Source: Candidatus Gastranaerophilales bacterium (GTDB taxonomy: Bacteria > Cyanobacteriota > Vampirovibrionia > Gastranaerophilales > Gastranaerophilaceae). From it: a DNA stretch of 64,000 nucleotides. The position numbers and the translations under genes are program-made. Below are positions 1 through 64,000 of this stretch, in pieces (positions within the stretch are counted from its first letter, which is position 1; each line of letters begins with the position of its first letter). The DNA lies in the NCBI GenBank assembly GCA_947630535.1, contig CANRHZ010000001.1:1-64000 (forward strand). The letters are read 5' to 3'. The notes beneath the pieces were generated by a model, which made no database searches, was not told the DNA's origin, and was given only the letters and a program-made list of their open reading frames with translations.

Positions 1-28
1 GGGGGTAAGCTCCAAACAAATTCGTCAT
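1..28 (-). CDS. 5' end of a leftward gene (partial)
   Basis: On the minus strand an ATG at 28-26 follows a GGGAG Shine-Dalgarno (complement of 37-41) at normal spacing and stays open to the window edge. Only nine codons are visible (MTNLFGAYP), so no function can be given. The call rests on the ribosome binding site alone. It would leave 29-218 as the intergenic region between two divergent genes. Confidence 0.4.
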
Positions 29-218
29 AAATTAAACTCCCATCTATATTTTAGTACAATTTTATTTTATCAAATTGAATTAAAGTTTTCAAGTACAGAT
101 GCAAAAAAGATGCAAAAAAAATAAAAAGTTAAATGTTACAAAACGTAAATAAATTTAAAGCGAAATCAAATATTGCCGATAAAAATTAAGTCGAATATTA
201 ACGGAAGGGACATAATTT

Positions 219-638
219 ATGAGAATTAATGAACATTTTAAGAATTTGAACACGGATGCTTTTAGCATATCATCGGACAAAATTATGAAGGATAGATTTA
301 GCTACGATAAAAAACTTGAAGAATTTAATGTTCTTCCGGAAAATTGCGAAAATTTAGATAAAGGTGGGGTTGAAAGCGCTTTACAAGAGCTTGATTTAGA
401 ATCTGATTTTCTTGAAGAAAAAGGGTACAAGCACGTTGACGAGCAATCAGGATTGTATGTCAAATACTATAAAGAAGATGACGGTAAACTTTATAGAGAG
501 TTTGTAAGACTTGATAAAGACAAGGATAGCGGCAATTATATTTTGATATCATCAAAAGCGGAAATTGGCGAGGACGGAAAAGCAGATACGTCAAAATTAT
601 TACAATCGGAAGCGTATACAATCAAGAAAAACGAATAA
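219..638 (+). CDS. hypothetical protein, 139 aa
   Basis: I do not recognise this protein. It is acidic and lysine-rich, with no signal peptide or membrane segment, and looks like a soluble cytoplasmic protein. A repeated short beta pattern in the second half (residues about 70-125) alternates charged and aromatic residues. The start is supported by AAGGGA about 10 nt upstream of the ATG. The gene is monocistronic, because a hairpin at 664-693 separates it from maa. The upstream 190 bp are A+T-rich with no clear promoter by eye. Confidence 0.6.
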   Translation: MRINEHFKNLNTDAFSISSDKIMKDRFSYDKKLEEFNVLPENCENLDKGGVESALQELDLESDFLEEKGYKHVDEQSGLYVKYYKEDDGKLYREFVRLDKDKDSGNYILISSKAEIGEDGKADTSKLLQSEAYTIKKNE

Positions 639-663
639 AAAATCTTTTAAAAGTTTTTGTTTT

Positions 664-693
664 TTGAGCCCGAAGTTTTAATTTTGGGCTCAA
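664..693 (+). terminator. hairpin, probable terminator
   Basis: TTGAGCCC (664-671) pairs perfectly with GGGCTCAA (686-693) around a 14-nt A+T-rich loop, just after the stop at 638. The 3' side lacks a clean T run, but a T-rich tract precedes the stem, so it may work better on the opposite strand or be weak. Confidence 0.5.
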
Positions 694-752
694 ATTGTAA
701 AATTACTTAATTTAACAGGTAAAACAAAGTTTTAATTTGGGATAAAGTGTGC

Positions 753-758
753 TAATAT
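753..758 (+). promoter_or_regulatory. -10 box placed for a leaderless maa transcript
   Basis: An extended -10 (TGC then TAATAT) ends 6 nt before the maa ATG at 765. No Shine-Dalgarno is visible between it and the start. The expected transcription start would be at or next to the A of the ATG. No good -35 is seen. Confidence 0.4.
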
Positions 759-764
759 CAATCT

Positions 765-1322
765 ATGCCGACAGAAAAAGAAAAAATGCTTAAGGGCGAA
801 CTTTATAATGCAAACTATGACCCGCAATTAATTCAAGAAAGAATAAAATGTAAGGTTTTATGTCACAAATATAATAATCTTGCACCCGATAAAACAAAGA
901 AAAGAATTGAATTAATAAAAAAAATAATAGGCAAAACAAACAACAATTTTTTAATCGAACAACCTTTTGTATGTGATTACGGCTACAATATTGAAATTGG
1001 AGAAAATTTTTATTCAAACCATAATCTTATAATATTAGATTGTGCTAAAGTAACCTTTGGAAATAATGTTTTTATAGCACCGAATTGCGCTTTTTATACG
1101 GCAGGACACCCGCTTGATTACAAAACAAGAAACGAAGGTTTAGAATACGCAAAACCCATTTCCGTGGGGGATAACGTATGGATAGGGGGCAATGTTGTTG
1201 TTTTGGGCGGGGTAAAAATAGGAAACAATGTTGTAATCGGTGCAGGTTCAATCGTTACAAAAGACATTCCCGATAATACGCTTGCATACGGGGCGCCCGC
1301 AAGAAAAATAAAAGAGCTTTAA
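765..1322 (+). CDS. maa: maltose/galactoside O-acetyltransferase family
   Basis: Acetyl-CoA-dependent sugar O-acetyltransferase of the Maa/LacA/NodL type, a soluble trimer. The N-terminus (residues 1-50, with EKMLKGELYNA) matches the Maa domain. Hexapeptide repeats of a left-handed beta helix follow from about residue 70 (IEIGENF, VTFGNNV, ISVGDNVWIGGNV, VKIGNNVVIGAGS). His115 in YTAGHPLD is the expected catalytic histidine. At 185 aa it is family-sized. It lies 11 nt upstream of the dehydrogenase and is probably co-transcribed with it. There is no Shine-Dalgarno, so the start may be leaderless. The exact sugar acceptor cannot be read from sequence. Confidence 0.88.
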   Translation: MPTEKEKMLKGELYNANYDPQLIQERIKCKVLCHKYNNLAPDKTKKRIELIKKIIGKTNNNFLIEQPFVCDYGYNIEIGENFYSNHNLIILDCAKVTFGNNVFIAPNCAFYTAGHPLDYKTRNEGLEYAKPISVGDNVWIGGNVVVLGGVKIGNNVVIGAGSIVTKDIPDNTLAYGAPARKIKEL

Positions 1323-1333
1323 AAAGGAGTAAA

Positions 1334-2368
1334 ATGTTAGCATACGTATATAAAGACCATGGGGTTTTTGAACTTACTCAAAAGCCAAAACCAAAGCTTC
1401 TGGACCCTAAAGATGCAATTGTAAAAATAACAATGAACAGTATATGTACAAGCGATTTACATATTAAGCACGGCTCTGTTTCAAAAGCGGTGAAGGGAAT
1501 AACGCTCGGCCATGAAATGGTTGGAATAGTGGAAGAAATCGGGGATGAAGTTAAAAATGTCAAATGCAATGACAGAGTAACCGTAAATGTGGAAACATTC
1601 TGCGGTAAATGTTTCTTTTGTAAAAACGGTTTTGTAAATAATTGCACGGATAAAAACGGGGGATGGGCACTGGGGTGCCGTATAGATGGTGGGCAGGCCG
1701 AGTATGTAAGGGTTCCTTATGCGGACTTTGGACTAAATAAAATCCCGAATTCAATAACGGATGAACAGGCTCTTTTTGTGGGGGATATATTATCAACGGG
1801 TTACTGGGCAGCAAAGATTTCAGAAATTAAAAAAACGGATACGGTTTTAATCATAGGTGCAGGCCCAACGGGAATTTGCACATTGCTTTGTGCCAAGTTA
1901 AAAAATCCTAAAAAAATTATTGTATGCGAAAAAGATGAAACAAGGAGAAATTTTGTAAAAAAATTATACCCGGACATTATTGTTGTTGAACCTGAAAATT
2001 GCATAGATACCGTAAATAAAGAAAGTGAAAACGGCGGAGCGGACGTTGTTATTGAAGTTGCGGGAAATGAAGATTCATTTAAGCTATCATGGCAATCTGC
2101 AAGGGCAAATGCGATTGTAACCATAGTTGCACTTTATGATAAACCAATGGTTTTACCCTTGCCCGATATGTACGGCAAGAACCTGACCTTTAAAACAGGC
2201 GGGGTGGACGGATGCGATTGCAAAGAAATACTCTCTTTAATTGAACGTGGCAAAATTGATACAACCCCTTTAATTACACATAAATTTCCTCTAAAGGATA
2301 TTGAAAAAGCTTACGAAATTTTTGAAAACAGGCTTGATAATGTTATGAAAGTTGCCGTTGTAAATTAA
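1334..2368 (+). CDS. zinc-dependent alcohol dehydrogenase (MDR superfamily)
   Basis: Medium-chain dehydrogenase/reductase that oxidises an alcohol or reduces a carbonyl with NAD(P). Catalytic-zinc ligands fit Cys38 and the GHE at 59-61. The structural-zinc lobe has four cysteines (90, 93, 96, 104). The Rossmann motif is GAGPTG at 175-180. Length (344 aa) is normal. AAGGAG lies 7 nt before the ATG, 11 nt after the maa stop, so the two form an operon. It resembles the sorbitol/threonine dehydrogenase-like group, but the substrate is not deducible. Confidence 0.9.
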   Translation: MLAYVYKDHGVFELTQKPKPKLLDPKDAIVKITMNSICTSDLHIKHGSVSKAVKGITLGHEMVGIVEEIGDEVKNVKCNDRVTVNVETFCGKCFFCKNGFVNNCTDKNGGWALGCRIDGGQAEYVRVPYADFGLNKIPNSITDEQALFVGDILSTGYWAAKISEIKKTDTVLIIGAGPTGICTLLCAKLKNPKKIIVCEKDETRRNFVKKLYPDIIVVEPENCIDTVNKESENGGADVVIEVAGNEDSFKLSWQSARANAIVTIVALYDKPMVLPLPDMYGKNLTFKTGGVDGCDCKEILSLIERGKIDTTPLITHKFPLKDIEKAYEIFENRLDNVMKVAVVN

Positions 2369-2431
2369 TATATTGTAGAAAAAATAAATTATAGCTTGTA
2401 TGCGGCAAATAAAATTCAATTATATAGGCGA

Positions 2432-3337
2432 TTAAGACCCGCAAGAATATATTTTTTGAGCCAATTTAAGAGCCGAATTAAATTCATCTTTAAATTCTTC
2501 GGCACTAAATTTATTATAATCGGGTACTAATTTTCCGTTTTCGATTTTCCCTTCAAGAATAGCTTTCTGGGCGGAACCCTTGTCGTAATCCTTATTTATC
2601 AACTGTAAAACAAAATCATCACCCAAATCACAAAAATCCATATCGTACCATTCGCCATCTATTTCTTTTGAATAAAGAACCCGTGACTTGGAATTATCAA
2701 TCAATCTGATGCCATTCTCAAGAGCTTGGGCATTTTTTTCATCCAAAAACATCATTGGCGCACAATTCCACATATAAAGAATTTTCTTGGGTTCTACACC
2801 TTTTCTTGTTGCATAATCAAGAGCAGCATTATATTCATTTGAATGATCCAGCATTGGAACCGGATGTTTCATAATTCTGAAATTATTTTTATAATGAAAA
2901 GGCTGCGAACCTGCGGCATAAAGCTTCACCCTTCCTTTGTTTCCCATCTCTTTACTTAATTGAACTGCGTATTTTACCAGTTCTTTTCCCGAACCTTTTA
3001 TGCTCTTTGAACCATCCGTATTGCATATAAAATCAAGATGCAAACATTCATCCGTTGGTACAACATCCATAAAACACTTTTTTTCACCGTTTACATACAT
3101 TATGTATCTGTTTTTGGAATCTTTTATGATGTAGCCATCAATATATGAATTATTTGCAGAGTCCTTTAATTTTACACATTTTATTGTACCTTCAGGCGCA
3201 TTTTTTGGCTTATCACAAACGGTTGTTCTTTCAAATGTGTCTGTGCAAGGTGCTTTATTGTCCCTGAAAATTACAGGTGTATCCTTTTTTATTTTGCTTA
3301 AATGCAACAGATTTAAATGAGGAAAACTAATATTCAT
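2432..3337 (-). CDS. GNAT-fold acetyltransferase-like protein
   Basis: The middle (residues about 95-155) reads as a GNAT acyltransferase core. A beta strand with LHLDFIC is followed by GSGKELVKYAVQLSKE, resembling the acetyl-CoA pyrophosphate loop and helix, and then YKNNFRIM like the usual C-terminal Y-K-x-x-F element. The first 45 residues are a non-homologous tail (TPVIF, TFERT). The last 130 residues are unrecognised, so 301 aa is longer than a simple GNAT. It is convergent with the dehydrogenase (63 bp apart). The substrate is unknown. No Shine-Dalgarno precedes the ATG. Confidence 0.6.
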   Translation of the reverse strand: MNISFPHLNLLHLSKIKKDTPVIFRDNKAPCTDTFERTTVCDKPKNAPEGTIKCVKLKDSANNSYIDGYIIKDSKNRYIMYVNGEKKCFMDVVPTDECLHLDFICNTDGSKSIKGSGKELVKYAVQLSKEMGNKGRVKLYAAGSQPFHYKNNFRIMKHPVPMLDHSNEYNAALDYATRKGVEPKKILYMWNCAPMMFLDEKNAQALENGIRLIDNSKSRVLYSKEIDGEWYDMDFCDLGDDFVLQLINKDYDKGSAQKAILEGKIENGKLVPDYNKFSAEEFKDEFNSALKLAQKIYSCGS

Positions 3338-3485
3338 ATAAAATTAAAAACAATGGAGTAAAAAAAATTTACAAGCTATAAACGAATATAACTAAAGAAG
3401 AACTGCAAAAAACTAATCAAGTAATATTTAACATTTTTTATATCTGATGCGATATCTTTAGCAAATTTTTTTAACCTGATATTTT

Positions 3486-3675
3486 AGCAACAAGGAACGG
3501 GAAAACTCAAGGGAAGCTCGGAAAGCAGAGGGGGAAAGATTACAGACAAAGTATTCTTTAAGACATCTATAGCTATAATTGAATTAGTAATGAAACATTC
3601 AATAAACATTGTATGGCATATCGACTTGGATAAGAGGTTTACTTGAAGCTATTCAATTCCCGAAATTAGAATTTA
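3486..3675 (+). pseudogene. decayed copy of part of the prophage 1800-aa virion gene
   Basis: The segment aligns base by base, with small indels, to 15948-16159 inside the prophage gene. Shared landmarks are AAGGGAAGCT, GACAAAGTATTC, TATGGC and AAATTAGAATTTAA in the same order and orientation. At least one single-base deletion and a few-base deletion break the frames present in the prophage copy. It sits outside attL, so it belongs to an older related element rather than to the present prophage. Confidence 0.75.
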
Positions 3676-4058
3676 AGAGAATTTTCAAACAAAATATTAT
3701 AGGAAACATTGAAACTATAAAACCAGAAGATGTTACAAAAGAAATGCAGAATTTATTAAAAAGCTATAATAGGGGCAAAACAAAAAATTTAGCTGAAATT
3801 TTAGGTTTTCATTATAAATTTGAATTAATACACCCGTTTCGGGACGGAAACGGCAGGGTAGGTCGTTTAATAATGCTTAAAGAGTGTCTTAAAAATAATA
3901 TTGCGCCTTTCATAACGGATGATGGAATAAAATTATTTTATTATTGAGGTTTAAAAGAATGGAAAAAAGAAAAAGGCTTTTTAATTGACAATTGCTTATC
4001 GGCATAAGACAAGTTCAAGACATATTTAGATTATTTTAAAATTGATTATCAAAAATAA
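3609..4058 (+). pseudogene. Fic-domain protein, truncated and with nonsense codons
   Basis: The frame carries a full Fic motif, HPFRDGNGRVGR (His about 75), the signature of AMP-transferring Fic enzymes. The reading frame is interrupted by TGA at 3945-3947 and TAA at 4005-4007. Beyond each stop it continues as Fic-like C-terminus (GLKEWKKEKGFLID, then DKFKTYLDYFK) until TAA at 4056-4058. Each stop is one C-to-T step from a sense codon (Arg CGA, Gln CAA). There is no credible start: the first about 25 codons belong to the phage-gene relic, so the true N-terminus is lost. Non-functional remnant. Confidence 0.85.
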
Positions 4059-4066
4059 GAATAATA

Positions 4067-4179
4067 TTCTTAATTCATATAATTAGAATTTAATTCAAAA
4101 AAAGAAAGTGGACACAGAATGGACATGAATAAAAATTTAAAACGCCTAAAAAAAAATAGCAAGGGAGAGATTCGAACTC
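4067..4179 (+). repeat. oldest attachment-site remnant (copy 1)
   Basis: This matches 44167-44279 at a constant offset with few mismatches. It includes codons matching the last residues of the prophage integrase (LNSYN stop), the GAAAGTGGACACAGAATGGACA element (4104-4125), the spacer, and the first 23 bases of the tRNA 3' end (4157-4179). It is therefore the right end of a lost element whose integrase had the same C-terminus. Confidence 0.8.
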
Positions 4180-4208
4180 AAGGGCCTCACAGGACTTTTG
4201 CCGAACGA

Positions 4209-4283
4209 GAAAGCAAGATACCTTGCTTTCGAGGAGAGGGTAATTACGAAGTAATTACACCCGTGAGTGGCGCTAAATGCGCC
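4209..4283. repeat. three consecutive short hairpins
   Basis: Three inverted repeats follow one another between attachment-site copies 1 and 2. GAAAGCAAG/CTTGCTTTC occupies 4209-4217/4222-4230. GTAATTAC repeats at 4240-4247/4251-4258, where each copy is itself palindromic. GGCGC/GCGCC occupies 4269-4273/4279-4283. Their role is unknown; they belong to the remnant of an older element. Confidence 0.6.
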
Positions 4284-4295
4284 ATAAGGACAAAA

Positions 4296-4405
4296 AATTT
4301 AATTCAAAAAAGAAAGTGGACACAGAATGGACACGAATAAAAGTTTAAAACGCCTAAAAAAAATAGCAAGGGAGAGATTCGAACTCTCGACCTCACGGGT
4401 ATGAG
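4296..4405 (+). repeat. attachment-site copy 2, containing attL
   Basis: Matches 44187-44298. Bases 4296-4363 look like the int-proximal right end of an earlier relative, and 4364-4405 is the 42-bp core shared with attR (tRNA 3' half through the anticodon). Because phage-type right-end sequence lies outside the present prophage, it is best explained by an earlier element in the same tRNA gene. Confidence 0.8.
4364..4405 (+). other. attL core
   Basis: Forty-two bases identical to 44257-44298, starting TAGCAAGG and ending TATGAG. To the right the sequence diverges (ATTTCTCC against CCGTGCGC at attR). This defines the left prophage boundary. It is the displaced 3' half of the tRNA gene. Confidence 0.88.
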
Positions 4406-4499
4406 ATTTCTCCTTTGCAGGCTTGATGGGTTAAAAACCACCAAAAATCAACAAAACCCACTTCGCTGAATTAAATCCTAATTATATGAATTAACATAT

Positions 4500-4521
4500 A
4501 AAGTGGACACAGAATGGACAC
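4500..4521 (+). promoter_or_regulatory. candidate integrase arm-type site, left end
   Basis: AAAGTGGACACAGAATGGACA occurs here, about 95 bp inside attL, and again at 44205-44225 just inside attR, plus in both old remnants (4104-4125, 4312-4333). Each copy contains GGACA twice. Position and repetition on both sides of the core fit Int arm sites. Function is inferred. Confidence 0.5.
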
Positions 4522-4701
4522 AGAAAATCTTATTTAAATTAAGGTTAAATATACGATTTATAAATTAAATTCAAGGCTATAGCTATTCTGCTGCAAAGGT
4601 TTTGACGATATTTTAAAAGAAAACGTCATAAAACACCGTGCATGAAATGCAGAAGAACGAAAAAACACAACTATTAATATAATATAAAGGAATATAAATA
4701 A

Positions 4702-4920
4702 ATGAATATATTTAATAATAATAATAAATTCATAGATTCAAAATACCCTGCAATAAGTGAAGAACTTATAAATAAATTAATGTATGATTTCCCTAACAGA
4801 TTACCAACAGATAAAATAAGCGAATTTGAATTAGGGATTTTGATAGGACAACAAAGGGTAATCACCAAATTGATAAATGAAAAACAATATAATGAACGAG
4901 ATAATTTATTAGATACTTAA
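4702..4920 (+). CDS. small phage protein, 72 aa
   Basis: First gene of the structural module. The ATG follows AAAGGA at about 10 nt. The protein is hydrophilic with a helical C-terminus (GILIGQQRVITKLINEKQ) and no recognisable domain. Its stop is 1 bp from the next start, so it is co-transcribed with the head genes. It occupies the place of small T7 class II/III genes before the portal. Function unknown. Confidence 0.6.
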   Translation: MNIFNNNNKFIDSKYPAISEELINKLMYDFPNRLPTDKISEFELGILIGQQRVITKLINEKQYNERDNLLDT

Positions 4921-4921
4921 T

Positions 4922-5218
4922 ATGTGGCAATCAATTATATCATCCGTATTACAGGCGGTTCAGTTAGGGGTAGGTGCATATAGCCAGTATCAGGCTATGA
5001 ATCAACAAAGAAAGTTACAAAAGGCACAATCAGATGCAGAGATGAGAGCATTTAATATTGAAAGAGCCAATAAAAATATCTCACAAACAGCAACCATTAT
5101 TAATACTAATAAGGGATTAGATAGAGGCCTAGGAAGTTTAAAAATTCCTATAAAAAATACATCTCAACTTCCTTATGGCGGTACTAATAATGGCGTAGGG
5201 TTAAACGTGCCTCTTTAA
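4922..5218 (+). CDS. small virion/assembly protein, positional analogue of T7 gp7.3
   Basis: A 98-aa protein just upstream of the portal. Residues 1-65 form a long predicted helix (LGVGAYSQYQAMNQQRKLQKAQ), and the C-terminus is glycine/asparagine-rich, ending NNGVGLNVPL. T7 gp7.3 has similar size and position and also a glycine-rich C-terminus. Similarity is by context and composition, not alignment. The first 20 residues could be a weak amphipathic membrane helix. Confidence 0.5.
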   Translation: MWQSIISSVLQAVQLGVGAYSQYQAMNQQRKLQKAQSDAEMRAFNIERANKNISQTATIINTNKGLDRGLGSLKIPIKNTSQLPYGGTNNGVGLNVPL

Positions 5219-5226
5219 GGATTAAA

Positions 5227-6843
5227 ATGGAAAATATATGTAAGGGTAGATTAAAAAGGCTGTATGACAAAATGACAAGTGAACGGCAGCCTTATTTAGA
5301 CAGAGCAAGGGAAGCTATAAAATATTCAATGCCTTCACTTTTAGCTGATGAAGGGAAGCAATCAACTAAAGGTAATCCACAAACCATAATAAGCCCAAAT
5401 CAATCAGTTGTGGCTGATGGAATTAATAATTTATCAAGTAAAGTTGTTATGACTTTACTTCCACCAAATCAGACTTTTTACAAATTTGCTATATCTAAAG
5501 CTGAAATTGCTAAAAATGCAGAGCTGAAAGGTATTGATAGAAGCCAATATGAAAGTGCAATCAATAAGGGCCTTTCAAGCATAGAAGACACCCTGTTAAA
5601 GTATCAGGAAAAGCAAGCTGATAGAGTATGTGCCGGCGAAGCTTTCAAACATTTATACAATACCGGAAATGTCTTATTAGTAGACGTATTCAAAGAAGGA
5701 TTAAAATATTATCCACTTGATAGGTACTGTGTAAAAAGAACATATACAGGCAAGCTTATTAGGGCTATTTCCAAAGAAAGTATAAGCTTTTATGATTTGC
5801 CTAATGATATTCAAAAGGTAATTCTTGAAAAATATGGTTTCAAATCAGATAATGAAACTGATGAAGCTGAAAAAGTTACAGAAAAAGAAGATTTTGAACT
5901 ATATACCGTATGTGAAAAAGTTAAAAACGGGTGGAATGTATATCAAGAGGTTGAAGGTTTTACATTGCCTAATTCAAAAGGGACATATCCGTTGGATGTT
6001 TGTCCTTTTATCCCTTTAAGATATACAAGAATAGATGGTGAAAGCTATGGCAGAAGCCTGATTGAAGAATATTTTGGAGATATAGCTGCTTTAGATGCTT
6101 TATCTTTAGCAGTTAAAGATTCGGCTTTAGCAGCCAGTAAACTTATATTCTTAGTGAATCCGTCAGGCAATACAAAGGTTTCGGATTTAACCTCAACACG
6201 TAATTGTGGATTTTGTGCAGGAAATCCGGAAGATATCCAAATATTACAAATTAATAAATATAACGATTTACAATCTGCCTTAACGGAAATACAACGTCTT
6301 GAATCAAGGCTAAATCGTGTATTTTTAATGAAAGCAGCTATTCAAAGAGATGCTGAAAGAGTTACGGCCGAAGAAATAAAACAGATGGCACAGGACTTAG
6401 AAGAAGCACTAGGAAACCATTATGCACTTATGAGCAATGAGTTTCAAAGAGCTTATGTAAAAATAAAATTCTATCACATGAAAAAGGATAAAGGTGCTAA
6501 TATACCTGACCTTTTGAAAGATGATTCTATAGAATTAACGGTAACTACAGGCTTAGAAGCTTTAGGCAGAAGTTCAGACTTAAACAAATTAACAACATTT
6601 TTAACAATTATGCAAAATTTGGCACCCTCTATTCAAGCATTAGGTGCAAAAATCGAAGCTATAGCACAGTCAGTAGCATTATCAATGAATTTAAGTATTG
6701 ATGGTTATTTTTATTCGGAAGCCGAAAAACAAGAAATGGAAAAAAGGGCTATGGAAAACAACTTAGCAAATAAAGCTATTCCTTATGTTATGAAAACAGC
6801 CAATGATGCTACACAAGATAATACAGGAGTTAATAACACTTAA
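5227..6843 (+). CDS. head-tail connector (portal) protein, T7 gp8-like
   Basis: Forms the dodecameric portal through which DNA is packaged and ejected. The start resembles podoviral portals (CKGRLKRLYDKMTSERQPYLDRAREAI about 5-31). An N-terminal helical region is followed by a core containing LPPNQTFYKF, GNVLLVDV and PFIPLRYTRIDGESYGRSL, and a helical C-terminal part with ITAEEIK-like RVTAEEIKQMAQDLEEALG. The 538-aa length equals that of T7 gp8 (536). RBS AAGGATTAAA. The stop overlaps the next start (TAATG). Confidence 0.92.
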   Translation: MENICKGRLKRLYDKMTSERQPYLDRAREAIKYSMPSLLADEGKQSTKGNPQTIISPNQSVVADGINNLSSKVVMTLLPPNQTFYKFAISKAEIAKNAELKGIDRSQYESAINKGLSSIEDTLLKYQEKQADRVCAGEAFKHLYNTGNVLLVDVFKEGLKYYPLDRYCVKRTYTGKLIRAISKESISFYDLPNDIQKVILEKYGFKSDNETDEAEKVTEKEDFELYTVCEKVKNGWNVYQEVEGFTLPNSKGTYPLDVCPFIPLRYTRIDGESYGRSLIEEYFGDIAALDALSLAVKDSALAASKLIFLVNPSGNTKVSDLTSTRNCGFCAGNPEDIQILQINKYNDLQSALTEIQRLESRLNRVFLMKAAIQRDAERVTAEEIKQMAQDLEEALGNHYALMSNEFQRAYVKIKFYHMKKDKGANIPDLLKDDSIELTVTTGLEALGRSSDLNKLTTFLTIMQNLAPSIQALGAKIEAIAQSVALSMNLSIDGYFYSEAEKQEMEKRAMENNLANKAIPYVMKTANDATQDNTGVNNT

Positions 6844-7484
6844 TGAGCGAAACAGATAATAAAACTTCCCCTGAAACGGCTATACAGGACGAAACAAAAA
6901 ACCTTGATAAAGAACTCGATATTGATACAGATAAAGGAGATGCAAAAACGACTTCTGCATCTATTGATTTTTATACGGAATTACAAAACGAATTTAATGA
7001 AAAAGGGGAAATATCAGAGGAATTTAAACAAGGTTTAAAAGAAAAAGGAATTAATGAAGACCGTCTAAATAGTTATATAGAAGGGTTTGAAGCTAAAAAG
7101 AAAGTCGAACAGCTTGAAGCTAATAAGATTTTAGAAGATATTTATAATTCAGTTGGTGGAGAAAAAGTATTAAATGAAATTAAAGCTTGGGCCTCTAATT
7201 CATTAAGTAAAGAAGAAATTACCGCTATCAACAATATACAAGACCCTTTAGTCATGAAGATGGTATACGGAAATTTGAAGAACAAAATGAATGAATCGTT
7301 AGGTTCGGTTCCGAATTTAATTTCAGGCAATGGTGGCACATCAGATACAAGTTACTTTAAGTCTAAAGCACAGATGTTAGAAGCTATATCTAATCCACGT
7401 TATGCAAAAGACCCTGCTTACAGAGGAGAGGTAAGCAGAAAAATAAGTGCAAGCTATGCACATGGTATTAATTTAAGTATTTAA
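6843..7484 (+). CDS. capsid assembly scaffolding protein, gp9-like
   Basis: 213 aa, strongly acidic, with low-complexity E/D/K composition through residues 1-95 and helices to the end, as in T7-type scaffolds that guide procapsid assembly and are removed before maturation. It lies between portal and capsid, the invariant scaffold position. Residues about 165-205 contain SYFKSKAQMLEAISNPRYAKDPAYR, a pattern common near the C-termini of podoviral scaffolds. The start overlaps the portal stop. Confidence 0.82.
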   Translation: MSETDNKTSPETAIQDETKNLDKELDIDTDKGDAKTTSASIDFYTELQNEFNEKGEISEEFKQGLKEKGINEDRLNSYIEGFEAKKKVEQLEANKILEDIYNSVGGEKVLNEIKAWASNSLSKEEITAINNIQDPLVMKMVYGNLKNKMNESLGSVPNLISGNGGTSDTSYFKSKAQMLEAISNPRYAKDPAYRGEVSRKISASYAHGINLSI

Positions 7485-7500
7485 AGGAGTTAATTTTTAA

Positions 7501-8466
7501 ATGTCAGTAAATGCAAATTCATTCGCTAGGTTAGGACAGGCAAACTTTTCCGGTGATACAGAAAAATTATTTAAAGAATTTTTTGTACCCGAACTGATTA
7601 CAGCTTTTGAAACAAACCGCAAAATGGTTAATTACGTACGTAAGAAAACCATCACTAATGCTAAATCAGCAGCATTCCCTGTTCTTGGTACCACAGGAGC
7701 AAAATATGTAGGTGTTGGTGAAAGCCTTTTGGGAAATCAAAAGATTGCACACAACGAAATCATAATCAATGTTGACCCCTTCTTGGTATCAGATGTCCTC
7801 ATTCACGATTTTGATGTAAAACTTCAAGCTTATGAAGATAGGGCTGAAATCTGTACTGAAATGGGCCGTGCCTTAGCTGATACAGAAGACCAACAACTTG
7901 CACAGGTAGGTGTACTGGCTGCAAGGGTAGAAAAAGGTATTGTAGAAGGTAGAGCAGGTGGTTCTGTTCTTAAACGAGGGGAAACCGTAGCTACAGATTC
8001 TAGTGCATTAATTGAAGCCTTAACTTTGGCTAATGTTGAGTTGGATAATAAAAAAGTACCGGAAGCAGACAGAGCAGCTTTTGTAAGGCCTCTACAGTAT
8101 GCAAGGCTTGCACAAAACGCTAATGTTATAAATAAAGATATCGGTGGCGGTTCTTTTGAATTTGGTTTAACAGGTTCAATTGGTGGTCTACAAATAGTTA
8201 AAACCACAAGTCTGCCTTCAACCAATATCAAACAATCAGAAGATACAACTAAACCTAATAATATTTATTATGGTGATTTCACAAATACTGTTGCTCTTGT
8301 TATGAATAAAGGTGCTGTAGGTACAGTAAGTGTTCAAGGTTTAATTACCGAAACTAAATGGATGCTTGAATACCTTGGTCATTTATGCGTAGCACGTATT
8401 CTCCAAGGACATGGTATCTTAAGACCGGATTGTGCGGTTGAAATTTCATCTGCTGCATCCGAATAA
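7501..8466 (+). CDS. major capsid protein, T7 gp10A-like
   Basis: HK97-fold shell protein, 321 aa. Family landmarks: LFLK-like EKLFKEFFVPELITAF (22-37), KSAAFPVLG (59-67), VDPFLVSDVLIHDFDVKL (96-113) and MGRALADTEDQQL. A strong RBS (AAAGGAG) lies 12 nt before the ATG. A hairpin terminator follows at 8506-8531, as in T7. No sign of a gp10B-type frameshift extension was seen. Confidence 0.93.
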   Translation: MSVNANSFARLGQANFSGDTEKLFKEFFVPELITAFETNRKMVNYVRKKTITNAKSAAFPVLGTTGAKYVGVGESLLGNQKIAHNEIIINVDPFLVSDVLIHDFDVKLQAYEDRAEICTEMGRALADTEDQQLAQVGVLAARVEKGIVEGRAGGSVLKRGETVATDSSALIEALTLANVELDNKKVPEADRAAFVRPLQYARLAQNANVINKDIGGGSFEFGLTGSIGGLQIVKTTSLPSTNIKQSEDTTKPNNIYYGDFTNTVALVMNKGAVGTVSVQGLITETKWMLEYLGHLCVARILQGHGILRPDCAVEISSAASE

Positions 8467-8505
8467 GAATAATATAAATTTAACATACGAATATATTAAA
8501 TGTGT

Positions 8506-8531
8506 AGGTGGGGTTTAATTCCCCACCTTTT
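8506..8531 (+). terminator. rho-independent terminator after the capsid gene
   Basis: AGGTGGGG (8506-8513), a 7-nt loop TTTAATT, CCCCACCT (8521-8528), then TTTT. It lies 40 bp after the capsid stop. T7 has its T-phi class terminator in exactly this place, where partial read-through lowers tail-gene expression. The following gene must start downstream of it. Confidence 0.88.
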
Positions 8532-8541
8532 GGAAGGACAA

Positions 8542-9099
8542 ATGCTAACAAAATTAGATGTTATAAACACAATGTTATCTTGTGCAGACCACATGCCTAT
8601 CAATACATTAGAAGAAATGCAAGATTCGTTTACTTATACGGCATTAAGTATATTAAATGAAGAAGTTAAAACATTTCAGGCAGAGGGTTGGAATTTTAAC
8701 ACGGAACGTAATTTTACATTAACTCCCGATACTACAGGGGTTATAAAAATACCTGATAACATTTATTCTGTAAAATTCCCTCAAAGATGTACTTATGTTA
8801 TAAGAGATGGCAAAATCTACAATAAGGTTCTACATACATTTAAAATAGAAAAACCTTTAAAATGTGATGTTGTATACGTCCATCCTTTTGAGGAATTACC
8901 ACCTGCTGCACAGTTATATATACAAATGGCTGCAAGTTATAAATTCACAAAACGTGTATTAGGTACGCAGACAAATTGCATTTACACACAAGAAGATTTA
9001 ATAAAGGCGAGAGCTGCTTTTATACAAGATGAACTTAATACCGGAAATTATAACTATAACACATACAGAATTGAGGGAAGGGTGAGGGATTCGATATAA
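8542..9099 (+). CDS. tail tubular protein A, T7 gp11-like
   Basis: 185 aa; gatekeeper-type protein joining portal and nozzle. It starts MLTKLDVINTML, the usual beginning of the family, and has VIKIPDNIYSVKF and ALSILNEEVKTFQAEGWNFN. I chose the ATG at 8542 over an in-frame ATG at 8500, because the latter lies before the terminator stem and would translate it, whereas GGAAGGA precedes 8542. The stop overlaps the next start (TAATG). Confidence 0.9.
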   Translation: MLTKLDVINTMLSCADHMPINTLEEMQDSFTYTALSILNEEVKTFQAEGWNFNTERNFTLTPDTTGVIKIPDNIYSVKFPQRCTYVIRDGKIYNKVLHTFKIEKPLKCDVVYVHPFEELPPAAQLYIQMAASYKFTKRVLGTQTNCIYTQEDLIKARAAFIQDELNTGNYNYNTYRIEGRVRDSI

Positions 9100-11408
9100 T
9101 GCTTGCACGTGGTAATATTTCAAGTTTTAAAGATGGTGTAAGTAAGCAAGCTGATAAGCTTATGTTTAAATCTAATCTTAAACAGCTTAAAAATGCCATA
9201 CCTAGTCTTTTATGGGGAACCATAAGACGTCCGCCTATGCAGCATATTGCAAAACTTACATCTACCTTAACAACACACCCTTTTATACATACAGTAGTTA
9301 AAGAAAATGAAAAGTATTGCATAGTATTAGATGGAAGTACAATAAGAATTTTTGACCTTGAAGGAAATGAAAAAACTGTAAAATCATATATTACAGAAGA
9401 TTTCAGCTATATAAAAACCGATAACCCATTAAAAGATTTATACGCTACCACCATAAATGATTATACATTTATTTTAAACAGGAAAAAAATACCTGTTATG
9501 GATAATAGTATAAAAAATTCATCTTATAATTCAGTAGCATTAGTTTTCGTGCAAAAAGGCGCTTATGAAACTACTTATAAAATAACCATAAATGGTACAC
9601 ATATAGCTCAATATACATCCGCAGCTTTAACAGCAAATGTTGAAGTAACACCTATAACAATTGCATCAAACCTTGAAAAGAACTTAAAACAACTTCTTGA
9701 TGAAACAGATTGGGAAGTAAACAGGATAGGAGCTGTTATTGCAATAACTAAAAAAGATGGCACATCATTTACAATTGAAACATCAGATACAGATGCAAAT
9801 ACAGATATAATTACGCTTTATAAAACAACAAGCACTTTCACAAGTTTACCAGTAACAGCTCCTAATGGTTTTATAATAAAAATTTCAGGCTATGAAGCTG
9901 ATTCATCAGATGATTATTTTGTAGAGTTTAAAACTAAAGATAATATTGAATTTGGAGAAGGTTATTGGGAAGAATGTTCAGACCCTACACTTCCTTATAA
10001 AATAGATGCTTCTACAATGCCTCATTTACTTGTAAGGGAAGAAGACGGTAGTTTTGTATTTAAGGAAGGTGTATGGGGAGAAAGATATGCAGGTGATGAA
10101 AAATCGGCACCATCTCCATCATTCATAAATAATAAAATTGAAAAAATATCGACACATAAAGGAAGGCTTGTTATTTTATCAAACGGAAATTTTCTAGCTT
10201 CAAGCACTTCGGATATTTTTTCTTTCTTTAAAACGACTGTAAGAGAAAATTTAGATTCAGACCCTATTGATATAACATCTAATGTAGGTATGACCGAATT
10301 GAAGCACTGTTTGCCATTTAATGGTGAACTGTTAACATTTTCAGAACTGGCATGTTTCACAATTTCAGGTGGTAATGTATTCTCAAATTCTACAATAAGT
10401 TGTGATTTAACAATGCAGTATGACTGTTCTTCAAAATGCGAACCTATTTCTTCAAGAAAAGGTGGCTTCTTTGTTTTTGAAAATGGTCAATATTCAGGTG
10501 TTAGGGATATTTATATAGATTCTACTTACAATATAAATGCAAAGGATATCACAGAACAAGTCCCTTGTTTCTTGCCTAAAAACATTTATAAAATAATCGG
10601 TAGCACAGTAAATAATATGGCTTTATTCCTATCAACTGATACATTAAATAAAATATACGTTTACAGTTATTATTTAGATGCACAGGATGAAACCAAACAA
10701 GCTGCTTGGCATGAATGGGAATTTGAAAATGCTAAAATTAGAGGTGGATATTTTAATCAAAACATTCTGTATCTGTATATTGAGTATTCAGACGGATTAT
10801 ATCTAAATAAGTTAGATTTCACACCCAAGTTAAAAGATTTTAATTTAGATTTCCAATTATATATCGACCGTAAGGTATACTATAAAAATTTAACACCAAA
10901 TAATGGTATAACAACATTAACTTTACCTTATATAAACGACAGTAACATTCAAGTATATGATGAAAAAGGTTTTCCGGTGGAATTTTCGATTTCAGGTGTA
11001 ACTGTAACGATTTCAGGAAACTATGAGAAATTAATTGTAGGAAACACTTATGAAACATTAATGGAGCTTCCTGTTTTATATTACAGACAACGTATTTATA
11101 ATACGGAATATATGGTTGATGGGCTATTAATGGTAAAAGATATAACACTAGGTTATAATAACACGGCTTATTTTAAAGTTGAAGTTTTACCCTTATATCC
11201 TTCAATGCAGCCTTCTACTTATATATTTACATCTTCAATTACAGGTCAAGTTTATACGGATGTTATACAGTTATTAAATGGTACTTTTGTATTTCCCGTT
11301 AGATGTAGAAATGAAGAAGTGACAATAAAAATAATAAATGATTCACACTTACCGTCTGAAATATTAGGACTGGACTGGATAGGCGAATTTACAAGGAGAG
11401 GTGAGTAA
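9099..11408 (+). CDS. tail tubular protein B (nozzle), T7 gp12-like
   Basis: 769 aa, the size of T7 gp12 (794). The N-terminus SSFKDGVSKQADKLMFKSNLKQLKNAIPSLLWGTIRRPPM-type region (residues about 6-48) is typical of nozzle proteins that begin by describing gene-product interaction with the tail-tube A ring. The rest is beta-rich. Residues about 345-375 (KGRLVILSNGNFLASSTSDIF) match the conserved SGRLGFLS-type motif. Overlaps neighbours by 1 nt on both sides. Confidence 0.9.
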   Translation: MLARGNISSFKDGVSKQADKLMFKSNLKQLKNAIPSLLWGTIRRPPMQHIAKLTSTLTTHPFIHTVVKENEKYCIVLDGSTIRIFDLEGNEKTVKSYITEDFSYIKTDNPLKDLYATTINDYTFILNRKKIPVMDNSIKNSSYNSVALVFVQKGAYETTYKITINGTHIAQYTSAALTANVEVTPITIASNLEKNLKQLLDETDWEVNRIGAVIAITKKDGTSFTIETSDTDANTDIITLYKTTSTFTSLPVTAPNGFIIKISGYEADSSDDYFVEFKTKDNIEFGEGYWEECSDPTLPYKIDASTMPHLLVREEDGSFVFKEGVWGERYAGDEKSAPSPSFINNKIEKISTHKGRLVILSNGNFLASSTSDIFSFFKTTVRENLDSDPIDITSNVGMTELKHCLPFNGELLTFSELACFTISGGNVFSNSTISCDLTMQYDCSSKCEPISSRKGGFFVFENGQYSGVRDIYIDSTYNINAKDITEQVPCFLPKNIYKIIGSTVNNMALFLSTDTLNKIYVYSYYLDAQDETKQAAWHEWEFENAKIRGGYFNQNILYLYIEYSDGLYLNKLDFTPKLKDFNLDFQLYIDRKVYYKNLTPNNGITTLTLPYINDSNIQVYDEKGFPVEFSISGVTVTISGNYEKLIVGNTYETLMELPVLYYRQRIYNTEYMVDGLLMVKDITLGYNNTAYFKVEVLPLYPSMQPSTYIFTSSITGQVYTDVIQLLNGTFVFPVRCRNEEVTIKIINDSHLPSEILGLDWIGEFTRRGE

Positions 11409-11995
11409 TGCAAAATAATACAAGCAAAACTTCTAAGATTTCACCTATATTCAAATCTTTAAGCAATGTTGTTGTAGGTATTCAAAAAGCCTCATCTATT
11501 AAAGATTACACAAGAACACAATTAGCAAACATATCTTCTGCTATTGATAACTTTGATTCGGGTGCTGATACATTATATAAACGCTATCAACAAGAAAAAG
11601 AACTTGCAGCTTATAATTTACAAGCAAGTATTTTAGATAATTTAAAAAGAAAAGGCATAGTTCAAACAGCAGCAGCGGAATCAAATGTAAGTGGTAATTC
11701 AATTACATCTTTGTTTAGGGCATATGATAGAATAAGTGCCGTTAATAAATACATGGCAGCTTATAATATGCAGAATTTAACCGACCAATTCAATGAGAAC
11801 TTGGAAGGGCTAAAAGTAAGAGCTTTAAATGCTGTTTATGATATAAAACCTTATAATTATAGCTATAACAACAATTATGAATTTGATATAAATAGTTTAA
11901 AAACAGCATATAGAGAGTTAAAGAATATAAACTGGAAAAAAGGCTTAAGGATAGATACAAGGGAAGTTTTAGAGGGAGATACTAAGAATGCCTGA
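11408..11995 (+). CDS. internal virion protein, gp14-like
   Basis: 195 aa, matching T7 gp14 (196 aa) in size and place directly after the nozzle gene. Mostly helical, with YQQEKELAAYNLQASILDN and the alanine-rich GIVQTAAAESNVSGNSI. In T7, gp14 is ejected and forms the outer-membrane pore. Function is assigned by position and helical pattern. Overlaps the next gene by 8 nt. Confidence 0.72.
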   Translation: MQNNTSKTSKISPIFKSLSNVVVGIQKASSIKDYTRTQLANISSAIDNFDSGADTLYKRYQQEKELAAYNLQASILDNLKRKGIVQTAAAESNVSGNSITSLFRAYDRISAVNKYMAAYNMQNLTDQFNENLEGLKVRALNAVYDIKPYNYSYNNNYEFDINSLKTAYRELKNINWKKGLRIDTREVLEGDTKNA

Positions 11996-14009
11996 TAATA
12001 AAAGAGTAACACCTGATGTAGGTGATACGATTAGCCCTGATGTAATAGCTTCTCCGGTAGATAAAAGGCGTCAATTTTCTATAAACCCTTTAGATGATGT
12101 AAAAAGAAAAGCTATTGTTGATACTTTAGCAGACATAGGTAATGGTGTTCAAGTATTAGATGAAACGCTTAAAGAAAATGCTATATATGATGCTTTTAAA
12201 CTTTATCAAGACACTAATGGCAATGATAACAAGAAAGATTGGCGTGTAGCTTCTAAACAATTAGAAGGAATGGCCAAATTTAATCCTTATATACAAGATG
12301 AATATAAAAAACTTGTTGCTAAAGATGTTATAAATGAAGGGATTCTTAAATTAAATGCCAACACTAAAGGTTATACTCTATCAAATAAAGAGTATGAAGA
12401 TTTTATACAGGATATAAAAAATAAAACACAAGTTAAACTAAATCTTTTAAACCTTCAACCTGAACATTATATAGAGCCTTTTAAGGAGTTTGAAAATAGC
12501 ATACAATCGGCCCGCAATAGTTATGTAGTTAAAAATGCTGAATATAATTATAAAAATCTGTTAAATAAGGAAATTTATGATTTTAATACAAGGGCTGTCA
12601 ATGCTATATTAAAAGCGGATTCAAAAGAGTTAAAATTAAAAGCTTTTGACACGGAATGGCAGAATACGGTTAATAAATGCAATGATTTAGGTATACCTGA
12701 TACAGATATAGCAGCCTTGCTTCAAGCGGGTGTTCAAAACTTTGTTTTAGAAAACGCATCAATAATGGATTCTAAGACAATGTTACTTGCTTTTGCAAAT
12801 CTAAAAGTTAATGATAAATCAATAAGTGAACTAATTCCGGATTTTAATACCAAAGCAGCCTTATTAATTAAAGAAGCTAAAAGAGCTGATTATAATGATA
12901 AATATTTAACATATCAACAAACACAGTTGGAAGATGATATAAATTATAAAAATGCGCTAGGTGAATTTATTGAAGGTTATAGTAATAATCCTAACATGGA
13001 TTCTGGTGAGGTTAAGGGATTAGCGCTAGAGCTTATTAGAAAATATGGTATTAAAGCTAATGGTTTTAATTTCTTATCACAAGCTGCAAGCCTTGATAAC
13101 TATATAAATAAATCACCCACAGAAAATTCAAAAATTGTTGAAGGTTTAACTTTGAAATCTATTACCGGTGAATTATCTATTGAGGATGTTGTAGAGGAGT
13201 TAAGGGCCGGAAATATAAAACCTAGTACGGCAAATACCTTTTACACTAAACTTAAAAACGGCGAAAATAACGCCAAAAGTGAAGCTATAGAACAAGTAAA
13301 ATATATAGCTAAAATGGTTGAAGATGCCAAAAAGAATAAAAGTATAGGCACAAAAAACAGTGAAATTGATAGTTCTTTTATAAGTCAACTGGAAACTATA
13401 AAAAATAAAGTCATGATAAATGAACTTGACCCTATAAAAGCTGCAAATATGGCTAAAGAACTTGTTAGAGCTTATACAGCTTATTCTAAATTTGAAAAAC
13501 AGCCACGTAAAATAAGTGACCTTTTAAAACCTGTATATTTAAAAGAATTGCCTTCACCTACATATAATGAAGCAGATGGTGAAAAGTTTTTTAAAAGAAA
13601 AGGCCTAATAAAGGAAGATTGGGGAAAAGTATTTTATGATATAACATCTTTACCTCAAAAAAGTAGAACTTTAAAAGGCCAGACAGGACAACATTCGGGT
13701 ACAGATATAGCTGCTCCTATGGGTGCACGTTTATATAACCCTTGGGATGGTGCATTTATTAAATATGCCGGTTTTGAAGCTACAATGGGAAATTTTGCCA
13801 TAATTGAATATAAAGGTAAAGGTGCTATACGTATAATGCACTTACAAAATTCAATTGAGAATCGTATTGGGACTTACATTGCAAAAGGTGAAAATTTTGC
13901 AAGAATAGGTAGCACTGGAAGGGCAACAGGGCCACATTTACATATAGAGTTTTATGATAAAAATATGTTCCCGATAACACCAATGCAATTTGATACTTTA
14001 ATGAAATAG
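11988..14009 (+). CDS. internal virion protein with C-terminal M23 peptidase
   Basis: 673 aa. Residues 1-530 are helical, like the ejected protein gp15. Residues about 555-665 form an M23 (LytM-type) zinc metallopeptidase: His569 and Asp573 in HSGTD, the IMHLQNS strand, and HLHIE with His650 and His652. Such domains cut peptidoglycan cross-links. T7 instead places a transglycosylase in gp16, so here cell-wall opening during ejection has probably moved to this protein. It follows the gp14-like gene and precedes the 1800-aa protein. Confidence 0.85.
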   Translation: MPDNKRVTPDVGDTISPDVIASPVDKRRQFSINPLDDVKRKAIVDTLADIGNGVQVLDETLKENAIYDAFKLYQDTNGNDNKKDWRVASKQLEGMAKFNPYIQDEYKKLVAKDVINEGILKLNANTKGYTLSNKEYEDFIQDIKNKTQVKLNLLNLQPEHYIEPFKEFENSIQSARNSYVVKNAEYNYKNLLNKEIYDFNTRAVNAILKADSKELKLKAFDTEWQNTVNKCNDLGIPDTDIAALLQAGVQNFVLENASIMDSKTMLLAFANLKVNDKSISELIPDFNTKAALLIKEAKRADYNDKYLTYQQTQLEDDINYKNALGEFIEGYSNNPNMDSGEVKGLALELIRKYGIKANGFNFLSQAASLDNYINKSPTENSKIVEGLTLKSITGELSIEDVVEELRAGNIKPSTANTFYTKLKNGENNAKSEAIEQVKYIAKMVEDAKKNKSIGTKNSEIDSSFISQLETIKNKVMINELDPIKAANMAKELVRAYTAYSKFEKQPRKISDLLKPVYLKELPSPTYNEADGEKFFKRKGLIKEDWGKVFYDITSLPQKSRTLKGQTGQHSGTDIAAPMGARLYNPWDGAFIKYAGFEATMGNFAIIEYKGKGAIRIMHLQNSIENRIGTYIAKGENFARIGSTGRATGPHLHIEFYDKNMFPITPMQFDTLMK

Positions 14010-14022
14010 GTGGTTATTATAC

Positions 14023-17000
14023 ATGGAAAATGAAATAAAATTAGGCGGACACTCTGCTGATGAATGGGAAGCACTTGCAGAGCCCCAGACCGGCTATGGT
14101 ATAGATGCACTAAAAGATGTGGGAATGATTGTAGATGATTCTGAAAACAAAGATAATGGTACAGATACTAAACCCACTAAAAGTGATGAGAGGTCAAATA
14201 AAGATAGCGAAGCTGATTTCGAAAAATTAAACATAGCTGATACCTTTGATGATATTACAAAATCAGTAGGTTCCGAAGCTTTAAGAGTATTTGCTCCAAA
14301 AGAAGGTGGACTAACCGCCAAATTAACAGGTAACTTCTTTACAGAAGCTAATTTACCTCAATATAAACCTAGAACGAAAGCTGCTAATAATTTAAAAATG
14401 CTTTATAGATATGGTGTCGGTACCTTAGCTACAATCGGAAGCTTTTTTACGACAGGTGGCTTAACGACACTTGCAGCGGGAACCAAAGCTGTACAAGCAT
14501 TAAAAATGGCGAGTGGGCTTACCAAAGCATCTAAATTTTTAAAAACTTTATCAGGGGCAACACCTATTATTAAAACAGGTGAAAAAGCAACCCAATTAGG
14601 TAAAATAGGAGCAAGAGCAGCAAATGCGTTTTTAAGTGGTTCAGTTGCAGGTGCTATTGCTGATTTCAATTTATTTAGAACTGATGATGATGATACGATT
14701 TTCTTTGATACAAAAAATGATTCAGAAGTAGAAGCTAAAATAAAAAATGTCATTGAAGGGTTTTTAATTGGGGGTGTTTTTGGAGAAGCTGTTGAATTTG
14801 GTTTATCTCCTATATTAAAAAGAGCTTTCCCAAAAGTGTTTAATCAGGGAGAAGCTACCACAGTTGGTGCCGAACAGGCTATAAAAGATACTAATAATAT
14901 ACAAAATATTTTTGATACCGCTAAATTATATGAAGAAACGGAAAAACTTTACAATCGTGCTTTAGATGAAGGAGTGGAACCTGATTCATTAATTGTTGAG
15001 AATATCCATCCTACCCAAAGGTCAGATGCAAGAAGAATGGTTGAAATGCTTCAAGAAGGTGAAAAACCTTTTATTAGAGAAGATGGCACTTTTTGCATTA
15101 AAATTGAAAAATGGGATGATGCTTATAAAGTTACTCCTGATGAATTTAAAGAGCAGCTTATACACAATGATAATAAAAAAGCTATTTTAGCCGGCCCAAA
15201 TGAACTTGTTAGAGAAGGCGACACGGCTTTAGATTTTATGAATCAAAGCGTTAAAGATACTTGGGTAGGCAGAAGTTGGATTGGTGAAAATGAAGAACTT
15301 AATCAAAAAACCGCAACAAGGATAGTTAAAAATTATAAAGATAAATTCCAAATAGATAATAATATAAAAGTTGAATTTGTAGATGGGTTAAAAGTTAATA
15401 AAAATGGAAAAATGGTTCCTATTGAAGGAAATTCACAAAAAGCCACATACCTTGGTAAAACTAAAAATATACCAAAATCTAAACAAAATGCAATTGATAG
15501 AAAAAAGCTTCAAATATCTAAACTTGAAAATAAAATAACTATTGAAGAAGGTAGCAATGCACCTATTGTAGATGTTTTGGACAACCTTAAAGAAGAATTA
15601 AGGATTGCAAAAAACGAATTAAAAATCCTTGAAAATGATGCTAAGGGCCAATATAAAGCAAAACTTAATGACCTTAAAATCCAAATAGATACAAATGCTA
15701 AACACCCTTATGCCGTACTTCGTTCCGAACTTGAACATATAAGGGATTTTGCTAAAAATACAATACCTAATCAAAAGGAAAAGCATTTCTCCCGTTACGA
15801 AGGCCTCAATGAAGGGGAAATGGCTCCTTCTTACGTATATAAAAAAGCGGTTTCTAAAAAAGACAGAGCTTCACAACTTGTAGATAATGATGGACAAACC
15901 TTGCAGGAAACGGTATACTCTAAAGAGGGGGTACCGGAAAATGGACAGCAACAAGGAACAGGAACAGTCAAGGGAAGCTTGGAAAGCGGAGAGGCAGAAA
16001 CTTATAGACAAAGTATTCTCCGACAAATCAATAGTTACAATAGAAGAAGCAATGAAAGCAGGGCTTACATACGAAGAAGCAACGTATGGCGTGCCAACAT
16101 GGTGGCAATAGGTGATTTATTTGATGCTATTGGACTTCCTAAATTAGAATTTAAAGAATCTACTAACAACCTACAAGATGTAAATACTTTTTATGAAACA
16201 CTGAAAACTTTAAAGAAAAACCATAAAGATAAATATGCGCAAGTAACCCTTCATTCAAAAGAAGATTATTCTAAGATGCGTATATTCTTTGACGAAAATA
16301 ATAAATGTGGTTTTGCCATTAAACCTGATGGAGAAATAACATCTGTATTTGTTTCACCTGATAGGCCTAAAGGAACAGGACATTCTTTAATAATAGCAGC
16401 TAGGGCTGCCGGTGGAACAAAACTAGACCATTTTGATACCTATTTAAGCAACTTTTATGAAAAGCATGGTTTTAAGGAAGTATCAAGGGAAAAATGGAAT
16501 GATGAATATATCCCAAGAGATGAAGATGGGAATATCGAATGGGATAAAAATGTATGGAAGAAATATAATAATGGAGAGCCTGATGTAATTTACAGGCAGG
16601 TAGAAGATATACAAAACCCCACATTAAATGTTACATCATTAGATGATGCTTATACCAAACTCACCGGTGGAACAGCTAATGTTAAAACTTATGGTGATAT
16701 TGATAATATCATTAATGAAGTCGTTAAATTAGAGCCTGAAATTTCAGGCTTTAAACTAGAACAGGTTAAAGATGATTCGGAAATATTTAGTAAAAAATTA
16801 TCTGAATTACTTAAAGGAGCAGATGTAGATAAATACCAACAGCTTTTAGCATCAGGTGATACAGAAGCTATAGATAAGCTTGTAAGAAAAGAAATAGCAG
16901 CCAGATTGCTAGTTGATAAGCTATATAAAGAGATAATAGAACTTCCCGAAAACACATCTTTAGACCTTAAAGCACAAAAATTAAATATTTTAAAATATTT

Positions 17001-19425
17001 AAGTGACTATTGTTATGGTATAGAAGCAAGTGCCGGACGTGGACTTGTTTCGCAAAAAGTTGATAATGCAGTATTGAAATCAATCGCAGCAACACATTTA
17101 TCACTAGCTTCAAAAGAAGGTGTAGATGATTTTAGTGAGTACCTTTTTAAGGCTATAATAGATAATTTAAACTTCACACAAGGTAAAGTTTTAAATATAC
17201 CTGCTGTAAGAAATTCGGTATTAACCGCCGTTACTAAATACAAAGATGGTGCCCTACTTCCTATTTTGCAAAACTCCCCTAAATTTTCACAAGATATACA
17301 AGGAATTGTAGATGCTTATGTTAAAAAGGGAAGCAAAATAAGTAAAAAAGAACTAAATGAATCTATTGAAAACATATTAACCAACGAAGTTCTTGATGAA
17401 ATGCAAAGTAACCTTAAATCTGTTAAATCAACTGATGGAGCTATGAAAACTGTAAGAGGTTTTAATGACAAGGTTCAAGATTACGTAATAAACAATTTGT
17501 TATCAAATCCCGTTTCGACTTTTAGGAATGTAATTTCAGGATTTTCAAATACATTTTATTTTCCGTTGGTTAAGATAATAGGCGGTGGTTTAACAGGCAA
17601 TAAACAAATTCTTAGAGAAGGTTTTAGAACTTTACAGGGTTTGCATTTATATATGAAAGATGCTTGGGAATTAGGTATAGAAGCTTTTAAGAAAGGGAAT
17701 GGAAAAATATCAAATATACAAGATGTCCTTGATTCCAACCCTTCATATAATGATTGGTATGTACCTACAAACCTTCAAGAACTTTGGGAGCAAATACAGA
17801 ATCTTCACTCTTTTGGTGCAAGGCTAATGGGAGCATCAGATGAATGGCTCTCACAGTTAAATTATAGGGCAATAACAAGAGCAAAGGCCATGGAAATGGC
17901 AACAAAGGTAGCCGATAATTTAGACCGTGGTAATGATATTGATTTCATCAATGATTTAACATCTACATTTTTCAATCGTTCGTTTGATAGTAAAACAGGA
18001 TTACCTATAGATTTAGGGTCTTATTATGAAGTTAAACGGATGATGTATCAAAATGATTTAGATGGTATGGTGAAAGACCCTGTATCCGGAAAACGTGTTA
18101 AAATGAAAGATACATCCGTTTTGATGGGTATAGGTGGTGCGGTTAATTCGTTTGCAAATAAACATTGGTTTATAAAAAATGCACTACCATTTTTAAAAAC
18201 ATCTGTTGACATTGCACAATTCAATCTTGAACATAGCCCTTTATATAATATATTATCAACATCTCAAAGAAATATATTATTTGGGCCCCCATCCAAAGAA
18301 AAATCAGAAATGATTGGAAGGATGTTCATGGGTTCTTTGAGCCTTCTTTTAGGACTACAATTAGCCTTTACAGGTAAAGTAACAGGTTCTGCACCCGTTG
18401 ACCCGAAAGAAAGGAAAGCTTTATATGAAGCAGGGTGGCGCCCTTATTCGGTATTGATAGGTGATAATTACTTCTCATATCAAGGCATAGAACCGCTGCA
18501 ACATATTCTTGCACCAACAGCAGATTATGTGGCTTTAGCTTCTAAGTTTGCAGACCCTGTTAATGACTATATATTTGAAGAAATTATACTTGAAACCTTA
18601 AGAACCGTAATACCATCTTATCTGGATACATCTTCATATAGACAAGGTATGAGCCTTATAAATGATTTATTAAATGTAGATGATGAAAACGGATGGAAAA
18701 GAGCTATGAGCAAATATATACAAAACTTTGTACCATCCACGTCTTTAGTTAGGGCTATTGGAAATACGGGAGAACAGTCCCAATCAATGCCTGATAAAGA
18801 TGTTACCACTAACATTTTAAATAACTATTATCAAGGCTTACGTGGAGATTTCAGACGTGATGTTTTTGGAAACACACAAGATGTATATAGTATATTTGGT
18901 TTTACAAGACAGGTGGAATTTAATGATGCACCTGAATATGAGGAACTTGAAAACTTAGCACATTATGGCTATAGTCCTACAGATGCAAGTAAAGTTATAT
19001 CTTCCAAGCTTAATTATAAACTGACCGATTTTAAAAATGAAAACGGAAGAAGTTTATACGATAGGTTACAAGAAGAAGTTTCTAAAACGGTTATAAATGG
19101 TAAAACCTTACAAGAAGCAATTAGAGAACTTGTTACAAGCGATTATTACAATAAACTTCCTTTAGGTATAAATACGAGTGCAGATAAAGCTTCAAAATTC
19201 ACACGAACTGATGATACCAAGATTAATTCTATTAATGATATTTTCAGAGAGTATGCTGATGAAGCTAAGTTGAAAATAAGTGATTTATATGCAGAAGGTG
19301 AATATATAAATGATAAAGGAGAAACTGTTGATGAATGTATAAATCGTGCAAATATCGAACTTGGCGAATATTTAGATGAATCACGATTTAATGGTTTACT
19401 GGATGAAATTAACAGTTTTTGGTAG
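14023..19425 (+). CDS. giant internal virion protein, gp16 position, with GNAT-like domain
   Basis: 1800 aa, larger than T7 gp16 (1318). Alanine/glycine-rich helices at about 125-215 (TLATIGSFFTTGGLTTLAAG) and a hydrophobic stretch at about 1430-1455 could enter membranes during ejection. A coiled coil spans about 485-560. Residues about 700-860 look like a GNAT fold (CGFAIKPDGEITSVFVS, PKGTGHSLIIAARAAGG, LSNFYEKHGFKEVS). No lysozyme motif was recognised. A different-frame 56-aa reading frame lies inside (15941-16111). A decayed copy of this region exists at 3486-3675. Confidence 0.82.
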   Translation: MENEIKLGGHSADEWEALAEPQTGYGIDALKDVGMIVDDSENKDNGTDTKPTKSDERSNKDSEADFEKLNIADTFDDITKSVGSEALRVFAPKEGGLTAKLTGNFFTEANLPQYKPRTKAANNLKMLYRYGVGTLATIGSFFTTGGLTTLAAGTKAVQALKMASGLTKASKFLKTLSGATPIIKTGEKATQLGKIGARAANAFLSGSVAGAIADFNLFRTDDDDTIFFDTKNDSEVEAKIKNVIEGFLIGGVFGEAVEFGLSPILKRAFPKVFNQGEATTVGAEQAIKDTNNIQNIFDTAKLYEETEKLYNRALDEGVEPDSLIVENIHPTQRSDARRMVEMLQEGEKPFIREDGTFCIKIEKWDDAYKVTPDEFKEQLIHNDNKKAILAGPNELVREGDTALDFMNQSVKDTWVGRSWIGENEELNQKTATRIVKNYKDKFQIDNNIKVEFVDGLKVNKNGKMVPIEGNSQKATYLGKTKNIPKSKQNAIDRKKLQISKLENKITIEEGSNAPIVDVLDNLKEELRIAKNELKILENDAKGQYKAKLNDLKIQIDTNAKHPYAVLRSELEHIRDFAKNTIPNQKEKHFSRYEGLNEGEMAPSYVYKKAVSKKDRASQLVDNDGQTLQETVYSKEGVPENGQQQGTGTVKGSLESGEAETYRQSILRQINSYNRRSNESRAYIRRSNVWRANMVAIGDLFDAIGLPKLEFKESTNNLQDVNTFYETLKTLKKNHKDKYAQVTLHSKEDYSKMRIFFDENNKCGFAIKPDGEITSVFVSPDRPKGTGHSLIIAARAAGGTKLDHFDTYLSNFYEKHGFKEVSREKWNDEYIPRDEDGNIEWDKNVWKKYNNGEPDVIYRQVEDIQNPTLNVTSLDDAYTKLTGGTANVKTYGDIDNIINEVVKLEPEISGFKLEQVKDDSEIFSKKLSELLKGADVDKYQQLLASGDTEAIDKLVRKEIAARLLVDKLYKEIIELPENTSLDLKAQKLNILKYLSDYCYGIEASAGRGLVSQKVDNAVLKSIAATHLSLASKEGVDDFSEYLFKAIIDNLNFTQGKVLNIPAVRNSVLTAVTKYKDGALLPILQNSPKFSQDIQGIVDAYVKKGSKISKKELNESIENILTNEVLDEMQSNLKSVKSTDGAMKTVRGFNDKVQDYVINNLLSNPVSTFRNVISGFSNTFYFPLVKIIGGGLTGNKQILREGFRTLQGLHLYMKDAWELGIEAFKKGNGKISNIQDVLDSNPSYNDWYVPTNLQELWEQIQNLHSFGARLMGASDEWLSQLNYRAITRAKAMEMATKVADNLDRGNDIDFINDLTSTFFNRSFDSKTGLPIDLGSYYEVKRMMYQNDLDGMVKDPVSGKRVKMKDTSVLMGIGGAVNSFANKHWFIKNALPFLKTSVDIAQFNLEHSPLYNILSTSQRNILFGPPSKEKSEMIGRMFMGSLSLLLGLQLAFTGKVTGSAPVDPKERKALYEAGWRPYSVLIGDNYFSYQGIEPLQHILAPTADYVALASKFADPVNDYIFEEIILETLRTVIPSYLDTSSYRQGMSLINDLLNVDDENGWKRAMSKYIQNFVPSTSLVRAIGNTGEQSQSMPDKDVTTNILNNYYQGLRGDFRRDVFGNTQDVYSIFGFTRQVEFNDAPEYEELENLAHYGYSPTDASKVISSKLNYKLTDFKNENGRSLYDRLQEEVSKTVINGKTLQEAIRELVTSDYYNKLPLGINTSADKASKFTRTDDTKINSINDIFREYADEAKLKISDLYAEGEYINDKGETVDECINRANIELGEYLDESRFNGLLDEINSFW
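15941..16111 (+). CDS. possible overlapping gene, 56 aa, inside the giant virion gene
   Basis: In the +1 frame relative to the host gene an ATG at 15941 is preceded by AGAGGGGG and opens a compact helical protein (KEQEQSREAWKAERQKLID, then SIVTIEEAMKAGLTYEEAT, ending YGVPTWWQ). In the main frame the same bases give a low-complexity linker rich in Q, G, S, R and N. The small frame ends just before the GNAT-like part. This may be an overprinted gene or an old gene captured by the big one. Expression is unproven. Confidence 0.4.
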   Translation: MDSNKEQEQSREAWKAERQKLIDKVFSDKSIVTIEEAMKAGLTYEEATYGVPTWWQ

Positions 19426-19430
19426 AGATT

Positions 19431-20111
19431 ATGAGTTTATCAAATATTGAACAAATTTATGAGGGTGGGGATAAAATATTCCTCATCCCTTTTTCTTATA
19501 TAAAGAAAGATGATATAAAAGTATATATAAATGGTAATCTAACATCATCTTATAGTTTTAATAATGCACAAACTATAGTAATTAATGATTCACTTGAAGT
19601 AGGGGATAAAGTTTTTATTGAAAGAGTTACAGATAACACAAACAATGTTACTGAATTTTCAAATTTAAGCTTGTTAAAGAATACTAATTTGAATATACAA
19701 GCAAAACAACTTTTATATTTAATTCAGGAACTTCAAGATAAAAATATCGTACATACTTCTAATTTAGAATCATTACAATCCGCACTGGCATCTTTAACGT
19801 CTGTTGTTGCCTTATTAACATCACATGCAGACGGATTAGATGTTAGTATAGATGAAGTATTAGAATCCATTGATACACTTACAGACACATTGAATGCTGC
19901 ACAAGAAGCTATTTTAAATGCTCAAAATGCTGCTAATAAAGCACAACAAGCAGCTAATACTGTTGAAGAAACACTAACTTCTAAAGCTAATAATGATTTA
20001 AGTAATCTTACACAAGAAGGTATAGACCTTATAAAGCAATTAGGCGGTTCTGGTGGCGGTTCAGGCGGTAGTACAGGCAGCATAGAACTTGTTGTATGGA
20101 GTGATGATTAA
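19431..20111 (+). CDS. tail fibre adaptor with T7 gp17 N-terminal domain
   Basis: Residues 1-110 match the phage T7 tail-fibre N-terminal domain, which anchors fibres to the tail (FLIPFSYIKKDDIKVYINGN, then FIERVTDN). A helical, heptad-like region follows (about 110-190, TLNAAQEAILNAQNAANKAQ), then a glycine/serine linker and a short tip ending VVWSDD. It lacks a receptor domain, so the next gene product is probably attached to it. I start at the ATG at 19431 rather than the upstream in-frame TTG at 19419. Confidence 0.87.
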   Translation: MSLSNIEQIYEGGDKIFLIPFSYIKKDDIKVYINGNLTSSYSFNNAQTIVINDSLEVGDKVFIERVTDNTNNVTEFSNLSLLKNTNLNIQAKQLLYLIQELQDKNIVHTSNLESLQSALASLTSVVALLTSHADGLDVSIDEVLESIDTLTDTLNAAQEAILNAQNAANKAQQAANTVEETLTSKANNDLSNLTQEGIDLIKQLGGSGGGSGGSTGSIELVVWSDD

Positions 20112-23100
20112 TGTTTAAAAGACGTAATCCTTTAATCACGACAATGTTTAAAAGGAAAACTGTTGAAGCAGGAATAAAATGGGTACAACCAGTTTTAACG
20201 TCTAATACTACTTATGGTACTATTACCTGTTCCAGTAGTTCACAAGCTCCTTGGCATATATCTAATGGATTACTCCCGTCTACAGGATATACAAATACAT
20301 GGGAAACTAACAATGAATCACAAGGATGGGTTAATTGGGAGTTTCCTATAACGCTTACCATAACTAAAATTAAAGTTTATCAACGTAATCAAAATCCCGA
20401 CCATTATACCGAGAAAGTTGCCGTAAAAACCAAAGCAGATGGTGACTTTATTATACCACTTACGGATATAGAACAAGGAAGTGACACATTTATAGAGCGT
20501 GAGTTTGAAGTTCCTATTGTAACTGATAATCTGTATTTTTATGTAGAAGGAACAGGCGTTGTTGGTATAGGTGAAGTTGAGATAACCGCTACCACGTCAA
20601 CAGTAAAAGATGTTTATTATACTTCATTAGAAGAAGCATCTAAAAATACAGTGCCTGTTTATTATAAATATGTACATAAAGATTGGGAACAACCCGTGTT
20701 TACCTCGGATTCCACATGGGGAAAAGTATATGGAACCTACACTTATAGCGATTCATTTCCTTGGAAAGCATTGAACGGAAACTTGGATATGGAAAGCGGT
20801 AATGGTAATTGGGCAACTAATAATACTGATGGCTCATGGACATGGGAATTTGCCGAAACATTATATATAAGTAATATAAGAATCTATCAAAGAGGCTTAT
20901 CAAAAAGTTATCCTACAGGCACTGTTTCCGTATATAGTGATTCAACTAAAAGCATTTTCATAGGTACAGGTACACCGGCTGCGGAAGATAATGCTTATAT
21001 AGATATACCTGTTGATAATGTACCTTTAGAAGGCCTGTATATAGAAGTTACAGGATGGGGTTTTGGACAGTTACAATTAACGGCATATACAATAATTAAA
21101 GAAGAATCAGATGAAAATGATTATACTGAAATAAAATATAAAGATGAATACGGTAATTTAACTGATATAGAACCAAAAGAAGGAATAGCCCGTTATTATA
21201 CCATAACAGAAACCGAGTTTGAGCAGCCTATATTAGAAAGTAATGGGATTATGGGTGGAGATGCCTTTGCTTGTAACCAGTCCAGCTATTTAAATGAAGA
21301 ACGTAAAGCATATAAAGCATTTAATGAGGATAATGATACATACGAAGATAACTGGCATTCAAGTCTAGGAAGCTCACAATGGATTGAATGGTATAATCCA
21401 ACCCCCCTTAAGATATCTAAAATTACAATAAGAAACAGGGATAAAGATGGTTCGTTTCCCGCTGATTATATCTTATCTTACAGTGATGATGGAAATTCAT
21501 ATATAAATTTTATAAGCGGTACATCTCCAAATCAAAGCGCTTATGCTTACTGGAGTATTCCTGTAAATTTAGAGAAAGGTCATAAATACTGGAGATTAAC
21601 CGTAACAAAGGCATCTGGTGGTAATTCCTCATACGTTGCAATTCAGAACATAGCAATTACAGCAGTTACTTATATTAAAGAAGAAGTGAAATCTTTTAAT
21701 GACTATAATCATATAGAATTTAGAGAAGTAACTAAGGATAATATAGATTATTATAAATATTATAATTATATAAGAAAAGGCAAAAGATATGATATACAAA
21801 GACGACATGCGGTATATCTAAACTGGGTACCTTGGACTATGCCTTTACTTGTAGAGGATGGAATTATATATAATCTAGCTAAAGATAGAAATTATGGAGC
21901 TGCTGCAAGTTCCACTTTAAAATATTATAACGGTGGTCAGGTAAATGACCAAGCCTTTGCTTTTGATGCGTTTGATTATATTAATGAATCAAATACCAGA
22001 CATGATAAGTGGCAATCTGAAAATTCCACAAGTGAATATGAAATATTGGTATTTCATTCACCTGCTTTAATCTTGTTAAAAGGTATAGGATTACGTACAT
22101 CAAGTACAAATATAGCCAAAATAGACGTTCTTGGAAGTTATGATGGAATAAATTACACCGGAATAGGAACAGTAAATAATGTATTTGGTTCCGGCCATCA
22201 AGAATTTTACTATAATGGGAATTCTTTACGGTGTAACCATAAAGAAGGGATACAAGGTATATATATACCTAAAAACGGATGGAAGGCTTGCAAGTACATA
22301 GCTTTAAAGTTTTATAGAAAATCAACATCACCTACAATTGATTTAAGAATTAATGCTGCTGTAATATTTCATGGTTCAATACTGGATAATGCCGACTGGA
22401 CTGATAACGAATTATACGAATGGGAAATGCCTATAATGACAGAACATCTAACAAAGACAGATGATGGCAATATTACAGTCATTGCTTCAAGTGAGCAAAA
22501 AGGAAACCCAGCTTGGGCGCCTTTATCTGATAAATCAGAATGTTACAATCATATAGGACATAATGAAAGGAACTCATGGTGTCCTGAACCTAATCTTGAA
22601 GGAAGTAATGAAGGTTGGTTATGTATAAAGTTCCCATATAAAATTGCAATTACAAAGTTGGTACACAATAATTTGATAAGGTTTGATGATGATACCGATA
22701 ATTATACAAGTGGTCAGTATTTTGCTGATGAAGCTATGGAAACACCTATTGGTGAGGAATTTTCTTGTAATTCTTTAAATAGTGCTGAAAAATTGGTATT
22801 TTCTTCTAATTCCCCAATTATAACAGACACAATATTTTTCAGAAAAACCGGTGGCGGAAGGTATGGCGGTATAAATAAATTATCAATCGAAGCTAAAAAA
22901 TTAAGTTTCACAATAGCTGATTCTGAATCAGCTCAATATGTGGTTTCATCACAAGGGGCCTTACCTTCAAATAAAGAAGATTCAGGTGGTTTTTTAGATT
23001 TTCTATTAGGTTTTTTAGAACTTGTAATTATAATAGGCTCACTTGCTTTAGCTGCATGGACTGATGGTGCAAGTTTAGTTGCCGGAAGTGTATTATCATC

Positions 23101-23143
23101 AAGTATTTCAGGGGATAAATCAACGGAGTTTTTAAATAAATGA
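20111..23143 (+). CDS. large adhesin/tail spike with discoidin-like repeats
   Basis: 1010 aa. At least four, perhaps five, related beta modules of about 150-180 residues start near 25, 190, 370, 575 and 775. Each opens with a W/F-E-x-P-x-L/F pattern and carries W-x-W/NW-E-F, L-x-I-x-K/N-I-x-I and Y-x-R signatures, as in F5/8 type C (discoidin) carbohydrate-binding domains. Residues about 955-985 are hydrophobic. Probably the main host-recognition protein. Its stop overlaps the next start. Confidence 0.72.
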   Translation: MFKRRNPLITTMFKRKTVEAGIKWVQPVLTSNTTYGTITCSSSSQAPWHISNGLLPSTGYTNTWETNNESQGWVNWEFPITLTITKIKVYQRNQNPDHYTEKVAVKTKADGDFIIPLTDIEQGSDTFIEREFEVPIVTDNLYFYVEGTGVVGIGEVEITATTSTVKDVYYTSLEEASKNTVPVYYKYVHKDWEQPVFTSDSTWGKVYGTYTYSDSFPWKALNGNLDMESGNGNWATNNTDGSWTWEFAETLYISNIRIYQRGLSKSYPTGTVSVYSDSTKSIFIGTGTPAAEDNAYIDIPVDNVPLEGLYIEVTGWGFGQLQLTAYTIIKEESDENDYTEIKYKDEYGNLTDIEPKEGIARYYTITETEFEQPILESNGIMGGDAFACNQSSYLNEERKAYKAFNEDNDTYEDNWHSSLGSSQWIEWYNPTPLKISKITIRNRDKDGSFPADYILSYSDDGNSYINFISGTSPNQSAYAYWSIPVNLEKGHKYWRLTVTKASGGNSSYVAIQNIAITAVTYIKEEVKSFNDYNHIEFREVTKDNIDYYKYYNYIRKGKRYDIQRRHAVYLNWVPWTMPLLVEDGIIYNLAKDRNYGAAASSTLKYYNGGQVNDQAFAFDAFDYINESNTRHDKWQSENSTSEYEILVFHSPALILLKGIGLRTSSTNIAKIDVLGSYDGINYTGIGTVNNVFGSGHQEFYYNGNSLRCNHKEGIQGIYIPKNGWKACKYIALKFYRKSTSPTIDLRINAAVIFHGSILDNADWTDNELYEWEMPIMTEHLTKTDDGNITVIASSEQKGNPAWAPLSDKSECYNHIGHNERNSWCPEPNLEGSNEGWLCIKFPYKIAITKLVHNNLIRFDDDTDNYTSGQYFADEAMETPIGEEFSCNSLNSAEKLVFSSNSPIITDTIFFRKTGGGRYGGINKLSIEAKKLSFTIADSESAQYVVSSQGALPSNKEDSGGFLDFLLGFLELVIIIGSLALAAWTDGASLVAGSVLSSSISGDKSTEFLNK

Positions 23144-23496
23144 CACAAACATCTTATAACTTACAAAAAATTAATCTTTTATCAAATGCTCAATATAACG
23201 AAATAGAAACCCCTGATGATAATAATTTATATGCTATCGAAGGTCATTTTGTAGTAGAGTTTCAAGCATCACCTACAGGTGGCTATAGAAAATTTTCAGA
23301 TGGTTATATTGAACAATGGGGTATTAAAGGTACAGGTAATGATGTTGAATTGTATGTCCCAATGGGAACATCAACTTATCATGTGGATTTAACACTTATG
23401 GAAACATCTTCAACTGTACCATATTATTCAGAACAAACAGTAAATGGTTTTAAAACAATATCAGCCTCTCTTTCTTGGAAAGTATCAGGCTATTAA
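23140..23496 (+). CDS. small tail-fibre tip domain protein
   Basis: 118 aa. GGYRKFSDGYIEQWGI (about 46-61) followed by beta strands to the end (KTISASLSWKVSGY) matches the pattern of C-terminal tip domains of phage tail fibres (gp53-like group), which usually read Y-R-K-x-S-D-G. Here it is a separate gene that overlaps the adhesin stop by 4 nt, so it probably trimerises as the fibre tip. Confidence 0.62.
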   Translation: MTQTSYNLQKINLLSNAQYNEIETPDDNNLYAIEGHFVVEFQASPTGGYRKFSDGYIEQWGIKGTGNDVELYVPMGTSTYHVDLTLMETSSTVPYYSEQTVNGFKTISASLSWKVSGY

Positions 23497-23509
23497 GAAA
23501 GGATTTTAA

Positions 23510-23713
23510 ATGGACACAGTAATTAAAAAAGAATTATTAATGCTTGCTAAAACAGTTGCAACCGCTGTAACAAATGCAGCTGCAAATATTGCAAATAGAG
23601 GAATAGAATTAAGCTCCAATGCTTTTGTAAAAATTCTAGCAGTCCTTATTACACCAATTAAAAATTTACTGGATGTATTAATTGAAAAAATACCAGTTTC
23701 TAAGGATGAATAA
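23510..23713 (+). CDS. small helical protein of the lysis region
   Basis: 67 aa, preceded by AAAGGA. Alanine-rich helix (KTVATAVTNAAANIANRG) then a hydrophobic amphipathic stretch (FVKILAVLITPIKNLLDVLI). It could be a membrane-associated pinholin-like protein, but there is no clear transmembrane signature. First of three small genes before the endolysin. Function uncertain. Confidence 0.55.
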   Translation: MDTVIKKELLMLAKTVATAVTNAAANIANRGIELSSNAFVKILAVLITPIKNLLDVLIEKIPVSKDE

Positions 23714-23716
23714 TAA

Positions 23717-23959
23717 ATGACGATACAAGATGCGGTAAGAGCCATTGGTGATGCTATAAAAAGCGTTGCTGATGGCTTCGCTATCTGTAAAAACAGGCAG
23801 TCAGAAACGGCCATGTTGAAGGATAGGAAAAATTTACAGAAGGCAGTGGATATATCCGAAAATATTATCTTCCTTTTTTCAAAATATGTACCCTTTATGA
23901 CAGAAGATGATTATGAAGATTATAGCAATTTATTGAAAAAGTTTAAAAAATATAATTAG
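23717..23959 (+). CDS. small phage protein, 80 aa
   Basis: Starts 4 nt after the previous stop. Helical, soluble, with no cysteines of note beyond one and no membrane segment. Residues 50-80 contain IIFLFSKYVPFMTEDDYEDYSNLLKKF. I do not recognise the family. Lysis-cassette context only. Confidence 0.55.
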   Translation: MTIQDAVRAIGDAIKSVADGFAICKNRQSETAMLKDRKNLQKAVDISENIIFLFSKYVPFMTEDDYEDYSNLLKKFKKYN

Positions 23960-23960
23960 T

Positions 23961-24152
23961 ATGGACAATAAAAAATTAATAACACTAGGTTTTACGTGGC
24001 TTGTTATTCAAACTATTATAAGCTGCGGAATTTTTGTAACATTTCCACAAATGGCTTCCTATGCAGTGAGTAAAGACAGTTTTTCGATAATTGAAAAACA
24101 GCTACAACGAATTGAACAAAAGGTAGATATAATACTAGGAAGTAATTTATAA
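23961..24152 (+). CDS. small membrane protein, holin or spanin candidate
   Basis: 63 aa with a charged start (MDNKK), one hydrophobic segment at about 6-28 (LGFTWLVIQTIISCGIFVTF), and a C-terminal heptad-like helix (IIEKQLQRIEQKVDIIL). This single-span plus coiled-coil layout is common in phage lysis accessory proteins. It directly precedes and overlaps the endolysin (TAATG), so holin or inner-membrane spanin are the leading guesses. Confidence 0.6.
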   Translation: MDNKKLITLGFTWLVIQTIISCGIFVTFPQMASYAVSKDSFSIIEKQLQRIEQKVDIILGSNL

Positions 24153-24571
24153 TGCTTGGAAAAAATTTTACACTTAAAGAGTTTATACACTCTGATACGG
24201 CACTAGCATGTGGCATAAGTAATTACCCTACAAAAGATGAGATTAATAATATAGAACAGCTTGTAGTGAATTGTTTGCAGCCAATAAGGGATTACTATAA
24301 AAAACCTTTAATAATCACAAGTGGATTTAGATGCAAAAAATTAAATGAAAAAATAAGAGGTGCAGCAAACTCACAACATATAAAAGGGCAAGCTGCCGAT
24401 TTTATTATAAAAGGTGTACCTTTAAAAGAAATAATAAACTGGGTGAGAAAAAATATAAAATTTGACCAGTTGATATTAGAAAAAAACCAGTGGGTACACA
24501 TTTCATATAATAAAGATAATAATAGAAATCAAGTGCTTTATTATAACGGGATGAGTTATTCAAATATGTAA
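24152..24571 (+). CDS. M15-family endolysin (peptidoglycan peptidase)
   Basis: 139 aa, single-domain zinc peptidase of the M15 type that cuts peptide cross-bridges of peptidoglycan. Ligands: His76 and Asp83 in SQHIKGQAADF, and His116 in WVHIS. TSGFRCKKLN precedes them as usual. It has no signal peptide, so release needs a holin. Differs from T7, which uses the gp3.5 amidase. Overlaps both neighbours. Confidence 0.9.
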   Translation: MLGKNFTLKEFIHSDTALACGISNYPTKDEINNIEQLVVNCLQPIRDYYKKPLIITSGFRCKKLNEKIRGAANSQHIKGQAADFIIKGVPLKEIINWVRKNIKFDQLILEKNQWVHISYNKDNNRNQVLYYNGMSYSNM

Positions 24572-24582
24572 TGAAGGTTAAA

Positions 24583-24819
24583 ATGGAAAAAGAACGTGAG
24601 CTTTATAATAAATTTATTGATTGTTTGATTGAACTACTTGAAAGTGATGGAACCGACCCCAAGATATTAAATGTTATATTAAACTTCCTTAAAAATAATA
24701 ATATTCAGGCTACAGAAGCCAATGAAGGTCTTAAACAATTACAAACTTCCTTGATAAGTAAGCTCCCTTTTGATGATGTAGATTTGGTTTTAAAGCCTGA
24801 TGAAGGGCCGGAGTGTTAA
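24583..24819 (+). CDS. terminase small subunit, T7 gp18-like
   Basis: 78 aa, about the size of T7 gp18 (89). Helical (ELYNKFIDCLIELLESDGTDPKILNVILNFLKNN), with a C-terminal KLPFDD. It is directly upstream of and overlaps the large terminase. The ATG at 24583 has GAAGG 8 nt upstream and is preferred to 24571. Recognises or regulates DNA in concatemer packaging by analogy. Confidence 0.75.
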   Translation: MEKERELYNKFIDCLIELLESDGTDPKILNVILNFLKNNNIQATEANEGLKQLQTSLISKLPFDDVDLVLKPDEGPEC

Positions 24820-26507
24820 TATATCAAGATTATAAAGCCCTTCAAAAAATAAAAAATGATTTCAAAAACTGTTTATATGCCGTTTTTAAATATATAAATT
24901 TACCAGACCCTACTCAAATACAGTATGATATAGCTGATGTACTTCAATATGGGTTTGATGATACAATTGTTGAAGGCTTTAGGGGAGTTGCTAAGTCAAC
25001 TATTACCGGATGTTATATAGATTGGAGATTTTTAAATGACCCTGAAAATTACCAAATCCTAGGTGTAGGTGCCAATCAGAATGAGGCTGAAAAGTTAATT
25101 AAATTTTCAAGGGGACTACTTGATATTGTACCCTTTTTTAATTTCTTAATCCCTGATAAGGAAAAGAAACAAAGGGACAGCTTCCTTCAATTTGATGTAG
25201 CCCCTGCTATTCCTCGTGTACAACCTTCATGTAGAGCATTAGGTATATTTGGGCAGCTTACAGGAAACAGAGCGGTTGAAATTATTGCTGATGATATAGA
25301 AACTTCACAGAATTGTGATACAGCAACAAAAAGAACCGCTATAAGAAAACAAGTAAGTGAATTTTCACCTATATTAAGACCATTAAAAGGGCGTTCTTTA
25401 TTTTTAGGGACACCTCATACAGAAACATCCGTATATAATGAACAAAGGGAGAAAGGTGCAAGTCTTCATATATTTCCCGTACGTTACCCTACCGAAAAGG
25501 AAATGTATAAATATAATGGAAGTCTTTCAAGAGCTTTGGAAAAGAGATTAAAAGATAATCCAAACCTTCAAGGACAGCCTACAGACCCTCTTAGATTTGA
25601 CCTTGACACAATAATTAAAGAAGAAGCTAAAGGGAAAAGTAAGTTTCAAATGCAATATATGTTAGATAATACTTTATCTGATATAGACCGCTACCCTTTA
25701 AAATGTGCTGACTTAATAATCACTGATTTAGATGAAGAACTTGCCCCTGAAAAGGTTCTGTGGGGTTCAAGTCCAAATCTTATTGTAAAAGATATACCTT
25801 GTATGGGAATAGGTAATGATATGTTTTATTCCCCTATACCTATACCTGACATAAAGTGGCTTCCTTATAATTATAAAACTTTGGTTATAGACCCATCAGG
25901 TAGAGGCCAAGACGAACTTGCAGTATGTGTGTTAGGTGTACTTAATGGTTTAATTTATATATTAAAACTTGAAGGCTTACAAGGTGGGTATTGTGATGAT
26001 AATTTATTAAAAATATCTCAACTTGCTTCTAAGTATAAAGTAAATAAAATAAAAATAGAATCAAACTTTGGTGATGGTATGTTTACAGCTCTTTTAACCC
26101 CTTATTTAAGGAAATACTATCCGTGTAAAGTTGAAGAAATAAGACACAATACTCAAAAAGAAAAAAGAATTATCAATAGCATAGAGCCTGTAATGAATCA
26201 GCATAGGCTTATTGTTGCAAGAGATGTTTTAATGGAAGACAAGAAAGCTATTGAAAAATATCCAATCGAAACACAGCATCAATACTCCTTCATTTATCAA
26301 TTAACAAGAATTACAACAGAGAGAGGATGTTTGGCCCATGACGATAAAATTGATTGTATAGCAATGGGAATTGATGATTGTCTTAAATATTTAAGTGTTA
26401 ATGCTGATGATATGGTTAAAAGAAGGCAAGATGATGAATTAAATAGAGCAATTAGAGAATACTTTGATGTTCCTTTAAGTGATTCAGCAACTTGGCTTGA
26501 TATTTAG
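24813..26507 (+). CDS. terminase large subunit (DNA maturase B), T7 gp19-like
   Basis: 564 aa ATPase-nuclease motor that packages concatemeric DNA. Walker A is GFRGVAKS at 55-62. Walker B plus catalytic acid is IIADDIE at 157-163. The RNase H-like nuclease has acidic motifs near residue 360 (VIDPSGRGQDE) and near 510 (DDKIDCIAMG). Starts at GTG 24813 after GAAGGG, overlapping the small subunit by 7 nt. Last gene of the structural block; a hairpin follows. Confidence 0.94.
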   Translation: MLIYQDYKALQKIKNDFKNCLYAVFKYINLPDPTQIQYDIADVLQYGFDDTIVEGFRGVAKSTITGCYIDWRFLNDPENYQILGVGANQNEAEKLIKFSRGLLDIVPFFNFLIPDKEKKQRDSFLQFDVAPAIPRVQPSCRALGIFGQLTGNRAVEIIADDIETSQNCDTATKRTAIRKQVSEFSPILRPLKGRSLFLGTPHTETSVYNEQREKGASLHIFPVRYPTEKEMYKYNGSLSRALEKRLKDNPNLQGQPTDPLRFDLDTIIKEEAKGKSKFQMQYMLDNTLSDIDRYPLKCADLIITDLDEELAPEKVLWGSSPNLIVKDIPCMGIGNDMFYSPIPIPDIKWLPYNYKTLVIDPSGRGQDELAVCVLGVLNGLIYILKLEGLQGGYCDDNLLKISQLASKYKVNKIKIESNFGDGMFTALLTPYLRKYYPCKVEEIRHNTQKEKRIINSIEPVMNQHRLIVARDVLMEDKKAIEKYPIETQHQYSFIYQLTRITTERGCLAHDDKIDCIAMGIDDCLKYLSVNADDMVKRRQDDELNRAIREYFDVPLSDSATWLDI

Positions 26508-26514
26508 TCTGTAT

Positions 26515-26544
26515 AATGCCCCTTCGCTAACGCTTCGGGGCATT
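26515..26544 (+). terminator. hairpin after the terminase gene
   Basis: AATGCCCC (26515-26522) pairs with GGGGCATT (26537-26544) around a 14-nt loop, 7 bp after the terminase stop. No immediate T run follows, so it could act as a terminator of late transcription or as an RNA 3' stabiliser. Confidence 0.6.
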
Positions 26545-26749
26545 AAGGCAGTTTTAAAATTTATTGCGAATTTTTAAAAGGGTAACGTCATAGAATTTTT
26601 TAAAACTTTCCCCCCGTGTACCCCTTACACTTATTAATGTTATCACATTAAAACCCTTAAAGCCTGAATACATAATAGTTTCAATATAATATATTATTAT
26701 ATTGAATGGAAAACTTATAACTCATAGAATTGATTTTAAGGGGTTTAAA

Positions 26750-26833
26750 ATGATATGCCCTTATAGTTCCATCATCCAAGTAGTAAAACATGTCTTATTT
26801 GACATCCTGCAAGGGCATTTTATACATAAATAA
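26750..26833 (+). CDS. possible micro-protein, 27 aa
   Basis: ATG preceded by AAGGGG at 6 nt spacing opens MICPYSSIIQVVKHVLF and ends IHK at TAA 26831-26833. The frame lies across the long stem-loop 26755-26818, so the same bases could instead be a structured RNA. Weak call based on the ribosome binding site. Confidence 0.25.
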   Translation: MICPYSSIIQVVKHVLFDILQGHFIHK

Positions 26834-27053
26834 ATAATTATAATTAAATTAATTATTAAATACTATATTAATTTAAATACAGTATTTAATAACATTTTAT
26901 AAAAATTCCTCATGCCCTTCCCTCTCCATATTTTAGCGTTTTTACAAATTAAATTGTAAAGATTGCTTAATATTAGTATCATTTTATGTTAATTATTTTT
27001 ATTTATGGGTATTTATATTATGTAGGTACATAACATAGTAAAGGGAATAAAAA

Positions 27054-27236
27054 ATGCTAATAGATAACAAGGATGAAGCTTTTATATTATTTTGTGAAAT
27101 ATTAAAAGACCTTAGCAAGCAAGAACCTTTTTATACTGAATTATTAGATTTTATCAATGCTTTACAAGGTAAAAAGCTAGATAACTTTAAGCAACTCATA
27201 TTTAAAAAAATAACATTTAATAAATTATTTAATTAA
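27054..27236 (+). CDS. small phage early protein, 60 aa
   Basis: Preceded by AAAGGGAA. Acidic N-terminus (LIDNKDEAFILFCEILKDLSKQ) and lysine-rich helical C-terminus. No recognised domain. First gene right of the noncoding gap, hence first in the accessory block between terminase and repressor. Confidence 0.55.
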   Translation: MLIDNKDEAFILFCEILKDLSKQEPFYTELLDFINALQGKKLDNFKQLIFKKITFNKLFN

Positions 27237-27253
27237 AAATAAAGGGGGCACTT

Positions 27254-28198
27254 ATGCGAAATTATGATGTGGCACACAACTTTTATTATGGCATTATGAG
27301 GTCATTTTCAAGAAGTTCCATGACTGTAAGTTATTCAGACAATAAATACTGGAGCTATGGGACAGTTATTGCAAAAATCACTAAAAACATAGAGGGTAAA
27401 ACAGTATGTATAATATCCGATAACACATTCTCAAATACAACATCAAAACATATAGGGGAATTATTGAAGGCTTGCCCTTTTCAAGTGATACGTCTACCTC
27501 AAAAAATGTGGCAAGGGGATTTTAATGCTTATGATGTTGTAAAGCGTTGTATTGACAATATAATGTATTACGCTAATTCTAAACTCACACAACAAGCAAA
27601 TAGAGAAAATTTTAAAAACAATTATAGGATGCTTAAAAGCACTTTAGACCTTGAAGGGTTTGAAAGTGAAGTTAAAAAAATTACAAATACACTGAAAGAA
27701 TATCAAGAATTATTTAATATATTAAATGACCCCGATAAAATTATTGAATTAAAAGCTAAACAAAGGGCACTTGAAAAGCAAAAACAAGAAAACCTTAAAA
27801 AAGAATTAAATACTCTTTTAAAAAAATATTCATATATGGATTTAATCAGATTTACTTATGCTGGTATAAGGTTGAATGATTACTCTATTGAAGATTATAA
27901 TACACAAAAAGAGTTAAAATCAAAGTTAGAAAAATATTTTAATCCTAAAAATGAATTATCTTTTGTATGGTTTGATGATGATTATTGCTATACATCTTAC
28001 CTTATTAGAGTTGATAGGAAAGAAGCCGAAACATTTTTAAAACTGTGGGGTAAAGGCAAATTAAAACGTGGAATGAAAATATCTAGGTATATAGTTTTAG
28101 ATATTCAAAAAGATTTTATAAGAATAAGCTGCCACAAAATCCCAACAAAAAACTTGCAAGCTTTATTAAATGAAATAACCATAAGTAAAGCAGCTTAA
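27254..28198 (+). CDS. conserved-looking phage protein of unknown function, 314 aa
   Basis: RBS AAAGGGGGC. Residues 20-70 (SYGTVIAKI, VCIISDNTFSNTTSKHIGELL) resemble a start shared by several phage proteins of unknown function that I know only by pattern. A coiled region spans about 120-200, rich in K and E. The last 100 residues alternate strands and helices (SFVWFDDDYCYTSYLIRV). No catalytic motif recognised. It may act early in infection or in the lysogen. Confidence 0.6.
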   Translation: MRNYDVAHNFYYGIMRSFSRSSMTVSYSDNKYWSYGTVIAKITKNIEGKTVCIISDNTFSNTTSKHIGELLKACPFQVIRLPQKMWQGDFNAYDVVKRCIDNIMYYANSKLTQQANRENFKNNYRMLKSTLDLEGFESEVKKITNTLKEYQELFNILNDPDKIIELKAKQRALEKQKQENLKKELNTLLKKYSYMDLIRFTYAGIRLNDYSIEDYNTQKELKSKLEKYFNPKNELSFVWFDDDYCYTSYLIRVDRKEAETFLKLWGKGKLKRGMKISRYIVLDIQKDFIRISCHKIPTKNLQALLNEITISKAA

Positions 28199-28242
28199 AA
28201 GTATAAAACTACTGTTCAATAAAAGTAAAGGAGAAATTAAAG

Positions 28243-28476
28243 ATGCTTAAATGTCATAACGTCGAATATAAAGGAAACATTTTAATGTGTGCAAGCACGG
28301 GAAAAGAATGTAATCTGAAAATATGTCACGGCTGCAAAATATTAGATACTGTAAATTATTACACCGCAGCCCAAGCAATAAATAAGCTTTTGGACAATTG
28401 CGAAAAATGCTACAAATATTATCAATGTGATAGGGTTTTAGAGCTTCAAGATAAATTGAAAGAATATGAACCGTGA
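28243..28476 (+). CDS. small cysteine-rich phage protein
   Basis: 77 aa with nine cysteines, several in CxxC-like pairs (C29/C32 region KICHGC; NCEKCYKYYQC), suggesting one or two zinc or metal sites. Strong RBS (AAAGGAG). Size and cysteine density fit a small regulatory or host-takeover protein. Family unknown. Confidence 0.6.
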   Translation: MLKCHNVEYKGNILMCASTGKECNLKICHGCKILDTVNYYTAAQAINKLLDNCEKCYKYYQCDRVLELQDKLKEYEP

Positions 28477-28556
28477 TAAGAAATATAAAAATAAGACAAT
28501 TAAAAGTAAAAAATAAACATTATAAGCCAGTAGGTTTAATATAAGGAGCATTTAAA

Positions 28557-29165
28557 ATGTATATAAAGCAAATTCCGCTTGCAATTTATTCGTTTAATGA
28601 TGTTATTAAAGATGCAAGTTTAAAAGATAAAGTTTTAGATTTACACCGTTACATAAACGTTGATGACGATTTTTGGTATAAAGATATTCTAAAACAATGG
28701 GATACAAGATTAAATCAATATGGATTTATTAATACCAAAATATATTTTACAGGCTTTTATTCTCAAGGGGATGGGGCTTGCTTTGAATGTAATGAGGTAG
28801 ACTTTAAAAAGCTATTAACAAGCCTTGAAAAGACAAGCTTTAAAATACCGCATAAGAAACTTATTTTACGCTTTTTAGAAAATTATTGTACAGGTGAAGT
28901 TGCCCGCAATCACTATGGGAATTTATATTGTCATAGTAATTCAAGAAATTTTATTTTAACTTTTAGAACTTATAAAACTCCACTTAAAGCAAGCAAATTG
29001 CTTGATGCAATTGCATCTGGAATTGATAAAATGCGCAAGTCCTTATCAGATGAAATTTACAAGGAATTAGAGGATACCTATATATACTTTACATCTGATG
29101 AAGCAATTCTTGAAACATTAAAAATAAATGAGTATGAATTTTTAGAGGATGGCAAAATAGCATAA
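28557..29165 (+). CDS. phage protein with FYSQGDGACFE motif
   Basis: 202 aa. Carries FTGFYSQGDGACFE (about 65-78), which I recognise as a signature shared by small proteins of many unrelated phages. Family members usually have D-x-W-x-x-D before it, seen here as DDDFWYKDILKQW. Function of the family is not known to me. RBS AAGGAGC. In the accessory block, all rightward. Confidence 0.65.
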   Translation: MYIKQIPLAIYSFNDVIKDASLKDKVLDLHRYINVDDDFWYKDILKQWDTRLNQYGFINTKIYFTGFYSQGDGACFECNEVDFKKLLTSLEKTSFKIPHKKLILRFLENYCTGEVARNHYGNLYCHSNSRNFILTFRTYKTPLKASKLLDAIASGIDKMRKSLSDEIYKELEDTYIYFTSDEAILETLKINEYEFLEDGKIA

Positions 29166-29217
29166 TATACATATAAAGAAAAGAAAATAAATATAATTAA
29201 TAAAAAAGGAGCAATAA

Positions 29218-29802
29218 ATGAATATAGATGAACAAATAAAAGAACTTGAAAAACAATTACTTATGGCACTTGAAATATCAAAAGAATATGTTGAATTGAA
29301 AAAAATTGAGCAATTCAATTCTATAAAAAAGGTTGAATGTGGAGAAAAGCATTCAGGTGATTATTTTAAAACAGAGGAACAAACTGAACAGGTTAGATGG
29401 AGAGCTGATAAATACGGAAAATATTATTATCTTAATGATGTGGGGCGTGTTTTTTCCGCTATTGATGAGTACAACAATGTAGATAATTTTCGTTATTATT
29501 CGGGTAACTATTTTAAAACTGAAAATAAAACCGAAAGATATGAACTGAACCTATTAACCTATCAACAATTAAAAGATATTGCTTTAAGATTGAATAACGG
29601 GCAAGAAATTAATTGGAATAATAGAAATCAAAATAAATATTATTTTTATTTTGATTTTCGTGGAAACCGTTTTGTAACTGATATCTTTATAACAGATAAA
29701 GATTTACTAACAGTATATTGCCTTGATAAAAACTTCCTCAATGTGGCTTTAGATGAAATTGGGGAAACCTCATTAAAACAGTTGCTAGTAGAAGGGATAT
29801 AA
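29218..29802 (+). CDS. phage protein with internal GDYFKT repeats
   Basis: 194 aa. A coiled-coil start (residues 1-40) is followed by WRADKYGKYYYLNDVGRVF and two related elements, GDYFKTEEQTE (about 48) and GNYFKTENKTE (about 100). Proteins with W-K-P-x-x-G-x-x-Y-Y-x-I plus N-Y-F-K-T-E occur in phages and prophages of Gram-positive and gut bacteria. Function unknown. RBS AAAGGAGC. Only 1 bp from the recombinase gene. Confidence 0.62.
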   Translation: MNIDEQIKELEKQLLMALEISKEYVELKKIEQFNSIKKVECGEKHSGDYFKTEEQTEQVRWRADKYGKYYYLNDVGRVFSAIDEYNNVDNFRYYSGNYFKTENKTERYELNLLTYQQLKDIALRLNNGQEINWNNRNQNKYYFYFDFRGNRFVTDIFITDKDLLTVYCLDKNFLNVALDEIGETSLKQLLVEGI

Positions 29803-29803
29803 A

Positions 29804-30613
29804 ATGCAAAAATCAATGATAAAAGAAATAAAATTAATTGAACTTATTGAACAATTTAATAAAAAACGATTGTATCTATATAAAGCCTTTAATACCTTAT
29901 GTACACATCAAAAAGAACTATTAACTTTTTTTGGCGGGTCTTTAGATATTAAAAAACTAGATTATAATAAAATAACCGATTTTATTTTATTTTTAAAACA
30001 CAAAGGTAATTCACCCGCTACAATAAATGCTAAACTTTGTATGCTATCCACTATATTAAACTTTGCGATTGATACTAATAGTTTATTAAATAAACCTAAA
30101 ATTCCTTTTTTAAAACTTCAAAGGAATGAGCGCACGGCTATTTCAAGAAATGAACTTGCACGTATAATGTATTATTGTAGACAAAATAACCTTAAAGAGT
30201 TATTGCAAGCGGTTAGGCTTTGTATTTATACGGGTGCAAGGATTAACAATGTGCTTAATATAAAAAAGGAAGATTTTAAAAATAATTATATTTATTTTAA
30301 GATAAATAAAAGCAAAAGACCTTATGCCGTCCCATTGAATAAAAAAATGCAACGTCTGCAAAAAATATTTATGCCTTTCACTCTTAACTATCAGGCTATA
30401 TACTATCAATTTAAACAGATGAAAAAAATCTTAAATTTAAGAAATGAGATAACAATTCATAGTTTAAGACATACGTTTGCAACCAACCTTTTAAATAAAG
30501 ACGTTGCCATTACTACAATTCAGGCTTTATTAAACCATAAAAACCTATCTACTACGCAGTTATACACACATCTTGAAAATAAAACCCTTGAAAACGCTGT
30601 TGCCCTTTTATAG
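29804..30613 (+). CDS. second tyrosine recombinase, mid-genome
   Basis: 269 aa with a SAM-like core-binding half (1-105) and a complete catalytic half: Arg146 (TGAR), Lys169, His219-x-x-Arg222 (HSLRH), His245, Tyr254. It is shorter and quite unlike the end-located integrase (43170-44186), so it is not a duplicate. Possible roles are dimer or concatemer resolution, or inversion or insertion at a nearby site such as the repeats at 30720-30767. It is in an operon with the preceding gene and lies downstream of accessory genes, so it could also be a remnant of a nested element. Confidence 0.85.
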   Translation: MQKSMIKEIKLIELIEQFNKKRLYLYKAFNTLCTHQKELLTFFGGSLDIKKLDYNKITDFILFLKHKGNSPATINAKLCMLSTILNFAIDTNSLLNKPKIPFLKLQRNERTAISRNELARIMYYCRQNNLKELLQAVRLCIYTGARINNVLNIKKEDFKNNYIYFKINKSKRPYAVPLNKKMQRLQKIFMPFTLNYQAIYYQFKQMKKILNLRNEITIHSLRHTFATNLLNKDVAITTIQALLNHKNLSTTQLYTHLENKTLENAVALL

Positions 30614-30719
30614 TCTATACATTAAAAAGGATGTATAAAACACCCTTTTATTTAAAATTATGAACATTTTAGACTTTGCTCAGCTATGAATTAGAAATTA
30701 AAAAGAAATAAAAACATAC

Positions 30720-30767
30720 CCTTTGCACGTCTGTTCCTTTGCACGTCCACTCCTGCGCACGCCTGTT
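30720..30767. repeat. three tandem 16-bp repeats
   Basis: CCTTTGCACGTCTGTT, CCTTTGCACGTCCACT and CCTGCGCACGCCTGTT follow head to tail in the gap between the recombinase and the secreted-protein gene. They are G+C-rich against an A+T-rich surround. The GCACG core suits a protein-binding or recombination site, or the repeats may form part of a terminator region between converging genes. Confidence 0.7.
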
Positions 30768-30777
30768 GCCTGATTTA

Positions 30778-31071
30778 TTAATAGTTCAAATTATAGTAAC
30801 TTGTAGGCGGTGGTGTAATCCTTTGTGGTTTATTCTTTTTTATATAATAATTATATTTTTGGCCTTGGGTGCCATATCTGTCAGTGTTAGGATTATAGTT
30901 ACCGCTTGTTGAATAATTGTTTTCAGTGGATGTATCACGTTCAGTCCTTACATAAGGATTAACGAATGTACCGTTTTTTCGATAGTATCCACGCACGTAT
31001 TCATCAGCTTGTGCATATCCCATCACTATAATAATTAATAAAAGAATACTTATTGTAACCGTTTTATACAT
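30778..31071 (-). CDS. secreted small protein in the repressor operon
   Basis: 97 aa. A clear signal peptide (positively charged start, hydrophobic core at about 7-18, cleavage after AQA at 22) is followed by VRGYYRKNGTFVNPYVRTERD and an N/Y/T-rich tail. Small exported proteins with V-R-G-Y-Y-R-K-x-G-T occur in many bacterial genomes. It overlaps the repressor stop by 8 nt, so it is transcribed with the repressor and should be made in the lysogen. Lysogenic-conversion candidate. Could alternatively be inner-membrane anchored. Confidence 0.75.
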   Translation of the reverse strand: MYKTVTISILLLIIIVMGYAQADEYVRGYYRKNGTFVNPYVRTERDTSTENNYSTSGNYNPNTDRYGTQGQKYNYYIKKNKPQRITPPPTSYYNLNY

Positions 31072-31771
31072 GTTCCCTGCTCCCGTTCCAAATAACTTTA
31101 CCTATAATCTCAGCATTATCAAAAGGTGTAAGCTCTATAGGCGAATATTTTGGATTGTTTGAAAGTAAAGTAATATTACCTGCTATGTCTTTTTTAATCT
31201 TTTTAACAAATAATTTATCATTTTTTCTAATTACGAAAATTCTACCATTAATGGGTTCTTTTTGGCTATTATCAACCAATAATAAATCTTCATCTTTTAT
31301 ATCATCCGCCCTGTTTTCACCTGAATCCATTGAATCACCGTCAGCTAGAATCAATGATAAATTAACAGGATTAGCATTTAATATGTTTTTTAAATATCTT
31401 ATATCAAAAAATAATACATCTTTTTCTTCATAGTCAGGAAGTATATTCCCATTGCCGGCAGCTGCCTTGACATTGTAAAAAGGTACAGGGAAAGTGTAGG
31501 ATGATTTAAACAGTTTAATATAATCTTCGATATTCCTGCCTTTTGGCTCACCTTTTCCGGTCAATAACCACTCTCCATTGATATCGTAATTAACTGTTAA
31601 GATTTTAAGGATATTTTTATTTAATGTATCGGTTTTGCCTGTTTCAATGTTAGAAATAACAATTTTTGTAGTATTAAGCTTTTCGGCAAATTCTTTTTGG
31701 GTGTATATTCCTAAAATGTTTATTCTTACATATTTAATGCGTTCAGCCAATGTAGTTTCAGACATTTTCAC
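31064..31771 (-). CDS. CI-like repressor with S24 autocleavage domain
   Basis: 235 aa. The N-terminus has a helix-turn-helix (TQKEFAEKLNTTKIVISNIE, about 24-43), and residues 100-235 carry a LexA/CI-type peptidase. Putative cleavage site is Ala105-Gly106, Ser147 in GDSM is the nucleophile, and Lys190 in LFVKKI is the general base. It should bind the divergent operator region at 31772-31957 and be inactivated by RecA-dependent self-cleavage, linking induction to DNA damage. It is the first gene of the leftward operon. Confidence 0.9.
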   Translation of the reverse strand: MKMSETTLAERIKYVRINILGIYTQKEFAEKLNTTKIVISNIETGKTDTLNKNILKILTVNYDINGEWLLTGKGEPKGRNIEDYIKLFKSSYTFPVPFYNVKAAAGNGNILPDYEEKDVLFFDIRYLKNILNANPVNLSLILADGDSMDSGENRADDIKDEDLLLVDNSQKEPINGRIFVIRKNDKLFVKKIKKDIAGNITLLSNNPKYSPIELTPFDNAEIIGKVIWNGSREHV

Positions 31772-31957
31772 CTCTTATTCTTAATATTCCTTAACAATTA
31801 TAGTATTTTATGTTACAAAATAAAATAATGTGGAATAATAATAATATAAAATCTTATATATTAATATGTAATATATAAAACCTTAACTTATTATAACACA
31901 CAAAACAAAAAACGAAAGAAATTGTAACATTTTGTAATAAAAATAAAGGAGTTTTTT
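31772..31957. promoter_or_regulatory. divergent lysogeny control region with candidate operators
   Basis: 186 bp between the repressor (leftward) and the first rightward gene. TTACAAAAT occurs at 31813-31821 and its inverse ATTTTGTAA at 31929-31937, beside TGTTACA (31811) and TGTAACA (31923). These could be operator half-sites near each promoter. A+T-rich blocks between them resemble -10 elements. No exact promoter could be fixed by eye. Confidence 0.5.
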
Positions 31958-32170
31958 ATGACAAAGCATTATTGTAGTACTTGTGGCAGATGCCAAAACA
32001 GTTTATGTAGTTTTTTTCAAAGGCATATTGAACCAGATTACAACAGATGTGCAATGCACACGGATTTTAATAAGTCCTATGCCGTTTATAAATCACCTTC
32101 TAAAGAAGAACTGGAAGCACTAATAGAAGCTAATGAAGATAATAAAGAAGTTATAACCAACAAAAAATAA
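31958..32170 (+). CDS. small cysteine-rich protein in Cro position
   Basis: 70 aa. Five cysteines and two histidines in the first 35 residues (YCSTCGRCQNSLCSFF, then CAMH) suggest a zinc-binding knuckle. The acidic tail is EELEALIEANEDN. RBS AAAGGAG. First rightward gene opposite the repressor, hence immediate-early after induction. Not a recognisable Cro helix-turn-helix; role unknown. Confidence 0.65.
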   Translation: MTKHYCSTCGRCQNSLCSFFQRHIEPDYNRCAMHTDFNKSYAVYKSPSKEELEALIEANEDNKEVITNKK

Positions 32171-32189
32171 ATCAATGAAGGGATTAAAA

Positions 32190-32351
32190 ATGCGTGTATC
32201 AGTACAATTAAATACTATTCTAGAATTTGAATACATAAATGATATAAATGAAGCTTATAGCTTAATTGTTGAAGATATGTCACCGGTTGATATTTTAATG
32301 ATGGCTGATAATCTCGGAAGCCCAGTTAACATAGACGTTGATGCTATATAA
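32190..32351 (+). CDS. small phage early protein, 53 aa
   Basis: ATG at 32190 follows GAAGGG at about 7 nt. The frame gives MRVSVQLNTILEFEYIND and ends PVNIDVDAI at TAA. It shows normal codon use of the phage and no overlap with neighbours, filling most of the gap before the RNA polymerase gene. Unknown function. Confidence 0.6.
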   Translation: MRVSVQLNTILEFEYINDINEAYSLIVEDMSPVDILMMADNLGSPVNIDVDAI

Positions 32352-32415
32352 AGGCGATTGATTATGAATTTAACCTTAAAGTATTTAAAAACATAATAGG
32401 AATAGAAGTAAATTT

Positions 32416-34854
32416 ATGCTTAGTCAACAAATTGAACTTGAAAAAGAAATGACACAAGCATCAATTGATAAATACAGAAAAGCGGTAATAGAAGCCAAAC
32501 AAAACGGAACATTTTCAACTACAAAAAGTGCTACGGCCTTTTTAAAAACTATTTTAAATGCCTTTACAAAAGCAATTATCAATTACCTTGATAATTACTC
32601 CAAAGGAAATGCAGTACGTTCGACAAAAGCAGCTGAAATAATATCACACTTGCAAGACCCTGAAAATGTGGCTTTTATTGCAAGTAAAATAATTTTAGAT
32701 TGCGTTTATGAAAATGACCCTAAACAGGCCTTCTGCTGCCGTATAGGAAACGCTTTATCTGATGAATTTAAAATGATGTCTTGTAAAAAGAAAAATATCG
32801 CATACTACAAAGCCATTCAAAAAGACTTAAACAAGCGTAACTGTAAGCGTGGTAGACGAAAAAACATTATAACGGGCGTATTTAAAAAAAGAATTAAATT
32901 ACAGTTCGATAAATGGGACGAAACAGACAAAGCGCAAGCAGGACAGGTCTTATTACAACTTTTCATAGAATCAACAGGATGCGTTAAATTTATAGATGTG
33001 TATAAAAAAGGTAAGCACTATAAATATCTGCAACCAACAAGGGAACTTGATGAATGGTTAAAAAAGACAGATTCATTCTTTGAAATTATGCAGCCTTTTT
33101 ATCTGCCTATGATATGTAAACCAAAACCGTGGACGGGTATTTTTGAAGGTGGTTACATATCCCCTTATTTAAGAAAAAATAAAGTAATAAAGAATAACGA
33201 TAAAAGTTATCTCGAAAAATTAAGTAAGACGGATTTAAAAAAGGTATATACCGCAATAAACATTTTACAGGAAACGCCTTGGAAAATAAATAAACAAGTG
33301 TTAGATGCGGTTAATATATTATGGAGTATGGGAGAGCCTGTAGCATCACTTCCTTCAAGGGACGATACACCGATTCAAAAATTTCCCTTTGAAGGACGTG
33401 ATAAACAGGAATATACCAAAGACGAAATTGAAAGAATTAAACAATGGAAACTTGAAACATACCTTACGCATAAAAGCAATGTACAAAAAAGGTCTTTAAG
33501 GATTTTAACAACAAAGCTTTTATATATAGCAAACAGATTTAAAGATTATGCAGAAATTTATTTCCCGCATCAAATGGATTTTAGGGGACGTTTATACCCT
33601 ATACCACCCCTTTTAAACCCACAGGGAGATGATTTAGCTAAAGGATTATTATTATTCGCAGAAGGAAAAAAGTTAAATGCTCAAAATGTTAAATGGCTTG
33701 AAATCCACGGGGCAAATGTTTATGGAATTGATAAAGTTTCTTTTCAAGACCGTATTAAATGGGTGCATAATCACATTCAAGACATTAAAGAATGTGCTAA
33801 CGCTCCTATTGAATACAGGTTTTGGACTGATGCCGATAAACCTTTCCAATTCCTTGCTTTTTGTATGGAATATGCAGCTTTTCTTAGTAATCCTGATGAT
33901 TTTATAACCCACCTTCCTGTAAGGCTTGATGGTACCTGTAACGGTTTACAACATTATTCGGCACTATTCAGAGATGAAACAGGTGGACGTGCAGTTAATC
34001 TTGTAGATTCAGGCAAACCAAATGATATATACGCAACTATAGCGGACAGGTTAACGGAAAAACTTAAAAGTATGACGGATATTAACGGGTATCGTTGGTT
34101 ACAATTAGGTATTACAAGGAAACTAACAAAAAGGCCTGTAATGGTGCTTCCTTATGGGGGTACATTATTGAGTTGCAGAAGTTACATTCAAGAATATCTG
34201 ACTGAAAATTATTCACTTGAATTTTTGCAAAACCATTTTAAGCTTGATAAAGACCCTGAAAACAACTGTTTTAAAGCTTCTAATTGGCTTGCAAAATATT
34301 TATGGGAATCAATTAAAGAAACAGTTAAATCAGCGGTGCTTGGAATGGATTATTTTAAAGCACTGGCACGCCTTGTAAATAAAGTTCAGCCGTTCATAGA
34401 ATGGATAACACCAATGGGATTACTTGTTAGGCAAGGTTATAAAAACAGAAAAAAGACAGAAATAAGTACAGAACTGTTTGGAAAGATAATTAAAACCACT
34501 ATAACTAAACAAACTGATGATGTTGCAAAAGTTAAACAAATTAATGGTATTTGCCCTAATTTTATTCATAGTTTAGATGCTGCCGTTTTAATGCTTTATT
34601 TAATAAAGGCCCATAAAGAAGGAATTAAAAGCTTTACTTCGGTTCATGACTGTTATGGAACACTAGCTCCCGATTCAGAACTTTCCTCAAAAATTTTAAG
34701 AGAGGCGTTTGTGGAAATTTATAAACGTCCTATTTTAAATGATTTTGAATATGATTTAATCGGTGAATTGAACGTGGAAAATGTACCCGAATGCCCTGAA
34801 ATAGGCATTTTGGATATAAATGAAGTGTTAAAAAGTACTTATTTTTTTAATTAG
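32416..34854 (+). CDS. single-subunit DNA-directed RNA polymerase, T7 type
   Basis: 812 aa (T7 gp1 is 883), the hallmark of the T7 group. Core elements in order: DFRGRLYP (about 388-395), DGTCNGLQH with metal-binding Asp505, TKRPVMVLPYG with Lys572, Tyr580 and Gly581, and HSLDAAV followed by SVHDCYG with the second metal Asp745. All catalytic residues are conserved. The N-terminal 200 residues diverge from T7, so its promoters will probably differ. The gene lies third downstream of the repressor-controlled early promoter, making its expression the likely lysis-lysogeny switch point. Confidence 0.96.
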   Translation: MLSQQIELEKEMTQASIDKYRKAVIEAKQNGTFSTTKSATAFLKTILNAFTKAIINYLDNYSKGNAVRSTKAAEIISHLQDPENVAFIASKIILDCVYENDPKQAFCCRIGNALSDEFKMMSCKKKNIAYYKAIQKDLNKRNCKRGRRKNIITGVFKKRIKLQFDKWDETDKAQAGQVLLQLFIESTGCVKFIDVYKKGKHYKYLQPTRELDEWLKKTDSFFEIMQPFYLPMICKPKPWTGIFEGGYISPYLRKNKVIKNNDKSYLEKLSKTDLKKVYTAINILQETPWKINKQVLDAVNILWSMGEPVASLPSRDDTPIQKFPFEGRDKQEYTKDEIERIKQWKLETYLTHKSNVQKRSLRILTTKLLYIANRFKDYAEIYFPHQMDFRGRLYPIPPLLNPQGDDLAKGLLLFAEGKKLNAQNVKWLEIHGANVYGIDKVSFQDRIKWVHNHIQDIKECANAPIEYRFWTDADKPFQFLAFCMEYAAFLSNPDDFITHLPVRLDGTCNGLQHYSALFRDETGGRAVNLVDSGKPNDIYATIADRLTEKLKSMTDINGYRWLQLGITRKLTKRPVMVLPYGGTLLSCRSYIQEYLTENYSLEFLQNHFKLDKDPENNCFKASNWLAKYLWESIKETVKSAVLGMDYFKALARLVNKVQPFIEWITPMGLLVRQGYKNRKKTEISTELFGKIIKTTITKQTDDVAKVKQINGICPNFIHSLDAAVLMLYLIKAHKEGIKSFTSVHDCYGTLAPDSELSSKILREAFVEIYKRPILNDFEYDLIGELNVENVPECPEIGILDINEVLKSTYFFN

Positions 34855-34870
34855 TTAAAGGATTGTATGT

Positions 34871-35152
34871 ATGTTAAGTAGGATTATATGTAAAAAAGCA
34901 GGTATTCTGCCTGATGGCAAAGGGCGTTTTCCTAATTTAAAAGACCCTGTTAATTATGTTCAGTTATTTGAGTTAAAAATTAACCCTTTTTACCCAACAC
35001 TTGGGTGTTTAGTGCAAGAGGGGTCAAAGAAAATAATCGGAACAAGGGCGGAGTTTTTAGGAGAACTTTCAAAGCTTTTAGATTTAGATGTGATTGTTGT
35101 AAGGAGTTTAAAAGAAAAATTACAAGATTGTAGTTGGCATTTTAATATTTAA
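34871..35152 (+). CDS. phage early protein, 93 aa
   Basis: Small mixed alpha/beta protein starting MLSRIICKKAGILPDGKGRFP, with FPNLKDPVNYVQLFEL. I do not recognise it. RBS AAAGGATTG. Lies between RNA polymerase and the SSB, where T7 carries small class I/II genes. Confidence 0.55.
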   Translation: MLSRIICKKAGILPDGKGRFPNLKDPVNYVQLFELKINPFYPTLGCLVQEGSKKIIGTRAEFLGELSKLLDLDVIVVRSLKEKLQDCSWHFNI

Positions 35153-35163
35153 AGGAGTTTTAT

Positions 35164-35364
35164 ATGAAATTAAACGCATTAGCATTAAGAGATTGTGTGA
35201 GTTACGAAGAAGAAATTCAGGAGCTACAAAAGAAAATTAAAACAAAGAAAATTGGAAACTTAGGCAGAGCGATTATGAAAGCAAGCAGAGAAAACAAAAA
35301 AGAAAAATGGCTAAAAAAGCAGCTTGATTCCTTTTTTAAAAAGCTTAGAAAGGATAATACATAG
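35164..35364 (+). CDS. basic helical phage protein, 66 aa
   Basis: Very lysine/glutamate-rich (EEIQELQKKIKTKKIGNL, KKEKWLKKQLDSFFKKL), pI clearly basic; forms coiled-coil-like helices. Good AAAGGAG. Stop overlaps the next start by 1 nt. Could bind nucleic acid or a host protein; unknown. Confidence 0.55.
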   Translation: MKLNALALRDCVSYEEEIQELQKKIKTKKIGNLGRAIMKASRENKKEKWLKKQLDSFFKKLRKDNT

Positions 35365-35654
35365 TGGCTTATAAAAATCGTACGGCCGGAATAATTTATG
35401 AAAACATGCTTAAAACAACGGCTTGTGAAGTTGCAAATTGTGCAATGCTTGTAATGGACAAGCTGCAAACAAAAAAACCATCCGCCCAAATTCTTACACT
35501 AGGGGCTTTAATGGTAATTCTTTTAGACAGATATAGCATAGATGCAACTGATGTTTTAAGTATGGCATATAATATGATTTTTGATAAAAATTCAAAATCT
35601 TATTTAGATTTTAAAGCAATTACAGAGTTTATGAAAGAAGAATGGAGCAATTAA
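35364..35654 (+). CDS. phage protein, 96 aa
   Basis: Starts at GTG 35364, overlapping the preceding stop (TAGTG), with AAAGGA about 10 nt before. Helical (NMLKTTACEVANCAMLVMDKL, LTLGALMVILLDRYSI). Ends 1 bp before the SSB gene. No recognised domain. Confidence 0.55.
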   Translation: MAYKNRTAGIIYENMLKTTACEVANCAMLVMDKLQTKKPSAQILTLGALMVILLDRYSIDATDVLSMAYNMIFDKNSKSYLDFKAITEFMKEEWSN

Positions 35655-36287
35655 ATGGCAGATAGCAGAATTAAGGAAAACTATGTATCAGGTAAAGGTG
35701 TATTAACAGGGTTTATTGCAATTTTTAAACCTTCTACAAAATTTAATGATAAAGGAGCTTATTCTTTAAATATATTACTTGATGAAAAAGAAGGTAAAGC
35801 ATTAACGGCTAAAGTTAAAGAAATTGCTAAAGAACAGTTTAAAGCTTATGGTAAAGGTAAAAAAATTTCAGAGATTACCTGTATTAAACCTTTCGCAACC
35901 ATTAATGAAGAAGGGGAAGAAGTCCCAGACCCTGAAAACAGATACATTTTAAAAACAAGTGCAAAAGCTTGGATTGAAGATGGTATACCATCTAATAAAA
36001 TTTTAGTTGTAGATGCTTCAAAACAACCTATTAAAAATCTTAACATAGGACAAGGAACAGTTGCTAAAGTATTTGTAAGTTTGGAAGGCTATACAACCCC
36101 AAAAGAAACCAATGTTACAGTTGTATTAAAAGCGGTGCAGATTATTAAATTTGTAGAAAAAACAGGTGTAACCATTGATATGACAGGCTTTGAAGTTGAA
36201 GATGGATTTATAATGGATAATGATGAAGAAGTATCCAATGATGAAGTAAATGCTGCGGAAGCATCTGATGAAGAAGAAGATTTCTAA
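35655..36287 (+). CDS. single-stranded DNA-binding protein, T7 gp2.5 position
   Basis: 210 aa OB-fold-type protein that coats ssDNA and organises the replisome. Core strands include GKGVLTGFIAIFKPST and FNDKGAYSLNILLDE. The tail is strongly acidic and ends with Phe (EEEDF), the feature by which gp2.5 binds DNA polymerase and helicase. It precedes endonuclease I exactly as in T7. Confidence 0.88.
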   Translation: MADSRIKENYVSGKGVLTGFIAIFKPSTKFNDKGAYSLNILLDEKEGKALTAKVKEIAKEQFKAYGKGKKISEITCIKPFATINEEGEEVPDPENRYILKTSAKAWIEDGIPSNKILVVDASKQPIKNLNIGQGTVAKVFVSLEGYTTPKETNVTVVLKAVQIIKFVEKTGVTIDMTGFEVEDGFIMDNDEEVSNDEVNAAEASDEEEDF

Positions 36288-36711
36288 AGAGCAGGTAGGC
36301 TTAAAATACGGATTCAGGTCAGGGCTTGAAGCGGAAATTGCTAATCAGTTCATAAAAGAAGGAATAGACCCTTTATATGAAAAATACAAACTTCCATACA
36401 GGGTTGAAAAAGATTGCAAATATACCCCTGATTTTCCGGTAAGTCAGAGAATAATTATTGAAACAAAAGGCAGATTTTTAACATCCGATAGGATGAAAAT
36501 GCTTCTTATAAAGAAACAATACCCCAATTTAGATATTAGGTTTATCTTTACAAATTCCAAAGCAAAGATAAGTAAAAAATCAAAAACCACTTATGCTGCT
36601 TGGTGTATACATAATGGATTTAAGTATGCGGATAAAACCGTTCCTGTTGATTGGATAAAGGAAATTAAAGATGAAATACAAAATAATAAAACAAATAACA
36701 AAGCCCTCTAA
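36268..36711 (+). CDS. endonuclease I, Holliday-junction resolvase, T7 gp3-like
   Basis: About 147 aa, the size of T7 gp3 (149). Motifs line up: FRSGLE (catalytic Glu), YTPDF (Asp) and IETKGR (Glu, Lys), spaced as in the T7 enzyme, followed by SDRMKMLLIKKQYPNLDIRFIF and the C-terminal VPVDWIKEI. It cuts branched concatemers and host DNA. I prefer the ATG at 36268 (GGAAG upstream); an in-frame ATG at 36250 would add six residues. Overlaps the SSB 3' end. Confidence 0.93.
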   Translation: MKKKISKEQVGLKYGFRSGLEAEIANQFIKEGIDPLYEKYKLPYRVEKDCKYTPDFPVSQRIIIETKGRFLTSDRMKMLLIKKQYPNLDIRFIFTNSKAKISKKSKTTYAAWCIHNGFKYADKTVPVDWIKEIKDEIQNNKTNNKAL

Positions 36712-36973
36712 CTGTAAAACAACTGATGAACTTGATGCTTGTCAATATTACCATATAAAAAGGGCTAATTTTTCATATATAGTTTCATGCGCTGATTATT
36801 GTGCGGTAAATATTCTGCCTACAAGTCTTTTACATCAATATACCGTACAAATGCCACTAAAAGAATTTATTGAAGCCCGTATTGAAGATGGATGTGAGGT
36901 ATATGGTTTCAATGATGTTAAGGAGCTATTAGAATTTACTTTAAAGGAAGATAGCGGTGCGACAAGCTCATAA
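36671..36973 (+). CDS. phage protein, 100 aa
   Basis: Sits between endonuclease I and primase-helicase, overlapping both (by 41 and 17 nt). In T7 this position holds the gp3.5 amidase/RNA polymerase inhibitor. This protein has no amidase zinc ligands, although it has several cysteines (CADYC, CEVYG). Unknown role. Confidence 0.55.
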   Translation: MKYKIIKQITKPSNCKTTDELDACQYYHIKRANFSYIVSCADYCAVNILPTSLLHQYTVQMPLKEFIEARIEDGCEVYGFNDVKELLEFTLKEDSGATSS

Positions 36974-38567
36974 ACCTTGTCCGGATTGTGGAAGTTCTGA
37001 TGCACTTTTAATTAATGAAGATGGCTCTACCAAGTGCTTTTCTTGTGGAAAATTTACACCTACTGATGGTGAAAACTTAAGTACGGCAAATGACACTTAT
37101 GATATAGACTTTCTAAAAGGAAGGGCAATGTCCCTTCCCTCTAGGAAAATTTTACAAGATACCTGTAAAAGATATAAATATATGACATCCGCTTTTAATG
37201 GTCACCCTTGTGAAATTGCTACTTATAGAGATTTAAAAGGCAATCCTGTATTTCAAAAAGTACGTTTCACAGATGAAAAAAGGTTTATGATAATTGGTAA
37301 ATATAAGCCGGTTTTATATGGTATGCACCTTTTTTCAGGACAAACAAAGAAACTTATTATAACGGAAGGCGAAATAGACTGTTTATCCGTAAGCCAAGTT
37401 GTTAAGGGGTACCCTGTTGTGTCTGTTCCGTTAGGAGCGGGAAACGCTAAAGCTGCCATAAAAGAGAATTTACAATGGATAGAATCCTTTGATGAAGTTG
37501 TTTTATGCTTTGATATGGATGAAGCCGGCGAAAAAGCTATAAAAGAATGCGCACCTTTAATCAGTGTCGGTAAGTGTAAAATAATGAAGCTCCCGCTAAA
37601 AGACCCTAACGAGATGTTAAAAGCCGGACAGGAAGCTGATTTATATAAAGCCACTTGGAATGGCTTAACATACAGACCTGATGGCATTGTTTCTAAAGAA
37701 GAACTTTGGAGTGAAGTTCAAAAACCAGTTGAATATGGACTAAGCTATCCTTGGAAAGGTCTTACCAAACTCACATACGGTATCAGAAAAAGCGAAATTG
37801 TTGTATTTGGGGCCGGAACAGGTATGGGGAAAACAGAGTTCTTTAAAGAAATAGAACACCATTTAATAAATACACATAAGAAGAAAGTAGGTATAATTCA
37901 CCTTGAAGAAATAGCAAGAGATACGGCCTTAGGCCTTATGGCAAAACATTGCGGAATTAAGTTTCATGTACCGGATGCAAAATATTCAAAGCAAGTTTTT
38001 AAGAAGGCCTTTGATGAAGTTATAGGAAGTGATTTACCTGTAATTTACAACGGTTATGGTACCACAGACTTTGATGTTATTGAAAACATTATACGTTATA
38101 TGGCAAAAGGATGTGATTGTGAATATATCTTTTTCGACCATATAACGGCAATGGCTGATGGGGTATCATCAACATCTGATGTAAACCAAAGAATGCGTAA
38201 TGTTGTATCAAAACTAGCCTCTTTAACAAGGGAATTAAACATAGGACTGTTTATTATTTCACACTTAAGGAAAACGGAAGGAAAATTACCACATGAAGAA
38301 GGTGGCAGGGTTCATCTTGATGATTTATATGGAGCAGCAGCTTTAAAACAATGGATTTCTTTTGCCTTTGGCTTAGAAAGAAACCAACAATCAGAAGATG
38401 AAGATATAAGGCATACTACCACACTTCGTTGTCTTAAAGATAGATATACAGGCCTTTCAACCGGAAAAACCTTATCTATTAAATATGAAAAAGATACAGG
38501 GCTGCTAAAAGAAGTATCTGAAACTTATGAAGAAAAAACGGAACAAATTGATGAGGAGCCATTTTAA
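36957..38567 (+). CDS. primase-helicase, T7 gp4-like
   Basis: 536 aa (T7 gp4 is 566). Residues 8-30 are a zinc ribbon (Cys8, 11, 27, 30). TOPRIM primase elements are ITEGEID (Glu137) and CFDMDEAG (Asp186, Asp188). The RecA-type helicase has Walker A GAGTGMGKT (285-293), HLEE (Glu317), Walker B FFDH (Asp394), ISH (His436) and the arginine-finger-like GLERNQQ (472-478). The tail is acidic. GTG start 36957 with AAGGAAG upstream, overlapping the previous gene. Unwinds DNA and makes primers. Confidence 0.96.
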   Translation: MRQAHKPCPDCGSSDALLINEDGSTKCFSCGKFTPTDGENLSTANDTYDIDFLKGRAMSLPSRKILQDTCKRYKYMTSAFNGHPCEIATYRDLKGNPVFQKVRFTDEKRFMIIGKYKPVLYGMHLFSGQTKKLIITEGEIDCLSVSQVVKGYPVVSVPLGAGNAKAAIKENLQWIESFDEVVLCFDMDEAGEKAIKECAPLISVGKCKIMKLPLKDPNEMLKAGQEADLYKATWNGLTYRPDGIVSKEELWSEVQKPVEYGLSYPWKGLTKLTYGIRKSEIVVFGAGTGMGKTEFFKEIEHHLINTHKKKVGIIHLEEIARDTALGLMAKHCGIKFHVPDAKYSKQVFKKAFDEVIGSDLPVIYNGYGTTDFDVIENIIRYMAKGCDCEYIFFDHITAMADGVSSTSDVNQRMRNVVSKLASLTRELNIGLFIISHLRKTEGKLPHEEGGRVHLDDLYGAAALKQWISFAFGLERNQQSEDEDIRHTTTLRCLKDRYTGLSTGKTLSIKYEKDTGLLKEVSETYEEKTEQIDEEPF

Positions 38568-38569
38568 GT

Positions 38570-38830
38570 ATGACAAAAAGTATATTTGATAAACCCCGTA
38601 AAATCCTTGTAGCCAATCTTATTAGTAATAAAAACAGTATTAAAAAATATGATGTTGAATACACAGGCGAATGGGAAGATTGGGAGTTAATAACGGCAAT
38701 TGATAATGGGGTTTATGACAATCCCGATAAAGAATCTTTAAAAATCTGTCACTATGGCGGAACAGTTATAAACCTTTCATCAGAAGTACCTGATACCAAA
38801 AAAGCGTTGGTTAGCGTGTATATAGATTAA
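38570..38830 (+). CDS. small phage protein, 86 aa
   Basis: 2 bp after the primase-helicase stop. Alternating strands (ILVANLISNKNSIKKYDVEYTGEWEDWEL) and ALVSVYID at the end; small soluble beta-rich protein. Unrecognised. Context: replication operon. Confidence 0.5.
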   Translation: MTKSIFDKPRKILVANLISNKNSIKKYDVEYTGEWEDWELITAIDNGVYDNPDKESLKICHYGGTVINLSSEVPDTKKALVSVYID

Positions 38831-38862
38831 ACGTATTAATAAAATTTTAAAGAATAGAAACT

Positions 38863-40809
38863 ATGGCTTTAATATTTGATATTGAAACCAATGGCCTATT
38901 AAATACTTTAGATATAATACATTCTCTTGTTATTTATGATACTGAAAAAGACTGTTATTATGACTGTACGGATAACGACCCGAATAAGCTTACAATTAAA
39001 GAAGGCCTTGAAATTTTATCAGGGGCCCCATTAATTGTAGGACATAATATAATAGGGTTTGACCTTCCTGCTATTCAGAAATTATACCCCACTTTTAAAG
39101 TAAATGATAAAATTTTTGATACATTAATAGCAGCAAAATTAATATACCCTGAAATAGAACTTATAGACTATGCTCTTTACAGGAAAAAGGTGTTGCCAAA
39201 AGAATTAATTGGTAAATATTCACTTGAATCTTTTGGATATCGACTGAAAGAGCTAAAAGGCACTTATTGCAAGGAAGAAAATACTTGGGAAAAATGGAAG
39301 CCTGAAATGCAAGTCTATTGCAAACAGGATGTTAAAGTTACTACAAAACTGTATTATAAACTTTTAGATGCTAATGTAAAACTTGATGTTTTAGAATTGG
39401 AACAAAAATTTGCAAAAATAATATCAAGGCAGGAACAAAGAGGTGTATTATTCGATAAAGACAGGGCCGTTGAATTAGTAAGTGAGCTGCTTGAAGAACA
39501 GAAGAAAATTTATTTAAAATTACAAGAAGTTTTTAAACCAAAAATAATTGAAGAAACTTTTATACCTAAAGTTAATAACTCAAAAAAGGGATATATAAAA
39601 GGCACTCCTTTCATAAAACAAATAGAGGTTCCTTTTAATCCTAATTCAAATCAAATGGTGGCTTCACGTTTGATTGAAAAATACAACTGGAAACCTTTAG
39701 AATTTACCGAAACAGGTCTACCAAAAGTAAGTGAAACAATATTATCAGAACTTCCATATAAAGAGGTTCCGCTTTTACTTCAATATATAAAAATAGCTAA
39801 AGTTATTGGATATATTGCAGAAGGTAAAAACGCTTGGTTGAAGAAAGTGGAAAATGACGGAGCTATAAGAGGGAAGGTGGACACACTCGGTACAGTGACA
39901 GGAAGGTGTTCCCATTATAGCCCTAACCTAGCTCAAACACCTGCGGTTGAAAAGGATGGTGACAACAATATTTTATTCGGGATTGATGGCGGGTATGGCT
40001 ATGAATGCAGGGCATTATTTAAAGCAAGAGAAGGATTTAAACTTGTAGGATGTGATGCTTCGGGTTTAGAATTAAGAGATTTAGCTCATTACATTAATTC
40101 TCCTTCTTATACCAAAGAAATCTTATCAGGGGACATTCATACAAAAAACCAACATCTAGCAGGTTTAAGTACAAGGGCTAAAGCAAAGAAATTTATCTAT
40201 GCTTTTAATTATGGTGCAGGTGATGAAAAGATAGGATATATGGCAGGAGTAAGCGAAAAAGAAGCCTTGCAATATAAAATAGATAAAAGACGTGAAGCCG
40301 TTATAAAACGTATTAAAAAAGCCGGTAAAGTTCCTACCAATGAGCTTGTGAATCATATTTTAAAAGGGATGGATACAAAGGCGAAGTTCTTTAAAGGCCT
40401 TCCCGAATTAGCTAATTTAATGGAAAAAGTTAAAGATAAGGCTAAAACACGTGGGTATTTATATGGAATTGACAAACGAAAATTAAAAGTAAGGGAAGTA
40501 TATAAAAGTTTAAATGTACTTTTACAATCAGCAGGTGCAACCGTAATGAAAAAAGCATTAATTATTTTATATGATGAATGCGTACAAAAAGGTTGGATAA
40601 ATGATTCTTTTTATATAAATCCTTATGATAAAGTATATTTTGTTTTAAACATCCATGATGAATTTCAAGCGGAAGTTAAGCCCGAAATAGTTGAAGAATA
40701 TATGATAATGGCCGTAAAGGCCATTGAAAAAGCTGGCGATTATTTTAGTTTTAAATGCCCATTAACAGGTGAAGCTAAAGAAGGCTTTAATTGGGCTGAA
40801 ACCCATTAG
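38863..40809 (+). CDS. family A DNA polymerase with 3'-5' exonuclease, T7 gp5-like
   Basis: 648 aa (T7 gp5 is 704). Exonuclease: DIE at 6-8, HNIIGFD (Asp67), YCKQDV (Asp156). Polymerase: motif A CDASGLELRDLAH (Asp398), motif B RAKAKKFIYAFNYGAG with Tyr446 at the position of T7 Tyr526, and motif C NIHDEF (Asp599, Glu600). All active-site residues are intact. A thioredoxin-binding insertion is not obvious by eye. Replicates phage DNA with the SSB and helicase. Confidence 0.96.
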   Translation: MALIFDIETNGLLNTLDIIHSLVIYDTEKDCYYDCTDNDPNKLTIKEGLEILSGAPLIVGHNIIGFDLPAIQKLYPTFKVNDKIFDTLIAAKLIYPEIELIDYALYRKKVLPKELIGKYSLESFGYRLKELKGTYCKEENTWEKWKPEMQVYCKQDVKVTTKLYYKLLDANVKLDVLELEQKFAKIISRQEQRGVLFDKDRAVELVSELLEEQKKIYLKLQEVFKPKIIEETFIPKVNNSKKGYIKGTPFIKQIEVPFNPNSNQMVASRLIEKYNWKPLEFTETGLPKVSETILSELPYKEVPLLLQYIKIAKVIGYIAEGKNAWLKKVENDGAIRGKVDTLGTVTGRCSHYSPNLAQTPAVEKDGDNNILFGIDGGYGYECRALFKAREGFKLVGCDASGLELRDLAHYINSPSYTKEILSGDIHTKNQHLAGLSTRAKAKKFIYAFNYGAGDEKIGYMAGVSEKEALQYKIDKRREAVIKRIKKAGKVPTNELVNHILKGMDTKAKFFKGLPELANLMEKVKDKAKTRGYLYGIDKRKLKVREVYKSLNVLLQSAGATVMKKALIILYDECVQKGWINDSFYINPYDKVYFVLNIHDEFQAEVKPEIVEEYMIMAVKAIEKAGDYFSFKCPLTGEAKEGFNWAETH

Positions 40810-40822
40810 AAAAGAGGTTTGT

Positions 40823-41173
40823 ATTATAAATTTCAAAAAATGCAGTTGTTGTAAAAAATGGCTGCCACTGGAATATTTTGCAGAAAAAACTCACCGTTGC
40901 CGTATCTGCAACAGAGATAATGATTGGAAAAGGCGTTATGGATTAGAAGCGGATACTTTTTTTGCTATGTTAAAAGACCAAGACAATAAATGCCCTATTT
41001 GTAAAAAAGAATTTACCAGTATGCCACATGTTGACCATAACCACGATACAGGTGAAATAAGAGGATTGCTTTGTGCAACCTGTAACAGAAACTTAGGTAT
41101 ATATGAAAAGGAACGTATTATAGACGGAATGATACTTCGTTATGAAGAATATTTGAAAAGGTTTAAAAAATGA
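40823..41173 (+). CDS. recombination endonuclease VII (His-Me nuclease)
   Basis: About 116 aa from the proposed start. Zinc cysteine pairs CSCC and CRIC/CPIC with the catalytic core HVDHNHDTGEIRGLLC place it in the T4 endonuclease VII family, which resolves branched DNA. No ATG, GTG or TTG in this frame has a ribosome binding site; AGAGG at 40813-40817 points to ATT at 40823. The only other in-frame candidate is a GTG at 40769, inside the polymerase gene, with no RBS. It gives the phage a second resolvase beside endonuclease I. Confidence 0.85.
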   Translation: MINFKKCSCCKKWLPLEYFAEKTHRCRICNRDNDWKRRYGLEADTFFAMLKDQDNKCPICKKEFTSMPHVDHNHDTGEIRGLLCATCNRNLGIYEKERIIDGMILRYEEYLKRFKK

Positions 41174-41958
41174 CACGAACAGTTTTAATTGATGGGGACA
41201 TATTGGTATATAAGGCTGCATTGGTTTCGCAAGAAGAATTTGAAGAAAATATAAGCAATGATGATGATGAATGGCTCTTGCAGATAATTAAATTTGCTCA
41301 TAAAAACAAAGCTATAAAATATATAGAAGAAACAATAGCCAGAATTTGTAAACAAACAAAAAGTCAAAATTGTGCAATAGCATTATCAGATAAAGACTTA
41401 AATTTTAGAAAGCAGATAAATCCTGATTATAAAGGTAACAGGAAAAAGCCTAAACCCTTATTACATGGATTTTTAAGGGAATATTTTAAAAAAGCAGGGT
41501 ATAAAGTTTATGAAAAGCCTTCACTTGAAGGTGATGATGTAATAGGTATTTTAGCAACGTCCGATAAAATAATTAAAGGGGATAAAGTTATATGGTCTTT
41601 TGACAAGGATTTCAAAACTATCCCTTGTAAATTTAGAAAAGAAAATCCTGATGGCTCCCACGAAAGTAAAATTATTTCGGAAGAAGAAGCCGATTGGAAT
41701 TTTATGTATCAGACATTAATAGGTGATTCGACTGATGGCTATAAAGGATGCAAAGGCATAGGTGATAAAACCGCAAGAAAGCTTTTAGGTGAAGTTGGGG
41801 AAAAATCTTTGATGCAGATGTGGGATGTAGTTAAAGAGCAATATGTTAAAGCAGGTTTAAGTGTTGAAGATGCACTTTTAAATGCCAGAATGGCCCGTAT
41901 TTTAAGAGTATCCGATTATGATTTTAAAAATAAAAAGGTTAAATTATGGCAGATATAA
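41170..41958 (+). CDS. 5'-3' exonuclease, T7 gp6-like
   Basis: 262 aa (T7 gp6 is 300). FEN/PIN-like acid cluster: DGD at 8-10, LEGDDVIG (about 118-125), SFDKDFK (about 142), GDSTDG (about 180), then the helix-hairpin CKGIGDKTARKLLG. It removes primers and processes host DNA. It overlaps endonuclease VII by 4 nt and the next gene by 13 nt. Confidence 0.92.
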   Translation: MTRTVLIDGDILVYKAALVSQEEFEENISNDDDEWLLQIIKFAHKNKAIKYIEETIARICKQTKSQNCAIALSDKDLNFRKQINPDYKGNRKKPKPLLHGFLREYFKKAGYKVYEKPSLEGDDVIGILATSDKIIKGDKVIWSFDKDFKTIPCKFRKENPDGSHESKIISEEEADWNFMYQTLIGDSTDGYKGCKGIGDKTARKLLGEVGEKSLMQMWDVVKEQYVKAGLSVEDALLNARMARILRVSDYDFKNKKVKLWQI

Positions 41959-42245
41959 AAATTATAACAGATATAAAATCGGTAGTATTTTCTTTACCTT
42001 ATAACGAAAATGCCATTAATAGCTTAATAGTCTTAAGCGAAGAAAACCACTGTTCTATTGAAATCTTAAAATATAAACATATTGAAGATGGTGATGAAAG
42101 TAAAATTTTACCTGATAACCCAACAAATTATAAAGTTTTTATAAGCATAAAAGGTGAAAAATGCTTTGTTAATTTCATAATACATCTATTGAAAACACAA
42201 AGTTATAGCTTAGGAGTAAATTATAAATGCGAGAAAGTAAAGTAG
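41946..42245 (+). CDS. phage protein, 99 aa
   Basis: Small alpha/beta protein (IKIITDIKSVVFSLP, YKVFISIKGEKCFVNFI) overlapping its neighbours on both sides. No motif recognised. Replication-operon context. Confidence 0.5.
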   Translation: MADIKIITDIKSVVFSLPYNENAINSLIVLSEENHCSIEILKYKHIEDGDESKILPDNPTNYKVFISIKGEKCFVNFIIHLLKTQSYSLGVNYKCEKVK

Positions 42246-42742
42246 TTATTGAAGGTGTCGGAAAAGATGCCGAAATTGAAGTAAATGAAAAAGGCGGAAA
42301 AGGTTCAAAAACACCTGCTGCCCTACATTTAATAGACCCTGAATTTATCAAACGTAATGCACTAATTGAATACTGTAGAATTGATGATAAGGAAAAGGCA
42401 GCTTTATGTTTATGTGATGCTATGACAGAAGTTGCCCAATATATGCTTACAAGAGATTCAGATGTCCTTTATAGAGCTATAGCTATCTTGGAAGATAACC
42501 CCATATATTGTTTATTCACTATTGGAAAAGTCTTAAAAGAAGGAGCTGAAAAATACGAAATTAACAACTGGCGTTTAGTTCCAAGAGAAATTCACATAAA
42601 TCACGCCCTTGTGCATTTATCGGCTGCACTTGCGGGAGATACACAAGACAATCACAGAGAACACGCACTTTGCAGGTTAATGATGGCAACAGCAACAATG
42701 GAATCTCCTAATTTTTCCTATACGGAGTATATTAAGGCATAA
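42227..42742 (+). CDS. dATP/dGTP diphosphohydrolase-like protein
   Basis: 171 aa. LKEGAEKYEINNWR (about 105-118) and DNHREHALCRLMMAT (about 143-157) match the phage family annotated as dATP/dGTP diphosphohydrolase N-terminal (DUF5664/MazZ-like all-alpha pyrophosphatases). KYEINNW and the EHA acids and histidines are the expected metal site. In phages with diaminopurine DNA this enzyme clears dATP, but no PurZ was seen here, so a nucleotide-pool role is likelier. Overlaps the preceding gene by 19 nt. Confidence 0.7.
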   Translation: MRESKVVIEGVGKDAEIEVNEKGGKGSKTPAALHLIDPEFIKRNALIEYCRIDDKEKAALCLCDAMTEVAQYMLTRDSDVLYRAIAILEDNPIYCLFTIGKVLKEGAEKYEINNWRLVPREIHINHALVHLSAALAGDTQDNHREHALCRLMMATATMESPNFSYTEYIKA

Positions 42743-42743
42743 A

Positions 42744-42926
42744 ATGGAGTTTGAATATAGTGTTGAATCTAAGAAAGTAGATGTATTTTTCAATCCTGAT
42801 GATATATGTATAAAATGCTATTTACAACAAAAATGCCCGCTTTTAAAAGCCATATCCAATAATGTCGTATATCCTTCCTGTAGCATTTTAGATATAGTAG
42901 ATTGTGCAGCATTTAAGAAAAAGTAA
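42744..42926 (+). CDS. small cysteine-containing phage protein, 60 aa
   Basis: One base after the preceding stop. Contains CIKCYLQQKCPLL and a later CSILDIVDCAAF, a possible single zinc site. Ends 52 bp before the excisionase. Function unknown. Confidence 0.5.
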   Translation: MEFEYSVESKKVDVFFNPDDICIKCYLQQKCPLLKAISNNVVYPSCSILDIVDCAAFKKK

Positions 42927-42978
42927 GAGATAACAATTAAAATGTAACAAAAAATTCATGAAGATAGGTAACAATTTT

Positions 42979-43152
42979 ATGATAGGTTTAATTAGCTTAA
43001 AGGAATTTGCGAAAAGATTAAATGTTCCTGTAAGCACGATTAGGACATGGAAACAGAGGGGTAATATCCCCTCTTTTCTCTTTAAAAAAGTTGGTGGAAC
43101 AATCTTTGTTAGAGAAAATAAAATTTCAGAATGGGTTGACAGTGACGCATGA
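42979..43152 (+). CDS. excisionase (Xis), MerR-type helix-turn-helix
   Basis: 57 aa winged helix-turn-helix (LKEFAKRLNVPVSTIRTWKQ, then GGTIFVRENKISEWV), the layout of AlpA/Xis directionality factors. Start chosen at ATG 42979 because AGGTAAC precedes it; an in-frame ATG at 42958 would add seven residues. It is 17 bp upstream of int, so the two are co-expressed. TGTAACAAA at 42943-42951 resembles the operator half-sites near the repressor. Confidence 0.82.
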   Translation: MIGLISLKEFAKRLNVPVSTIRTWKQRGNIPSFLFKKVGGTIFVRENKISEWVDSDA

Positions 43153-43169
43153 GGTGGTGAAATTTAATT

Positions 43170-44186
43170 ATGACTATCTCAAAAAGGAATGGAAAATATT
43201 ACTGTCGTTTTCAGCTGAATGGAGAAAGACACCATAAATTATGTTCCGGTGCAGCATCCATAAAAGAAGCTGAAAAAATTGAAAATGCTTTCAAGTATAA
43301 GCTTCAACAACAGCAGAATGGGGTAATACCGAAAGAGGAGAAAAATTTACCATTATACAAATTAAAACAGATATATTTAGCTTATTCAGAAACAAACAAT
43401 AGGAATAGAAATTTTGAACATAACAAATATTCGGTAAATATTATAATAGGTTATTTTGGTGAGAAAAGGATAGTTCAGAGTATTTTACCAAAGCATGTGG
43501 AAGCATTCAAGGAATGGTTGAGGGTTAAAAGAGGTCTTAAGAATGCCAGTATAAATAGATATTTGGAGATATTGAGCAAAATGTTTAACCTTGGAATAGA
43601 TAATGGCAGTTTATCAGTAAATCCTGTATCGAAGGTAAAGAAGTTGCAAGAGGATAATCACAAGGTAAGGTTTTTGACCGCAGAAGAAGAAGCAAGATTA
43701 TATAAGGCATTGCCTGAATTTCTCAAGCCAATAGTGACTACAGCTTTACACACAGGAATGAGAAAAGGAGAGATTTTGAATCTTAAATGGAACAACATTG
43801 ATTTTGAATATGGGTTTATAGAGTTGTTAGAAACAAAATCGGGCAAAGCAAGAAAGATTCCGATATCGGAGAAATTGATGGAAATTTTCAATAAATTATA
43901 TATGGATGCGAGAAGTGAATATGTGTTTATAAATCCTGAAACGGGTTTACCTTATGTAGATATAAAGAAATCGTTCAATAAAGCAAAAGAAGTGGCGGGA
44001 ATAAAAGATTTCAGGTTTCACGATTTAAGGCATACGGTGGCAACTCGGTTGGTTGAAAAAGGTATAGATTTATTAGTAGTAATGGATATATTGGGGCACA
44101 GTAAGATAGAAACCACAATGAGATATGCACATCCGATACCAAAAAGAAAAAGTGATGCAATTAGTGTTCTTAATTCATACAATTAG
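43170..44186 (+). CDS. int: phage integrase (tyrosine recombinase)
   Basis: 338 aa. Residues 1-55 form an AP2-like arm-binding domain (RNGKYYCRFQLNGERHHK), about 60-160 the core-binding domain, and about 165-338 the catalytic domain with Arg198, Lys223, His284-x-x-Arg287, His310 and Tyr319, all present. The stop is 70 bp from the attR core. Its C-terminal codons are duplicated in the old remnant at 4067. It catalyses integration into and, with Xis, excision from the tRNA gene. Confidence 0.95.
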   Translation: MTISKRNGKYYCRFQLNGERHHKLCSGAASIKEAEKIENAFKYKLQQQQNGVIPKEEKNLPLYKLKQIYLAYSETNNRNRNFEHNKYSVNIIIGYFGEKRIVQSILPKHVEAFKEWLRVKRGLKNASINRYLEILSKMFNLGIDNGSLSVNPVSKVKKLQEDNHKVRFLTAEEEARLYKALPEFLKPIVTTALHTGMRKGEILNLKWNNIDFEYGFIELLETKSGKARKIPISEKLMEIFNKLYMDARSEYVFINPETGLPYVDIKKSFNKAKEVAGIKDFRFHDLRHTVATRLVEKGIDLLVVMDILGHSKIETTMRYAHPIPKRKSDAISVLNSYN

Positions 44187-44203
44187 AATTTAATTCAAAA
44201 AAA

Positions 44204-44225
44204 GAAAGTGGACACAGAATGGACA
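44204..44225 (+). promoter_or_regulatory. candidate integrase arm-type site, right end
   Basis: Copy of the GTGGACACAGAATGGACA element, 18 bp after the int stop and 31 bp from the attR core. The same element lies inside attL at 4500-4521. Presence on both sides suggests Int arm binding. Confidence 0.5.
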
Positions 44226-44256
44226 TGAATAAAAGTTTAAAACGCCTAAAAAAAAA

Positions 44257-44298
44257 TAGCAAGGGAGAGATTCGAACTCTCGACCTCACGGGTATGAG
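44257..44298 (+). other. attR core
   Basis: 42 bases identical to 4364-4405. They supply the 3' half of the tRNA gene, so integration leaves a complete tRNA at this end. Confidence 0.88.
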
Positions 44299-44330
44299 CC
44301 GTGCGCTCTCACCAACTGAGCTACCTTGCC
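44257..44330 (-). tRNA. tRNA-Met (CAU), prophage integration target
   Basis: A 74-nt cloverleaf reads on the minus strand: acceptor GGCAAGG with CCTTGCT, D arm AGCTCAGTTGGTGAGAGC, anticodon stem CACGG/CCGTG around loop CTCATAC with anticodon CAT, and T loop GTTCGAATC. CCA is not encoded. It lacks the three G-C pairs of initiator tRNA, so it is elongator Met or lysidine-modified Ile2. The 3' half up to the anticodon derives from the phage. Confidence 0.92.
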
Positions 44331-44392
44331 ATAATTTATTAAATTTCAAGCCTTATTATTTCAAAAACAAGAAAATTTATCAAGTATAAATT

Positions 44393-44977
44393 TTATAGTA
44401 CACCTTTAGTAGAAGGCACTTCATTTGTCCTTTTTTCATCAATTTCAATTGCAGCTTTAAGCGCACGGGCAAATCCCTTAAAAGAGCACTCTATAATATG
44501 GTGGGTATCAATCCCGTCAAGTTGCTTTAAATGAAGCGTTATATGCGAATTTTGCGCAAATGAATTATAAAAATGAGGGAGAAGGACAGTTTCAAAATCA
44601 GACGTTTTTTCGTCTTTCAAACTGATATCACACTTTGAATATGCCCGCCCTGAAATATCAACGGCGCAAAGTATAAGTGCTTCATCCATGGGTATAATAA
44701 CACCGGAGTATCTTTTAATGCCTTTTTTATCCTCTAGGGATTCTAAAAATGCGCTCCCAAGAATAATTGCAACATCTTCAACTATGTGATGATTGTCTTT
44801 ATCTTTTGAATTTACAATTAATTCAATATCAAAACCCCCATGGTATGCAAACTGTTCAAGCATGTGGTCAAAGAATTTAATTCCGGTTGAAATTTTATAG
44901 TTTCCTTCTCCCCTAGGGTTGAAGGTTAATGATATCTCGGTTTCTTTTGTATTTCTTTGTTTAATTACTGTTTGCAT
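44393..44977 (-). CDS. hisB: imidazoleglycerol-phosphate dehydratase
   Basis: 194 aa, typical of monofunctional HisB. It dehydrates IGP in histidine synthesis. Manganese-binding histidine/glutamate motifs DNHHIVED (about 60-67) and DTHHIIE (about 156-162) are present, as is FFDHMLEQFAYHGGFDI. Its start overlaps the end of the HisC fusion gene by 13 nt, so the two are translationally coupled. Lies next to the prophage-bearing tRNA. Confidence 0.95.
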   Translation of the reverse strand: MQTVIKQRNTKETEISLTFNPRGEGNYKISTGIKFFDHMLEQFAYHGGFDIELIVNSKDKDNHHIVEDVAIILGSAFLESLEDKKGIKRYSGVIIPMDEALILCAVDISGRAYSKCDISLKDEKTSDFETVLLPHFYNSFAQNSHITLHLKQLDGIDTHHIIECSFKGFARALKAAIEIDEKRTNEVPSTKGVL

Positions 44978-46719
44978 ATCATATCTCCTTTTATTAGCGA
45001 GTTTAAAAGGTCTTTTTTGTTGTCAAAAACATTGATTGCGCCCATTTCGAACATTTTTTGTTTTGTGGTTTCAGGGTTTGGGGCACACGGCGGGATAATT
45101 CCGTATGTATCAACGGAAGCATCAACCCCCGCTTTAATATCATCAACGGTATCACCAAAATATAAAATCTTTTTATAGGTGGTATTTTTCTTAATTTTGT
45201 TTAAACCGTACGGGCTTGGCTTATAGTTGCCATCAACATCTTCGTTGCATATAAAATATGAAAAGCATTTTTTAATTCCGAACTTTTCAAGCGAATAAAA
45301 AGCTTCAATGCAAGGGCGGCCCGTAAAAACGGCACAGTCGGCATATTCAAGTATTTTATCAAAAAAACTTTTATCGAGGACATTTTCTTCGTTATCAATT
45401 AAGCCTTTTGAGCCAACTTTATTCGGGACAAAGAAAAAGTCCTGAAAAACTTTAACCATCTGATTGTAATCAATTTTTACGCCCGCTTTTTTAATCAAAA
45501 ATTCGGTTACATCCCAATCGTTTGACATGCTTCCAAGATTTTTAACCTCCTGTATGGCAACATCATCAAGGGTTAATTTGGTAAAATAGTTGTAAGTCTT
45601 TTTGATTGCTTCTCTGTATGATTTTTTTACGTCAAAAACAACTCCGTCCAAATCAAAAACAAGAAGGTCCCTTGGTTTTATCGCATCAATTAATTTATCA
45701 ACATCTTCAAGCCTTGGAGCGGTAATTCTAAACGTATTTTCCAAACCCTCGATACCCTTAAAGTATTTAACTTTAATGTTTTTTGTCAGAAGTTTGTTAT
45801 AAATAAAATCGGCATATTCCCCAAAATCGCAAAGAATAAAGTTTGCTTCGGTATTATATGCCCTAAACCCCATTGAATTTAAGGCAGCGACAAGTTTTTC
45901 TTTTGATTTATTTATCTTAAGCCTGATTTCTTCAAATTCATTCCTGTTATTCAAGGCAACTAACCCCGAATTTAGAGCACATGCGTTAACGGAATAGGGG
46001 GATATAACTTTTTTAACTTCGTTTATAATCAAAGGGGATGAATAAATATAACCCAGCCTGAAACCTGCAAGAGCATAATCCTTTGAAAAAGATTTTAATA
46101 TTGCAAGATTATCAAACCTATTTACAAGGCTAAAATAGTCTTGAATATTATATGATGAATAGTTAAAATAAGTGCAATCCAAAAGGACAAGCTTATCTTT
46201 ATATGTTGTAAGCAAATTTTCAATATCTTTTTTTTGAATGACATCTCCTGTCGGATTATTCGGGGAAGTTAAATATAAAATTTTAACACGGTCATCTATA
46301 TTAGAAATAAAGTCACTTAAAGAAAATTCCCATCTGTTATTATATTTAATCTTTTTAAACTTGGCGCCTATAATACTACAATAAAGCTCAGGCATAGAAA
46401 ATGTCGGAGAGTATGATAAAACTTCATCATTTTTATCAAGGAATGCCGATAAAACAAGATTAATCGCTTCATCACACCCGTTTGTAAGAATAAAATTATC
46501 CGGGATTGAATTTGTAAGGCTTGCCAATTTATCCAACAGGGCACCGTATGCGGGATAATATTTTATTTTGTTCGGGTCGAAATTTTTAATACTATCAATA
46601 ACCGAATTAAATGCGCCGTATGCGTTTTCATTTGAATCAAGCTTTAGGGTCCATTCGCTATAATATTTATCGGTTTGATAGGGAATAATATTTTTAAGTG
46701 TTTCTTTGGATTTAATCAT
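44965..46719 (-). CDS. hisC: histidinol-phosphate aminotransferase fused to HAD phosphatase
   Basis: 584 aa. Residues 1-345 are class I/II aminotransferase HisC: SPNNPTG at 152-158, PLP-binding Lys213 in SFSK, Arg331. Residues 350-584 are a HAD hydrolase: DLDG (nucleophile Asp356, Asp358), Thr466 in FTGR, Lys500, and FGDTVDD (Asp523). Together with HisB downstream, the HAD part probably supplies histidinol-phosphate phosphatase, giving consecutive histidine steps in one polypeptide. The phosphatase substrate is inferred. No Shine-Dalgarno; see the -10 at 46726-46731. Confidence 0.9.
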   Translation of the reverse strand: MIKSKETLKNIIPYQTDKYYSEWTLKLDSNENAYGAFNSVIDSIKNFDPNKIKYYPAYGALLDKLASLTNSIPDNFILTNGCDEAINLVLSAFLDKNDEVLSYSPTFSMPELYCSIIGAKFKKIKYNNRWEFSLSDFISNIDDRVKILYLTSPNNPTGDVIQKKDIENLLTTYKDKLVLLDCTYFNYSSYNIQDYFSLVNRFDNLAILKSFSKDYALAGFRLGYIYSSPLIINEVKKVISPYSVNACALNSGLVALNNRNEFEEIRLKINKSKEKLVAALNSMGFRAYNTEANFILCDFGEYADFIYNKLLTKNIKVKYFKGIEGLENTFRITAPRLEDVDKLIDAIKPRDLLVFDLDGVVFDVKKSYREAIKKTYNYFTKLTLDDVAIQEVKNLGSMSNDWDVTEFLIKKAGVKIDYNQMVKVFQDFFFVPNKVGSKGLIDNEENVLDKSFFDKILEYADCAVFTGRPCIEAFYSLEKFGIKKCFSYFICNEDVDGNYKPSPYGLNKIKKNTTYKKILYFGDTVDDIKAGVDASVDTYGIIPPCAPNPETTKQKMFEMGAINVFDNKKDLLNSLIKGDMICKQ

Positions 46720-46725
46720 AAGAAA

Positions 46726-46731
46726 ATAATA
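46726..46731 (-). promoter_or_regulatory. extended -10 box for hisC, leaderless spacing
   Basis: On the minus strand TGC then TATTAT ends 6 nt before the hisC ATG, the same arrangement as for maa. No ribosome binding site is visible. A -35 is not evident, which fits an extended -10 promoter. Confidence 0.45.
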
Positions 46732-46743
46732 GCAAAAATGAAT

Positions 46744-47178
46744 TTATTTTGAAAGTTTTGATAAAACATCTTTAAATTTTTGAACAGGTTCAAAACTGTA
46801 ACCGCAATCGGGGGTTAAAATTCCTCCCATTGTAAAAATTTCTTCCATAGGATAATTTCTGCAAACCGGCGGGCGAAAAAAGTGTATTTTGCAGCGATTG
46901 GTTTTATAGTCAAGGTGCTTACATTTAAATAAAAGCCCCATCTCGTCTTTTCCGATTAACTCAAGCCCACGATAAAACGAATGCGCCAATTTAAGCCTGA
47001 AAAATTCTTCTTCGGTTTTTATAAATCCCTTTTTGCCATGGTTAACGTATATATTTTGACAACATTTTCCGCACCCTTTGCATGAGCCTTTCTTAATGTA
47101 CTTTTTCTTTAGTATGTTAGCCAAAATGAATTTTTTTATTTTAGAAAAATGTTCCATATCAAGATTAAATAATATCAT
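46744..47178 (-). CDS. YkgJ-type cysteine-cluster protein
   Basis: 144 aa. CKGCGKCCQ (about 34-42), CKHLDYKTNRCKIH (about 95-108) and CRNYP define the zinc/iron-chelating YkgJ/UPF0153 family, putative Fe-S or zinc proteins of unclear role. Ends 24 bp from the hisC ATG on the same strand. No Shine-Dalgarno; TATAAC lies 6 nt before the ATG. Divergent from gpmI. Confidence 0.85.
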   Translation of the reverse strand: MILFNLDMEHFSKIKKFILANILKKKYIKKGSCKGCGKCCQNIYVNHGKKGFIKTEEEFFRLKLAHSFYRGLELIGKDEMGLLFKCKHLDYKTNRCKIHFFRPPVCRNYPMEEIFTMGGILTPDCGYSFEPVQKFKDVLSKLSK

Positions 47179-47184
47179 TTTTGT

Positions 47185-47190
47185 GTTATA
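47185..47190 (-). promoter_or_regulatory. -10 box for the YkgJ-type gene, leaderless spacing
   Basis: TATAAC on the minus strand ends 6 nt before the ATG at 47178. On the plus strand the same bases contribute to TTATAT (47186-47191), a possible -10 for gpmI with a short leader that includes AAAGGAG. Confidence 0.35.
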
Positions 47191-47227
47191 TTTTCAAAAG
47201 ATGTTTTTTAAAAAAGGAGTATTAGCA

Positions 47228-48745
47228 ATGACACAAAGAGTGCTATTATGCATACTTGACGGATGGGGAATTTCAAAAGATACAAAATATAATGCAATTT
47301 ATCAGGCAAACACCCCGAATTATGATAAATTTTTAAAAGAAATGTCAAATACGACAATCCATGCAGACGGTTTAAATGTCGGACTTCCGGAAGGACAAAT
47401 GGGAAATTCCGAGGTAGGGCACTTAAATATCGGTGCGGGAAGAATAGTTTATCAGGAATTAACAAGAATCAATAAAGAAATATCGGAAGGCACTTTTTAT
47501 AAAAATGAAGAATTTCTTAATGCCATAAACCATGTAAAAGAAAATAAATCATCCCTTCATATATACGGGCTTGTATCCGTCGGCGGAGTGCATTCATCCT
47601 TAAATCACCTTGAAGCATTAATTAAAATGGCAAAAGAAAACGGACTAAAAGATGTATATGTCCACGCATTCTTAGACGGCAGAGATACTCCCCCGAAAAG
47701 CGCCAAAACATACCTAGAAGAAATTGAAAATACTCTTAAAAAATACGAACTTCCCCCCATTGCAAGCGTAATTGGAAGATACTGGGCAATGGACAGAGAT
47801 AAAAGATGGGAAAGAATTGAAAGAGCTTATGATTGCCTTGTTTTGGGCGAAGGAAACCATGCAAATACGGCAATTGAGGGGCTTATGGCATCCTATGATA
47901 AAGATATAACGGATGAATTTGTCGAGCCGATTTCAATCAGCAAAAAAAGAATTTCAGACAACGATGCCGTTATTTTCTTTAACTACAGACCCGACAGAGC
48001 AAGGGAAATTACAAGAGCAATCGCAATTAAAGACTTTGACGGTTTTCAAAGAAAGAAAACCTTAAATAATATCTATTATGTTTGTATGACACAATATGAT
48101 GAAACGCTCGGGCTTCCCGTTGCATTTAAACCGCAAAAGCTTACAAACATTCTTGGAGAGGTGTTGGATAAAAATAGCATAAAGCAGTTCAGAACGGCCG
48201 AAACGGAAAAATATGCGCATATTACATTTTTCTTTAACGGCGGAGTAGAAGAACCCAACAAATTAGAAACAAGAAAGCTTGTACCTTCACCAAAAGTTGC
48301 CACATACGACCTTAAGCCCGAGATGAGCGCTTATGAAGTTTGCACTAACGTATTAGCTGCACTTGATAACCCCGAATACGGGTTTATACTGGTTAACTTT
48401 GCAAACCCTGACATGGTAGGCCATACAGGTGTTATGGATGCGGCAATTAAGGCATGCAGCGCCGTGGATGAGTGCGTCGGAAAAATTGCAGACAAGGCAT
48501 TAAATCTCGGTGTCAAGATGATTGTTACGGCTGACCATGGCAATGCGGAGTGGATGTTTAATGAAAAGACAAATGCCCCGCAGACTGCTCATACAACCAA
48601 TATCGTTCCATTTATAATTGTCGATAACAATAAATACAACCTGTATGAAACAGGCGCACTATCAGATATAGCGCCAACCGTGCTTGATATGATGGGAATA
48701 GAAAAACCAACCGAAATGAGCGGAAAGTCAATGATTAAGCATTAG
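47228..48745 (+). CDS. gpmI: 2,3-bisphosphoglycerate-independent phosphoglycerate mutase
   Basis: 505 aa, normal length. Interconverts 3- and 2-phosphoglycerate in glycolysis. Manganese and nucleophile motifs: DGWG at 11-14, GNSEVGH with Ser61, DGRDTPP, ADHGNAE (about 435) and TAHTTN. ATG at 47228 is chosen because AAAGGAG precedes it; a longer frame upstream has no support. Its stop converges with lgt, overlapping by 11 bp. Confidence 0.96.
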   Translation: MTQRVLLCILDGWGISKDTKYNAIYQANTPNYDKFLKEMSNTTIHADGLNVGLPEGQMGNSEVGHLNIGAGRIVYQELTRINKEISEGTFYKNEEFLNAINHVKENKSSLHIYGLVSVGGVHSSLNHLEALIKMAKENGLKDVYVHAFLDGRDTPPKSAKTYLEEIENTLKKYELPPIASVIGRYWAMDRDKRWERIERAYDCLVLGEGNHANTAIEGLMASYDKDITDEFVEPISISKKRISDNDAVIFFNYRPDRAREITRAIAIKDFDGFQRKKTLNNIYYVCMTQYDETLGLPVAFKPQKLTNILGEVLDKNSIKQFRTAETEKYAHITFFFNGGVEEPNKLETRKLVPSPKVATYDLKPEMSAYEVCTNVLAALDNPEYGFILVNFANPDMVGHTGVMDAAIKACSAVDECVGKIADKALNLGVKMIVTADHGNAEWMFNEKTNAPQTAHTTNIVPFIIVDNNKYNLYETGALSDIAPTVLDMMGIEKPTEMSGKSMIKH

Positions 48746-49526
48746 CCTTGTTAATCATGATAATTCCTATAATTCCGATTAATACAAAAACAAGGGATAC
48801 AATACAGGGAAACGGCACATTAAATAAGAAATACTGAGAATCTAACCTTATTAATTCTATAAAAAAACGAACTATGGAATACAAAATTATATAAAAATAA
48901 AAGGTAAGCCCCTTATATGTATCCTTTGTTTTTTTGTACAGGAAAAAAAGTATACAAAATATTGTTAAATCCAAAACAGACTCATATAAAAATGTCGGGT
49001 GATAGTATTCAAAGTTTTGATATTTTATGTATCTGTGGGGCGGGTCAATTTTTAATTTTATCAGACAGTTATTAAAACATGGTATTCCGTATGCTTCCTG
49101 ATTAAAAAAGTTTCCCCACCTTCCTATTGCTTGCCCTAAGGGTAACGACAGGAAAAAAACATCTGCGTATTTATAAAAATCAATTTTTTTAAGTTTAAAG
49201 TAAATAATCCCAAAAACTGTTCCGAATATAATTGCTCCGTGGATTGAAATTCCGCCGTGCCAGACTTTAAAAATTTCATCTTTATGCAAAGAATAAAAAC
49301 CTAAATCGGATAAAACATAATAAACCCTGGCGCCAATTATTGATACCATAATTAAAAGCGGGGTAAAATCCAAAAATATATCTGTGTTAATATCTGAAAT
49401 CTTATTTTTAATTAAGAGTAAAATTGTGCAAAATGAAGCTAAAACACCAAGAAAAATGCAAACGGAATACAATCTTATATCTATACCAAAAAAATTGATT
49501 AAAAAAATTTTGGGGTATAAAATCAT
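48735..49526 (-). CDS. lgt: prolipoprotein diacylglyceryl transferase
   Basis: 263 aa, about seven membrane helices. Transfers diacylglycerol to the lipobox cysteine of prolipoproteins. The Lgt signature GRWGNFFNQEAYG lies at about 135-147, with HGGISIHGA (about 90-98) upstream. Its first codon overlaps the stop of the lipoprotein gene upstream (ATGA), a fitting pairing because that protein is a likely Lgt substrate. Confidence 0.95.
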   Translation of the reverse strand: MILYPKIFLINFFGIDIRLYSVCIFLGVLASFCTILLLIKNKISDINTDIFLDFTPLLIMVSIIGARVYYVLSDLGFYSLHKDEIFKVWHGGISIHGAIIFGTVFGIIYFKLKKIDFYKYADVFFLSLPLGQAIGRWGNFFNQEAYGIPCFNNCLIKLKIDPPHRYIKYQNFEYYHPTFLYESVLDLTIFCILFFLYKKTKDTYKGLTFYFYIILYSIVRFFIELIRLDSQYFLFNVPFPCIVSLVFVLIGIIGIIMINKANA

Positions 49527-50110
49527 TCTTCGTTTGAATTCTCCATATTTATACCGTAATCTTCTTTTACAATCTCAATATCTCTTTTTAATTCTTCAAT
49601 TCTATCTTCAACCCTTGTTTTATCATCGGGGTTAGAACTTAACTTGAGGTAATTTTCAAACATTTTAATTGCTTCATTTGCATTTTCAATTTCATTCAAT
49701 ATATCATTTTTGTTATCGGATACCGTATTTTGATTTGAAGCTTCAATATCATCAGTCATATTAATTGCGCTTTGCTTGTATGCGCTCCAACCATCAGCAA
49801 GGGCGAGTGCCAGCGAATAGTACCCGAGAGGATTCTCCGGCTGAATTTGAACGGCCTTTTTTAAAAAAGTAACAGAATTTTTGTAATCGTTTTTCTGATA
49901 GAATGCAATTCCCAAATTATAATTTGATTCAAATACGTTTTCATCTAAATCAATACTTGATTGAAACCTTGCTATTGCATTATCAAAGTCTCCTTTATCA
50001 AGGTAGTTTTTTCCTATTTGGTTTAACTCCTGAATTGCAAGGTTGTTTATACAAGCCGTGCAGGAAAAGCTTGCAAACAGTATAAAAAGAAGTAAGAAAA
50101 ACTTTTTCAT
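49523..50110 (-). CDS. TPR-repeat lipoprotein
   Basis: 195 aa. Signal sequence MKKFFLLLFILFASFSC with nearby cysteines (17 and 20) suggests a lipoprotein, although the lipobox is not classical. Two to three tetratricopeptide repeats (about 28-110: GKNYLDKGDFDNAIARF, YNLGIAFYQKNDYKNSV, YYSLALAL) indicate protein-protein interaction. The acidic C-terminus is helical. Translationally coupled to lgt. Confidence 0.8.
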   Translation of the reverse strand: MKKFFLLLFILFASFSCTACINNLAIQELNQIGKNYLDKGDFDNAIARFQSSIDLDENVFESNYNLGIAFYQKNDYKNSVTFLKKAVQIQPENPLGYYSLALALADGWSAYKQSAINMTDDIEASNQNTVSDNKNDILNEIENANEAIKMFENYLKLSSNPDDKTRVEDRIEELKRDIEIVKEDYGINMENSNEE

Positions 50111-50184
50111 ATTTAATTCATCTCGTATAAATTGCGGTGTTTAAATTCTACAGTTTAAATGATTTTATGGCAAGAAATTTAACA

Positions 50185-53100
50185 TTAATTTAGCCATGTA
50201 AAGGATTTAACTACATCATCGGCTGATACCTGACCGTCCAGTTTAACGTTAAAAAGTCTAAAGTCGTCATTCGATAAGTCTATTAATGGAATTTTATTAA
50301 CATTTTTCATAAGTTCGGTTTTCATTAAATCGTTAGCTTTGTTTCTTGTAACCGCATTGATAACGGATGCGACGGAAGTATTACCGAGGGGGCCTAAAAG
50401 GTTGGATATTTTCTTTGAAAGTTTACCTAAAATCTCTAAATCCGCAATTCCCAAGATTATATCATAGCTGCCATAGGTGTATGTACTTAAATTTTCTCCT
50501 TGAGAATAGAGTTTAAGGTCGGTTATTTTTGCATCTTTTATTTTTAAGTTACCTGAAATTTTGTTAAAATCTCCATGTTTATAAGGAGTTAAAAGTTCTA
50601 TTACGTTATTTAACGTAAGTCCGAAAATTCCGCTTTTTATGACGTTAGATGCTCTTAAAAGGTATTCGATTGAACCCAGTTTAGGGAGTCTGCCGTTTTG
50701 GATTTCAAATTCGGCATCCGCATTTAGTTTTTTAATATAATCGTCAGAATTAAAATCTGACATATTCAAAGAAATTGTGCCTTTGGAATTTCCGAATACC
50801 TGATCTTTAACATTTAAAAATGCCTTTGAAAGTTCATTTGCATCACAATTTATAAAATCGGAATTGAACTTGATAGAATTATTTTCAAAACTGTACACTC
50901 CGCTTCCTTTTATAAGCCCGCCCGCAAGAGAAAGATAAGAGTCATTAATAATAAAAGAAGCATCTTTAGAGTGAGCAAAATTAAGCTTTAGATTCGTACC
51001 TTCCACCCCATTAAACATTATTTTATCAACAAGCAATGAACCCTTTTTAATTTGAACATCATTTGGAGACAGAACAAAAGTTTGGTTTTGTTCATTTAAG
51101 GTGGAATTTGTTTTTGAAAGAGAGCTTGGAAGCTCTGATATTGCGCTTACAAGGTTTTGAACAGATACGGAAGGAGAATGTATACTAATATTATTTATAA
51201 CAAACGGAAGTGTTATTTTATTTTCAAAATCAACTGTAAAGTCGGCATCCGTATCAAATGCTGAAAGCGCAAAATCAATTTTTCCCGTTTTATTGTTTAA
51301 GTTTACTTTAATATCATTAATAAATGACCCGAAAACGGGAATTGCAACATTAGAAAATGTCAAATTACCGATTGCGGACATATTGGATGGGGTGCCGTTT
51401 AATGTTACGTTTGAAGTAAATTCTCCGCCTTTTAGAATGGATTTTTTAAAGATAGGATTAATAAACCTTACGGGTGCAGGGTTTGGCGTATATATTTTAA
51501 CATTTTTAAATGCGGCATCTTTTCCTTTTATTTCTACTCCCCCCGAGACGTTAATCATTTCATAGGGTGTTTGTTTATTATTTTTTAGAATGTATTTTAA
51601 ATATTTAACATAGTTGATGTCTGCATGGTTTCCCGTAAATTTAATTTTGGAGGATATTTCCCTTTTTAAATCCGAATCATGAAGTTTTAATCCCATAAAA
51701 GAAATATCGGAGTTTGGCTCTAATACAAAGTTTAAATAGGTTACATAAGAAGTTGTTGAACCTTGAATTCTGCCGTTTATAAGAACATTATTTGTTATAA
51801 GCAGCGGATATTTAACATAAGGGTTAATAAGTTCATCACAAGCGCTCTCGGATAAATCGGTTTTAAAGTATAAATTAAGTTTGGGGTCAATACTACCTGA
51901 GGTTTCAATAAACCCATCAAGATAAAATGGCAAAGTTCCGTATTGAAGGGTAATATCTTTTAGTATGGTTTTATCGTTTCTAATTTTGATTGTACCGTTA
52001 TTTAACTTAATTTGTTTATTGTATTTTGTATCCGTAAATGAAATGTTTTTTGGAAGTATGTTCCCGTCGGTTTTATCGCCAAAAAGTTTGATTGAACCTG
52101 ATATAGTCCCTGTAAAATTGTTTAAATTGTTCATTGACGATTTGATTTTTGGGCTCAACATATTTTTTATAATAGCGACATAAGAAGAAAGGGGAGAATC
52201 AACAAAATCAATTTTTAAATTATAGAAAGGTTTTATAGAGGCAAATTTGTTAATAGAACCGTCAATAATTAAATTAATGCCTAAAGCAAGTATATTAAGC
52301 TTATTAAATTTGGCATTTTTATCTTTTAGAGAGATATTACCCTCCTTAAAAATAAAATCGGAGTCTTTAGAATTTATGCCGTATATATTGCCGTCAAAAT
52401 TAAACTCGGATAAATCAACCGTTGCACTGTTTTGACTAATATTGCCTTGGGCCTTAACATCCCCTTTTAATTTAAAGTTATTTGATTTAAATATTAAAGC
52501 CAAACTTCTTGCAAAAGGCCTGTTTGGAGGAGCAAAAAGGGATAAATTTTCAATTATAAAGTCCCCGACCGATTGAGAAGCTAAATTATCCGAAACCAGT
52601 TCAAGAGTTAATATAGCAGGCACATCATGCAGGATTTTATTTTTTGCCCCCTTTTGTTCAACCGTGCCCGTTATTTTAAAAGGTGAGTTAAAAATATCAG
52701 CATTTAAATTAAAATCTGCACTGTTTTCAAAATTTAAGACCCCTTTAATATTTGCTCCTTTTATTTTAGGTTCAATCGAAAGATTTACTCCCTTAAAATC
52801 AATTCTGCCCTTAGCTTTAAGCGAATCGGTCGGTGCACCGAAAATTGCATCAGGGGGAATGTTACCGTTTAAATTTAAATAAAAATCAATGTTTCCCGAT
52901 TCAGGCTTAAAAGTGTTTAAAAATTCGCCCCCATCAAGAGCAGATAAAACCGTAGTTGATGTTATTGCAATGTCAAGCGCTGATTTTGAATTTATATCTT
53001 CAACTTTAACATCAACATTTAAATTCCCGTCCGTATCCGCTGAACCGTCAATATTGGTTTTTGCACCGTTAATATAACCATTGGCACCATTAAATGTGAT

Positions 53101-54738
53101 ATTAGAACCATCAAAAAGAACATCAACCGCCCCTTTTTCTAAGATCGCATTTATTCCATCCATTGTAACCGTTGCATTTTTTGTTGAAAATTTGCCGTAT
53201 AAATTTGCTTTTTGTTTGGTACCTTTGGTGTGAAGCTTTATCTCTCCCGTTCCTTTTAATGTCATATAGGGAAGGGGGCCCATTTTTAGAGCAAGTATTT
53301 TTTGGACGGGCATTAAAACTTCATGCGCAAATTTTAAATCCAGGGGCCCGTTTGATTCAATATAAAATTCCCCCGGGGGCATTTTTTGCATTTTCGTTTT
53401 TCCAAAAACGGTCAGTATGGAATTATTTGGCGCATTTGCATATACGCTTATATCAACATCTCTGTTGTTAAAAACAGCGCTTCCAAATGAAGTCGGGGCA
53501 CAATCAGGCCTTTTTACAACGTAAACATCATAAAAATCGAGCTTGCCTTTGGCACCATATTCGTCTTTATTTTTGTATTTAAAATCAACATTCCCGTCAA
53601 TAAGAGCATTGGCATTATAGCGTTTCATATTTTTAATATAAGGTTCTTGAAGGGGTAAAACCGTGTCGGGGAGAATTGCAAGGATTGATTTTAAATCGGA
53701 ATTGGCGATTTTTAGTGAAAGTTGGGCTTCAAGGTTTTTTAAGTTAGTAACATTTTTAATATTTCCGCTATAGCTGAAATTAAAACCGTTTCCGACAAAC
53801 AATCCTTTGTCGATAATTAAATCCTTACTGTCAAAGGTAAAATCCACTTCGTTTATAAGAGGGTCATTTGATATGATTGTATTTGTATCCCCCTTATAAT
53901 CAAAAGCCATATTGGTGTTTGAAGCAACAAAATACAGTTTAAACATATTAGAGTTTTTTGCAAATGAAACTATATCAATTTTTGAATTCAAAGTTTTAAA
54001 CCCGAATTTTGAAAGATAGTTTTTAAGAAAAGAAATATCAATACCGGATATTAGTATTTCTTGTTTTTTTAAGTCAATATTTTTTCCTTTTTTGGTATAT
54101 TCAATATTTAATAAATAGGGGGAATTATATATTGTATTATTTGTATTTATGGAAATTTGCCCCAGTGTTTCAAATTTCAATTGTTTTTGAATATTTAAAT
54201 CTTCAATTAATAAAGAGCTACCTTTTATATTAAATCCGCTATTTATTATTTTATCCGCATAATTAATGTTATATCGGAGAATATAAGATTTAAGGGGAGT
54301 AAAATCTATCTTAAATTTACTTTTATTATTGTTTTTTAAATATTTTGTTATATCAAGACTCCCGTCATTTTCTCTTGAAAGATTAAGAAAAATGTCGGAT
54401 GAATTAAATTCAAGAATTGATATTTTTTTTGTTAGAACTTTAAGGGGGCTAACTTTAAGCTTCAAATCCTTAATATCAACAAAAGGCTTTTTTTCACTTT
54501 CACCGTATAGGATTATATCATCTGCCATAAAAGTAAGATAAATCCCTGCTAATTTAACTTTTGGGTTTATGATTGATGAATTTAGCCCGACTTTATCTTT
54601 TATCATCTTTTCAACAAACGGGGCAGATGAAAGCTTTTTAGTTAAAAATACAGTAAGGCATGAAAATATGAGAATAATAATTCCCGACAGAATAATAAAA
54701 ATAAGTCCCGATTTAAAAATTTTGCCTTTGTTTTGCAT
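50185..54738 (-). CDS. AsmA/TamB/YhdP-like envelope protein
   Basis: 1517 aa. One N-terminal membrane helix (about 10-32), then about 1450 residues of beta strands in repeated AsmA-like units (KVKLAGIYLTFMADDIIL, NIDGSADTDGNLNVDVKVED). The C-terminal AsmA-like part is LRASNVIKSGIFGL. Such proteins form lipid-conducting grooves spanning the periplasm. The family choice among AsmA, TamB and YhdP is uncertain. Its presence argues for an outer membrane. Transcribed from a compact promoter 7 nt before the ATG, with no Shine-Dalgarno, divergent from the next gene. Confidence 0.8.
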   Translation of the reverse strand: MQNKGKIFKSGLIFIILSGIIILIFSCLTVFLTKKLSSAPFVEKMIKDKVGLNSSIINPKVKLAGIYLTFMADDIILYGESEKKPFVDIKDLKLKVSPLKVLTKKISILEFNSSDIFLNLSRENDGSLDITKYLKNNNKSKFKIDFTPLKSYILRYNINYADKIINSGFNIKGSSLLIEDLNIQKQLKFETLGQISINTNNTIYNSPYLLNIEYTKKGKNIDLKKQEILISGIDISFLKNYLSKFGFKTLNSKIDIVSFAKNSNMFKLYFVASNTNMAFDYKGDTNTIISNDPLINEVDFTFDSKDLIIDKGLFVGNGFNFSYSGNIKNVTNLKNLEAQLSLKIANSDLKSILAILPDTVLPLQEPYIKNMKRYNANALIDGNVDFKYKNKDEYGAKGKLDFYDVYVVKRPDCAPTSFGSAVFNNRDVDISVYANAPNNSILTVFGKTKMQKMPPGEFYIESNGPLDLKFAHEVLMPVQKILALKMGPLPYMTLKGTGEIKLHTKGTKQKANLYGKFSTKNATVTMDGINAILEKGAVDVLFDGSNITFNGANGYINGAKTNIDGSADTDGNLNVDVKVEDINSKSALDIAITSTTVLSALDGGEFLNTFKPESGNIDFYLNLNGNIPPDAIFGAPTDSLKAKGRIDFKGVNLSIEPKIKGANIKGVLNFENSADFNLNADIFNSPFKITGTVEQKGAKNKILHDVPAILTLELVSDNLASQSVGDFIIENLSLFAPPNRPFARSLALIFKSNNFKLKGDVKAQGNISQNSATVDLSEFNFDGNIYGINSKDSDFIFKEGNISLKDKNAKFNKLNILALGINLIIDGSINKFASIKPFYNLKIDFVDSPLSSYVAIIKNMLSPKIKSSMNNLNNFTGTISGSIKLFGDKTDGNILPKNISFTDTKYNKQIKLNNGTIKIRNDKTILKDITLQYGTLPFYLDGFIETSGSIDPKLNLYFKTDLSESACDELINPYVKYPLLITNNVLINGRIQGSTTSYVTYLNFVLEPNSDISFMGLKLHDSDLKREISSKIKFTGNHADINYVKYLKYILKNNKQTPYEMINVSGGVEIKGKDAAFKNVKIYTPNPAPVRFINPIFKKSILKGGEFTSNVTLNGTPSNMSAIGNLTFSNVAIPVFGSFINDIKVNLNNKTGKIDFALSAFDTDADFTVDFENKITLPFVINNISIHSPSVSVQNLVSAISELPSSLSKTNSTLNEQNQTFVLSPNDVQIKKGSLLVDKIMFNGVEGTNLKLNFAHSKDASFIINDSYLSLAGGLIKGSGVYSFENNSIKFNSDFINCDANELSKAFLNVKDQVFGNSKGTISLNMSDFNSDDYIKKLNADAEFEIQNGRLPKLGSIEYLLRASNVIKSGIFGLTLNNVIELLTPYKHGDFNKISGNLKIKDAKITDLKLYSQGENLSTYTYGSYDIILGIADLEILGKLSKKISNLLGPLGNTSVASVINAVTRNKANDLMKTELMKNVNKIPLIDLSNDDFRLFNVKLDGQVSADDVVKSFTWLN

Positions 54739-54745
54739 CTTTATT

Positions 54746-54751
54746 ATTATA
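54746..54751 (-). promoter_or_regulatory. -10 box of the AsmA-like gene, leaderless spacing
   Basis: TATAAT on the minus strand ends 7 nt before the ATG at 54738. With an 18-bp spacer it pairs with TTGCAA at 54770-54775, which is palindromic and can serve the divergent gene too. Confidence 0.55.
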
Positions 54752-54792
54752 CAAAAAAAGAGTTACGTTTTGCAAAAAAAGAAAAAATACTT

Positions 54793-54798
54793 TAAAAT
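54793..54798 (+). promoter_or_regulatory. -10 box of the divergent exported-protein gene
   Basis: TAAAAT ends 7 nt before the ATG at 54806. The palindromic TTGCAA at 54770-54775 lies 17 bp upstream, giving a normal spacer. The two divergent genes would share one -35 hexamer. Confidence 0.45.
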
Positions 54799-54805
54799 TG
54801 TTGAT

Positions 54806-55363
54806 ATGAAGATATTAAAAAATATACTTTTTAGCATATTTATAGTCTTTTTTATAAATTTAAGAGGGTATGCAATTCAATATAAAAGTGAATACTTATC
54901 AAAAGATATGTTTATACCTGTTCACCCGGTTAAAGTTCTTTCAACTTCAGTCCATGAACAATTTGATACCGTGTATTTTATAGTTCCAACCGATATGTGG
55001 ATAGATGAATTTAAAATTGTTCCAAAAAACAGTATAGTTAAGGCGCAAATATCCATGTTAAAAATGCCCGTTACAGGTGTCAATGCCGCAATGAGAATTG
55101 AAACCGAAGATATAACATATCCTGACGGTTCAAAATACAAACTAAAAGGAACGGTTTCGTATAATGGCGAAAGACAAATAGGGGGTAACCTTACACCGCC
55201 CTTATCATACAATAAAGCGCTTCACCCGAGAAAAGGAGAATATTATAACGGTGTGGTTGCGCAGTATGTGCCAAGCGGCGAATACGAATTCGGGCAGCAT
55301 ATAACAATCATGCCAAATGAAATGCTCTATATAATTTTGGACGAGGATTTCTCTCCTTATTAA
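54806..55363 (+). CDS. exported hypothetical protein
   Basis: 185 aa from the ATG at 54806, where a signal peptide starts (MKILKNILFSIFIVFFINLRGYA). A longer upstream frame would overlap the divergent gene and its promoter, so I reject it. The mature part is beta-rich with VHPVKVLSTSV, a two-strand pattern, and GEYEFGQHITIMPNEMLYIIL near the end. Likely periplasmic. Followed at 70 bp by a gene with similar exported features. Confidence 0.7.
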   Translation: MKILKNILFSIFIVFFINLRGYAIQYKSEYLSKDMFIPVHPVKVLSTSVHEQFDTVYFIVPTDMWIDEFKIVPKNSIVKAQISMLKMPVTGVNAAMRIETEDITYPDGSKYKLKGTVSYNGERQIGGNLTPPLSYNKALHPRKGEYYNGVVAQYVPSGEYEFGQHITIMPNEMLYIILDEDFSPY

Positions 55364-55395
55364 CACATATTAAGTTTTATGCATATACCGTTGTT

Positions 55396-55406
55396 TATAA
55401 TATAAT
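55396..55406 (+). promoter_or_regulatory. possible promoter of the glycine-zipper protein
   Basis: Two overlapping TATAAT hexamers (55396-55401, 55401-55406) lie 27-37 bp before the ATG at 55433, which has GGAGGA upstream. No -35 resembling TTGACA is seen at the right distance, so the call is weak. Confidence 0.35.
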
Positions 55407-55432
55407 TTATTTAATATTGGAGGATAATTTTT

Positions 55433-56152
55433 ATGAAAAAGAATCTTTTTTTAGTACCTGTTATAGGCTTAATTTCTTTTATAACAATTAGCGGTGTGCA
55501 AGCCGTTAACTATACATATACAACACCCGCCGCTTATTCAAGCGCACAAAACACATCTTTACAAGGGAGAGTAATCTACGTTCCGCAAGGTACAACGACA
55601 ACCGTCATGCTGACTTCTCCTTTGAGCTCAAACACGGCCGCATTAGGCTCTCCCGTGAGCGCAACATTAGTTCAGGATTTTGTTTATAATAACCGCATGA
55701 TTGCATCAAAAGGAAGCGTCATAACAGGCACAATTGTTAAAGCAAAAAAAGCGGGCCTTGCAAACAGAAACGGTCAAATTCAGGTAATATTCAACAATAT
55801 TCAAACTCCGCAAGGATATAACATACCCGTTAATGCCGTATTTAAAACGGACGATAATACGGGAATTTTAAAAGGCGGAAGCAAAATTGATGCCGCTAAA
55901 GACTATGCTAAAAACACCGTTATCGGTGCAGGTGCAGGCGCTGCATTAGGTACTGCAATGGGGGCTCTGTCTAGCGGTTCCGTCGGAAAAGGTGCAATAT
56001 ACGGAACTGCAATAGGCGGCGGCTTAGGGGTTATAAAGGGGGTGTCGAACAGAGGCGAGGACATATCCATTCCGTCACAAGCATATCTTGATGTGTCTTT
56101 CACCCAGCCCATAACAATAAGTGCTCCTGAAGAATACAAATACGAATACTAA
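55433..56152 (+). CDS. exported protein with glycine-zipper segment
   Basis: 239 aa. Signal peptide cleaved near GVQA (24). Residues about 60-130 (SPVSATLVQDFVYNNRMIASKGSVITGTIVKAKKAG) resemble the TrbI/VirB10-like strand pattern. About 155-205 is a glycine zipper (VIGAGAGAALGTAMGAL, AIGGGLGVIKG) that could sit in a membrane. The end is strand-rich (YLDVSFTQPITI). Periplasmic or envelope-associated. Precedes the tonB cluster by about 80 bp. Confidence 0.7.
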   Translation: MKKNLFLVPVIGLISFITISGVQAVNYTYTTPAAYSSAQNTSLQGRVIYVPQGTTTTVMLTSPLSSNTAALGSPVSATLVQDFVYNNRMIASKGSVITGTIVKAKKAGLANRNGQIQVIFNNIQTPQGYNIPVNAVFKTDDNTGILKGGSKIDAAKDYAKNTVIGAGAGAALGTAMGALSSGSVGKGAIYGTAIGGGLGVIKGVSNRGEDISIPSQAYLDVSFTQPITISAPEEYKYEY

Positions 56153-56230
56153 TTTAAACAACTCGGCTATTTTAATTAAATATCTATTATTTAAAATTAA
56201 AATGTAGAGCAATCAATTAAAAGAGACAAA

Positions 56231-57421
56231 ATGACAATTGAAACAAACAAATACGATATTGAACAAAACAATCTGAAAGTTAATACGGGAAAGACTCTCC
56301 CTGATACTTTTGAGGAAGCATCTTTTCTGCAAAACTTTATTATTGCATCAGTTTTTGCACATATCCTGTTTGCGCTTTCAATTATGCTTCTAAGCTTTGT
56401 TTTCATGCTGCTTGGTATAAAAAACCCGCTTGCAAATAAGCCGGAGCTTGAATCTAAGGATATAGAATTTGTTTTAACGCAGGAAGAAAAGGAACCGATA
56501 AATAAAAACACCAAATACCGCTCGGATAAAAATTCACAAGCGGGCGGTATCCATGACCCGAACAAGGTTGTTTCGCTTCCCGTTTCTTCCCCCGCTCCAT
56601 CACCTGCTCCCGCACCGCAGCCAAAACCTGTTGTGCAACAGAAGCCGCAACCAAAACCGATTAAAACACCGCCAGTTCAAACACCGACACCAAAACCAGC
56701 CATGCAACCCGCAAAACAGGCGCCAAAGCCCGTGCAGAAACCTTCAAAGCCGTTGGCTCCGCAGCAAAAGCCCGTCTTAAAACCGTCAGCATCCGTGCCA
56801 AAACCTTCTATGCCAAAACTTGTGACTGCTCCAAGCAGCCCGTTTAAAGTTGCGGTACCAAACATTAACCAACCCGCAGGAAAAGGCTTTTCAACAAGCA
56901 GCGGAACCTCAAGTTCGGGCGGTTCTCAAGGCTCTCAAGGCTCATCATCCAAAGGAATTGCAGGCGGAATGCCCGCACCGCAATTCTCAACAACAAGAAC
57001 GGCAAGCTCATCTTCAGGTTCTTCTTCACGCACAGGCTCAGGGCAAGGCGGATATTCAAGCGGAAATATGGGTAACCCGGGCCCCGGTAATCCATCCGGA
57101 GCACCCGGAGTTGATGCAATTAAATCTCCTCAGTGGGGTCCTTATATGAGGGAATTAGAGTCAAAAATTAAAAGAAATTGGCACCCGCCAAAAGGTGACC
57201 AATCTAAAAGAGTTGTACTTTTGTTTAAAATCGGAAGGAGAGGGGATTTATTGTCCGTCAGAGTATTAAAACCGTCCGGTTCTCAAAGCAACGATCAGGC
57301 CGCAATAACGGCGGTTCAGATGTCGGCTCCGTTTAGAGCACTTCCTCCGCAATTTACGGGCTCTAATGTTGAAATTGAATTTACCTTTGATTATAACGTC
57401 TTAGGTGCAAGCTACAGATAG
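56231..57421 (+). CDS. TonB-like energy transducer
   Basis: 396 aa. One membrane helix (about 33-57). A long proline-, alanine- and lysine-rich periplasmic arm follows (about 113-205), then a Ser/Gly linker. The TonB C-terminal domain starts near 300 (YMRELESKIKRNWHPP, then LLSVRVLKPSGSQSNDQAAITAV). Couples proton motive force from ExbB/ExbD to outer-membrane transporters. First of a four-gene cluster; weak RBS (AAAGAGA). Confidence 0.88.
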   Translation: MTIETNKYDIEQNNLKVNTGKTLPDTFEEASFLQNFIIASVFAHILFALSIMLLSFVFMLLGIKNPLANKPELESKDIEFVLTQEEKEPINKNTKYRSDKNSQAGGIHDPNKVVSLPVSSPAPSPAPAPQPKPVVQQKPQPKPIKTPPVQTPTPKPAMQPAKQAPKPVQKPSKPLAPQQKPVLKPSASVPKPSMPKLVTAPSSPFKVAVPNINQPAGKGFSTSSGTSSSGGSQGSQGSSSKGIAGGMPAPQFSTTRTASSSSGSSSRTGSGQGGYSSGNMGNPGPGNPSGAPGVDAIKSPQWGPYMRELESKIKRNWHPPKGDQSKRVVLLFKIGRRGDLLSVRVLKPSGSQSNDQAAITAVQMSAPFRALPPQFTGSNVEIEFTFDYNVLGASYR

Positions 57422-57445
57422 TAATATAAAATAGGGGAATACAAA

Positions 57446-58093
57446 ATGGAACTTTTAATTAAATCATTCTTACTTGACTGGCCGGTACTTACACCGATTT
57501 TGATTTGTTCAATTCTGGTTATTGCGGTTGCCTTGGAAAAAATTATTTATTTCAACAAAAATAAGCGTGACATAGGTAAATTTATTCAAAACCTTCAAAT
57601 TGCTCTTGCCAAAAATAATATAGGGGCTGCAAAGAGGGTATCAAGCGACCTTGGCGGTATCATATCGGAAATGACGGAAGAAGGTCTAAGAATTTATACG
57701 GAACAACGCTCGGGCTTTTCTAGGGCATACGACATTTCAAGTTCGCTTGCCACAAGAAAACTGGAAAAACACTTAAATATATTGGGTACTATAGGCGGTG
57801 TTGCTCCTTTTTTGGGGTTATTCGGTACGGTTGTAAGAATTTTATATACATTCCAAGACCTTGCAACAAAAGGTAATCAATCTGCTGAGGTTGCAACCGG
57901 TATAGCTTCTGCACTTGTTGCTACTGCGTTTGGTCTTGGTGTTGCTATTATTGCCGTTATTCTGTATAACTACTTCCAAAGTGTTGTAACCAGATTTGAA
58001 AGCGATTTTAAGCTGATTAAACTTGTATTCTTAAGCTTTATTGATTCGGACGAAGAAGTTCATGTGGATGAAACCGGCACAATTGCAATATAG
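57446..58093 (+). CDS. ExbB/TolQ-type proton channel protein
   Basis: 215 aa. Three membrane helices, the last two flanking GVAPFLGLFGTVVRILYTFQ (about 118-137) and ASALVATAFGLGVAIIAVILYNYF, the MotA/TolQ/ExbB signature. Energises the adjacent TonB with the ExbD proteins. 24 bp after tonB; RBS AGGGGA. Confidence 0.92.
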   Translation: MELLIKSFLLDWPVLTPILICSILVIAVALEKIIYFNKNKRDIGKFIQNLQIALAKNNIGAAKRVSSDLGGIISEMTEEGLRIYTEQRSGFSRAYDISSSLATRKLEKHLNILGTIGGVAPFLGLFGTVVRILYTFQDLATKGNQSAEVATGIASALVATAFGLGVAIIAVILYNYFQSVVTRFESDFKLIKLVFLSFIDSDEEVHVDETGTIAI

Positions 58094-58101
58094 GATAAAT
58101 T

Positions 58102-58545
58102 ATGGCAATCAAACAACTAAAAGATAATGAAGGCAAAAAACAAACCTTCAATGAAATAAATATAACTCCCTTAACCGATATATTTTTGGTGCTTTTAATC
58201 ATAATGATGGTTATAGCCCCAAGTTTTCAATCCGTAGACAACAACATTGAAATTCCGAAAATTTCATCGGGCAAAGGGGTTGAAGAACTTAAAGCTACGG
58301 TTTCCATAACAAAAAACGGCGAAATCTTCTTAAACGGGGAAAAAGTCAATATGGATAATATCGAAGATAAGCTTTTAAGCATTGTTGATAGTGCCGATTC
58401 AAAGGAAGTTATTGTAAAGGCGGATAAAAAAGCTAAAAGTTCAGACATTATAGATATTATGCACTATGCTCAAAATGCAGGATATAAAAAACTGATAGTT
58501 GCAGGCGAGCCCGCTAAAGACGAAGATACCCAAGAGGAAAAATAG
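58102..58545 (+). CDS. ExbD/TolR-type protein, copy 1
   Basis: 147 aa. FNEINITPLTDIFLVLLIIMMVIAP at the start is the ExbD family helix with the essential membrane aspartate (in TPLTDIF). A periplasmic domain follows. Starts 8 bp after exbB. Its first about 80 coding bases are almost identical to those of the next gene, while the rest is not. Confidence 0.92.
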   Translation: MAIKQLKDNEGKKQTFNEINITPLTDIFLVLLIIMMVIAPSFQSVDNNIEIPKISSGKGVEELKATVSITKNGEIFLNGEKVNMDNIEDKLLSIVDSADSKEVIVKADKKAKSSDIIDIMHYAQNAGYKKLIVAGEPAKDEDTQEEK

Positions 58546-58548
58546 TAT

Positions 58549-58935
58549 ATGAAAAGACAAACCTTTAATGAAATAAATATAACTCCCTTAACCGATATAT
58601 TTTTGGTGCTTTTAATCATAATGATGGTTATAGCCCCAATGCTTGACCAGCAGGGTTTAAAACTTTCAATACCCGAATATGTTGAACAAAATTCTAAAAA
58701 TGATACCGAAAGTAAGATTATAACCGTTAATGTGGATGAAAATAATAACTATTATATTGACGGCATTATGGTTGATAAAAATAATTTGAAACCAAAATTA
58801 AAAGAACTTTCATCCACCCTAACAGACGGTCTTATGATAGAAGCTGACGGAAATTCCGAGCATGGTGCGGTTGTCTACCTTATGGATACCGCAAGAAATA
58901 TAGGAATAACGGCAATTTCTATTACTCAGATATAA
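58549..58935 (+). CDS. ExbD/TolR-type protein, copy 2
   Basis: 128 aa paralogue of the preceding gene, shorter at the N-terminus and tail. The membrane helix with its aspartate is conserved, but the periplasmic half (QQGLKLSIPEYVEQNS and after) differs strongly. Two ExbD types per cluster occur in some phyla and may form a mixed channel. A terminator follows. Confidence 0.92.
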   Translation: MKRQTFNEINITPLTDIFLVLLIIMMVIAPMLDQQGLKLSIPEYVEQNSKNDTESKIITVNVDENNNYYIDGIMVDKNNLKPKLKELSSTLTDGLMIEADGNSEHGAVVYLMDTARNIGITAISITQI

Positions 58936-58954
58936 AAAAATAATTATAAAAAAA

Positions 58955-58980
58955 GGGAAGTAATAAGCTTCCCATTTTTT
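58955..58980. terminator. bidirectional terminator between exbD and clpX
   Basis: GGGAAG (58955-58960), 7-nt loop, CTTCCC (58968-58973), with a T run on the right and an A run on the left. It serves the converging exbD and clpX transcripts. Confidence 0.85.
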
Positions 58981-60286
58981 ATGCTATATCTTCGCTTGCC
59001 TCATCATGTTTAATAGGGGGCAATTTTATAATCTCGGCCACATTGCATTTTTTTCTGACCAAATCGGCAGTAACGGTAAATGTTTTGATTTCATCATCAG
59101 ATGGAACATCATACATAACATCAAGCATAATCTCCTCAACAATTGACCTTAGGGCACGAGCACCCGTCTTTCTTTTGAGGGCTTCTTGGGCTATTAAATC
59201 AATTGCTTCATCATCAAATTTTAATTCAACATTATCCATCTTCATTAAACATTGATACTGTTTAATTATTGCATTTTTCGGCTCTTTTAAAATCATTTTA
59301 AGAGTTTCTTCGTCCAAAGGATCCAAAACGGTATAAATAGGAATTCTTCCTATAAATTCAGGAATTAAACCAAATTTTAAAAGGTCATCAGGCTGCAATT
59401 TTTTAAGCATTTTTTGCGCTTGAAGCTCTTTTTCTTTTTGGCTTACGGGTTTTGAACCAAACCCGATAGACATACCGTCAGCGCATCTATGTTCTACGAT
59501 TTTTTCCAAACCAACAAAAGCGCCGCCAACAATAAAAAGAATATTTGAAGTGTTTATTTGAATAAATTCCTGATGAGGGTGTTTTCTTCCGCCCTGAGGA
59601 GGAACATTCGCAAGAGTTCCTTCAATCATTTTTAAAAGCGCTTGCTGAACCCCTTCGCCTGATACATCTCTTGTGATTGAGGGGTTTTCTGATTTTCTTG
59701 CGATTTTATCAATTTCATCAATATAAATTATTCCCCTTTCGGCTTTTTGAGCGTTATAATCTGCCGCCTGATAAAGCCTTAAAAGAATATTTTCAACATC
59801 ATCACCGACATACCCTGCCTCGGTTAAAGTTGTAGCATCAGCAACCGCAAAAGGGACATTTAACATTTTTGCAAGAGTTTGCGCAAGTAAAGTTTTCCCA
59901 GAACCCGTAGGCCCTACAAGGAGAATATTTGATTTTTGAATTTCAACACCGTTATTGTCATCAGAATTTGTATTGTGGGCAATTCTTTTGTAGTGATTAT
60001 AAACGGCAACCGCTAAAACTTTTTTGGCATCATCCTGTCCTACAATATGTTCATCAAGAAAAGCCTTAATTTCATGGGGTTTTGGAATAGCTTCCACTCC
60101 CTGCTCTATATCGGAAACTTTTTCTTCCTGTTTAATACTGAAAAGTTCTTCATCCAATATTTCGTTGCAAAGTTCAATACACTCATCACAAATGCAAACA
60201 TCAGGGCCGGCAATCAGCTTTTTAACCTGATCTTGAGTTTTACCGCAAAATGAACACTTTAAATTAGGATCATCAGTTTTAGGCAT
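58979..60286 (-). CDS. clpX: ATP-dependent Clp protease ATPase subunit
   Basis: 435 aa, typical. Zinc-binding N-domain with Cys11, 14, 33 and 36. AAA+ module: GPTGSGKT near residue 127, [10 protein letters not shown] (Walker B), and the sensor and arginine-finger region ([13 protein letters not shown]). Unfolds tagged substrates for ClpP. Located downstream of clpP (9 bp) and tig, the classic tig-clpP-clpX order. Confidence 0.97.
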
Positions 60287-60295
60287 TTTTACTCC

Positions 60296-60883
60296 TTAGT
60301 TATTGTCTTTAGTAATAATACGGTCAATCATACCGTATTCAAGGGCTTCTTCGGGGGTCATAATGTAGTCTCTGTCGGTATCCTTTTCAATTTTTTTAAG
60401 AGTTTGTCCCGTATTTTGAGCCAAAATTTCATTTAAGGATTTTTTAATTCTGATTATTTCGGCTGCCTGAATTTCAATATCGGTAGCCTGACCTTGTGCA
60501 CCGCCTAAAGGTTGGTGAATAAGAACTCTTGAATGAGGAAGGGCAAGACGTTTTCCTTTTGTGCCCGAAGATAACAAGAATGCACCCATTGATGCGGCTT
60601 GCCCCAAGCAAATAGTAGAAACGTCAGCTCTTATGTGCTGCATTGTATCGTAAATTGCAAAACCGGCGGTAACGGAGCCGCCCGGGGAATTTATATAAAG
60701 CATAATATCTTTTTCGGGGTTTTCGCTATCAAGCAATAAAAGTTGTGCAACAACCAAATTTGCAACCATATCATCAATTGGTGTGCCCAAAAATATAATT
60801 CTTTCTCTTAAAAGTCTTGAAAATATATCAAAAGACCTTTCGCCTCTGGAAGATTGTTCTATAACTACCGGTACAAAGCTCAT
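60296..60883 (-). CDS. clpP: ATP-dependent Clp protease proteolytic subunit
   Basis: 195 aa. Catalytic triad Ser98 (GQAASMG), His123 (LIHQPLGG), Asp172. Barrel-forming serine protease working with ClpX. RBS GAAAGGAA. Lies between tig and clpX in one operon. Confidence 0.97.
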
Positions 60884-60907
60884 TTATAAATTCCTTTCAT
60901 AATAATA

Positions 60908-62209
60908 TTATACTGATTTTGCAACAAAAGTGTTTTTATTCAACAAAATATCATTCACTTTCTTTATTGCAGCCTGTTGTGTGATAGCGGTAAAGAAGTG
61001 AGGGTTCTGTGTAACCTCTTTTAATATTTCGTTAGGAGATGTTTTATAAGCGTTAGCAATTGCACTAACCTGCTCAACTATATCGCTCTGTTCAATTTTA
61101 ATGCCTTCAACCTTGGCAATTTTTTCAATTATAAGAGAGTTTTTAATTCTCCTTATTGATTCTTCTCTTGCCTGTTTGGTAATTGAATCGGTTCCCTGAG
61201 TTTCAATAAGCTTATTCCAATCCTGCCCCTGTTGCTCTGCCGCTCTTTTTGTTTCTTCAAATACGGCATTGATTTCTCTTTCAATCATGGACTCTTGGAT
61301 ATCTATTTTTGTTGTATCAATTACTTGATTAAATATTGCTTCAACTTTTCTTTTTTCATTTTCAATTTTTTTAGAGTCCTCAATATATTTTAAAATATCC
61401 TCTTTCAGGGCATCCACAGTTTTAAAGTTGCCGACTTTTTTTGCAAACTCATCATTTAATTCGGGAAGCACTCTTTGTCTTATTTTAATTAAATTAATTT
61501 TAAACTGCGCTTTTGCGCCTTTTAATTTTTCTTCGGCGTAATCTTCGGGGAATGTAACATCAATTGTAAATTCTTCTCCTTTTTTGTGCCCTACTATTTG
61601 TTCTGCAAACCCCGGAATAAAATTAGAATGTTCTAAATCAAGAGCATACGCTTTTCCCGACCCTCTTTCTATAGGTTCGTTATTAACAAACCCTTCAAAA
61701 TCTATAACTGCAATATCTTTATTTGTAGCTTCTCTATCTTCCTGAATTGTTTCAATGGTCGAATATCTTCTTCTGATAGCATCTATTTCAAGGTCAAGCG
61801 CATTATCAGGGATTTTATACTCACTGTATTCAACGGTCATATCTCTATAATTTCCAAGTTCAACTTCCGGTTTTAATTCGGCAGAAGCAACAATGGTTAA
61901 ATCTTTGCCCAAATCAAAACTGAAAGATTCAATAACGGGCTGAATTGCAAGTTCCAATGAATTTTCGCTTATTGCCTTTTGAAGTTCCGCCGGAAATAAA
62001 TCTTCAACAACCTGAACTTTAATTCTTTCTTGTGTTACATATTTTTCTATAACGTTTTTTGGAGCTTTTCCTTTTCTGAAGCCCGGTATATTTGTTCCTT
62101 TTGAAAAACGCATTATAGCGTTATCATAGGCTTTTTGTGCCACATCTTTATCAATTGTTATATTAATTTTTACGGTATTATTTTCTTTTTTTTCAATATT
62201 TGACGACAT
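60908..62209 (-). CDS. tig: trigger factor
   Basis: 433 aa. Ribosome-binding N-domain with the tail signature FRKGKAP (about 42-48), the central FKBP-like prolyl isomerase domain (about 155-240), and a helical C-domain. Ribosome-associated chaperone. RBS AAAGGTGAG about 6 nt before the ATG. First gene of the tig-clpP-clpX operon. Confidence 0.95.
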   Translation of the reverse strand: MSSNIEKKENNTVKINITIDKDVAQKAYDNAIMRFSKGTNIPGFRKGKAPKNVIEKYVTQERIKVQVVEDLFPAELQKAISENSLELAIQPVIESFSFDLGKDLTIVASAELKPEVELGNYRDMTVEYSEYKIPDNALDLEIDAIRRRYSTIETIQEDREATNKDIAVIDFEGFVNNEPIERGSGKAYALDLEHSNFIPGFAEQIVGHKKGEEFTIDVTFPEDYAEEKLKGAKAQFKINLIKIRQRVLPELNDEFAKKVGNFKTVDALKEDILKYIEDSKKIENEKRKVEAIFNQVIDTTKIDIQESMIEREINAVFEETKRAAEQQGQDWNKLIETQGTDSITKQAREESIRRIKNSLIIEKIAKVEGIKIEQSDIVEQVSAIANAYKTSPNEILKEVTQNPHFFTAITQQAAIKKVNDILLNKNTFVAKSV

Positions 62210-62282
62210 TTTCTCACCTTTACACTTAACTAATGATTTATTTTAGTATAACTTAAAAATAAAAAACATGGTCAATTTGATG

Positions 62283-62288
62283 TATAAT
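62283..62288 (+). promoter_or_regulatory. -10 box of nanE, leaderless spacing
   Basis: TATAAT ends 8 nt before the nanE ATG at 62297 and no Shine-Dalgarno lies between them. The preceding TG gives TGTATAAT, as for the AsmA-like gene. Confidence 0.45.
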
Positions 62289-62296
62289 TTTGAATT

Positions 62297-62995
62297 ATGG
62301 ATAAAAAAACGGTTCTTGAAAAAATTAAAAATCAAATTATTATTTCTTCTCAGGCTCAATCAGATGAACCTTTTCACAATGAAATTGCAATGAATGCAAT
62401 GATTGAAACCGTAATTAATATGGGAAAAATTAATGCTCTAAGGTTAGCAGGCAAAAGAGATATTAAAAATACAAAAGATAAATTTAAGAATAAAGTTGTT
62501 ATTATCGGTATCACAAAGCCCGATAAAATTCCTTTTAACTGTAAAGAAATTGTATACATAACACCAAGCGTTGATGATGCTAAAAGCATCATTGATGCGG
62601 GAGCCGACATTGTTGCATTTGATTCAACAAACAGAAAATCCGATAGCGCTCTTAGAGAAATGATTAATTTTATACACTCTCAAAATAAAATCGCAATGGC
62701 AGACATCTCGCAACTCATGGAAGCAAAAAGGGCTTATGAATTTGGAGTTGATATTATATCGACAACTTTAAGCGGTTATACAAAAGAAACAGAAAATAAC
62801 CCTTGTACCCCCGATTTTGAACTTCTTCAAAAATGCGCCTTAAATTTCAACATTCCCGTTATTTTAGAAGGCAAAATATGGGATAAAAATGATGTAAAAA
62901 AAGCATTTTCACTTGGTGCGTACTCTGTTGTAATCGGTTCTGCCGTAACAAGACCGCATAACATTATAGCAAAATTCAAGGAAGGACTTATATGA
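62297..62995 (+). CDS. nanE: N-acetylmannosamine-6-phosphate 2-epimerase
   Basis: 232 aa TIM barrel. The start KIKNQIIISSQAQSDEPFHN, the middle GADIVAFDST, MADIS and the end GAYSVVIGSAVTRP are NanE family features. Converts ManNAc-6-P to GlcNAc-6-P in sialic-acid or amino-sugar catabolism. Coupled (ATGA overlap) to the kinase downstream. Confidence 0.9.
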   Translation: MDKKTVLEKIKNQIIISSQAQSDEPFHNEIAMNAMIETVINMGKINALRLAGKRDIKNTKDKFKNKVVIIGITKPDKIPFNCKEIVYITPSVDDAKSIIDAGADIVAFDSTNRKSDSALREMINFIHSQNKIAMADISQLMEAKRAYEFGVDIISTTLSGYTKETENNPCTPDFELLQKCALNFNIPVILEGKIWDKNDVKKAFSLGAYSVVIGSAVTRPHNIIAKFKEGLI

Positions 62996-63864
62996 AAAAA
63001 ATTGCTCTTGGGATTGATATTGGCGGAACTAAAATATTTTATGCAAAAGTAAATGAAAAAGGTGAAATTATTTCTGATGTTATAAAAGAATACACCCCAA
63101 AAACAAGCGCTTTGATTGAGGATAAGCTCTCTCAAATTATAAAAAAATATGAAAACGAAGTAAATTCAATAGGAATTGCAACAGCAGGCGCAGTTAACAA
63201 TCAAAATAATGCAATTTTATCCTCTACCGCAAACATGCCCGAAGGATACCAAAATATTAATTTTAAGAACCTTTCTCACAAACTTAGTGTTGTTATAGAA
63301 AATGATGCAAACTGTGCAGCCTGGGCAGAATTTAAATCGGGTGCGACATCAGAATGCAATAATGCAATTATATTAACCCTCGGAACGGGTGTAGGGGGCG
63401 GCATTATAACGGATGGCAGATTACTGAAAGGTAAATCAGGAGCAGCGGGCGAGATGCATTTTAAAATGTCGGTTGATAAAAAAAGAAAATGCACTTGCGG
63501 GGAATATGACTGTTTTGAAATTTACGCTTCGGGGCTTGGCTTAAGACTTACATATAAAGATATAACCGGCCTTGATATTTCAACATACGATATCACAGAC
63601 AAAGCAAAGAATAATGATAAAGATGCGATTTTAGCAATCAAAAAGTGGAATGAATATATTGCAATTGGTATACTCGGGCTAAATAACATTTTTGATACCG
63701 AAGTTGTTGCGCTTTCAGGTTCAATGGCCGAGTTTGCAGATTGCAATTTTATTGAAAACTATGTTAATGAAAAAACTGTTACAACAAAAACAAAAGTAAC
63801 TTTATGTACAAAAGGTGTATATGCCGGATTAATTGGTGCGGGGCTTATTTCTTTAACAAAGTAA
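62992..63864 (+). CDS. ROK-family sugar kinase, probable ManNAc kinase
   Basis: 290 aa. GIDIGGTK at 8-15 (phosphate loop), ENDANCAAWAE (about 103-113), LGTGVGGGI (about 132-140), the H-containing GEMHFKM and a zinc CxCGxxxC (CTCGEYDC) identify ROK kinases. Pairing with nanE makes N-acetylmannosamine the likely substrate; glucokinase is the alternative. Confidence 0.88.
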   Translation: MKKIALGIDIGGTKIFYAKVNEKGEIISDVIKEYTPKTSALIEDKLSQIIKKYENEVNSIGIATAGAVNNQNNAILSSTANMPEGYQNINFKNLSHKLSVVIENDANCAAWAEFKSGATSECNNAIILTLGTGVGGGIITDGRLLKGKSGAAGEMHFKMSVDKKRKCTCGEYDCFEIYASGLGLRLTYKDITGLDISTYDITDKAKNNDKDAILAIKKWNEYIAIGILGLNNIFDTEVVALSGSMAEFADCNFIENYVNEKTVTTKTKVTLCTKGVYAGLIGAGLISLTK

Positions 63865-63866
63865 AA

Positions 63867-64000
63867 TTAATTCTTTTTCATTATTACAAGCTCTCTTGTG
63901 TAGTTTTCCGGCAAAGGAAGTTTGTATGGAATTAATTTATAAAAGCTTAAATTAGGATATTTTTTTATGGCATAATTTAGTTCTTCTTCAACGTTTTTTG
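63867..64000 (-). CDS. 3' end of a leftward gene (partial)
   Basis: On the minus strand an open frame runs in from the window edge and ends at the stop complementary to 63867-63869. The visible tail includes LNYAIKKYPNLSFYKLIPY and ends VIMKKN. Convergent with the kinase. I cannot name it from 44 residues. Confidence 0.6.
   Translation of the reverse strand, partial: KNVEEELNYAIKKYPNLSFYKLIPYKLPLPENYTRELVIMKKN

Follow-up and report, generated by a model that had tools for sequence, protein, structure and literature searches.

A T7-type prophage with a CI-like repressor and two tyrosine recombinases at a tRNA gene of a gut Gastranaerophilales bacterium

The T7 programme is usually regarded as purely lytic, and the question raised by the locus described here is how a complete set of T7-type genes comes to lie between two att sites in a bacterial chromosome and by what means it could be kept silent there. 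The host belongs to the non-photosynthetic sister group of cyanobacteria. The window, i.e. the whole stretch of 64,000 nucleotides that was analysed, opens contig C1 in a 1.85-Mb MAG of a gut Gastranaerophilales bacterium, in which a 39.9-kb T7-type prophage (positions 4356–44298) is inserted at a tRNA gene. Judged from its sequence, this element is in all likelihood a complete, probably functional temperate T7-type prophage.

Gene calls were made by PHROG and Pfam searches. The virion module has the T7 order, running from the portal, scaffold and capsid proteins through the tail tubes, internal virion proteins, fibre, spike and lysin to TerS and TerL. It is followed by the early region, the RNA polymerase (RNAP), SSB, endonuclease I, primase/helicase, DNA polymerase, exonuclease, an Xis-like HTH_17 protein and the integrase. 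Replication and virion genes keep the T7 order, except that the insertion point between exonuclease and portal has permuted it circularly. The genes are listed below, with PHROG/Pfam as the basis of assignment unless another is given.

5227–6843, forward strand: portal
6843–7484, forward strand: scaffold
7501–8466, forward strand: major capsid protein (MCP)
8500–9099, forward strand: tail tube A
9099–11408, forward strand: tail tube B
11408–11995, forward strand: internal virion protein, gp14-like
11988–14009, forward strand: internal virion protein in the gp15 position, with M23 peptidase
14023–19425, forward strand: internal virion protein of 1800 aa in the gp16 position (by position and homologues in relatives)
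19419–20111, forward strand: tail fibre N-terminal protein
20111–23143, forward strand: tail spike with F5/8 C domains
24152–24571, forward strand: M15 endolysin
24571–24819, forward strand: TerS
24813–26507, forward strand: TerL
32416–34854, forward strand: T7-type RNA polymerase (PHROG E 5e-249)
35655–36287, forward strand: SSB, gp2.5-like
36250–36711, forward strand: endonuclease I
36957–38567, forward strand: primase/helicase
38863–40809, forward strand: DNA polymerase
41170–41958, forward strand: exonuclease
42958–43152, forward strand: Xis-like HTH_17 protein

Against the PDB, the polymerase gives an alignment with T7 RNAP over its length (E about 1e-118), and it carries the T7-aligned catalytic residues D505, K572, Y580 and D745. 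All recognisable core genes are open and full length, and ribosome-binding motifs are found at several gene starts. The early genes (27054–29802) gave no informative match in Pfam or PADLOC. Searches of the prophage for phage-RNAP promoters by repeated 20-mers and by EM motif finding yielded none and recovered only Shine-Dalgarno sites.

The prophage is bounded by an exact repeat of 50 bp at a tRNA gene beside an integrase gene, an arrangement that cannot be attributed to chance. The attachment region comprises the following elements.

4356–4405: attL core, 50-bp exact repeat of attR
4503–4520, forward strand: candidate integrase arm-type repeat GTGGACACAGAATGGACA in the phage left arm, with an equivalent in G233 and in the attP of L149
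44208–44225, forward strand: candidate integrase arm-type repeat in the phage right arm, exact copy of the 18-mer
44249–44298: attR core, overlapping the 3' half of tRNA-Met
44256–44331, reverse strand: tRNA-Met (CAT), the integration target, left intact

All four exact copies of the 18-mer are at att sites, whereas 0.01 copies would be expected if up to three mismatches were allowed. The sister prophage of G233 lies at a tRNA-Glu gene and has a different core of 53 bp with the same motif on either side, and that of G212 lies at tRNA-Val with a 46-bp core and a variant arm motif, TGGGTACACAATGGGTACACA. Each of the three complete att pairs in the clade is therefore at a different tRNA gene (Met, Glu, Val); in G272, the integrase end is at tRNA-Met. 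Since the motif tracks the phage and not the target tRNA, it is read as an integrase arm-binding site, and the repeats are probably arm sites of the integrase.

The tRNA-Met/hisB neighbourhood recurs in a genus relative, G130, where it is free of phage genes; the neighbours on its left side are not those of the window, which makes it a prophage-free site and not the exact pre-integration sequence. Conservation of the tRNA-Met/hisB flank within the genus spoke against an assembly artefact or contamination of the window, and both were rejected. In the viral contig L149 (RNAP 53% identical), the Int1 gene is followed by an unbroken attP, complete with its two arms, and then by the portal module. 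As this contig is uninterrupted across attP, the excised state exists in the lineage; for the copy in the window, the contig is no direct evidence. Elsewhere in the window, a gene cluster at 55400–58900 has a G+C content of 0.41–0.42, above that of its surroundings, and a minus-strand ORF of 1517 aa (50185–54738) has no NCBIfam match.

The preliminary description of this DNA had already proposed an intact T7 gene order, opened by the att site between exonuclease and portal, in a Melainabacteria-type host. The order is borne out by PHROG and Pfam with the core genes open, the opening lies where it was placed, and the att pair, the prophage-free locus of G130 and the sister prophages in other tRNA genes agree with a prophage of such a host. 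The Int and Xis genes reported beside the att site are found there (starting at 43170 and 42958). The repeats had been given as tRNA-derived and 42 bp long; their tRNA origin holds, and the exact length is 50 bp. The repressor, the second recombinase, the arm repeats and the older att remnant at 4062–4179 were absent from that description.

The sequence to the left of attL indicates that the site has been used before.

4062–4179, forward strand: what is left of an earlier related prophage (end of the integrase gene, arm repeat and degenerate core), 97% identical to 44162–44279
4270–4355, forward strand: second phage-type right arm left of attL, with an arm repeat at 4316–4333

The first of these copies spans the last integrase codons, the arm repeat and the degraded core. 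Within 3500–4060 lie a Fic-like fragment and one with resemblance to the 1800-aa virion protein, so that the pieces between 3500 and 4355 appear to be left over from earlier related prophages at this tRNA gene. The contigs of four genus relatives end at or near tRNA-Met, and in G088 (L061) the tRNA-Met core is present twice, on either side of a different element of about 12 kb. tRNA-Met is a used integration site in the genus.

In the RNAP tree, a phylogeny that the preliminary description had called for, the window and eleven other elements form one clade of 12 members (support 100/100), apart from ProddE, Pasto, LUZ100, the pelagiphages and the Vampirovibrionales elements. Chromosomal copies of these prophages are present in several MAGs. 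Across the host family, PF00940 is matched in 6 of 288 genomes, of which five belong to the window's group; the sixth, G247, carries a different, more distant phage. Weaker PF00940 matches occur in eight genomes of one other family in the phylum (L251–L258). In a wide scan of genomes, T7-type polymerases turned up in contigs of many phyla, in line with a published account of T7-related prophages as widespread among Gram-negative bacteria (PMC10134795). Gene arrangement varies within the clade: in the G212 prophage (G212:C3, L023–L025) the whole structural module is inverted, with its portal end toward the RNAP gene, and the cargo includes glycan-synthesis and ABC-transporter genes and a recombinase fragment. 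L075 carries glycosyltransferase cargo, and the TerL gene of L151 is split in two.

The sisters bear on whether the window prophage might be defective or domesticated, i.e. fixed in the chromosome with its capacity for excision or virion formation lost. Inactivating mutations in core genes of sister genomes, which had been named beforehand, together with a lack of attP junctions, as evidence against a living prophage, are represented by the frameshifted TerL of G233 (L026–L028). The frameshift could be a MAG error; as it stands, not every copy is intact and some sisters may be decaying. The older related copy beside attL is a remnant, and no attP junction of the window phage, as excision would leave, is present in its own assembly. 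The window copy itself, however, has full-length core genes with ribosome-binding motifs, intact catalytic residues in RNAP, CI and both integrases, and two intact att sites, and its being defective is unlikely.

Between the early region and the RNAP gene lies a repressor gene of the S24/LexA type, which points to a means of holding a functional T7-type prophage silent.

30778–31071, reverse strand: candidate lysogenic conversion gene for a small protein that probably has a signal peptide, located downstream of CI and overlapping it
31064–31771, reverse strand: CI repressor (HTH and S24 peptidase), with Ala-Gly site and Ser/Lys dyad
31812–31839, forward strand: candidate host sigma-70 promoter of the RNAP operon (GTTACA-16-AATAAT, TG before the -10), 41 bp from the CI start

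The residues for self-cleavage of CI (AAAG, GDSM and the Lys) are all present. The gene is divergent from that of RNAP and from a small Cys-rich ORF (31958–32170) conserved in several relatives. Two relatives have short membrane proteins at the site matching 30778–31071, which are likewise candidate lysogenic conversion genes. Three tandem 16-bp repeats, CCTTTGCACGTCTGTT, are found at 30720–30767 between Int2 and the CI operon, and G233 and G126 have other short repeat arrays in this position. The CI proteins of G212 and L075 are without the Ala-Gly site and the catalytic Ser.

The window promoter is a weak match individually, but its position equals that of strong promoters in the relatives: G233, L149 and L076 have TTGACA-17-TATAAT (or one change from it) facing RNAP, at a distance of 37–46 bp from the start of CI. 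A promoter and the palindrome AACAAWTTGTT are common to the CI–RNAP region of G233 and the region that follows its TerL gene (local score 60, against 37 for the best of 300 shuffles), and these two early control regions suggest an OL/OR-like arrangement. The equivalent comparison in the window gave a score of 29, reached by 68 of 300 shuffles, and resolved no CI operator there; it also fails in most relatives other than G233. Control of the RNAP promoter by CI, as predicted here, is well supported by position and partly by sequence. The window thus resembles the lambda CI/OL–OR switch in having a CI with S24 self-cleavage residues and a divergent early promoter, and sister G233 adds the pair of early control regions with a common operator-like palindrome. 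The difference is in what is controlled, which is the Cro/N operon in lambda and an operon encoding a T7-type RNAP, with putative operators, in the window.

We infer CI binding, SOS cleavage and the ensuing cascade from gene layout, residues and the promoter positions of relatives, all of which are directly observed. Int1 would integrate the phage at attP and, together with the Xis-like protein, excise it. CI made in the lysogen would repress the host-sigma-70 promoter of the RNAP operon, and repression of this one polymerase would keep the whole T7 cascade silent because the middle and late genes depend on it. Upon DNA damage, RecA-assisted self-cleavage of CI would allow RNAP to be made, with excision, replication, packaging and lysis to follow.

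The presence of CI also bears on a reading in which an essentially lytic phage integrates only transiently, without true lysogeny. T7-like cyanophages, which belong to the same phage group and have the same int/tRNA logic, integrate without forming stable lysogens, and no repressor genes were found in them (PMC8776855). The window clade, by contrast, has CI/S24 divergent from RNAP throughout, and its prophages reside in chromosomes of several MAGs; a merely transient association is very improbable.

The clade has two tyrosine recombinases.

29804–30613, forward strand: Int2, second tyrosine recombinase (269 aa), core-binding and catalytic domains only
43170–44186, forward strand: Int1, tyrosine integrase (338 aa) adjoining attR

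The start of the RNAP gene and Int1 are 10.8 kb apart, with Int1 on the downstream side. Int2 is located upstream of RNAP and away from the att site, between the early genes and CI, i.e. in the RNAP-proximal place where other temperate T7-like phages carry their sole integrase, and is about 70 N-terminal residues shorter than Int1. The two form separate clades in the tree (support 100/98 for Int1 and 100/100 for Int2). Throughout the clade, CI, Int1 and Int2 are present as far as the contigs extend, the one exception being L075, which is without Int2. The catalytic R, K, HxxR, H and Y are intact in both window proteins and in nearly all relatives, with single departures in the Int2 of L072 and the Int1 of L075.

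The place of Int2, and the loss of the stretch where an arm-binding domain would be, are what a vestigial copy of an ancestral RNAP-proximal integrase would show, with no second functional recombinase system. On the other hand, Int2 forms a single orthologous clade with seven members, is missing only from L075 among the contigs that cover its usual site, and has kept its catalytic residues, unlike a decaying gene. A vestige is thus possible but doubtful, and Int2 is most likely a specialised descendant kept in the place of the only integrase of other temperate T7-like phages. It is a quite improbable suggestion that Int2 is a dedicated recombinase acting near the ends of virion DNA, for example by Cre-like joining or resolving of a terminally redundant linear genome before Int1 integrates it or by inverting a genome segment, so that lysogeny would need two recombinases. 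An inversion-switch test for inverted repeats between the Int2 region and the att arms gave scores not above shuffles in the window and G212 and a marginal inverted score in G233. A single-sequence fold of Int2 (mean pLDDT 39) was too poor for use.

How this prophage relates to known temperate T7-like phages depends on which part is compared. The single-subunit RNAP with its catalytic residues and the conserved gene order, both present in the window, place it with the T7-like phages (Autographiviridae sensu lato), a likeness drawn from genes alone that extends to a T7-type TerL and tail proteins. A close counterpart is the Desulfovibrio phage ProddE (MZ666938, Autographiviridae), which has the T7 gene set, an S24-type CI divergent from RNAP, xis and a tyrosine integrase. 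Unlike the window, ProddE has a single integrase, upstream of RNAP, and none between exonuclease and portal. Its RNAP, about 34% identical, groups with Mucispirillum and Desulfovibrio elements, separately from the window clade (100/100). Phages of the MarR–int–RNAP type (LUZ100, Pasto, HTVC200P, P-SSP7) also combine the T7 gene set with a tyrosine integrase, and tRNA-derived att sites as in the window are reported for the cyanophages and pelagiphages among them. In this type, the integrase is upstream of RNAP and accompanied by a MarR/HTH regulator, whereas the att integrase of the window follows the exonuclease, the repressor is CI/S24 and a second recombinase is present; no MarR-like regulator was matched among the window's early ORFs.

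The T7-type prophages of Vampirovibrionales (L077, L084, L110) share with the window melainabacterial hosts and the T7 gene set, and a recombinase pair is present in each of the two regions that were read completely. They differ in that the structural module is inverted head-to-head with the RNAP module, the RNAP is 39% identical and no CI homologue was detected. T7-type genomes are normally on one strand, and a head-to-head arrangement is unusual. This arrangement, with the structural module opposite RNAP, is seen in L077, L084, L110, L241–L246 and L164, a set made up of Vampirovibrionales prophages, prophages of cyanobacterium-labelled MAGs and one viral contig. The recombinase pair of the two fully read regions is convergent, and G289, of the same set, has a tRNA-Val repeat at both ends.

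A complete temperate T7-type phage in such a host had been thought little described, and a search of an open-access library turned up no paper on T7-like prophages of Gastranaerophilales. Temperate T7-like phages as such are not new, as LUZ100, Pasto and the pelagiphages already exist as isolates, and neither is the CI idea, because ProddE already combines an S24 CI repressor with RNAP. What is new in the window prophage is the host lineage, the Xis–Int1/attP module between exonuclease and portal, and the two conserved recombinases.

T7-like cyanophages, reported to insert into the chromosome without lysogeny and to lack a repressor gene (PMC8776855), provide an instructive contrast with this host from the sister lineage. 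As a group of prophages with different att sites, the clade is a set in which repressor–RNAP control can be tested. The arrangement described here suggests that a T7 programme can be placed under a lambda-style repressor through one gene, that of the phage RNAP.

Follow-up and report, generated by a model that had tools for sequence, protein, structure and literature searches.

How might a phage built like T7, the textbook obligately lytic phage, be held in lysogeny? The window (the whole 64,000-nucleotide stretch analyzed here) contains a T7-like prophage, and its position at a tRNA-Met gene of a bacterial chromosome was confirmed: an integrase and att sites are present at the tRNA gene, and the left and right flanks are identical at 111 of 113 and 109 of 112 positions (blastn). 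The prophage can be classed as T7-like (Autographiviridae-type) from its predicted gene content, that is, a single-subunit RNA polymerase together with T7-type replication and virion genes. We consider it probable that this prophage is temperate and that a CI/LexA-type S24 repressor of the polymerase operon maintains its lysogeny.

The first-pass annotation had described an S24 repressor facing a short early operon with the polymerase as its third gene, and this arrangement was borne out by the ORFs together with Pfam and PHROGs matches, which place a minus-strand repressor divergent from orf70, orf53, and the polymerase, in that order (Table 1). The repressor reading frame opens at a GTG at 31771, although the ATG at 31765, preceded by AAGAGGTG, is the likelier start. 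Repressors of the CI/LexA-type S24 class carry a Ser-Lys dyad plus an Ala-Gly (or Cys-Gly) cleavage site. By alignment and residue numbering, the window protein keeps the dyad intact (Ser145 and Lys188) along with A103-G104 as the putative cleavage site; together with its HTH and S24 domains, these residues place it in that class. A RecA gene was found in the host. As for the genes that precede the polymerase, orf70 is conserved at 8 of 10 clade loci (alignment), has no match in Pfam or PHROGs, and yields a predicted structure of low confidence (mean pLDDT 68, pTM 0.33), and orf53 has no Pfam match.

Table 1. Features of the prophage and its attachment sites, in window coordinates.
Feature	Position	Strand	Description	Evidence
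Left att region	4067-4410		Two close matches to the right-hand att repeat (about 4067-4179 and 4296-4405), both including part of tRNA-Met	blastn
T7-type virion module	5227-26507	plus	Head-tail connector, scaffold, major head protein, tail proteins, internal virion proteins, terminase large subunit	PHROGs
Left operon	27254-30613	plus	orf314 to tyrosine recombinase	Pfam, PHROGs, relatives
orf314	27254-28198	plus	Left operon	
Two unknown ORFs	28557-29165, 29218-29802	plus	Left operon	
Tyrosine recombinase	29804-30613	plus	Left operon	Pfam (PF00589, E 4.9e-23)
HTH-S24 (CI/LexA-type) repressor	31064-31765	minus	233 aa from ATG 31765	Pfam (S24 domain, PF00717, E 1.3e-19; N-terminal HTH, PF01381 [HTH_3], E 5e-06), PHROGs (phrog_4, E 1.7e-41), alignment, residue numbers
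Divergent control region	31766-31957		192 bp, 17% GC	
Weak operator candidate	31917-31935		Two one-mismatch copies of ACAAATTGT, 10 bp apart	
orf70	31958-32170	plus	Small, Cys-rich, possibly zinc-binding; first gene of polymerase operon	Alignment
orf53	32190-32351	plus		ORF reading
T7-type single-subunit RNA polymerase	32416-34854	plus	812 aa	Pfam (PF00940, E 1.5e-112; PF14700, E 7.6e-24), PHROGs (phrog_414, E 4.6e-249)
T7-type replication module	35655-41958	plus	ssDNA-binding protein, endonuclease I, primase/helicase, DNA polymerase, endonuclease VII, exonuclease	PHROGs
Tyrosine integrase	43170-44186	plus	Adjoins right att site	phrog_1, E 2.3e-78
Right att region	44167-44300		Extends into 3' end of tRNA-Met	
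tRNA-Met gene	44256-44331	minus		

The pairing of repressor and polymerase was followed through 383 genomes of the family. The closest relative of the window repressor among them has 49% identity (a partial one has 50%). The top seven repressor matches, at 40-100% identity and from six genomes, are without exception at the polymerase loci of this clade, the next match being at 35%; a viral scan returned four relatives of the repressor, distant or partial. Of 13 matches to phrog_414, four weak ones (G040, G206, G207, and G212; E 9e-5 to 7e-4) were left out of the clade count, as was the partial match in G254 (27.5% identity, E 3e-29); G418 was likewise left out. At all nine assessable clade loci (eight genomes and the viral contig L045), a repressor homologue lies divergently upstream of the polymerase. 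A tenth contig, L002, belongs to the clade by its polymerase; it begins about 1.7 kb upstream of that gene, with no repressor there, and is therefore not assessable. Shared by nine of nine assessable relatives, the layout is not a product of chance.

In a lysogen, a repressor dimer would occupy the 192-bp gap and block rightward transcription of orf70, orf53, and the RNA polymerase, and without phage RNA polymerase the genes that depend on it, which we infer to include the late genes, would stay silent. DNA damage would then activate RecA, leading to self-cleavage of the repressor at A103-G104 and release of the operon. Such SOS cleavage cannot be general in the clade: the catalytic serine is missing from the repressors of G196 and G387, and in three further relatives (G397, G145, and G260) AAAG is replaced by AAAN.

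Inverted sites had also been proposed at both edges of the divergent region. The TTACAAAAT pair is present in the gap, at 31813-31821 (+) and 31929-31937 (-), but it does not rise above chance: the motif occurs five times in the window versus 4.2 expected, with at least five copies in 40 of 100 shuffles, and the inverted pair itself gave a p of about 0.95 against 60 dinucleotide shuffles. Showing no excess by either measure, the pair is therefore not evidence of operators, and TTACAAAAT was rejected as one because statistical support was lacking. Across the whole 192-bp gap, no inverted pair exceeded the dinucleotide shuffles: the best scored 14.9, below the null median (15.9; 60 shuffles, p about 0.72). 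The ACAAATTGT copies listed in Table 1 match a core found in the relatives G219, G397, and G401, and, as a motif picked post hoc, are suggestive only as a candidate operator. No sigma70-like promoter stood out in the window gap either, where the best rightward score was 4.58 versus a shuffled median of 5.75 and ranked 1470 in the prophage, the weight matrices being approximate. Comparison of the early gap with the left operon and the rest of the window gave no echo, the best match being reached by 23 of 60 shuffles.

In two relatives, G219 and L045, the gap carries a sigma70 promoter close to consensus, whose spacer contains operator-like repeats, and a matching promoter and operator stand at the head of a second operon ending in a tyrosine recombinase. 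No sigma70-like promoter in 48 kb of G219 outscores the early one (rank 1; approximate matrices); the match between this promoter and that of the left operon scored 31.5, whereas 40 shuffles gave at most 21.1, and genome-wide the match was reached by 0 of 60 shuffles. The corresponding match in L045, whose operator sequence differs from that of G219, scored 27.2 versus a maximum of 19.0 in 40 shuffles and was marginal genome-wide (reached by 4 of 100 shuffles), and the echo in G401 was not significant genome-wide (20 of 100 shuffles). These duplicated operator-promoters suggest that, in at least these two relatives, the repressor controls two operons and also holds the promoter of the recombinase operon. 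Of the original proposal, control of lysogeny upstream of the polymerase thus keeps strong comparative support, from the nine divergent repressors and the two relatives with duplicated operator-promoters, whereas its single host-type promoter was not recovered in the window and gives way to two apparent promoters in the relatives.

It is unlikely, in our view, that the repressor blocks the phage polymerase's own promoter, in an autocatalytic loop as proposed for the phage LUZ100, or some unusual promoter rather than a standard host one. In LUZ100, a phage promoter has indeed been mapped upstream of the polymerase, and the gaps of the window, G397, G260, and G145 contain no good sigma70 match (approximate matrices), the last three sharing an element, GGGAATAGTATWWATGTAAG, that can be loosely aligned to the window. 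This element, however, occurs once per genome in those three, unlike a set of phage promoters; therefore, it does not form a promoter family and was ruled out as a phage promoter. Moreover, neither a k-mer scan of the window prophage nor a search for motifs in the gaps of five loci yielded a phage-polymerase promoter motif, the scans returning nothing beyond att repeats, ribosome-binding sites, and A/T-rich noise, and the five clade loci other than these four have sigma70-like promoters in the gap, ranking 1 to 8 within their loci. It seems very unlikely that the repressor's main role is in immunity or in guarding the recombinase operon, or that the prophage is decaying, with the polymerase silent for another reason such as a promoter inactive in this host. 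In the window, the reading frames of the polymerase and of the other phage genes examined are open, and repressor and polymerase remain neighbours across the clade, even though no promoter or operator is recognisable in the window gap, the recombinase operon of relatives has a second operator-promoter at its head, and in G387 the polymerase carries a stop codon and the repressor has lost its serine.

The placement of an S24 repressor opposite the polymerase operon has a counterpart in the cultured Desulfovibrio phage ProddE (MZ666938), where a minus-strand CI-type S24 repressor (4867-5637) is divergent from a T7-like RNA polymerase (5953-8547) that is 34% identical to that of the window. The window shares this type of layout, with a divergent S24 repressor adjoining the polymerase transcription unit and with an integrase and att sites. 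Unlike in the window, the rightward unit of ProddE begins with the polymerase gene, the integrase is located to the left of the repressor, and an annotated antirepressor is present. The ProddE sigma70-like promoter ranks 2 in 15.5 kb (approximate matrices) and adjoins a 17-bp palindrome above chance; a host-type promoter overlapped by an operator is seen ahead of the polymerase unit in G219, L045, and ProddE but not in the window. The 15.5 kb examined in ProddE contain a single copy of the palindrome, so no second operator-promoter was seen there.

For other temperate T7-like phages, a MarR-like protein has been proposed to repress the polymerase as a lysogeny switch (PMC10134795). Pasto, HTVC200P, and LUZ100 resemble the window in being T7-like with an integrase and a regulator, and, as in our model, the regulator of LUZ100 and its relatives is proposed to silence the phage polymerase during lysogeny. 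However, these regulators are MarR-like or small HTH proteins rather than S24 proteins (no S24 match in any of the three records) and lie on the same strand, ahead of the integrase and polymerase; a switch of this Pasto/LUZ100 type was rejected for the window, whose regulator is HTH-S24 and divergent. The CI/c repressors of lambdoid and Mu-like phages (D3, RcapMu, and RcWaterboi) are, like the window protein, of the HTH-S24 type, with 29-33% identity over most of the protein. Lambdoid and Mu-like repressors guard early genes transcribed by the host polymerase, whereas in the window the guarded gene encodes a single-subunit RNA polymerase and the first rightward gene was not recognised as Cro-like (Pfam, PHROGs). 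Since a CI-type repressor already faces the polymerase in ProddE and the MarR-type proposal is in print, the window system is of a known kind, with a possible two-promoter twist observed in the relatives only. Its value is that of a clean comparative case and not of a new principle, because the general idea has been published for other T7-like phages; a conserved clade with a lambda/LexA-type repressor over the polymerase operon would mean that little is needed to turn the T7 body plan temperate.

A further proposal for the clade, which we put forward tentatively and with some doubt, is that a single SOS-cleavable repressor controls a matched pair of sigma70 operator-promoters, one for the polymerase operon and one for a separate operon ending in a tyrosine recombinase, so that induction would start excision and the polymerase together; relatives without the S24 serine would need a different inducing signal. 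If true, this two-promoter lysogeny regulon would differ both from ProddE, where a single site was seen, and from T7-like phages of the MarR type. The clade supplies testable repressor-operator pairs and, in the relatives, what may be a simple two-promoter regulon.

In the window, an HTH and S24 repressor gene is divergent from orf70, orf53 and a T7-type RNA polymerase of 812 residues (PF00940, E 1.5e-112; phrog_414, E 4.6e-249), which bears out the S24 repressor facing a polymerase operon described in the first-pass annotation. The likelier repressor start is the ATG at 31765, preceded by AAGAGGTG. These genes sit within a T7-like prophage in which virion genes are followed by the left operon, the minus-strand repressor, the polymerase operon with the replication genes and, finally, an integrase. 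Sequence from the right flank entering the tRNA-Met gene is found in two copies at the opposite, left prophage end (111/113 and 109/112 identical), which fits att sites.

Features of the T7-like prophage in the window
Feature	Position	Remark
T7-like prophage	~4.1 kb to ~44.3 kb	
att-like copies	4067-4521	prophage left end
Virion genes		leftmost in prophage; connector, scaffold, major head, tail, internal virion proteins, terminase
Tyrosine recombinase	29804-30613	ends small left operon
HTH + S24 repressor ORF	31064-31771	minus strand
ACAAATTGT-like pair	31917-31935	one mismatch per site
orf70	31958-32170	plus strand; small, Cys-rich
orf53	32190-32351	plus strand
T7-type RNA polymerase	32416-34854	plus strand
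Integrase	43170-44186	beside tRNA-Met
tRNA-Met	44256-44331	

This arrangement is conserved within the polymerase clade. Among 383 genomes of the order, phrog_414 matched 13, of which eight, including that of the window, were kept as clear clade members and five weak or partial matches were dropped. A divergent repressor homologue lies upstream of the polymerase in all eight and in the viral contig L045, that is, in 9/9 assessable loci, a tenth (L002) being left out as a truncated contig. The seven other repressors that were aligned are only 26-48% identical to that of the window; the arrangement therefore persists while the sequences diverge. A search of 383 family genomes with the window repressor gave as its best seven hits (six genomes, 40-100% identical) exactly the repressors at these polymerase loci, and the next match was 35% identical. 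Orf70 precedes the polymerase in 8/10 clade loci, and C6, C9, C17, R22, N29, C31 and H34 are invariant across its eight sequences; its structure model is of low confidence. Two loci show further peculiarities: in G401, the polymerase operon is preceded by a tandem pair of S24-type repressor genes (L042:5493-6191 and 6280-6960), one with a Cys-Gly site and the other with Ala-Gly, and in G196 (L036, L038) the virion module is inverted relative to the polymerase module and non-phage-like genes adjoin the repressor, reflecting either a rearrangement or an assembly problem.

Beyond the clade, the layout is not general among T7-like phages. Among the 19 records of phages or viruses that encode a related polymerase (14 from IMG/VR, several of them fragmentary, and five named), only two contain an S24 protein, namely the record of L045 and the cultured Desulfovibrio phage ProddE; the other two of the 21 records searched are bacterial genomes, with S24 hits outside the fetched polymerase stretches. 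Outside the family, seven genomes of the class encode such polymerases, and none has an S24 gene near the polymerase, the nearest on the same contig being ~360 kb away.

Evidence for regulatory sites in the window is poor. The inverted TTACAAAAT sites, initially noted at each edge of the gap between repressor and orf70, are not supported: this sequence has five copies in the 64 kb, where 4.2 are expected, and no inverted pair in this gap is better than in shuffles. Nor is the postulated single host-type promoter supported there: the best rightward sigma70-like score (4.58) falls below the shuffled median (5.75) and ranks 1470th within the prophage. The ACAAATTGT-like pair is only suggestive as a candidate operator, since the motif was picked after inspecting relatives. 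A sigma70-like gap promoter is likewise lacking in G397, G260 and G145, making four of nine clade loci with the window; the gaps of these three relatives, between repressor and first rightward gene, have in common a single-copy element, GGGAATAGTATWWATGTAAG, possibly an unusual promoter.

The evidence is considerably better in other relatives, where the rightward gap promoter is the strongest sigma70-like one of the locus (G219, 48 kb; G401, 13.8 kb; G387, 20 kb) or ranks high (L045, 4th of 18.5 kb; G196, 8th of 45 kb; and, outside the clade, ProddE, 2nd of 15.5 kb). In G219 it reads TTGACA-17-TATAAT with AAAACAAATTGTT inside the spacer, and a second promoter, TTGACG-17-TATAAT with AAAACAATTTGTT, heads the left operon; the two regions match at 31.5, whereas 40 shuffles gave at most 21.1, and genome-wide the score is reached by 0/60 shuffles. 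L045 likewise has two operator-promoters with a different operator (ACAAAAATGTGATA and ACAAATATGTGATA); here the match is 27.2, with 40 shuffles giving at most 19.0, and genome-wide it is reached by 4/100. In both, the last gene of the second operon is a tyrosine recombinase of the same family as that ending the left operon of the window (for L045, from the ORF list). In G401 the only echo, ahead of orf314, is weak, and there is none in the window or in G196, so that the five loci with both regions examined comprise two clear, one weak and two negative cases. Together with the 9/9 conservation, the echoed operator-promoters leave standing the general interpretation that lysogeny is controlled upstream of the polymerase operon, and a two-promoter variant in relatives is plausible.

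On the best reading, the repressor would shut off the polymerase operon, joined in some relatives by the recombinase operon, and RecA-driven cleavage would release both. In the window repressor, A103-G104 aligns with the cleavage site, and S145 and K188 with the Ser-Lys dyad; their intactness supports an inducible repressor. The host genome (98.5% complete) encodes RecA, and its only S24 protein besides the phage repressor, on contig 31 (L093) adjoining a Y-family polymerase gene, looks by eye like UmuD, hence no LexA was seen among its S24 matches. The dyad serine is lost in G387 and in G196 (where Pfam gave no S24 match at E 0.01), and the cleavage site reads AAAN in G397, G145 and G260, which counts against a uniform SOS story. 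The G387 prophage may be decaying, as its polymerase is interrupted by a stop codon.

A CI-like repressor facing a T7-like polymerase is already known from ProddE (MZ666938), where a 17-bp palindrome, present once in the 15.5 kb examined, adjoins the sigma70-like promoter. The available text of the LUZ100 paper already hypothesizes that lysogeny is maintained by repressing polymerase expression (PMC10134795), and the MarR proposal is repeated in the accessible part of PMC11321410. Unlike in the window, integrase and polymerase are preceded in Pasto, HTVC200P and LUZ100 by a MarR-like or HTH regulator. Caulobacter phage S2B has an integrase before the polymerase on one strand, and the stretch seen carries no annotated repressor; Pasto is described as the family's first active temperate phage, with S2B a further one (PMC9145550, in part). 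No S24-polymerase switch appears in the accessible portions of PMC8008677 or PMC10142737, or is recognized in the literature covered on temperate T7-like or Autographiviridae phages, T7-like prophages and repressors, mostly titles and abstract openings. That coverage, which excludes subscription papers, yielded no paper on ProddE; Boeckman et al. 2022, cited in the available LUZ100 text (PMC10134795), is elsewhere cited in part-available text for uninduced release in D. desulfuricans (PMC12724379), so ProddE may be described there.

To judge from the map of the integrated prophage, in which the polymerase operon has the virion genes to its left and the att site stands between these and the replication genes, read-through from this operon could reach the virion genes only after excision. 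The prophage has two tyrosine recombinases, one ending the left operon and one by the right att site. At its left end, the att-like copies stand in tandem, two near-complete and one partial at ~200 bp spacing, and are perhaps scars of successive integrations.
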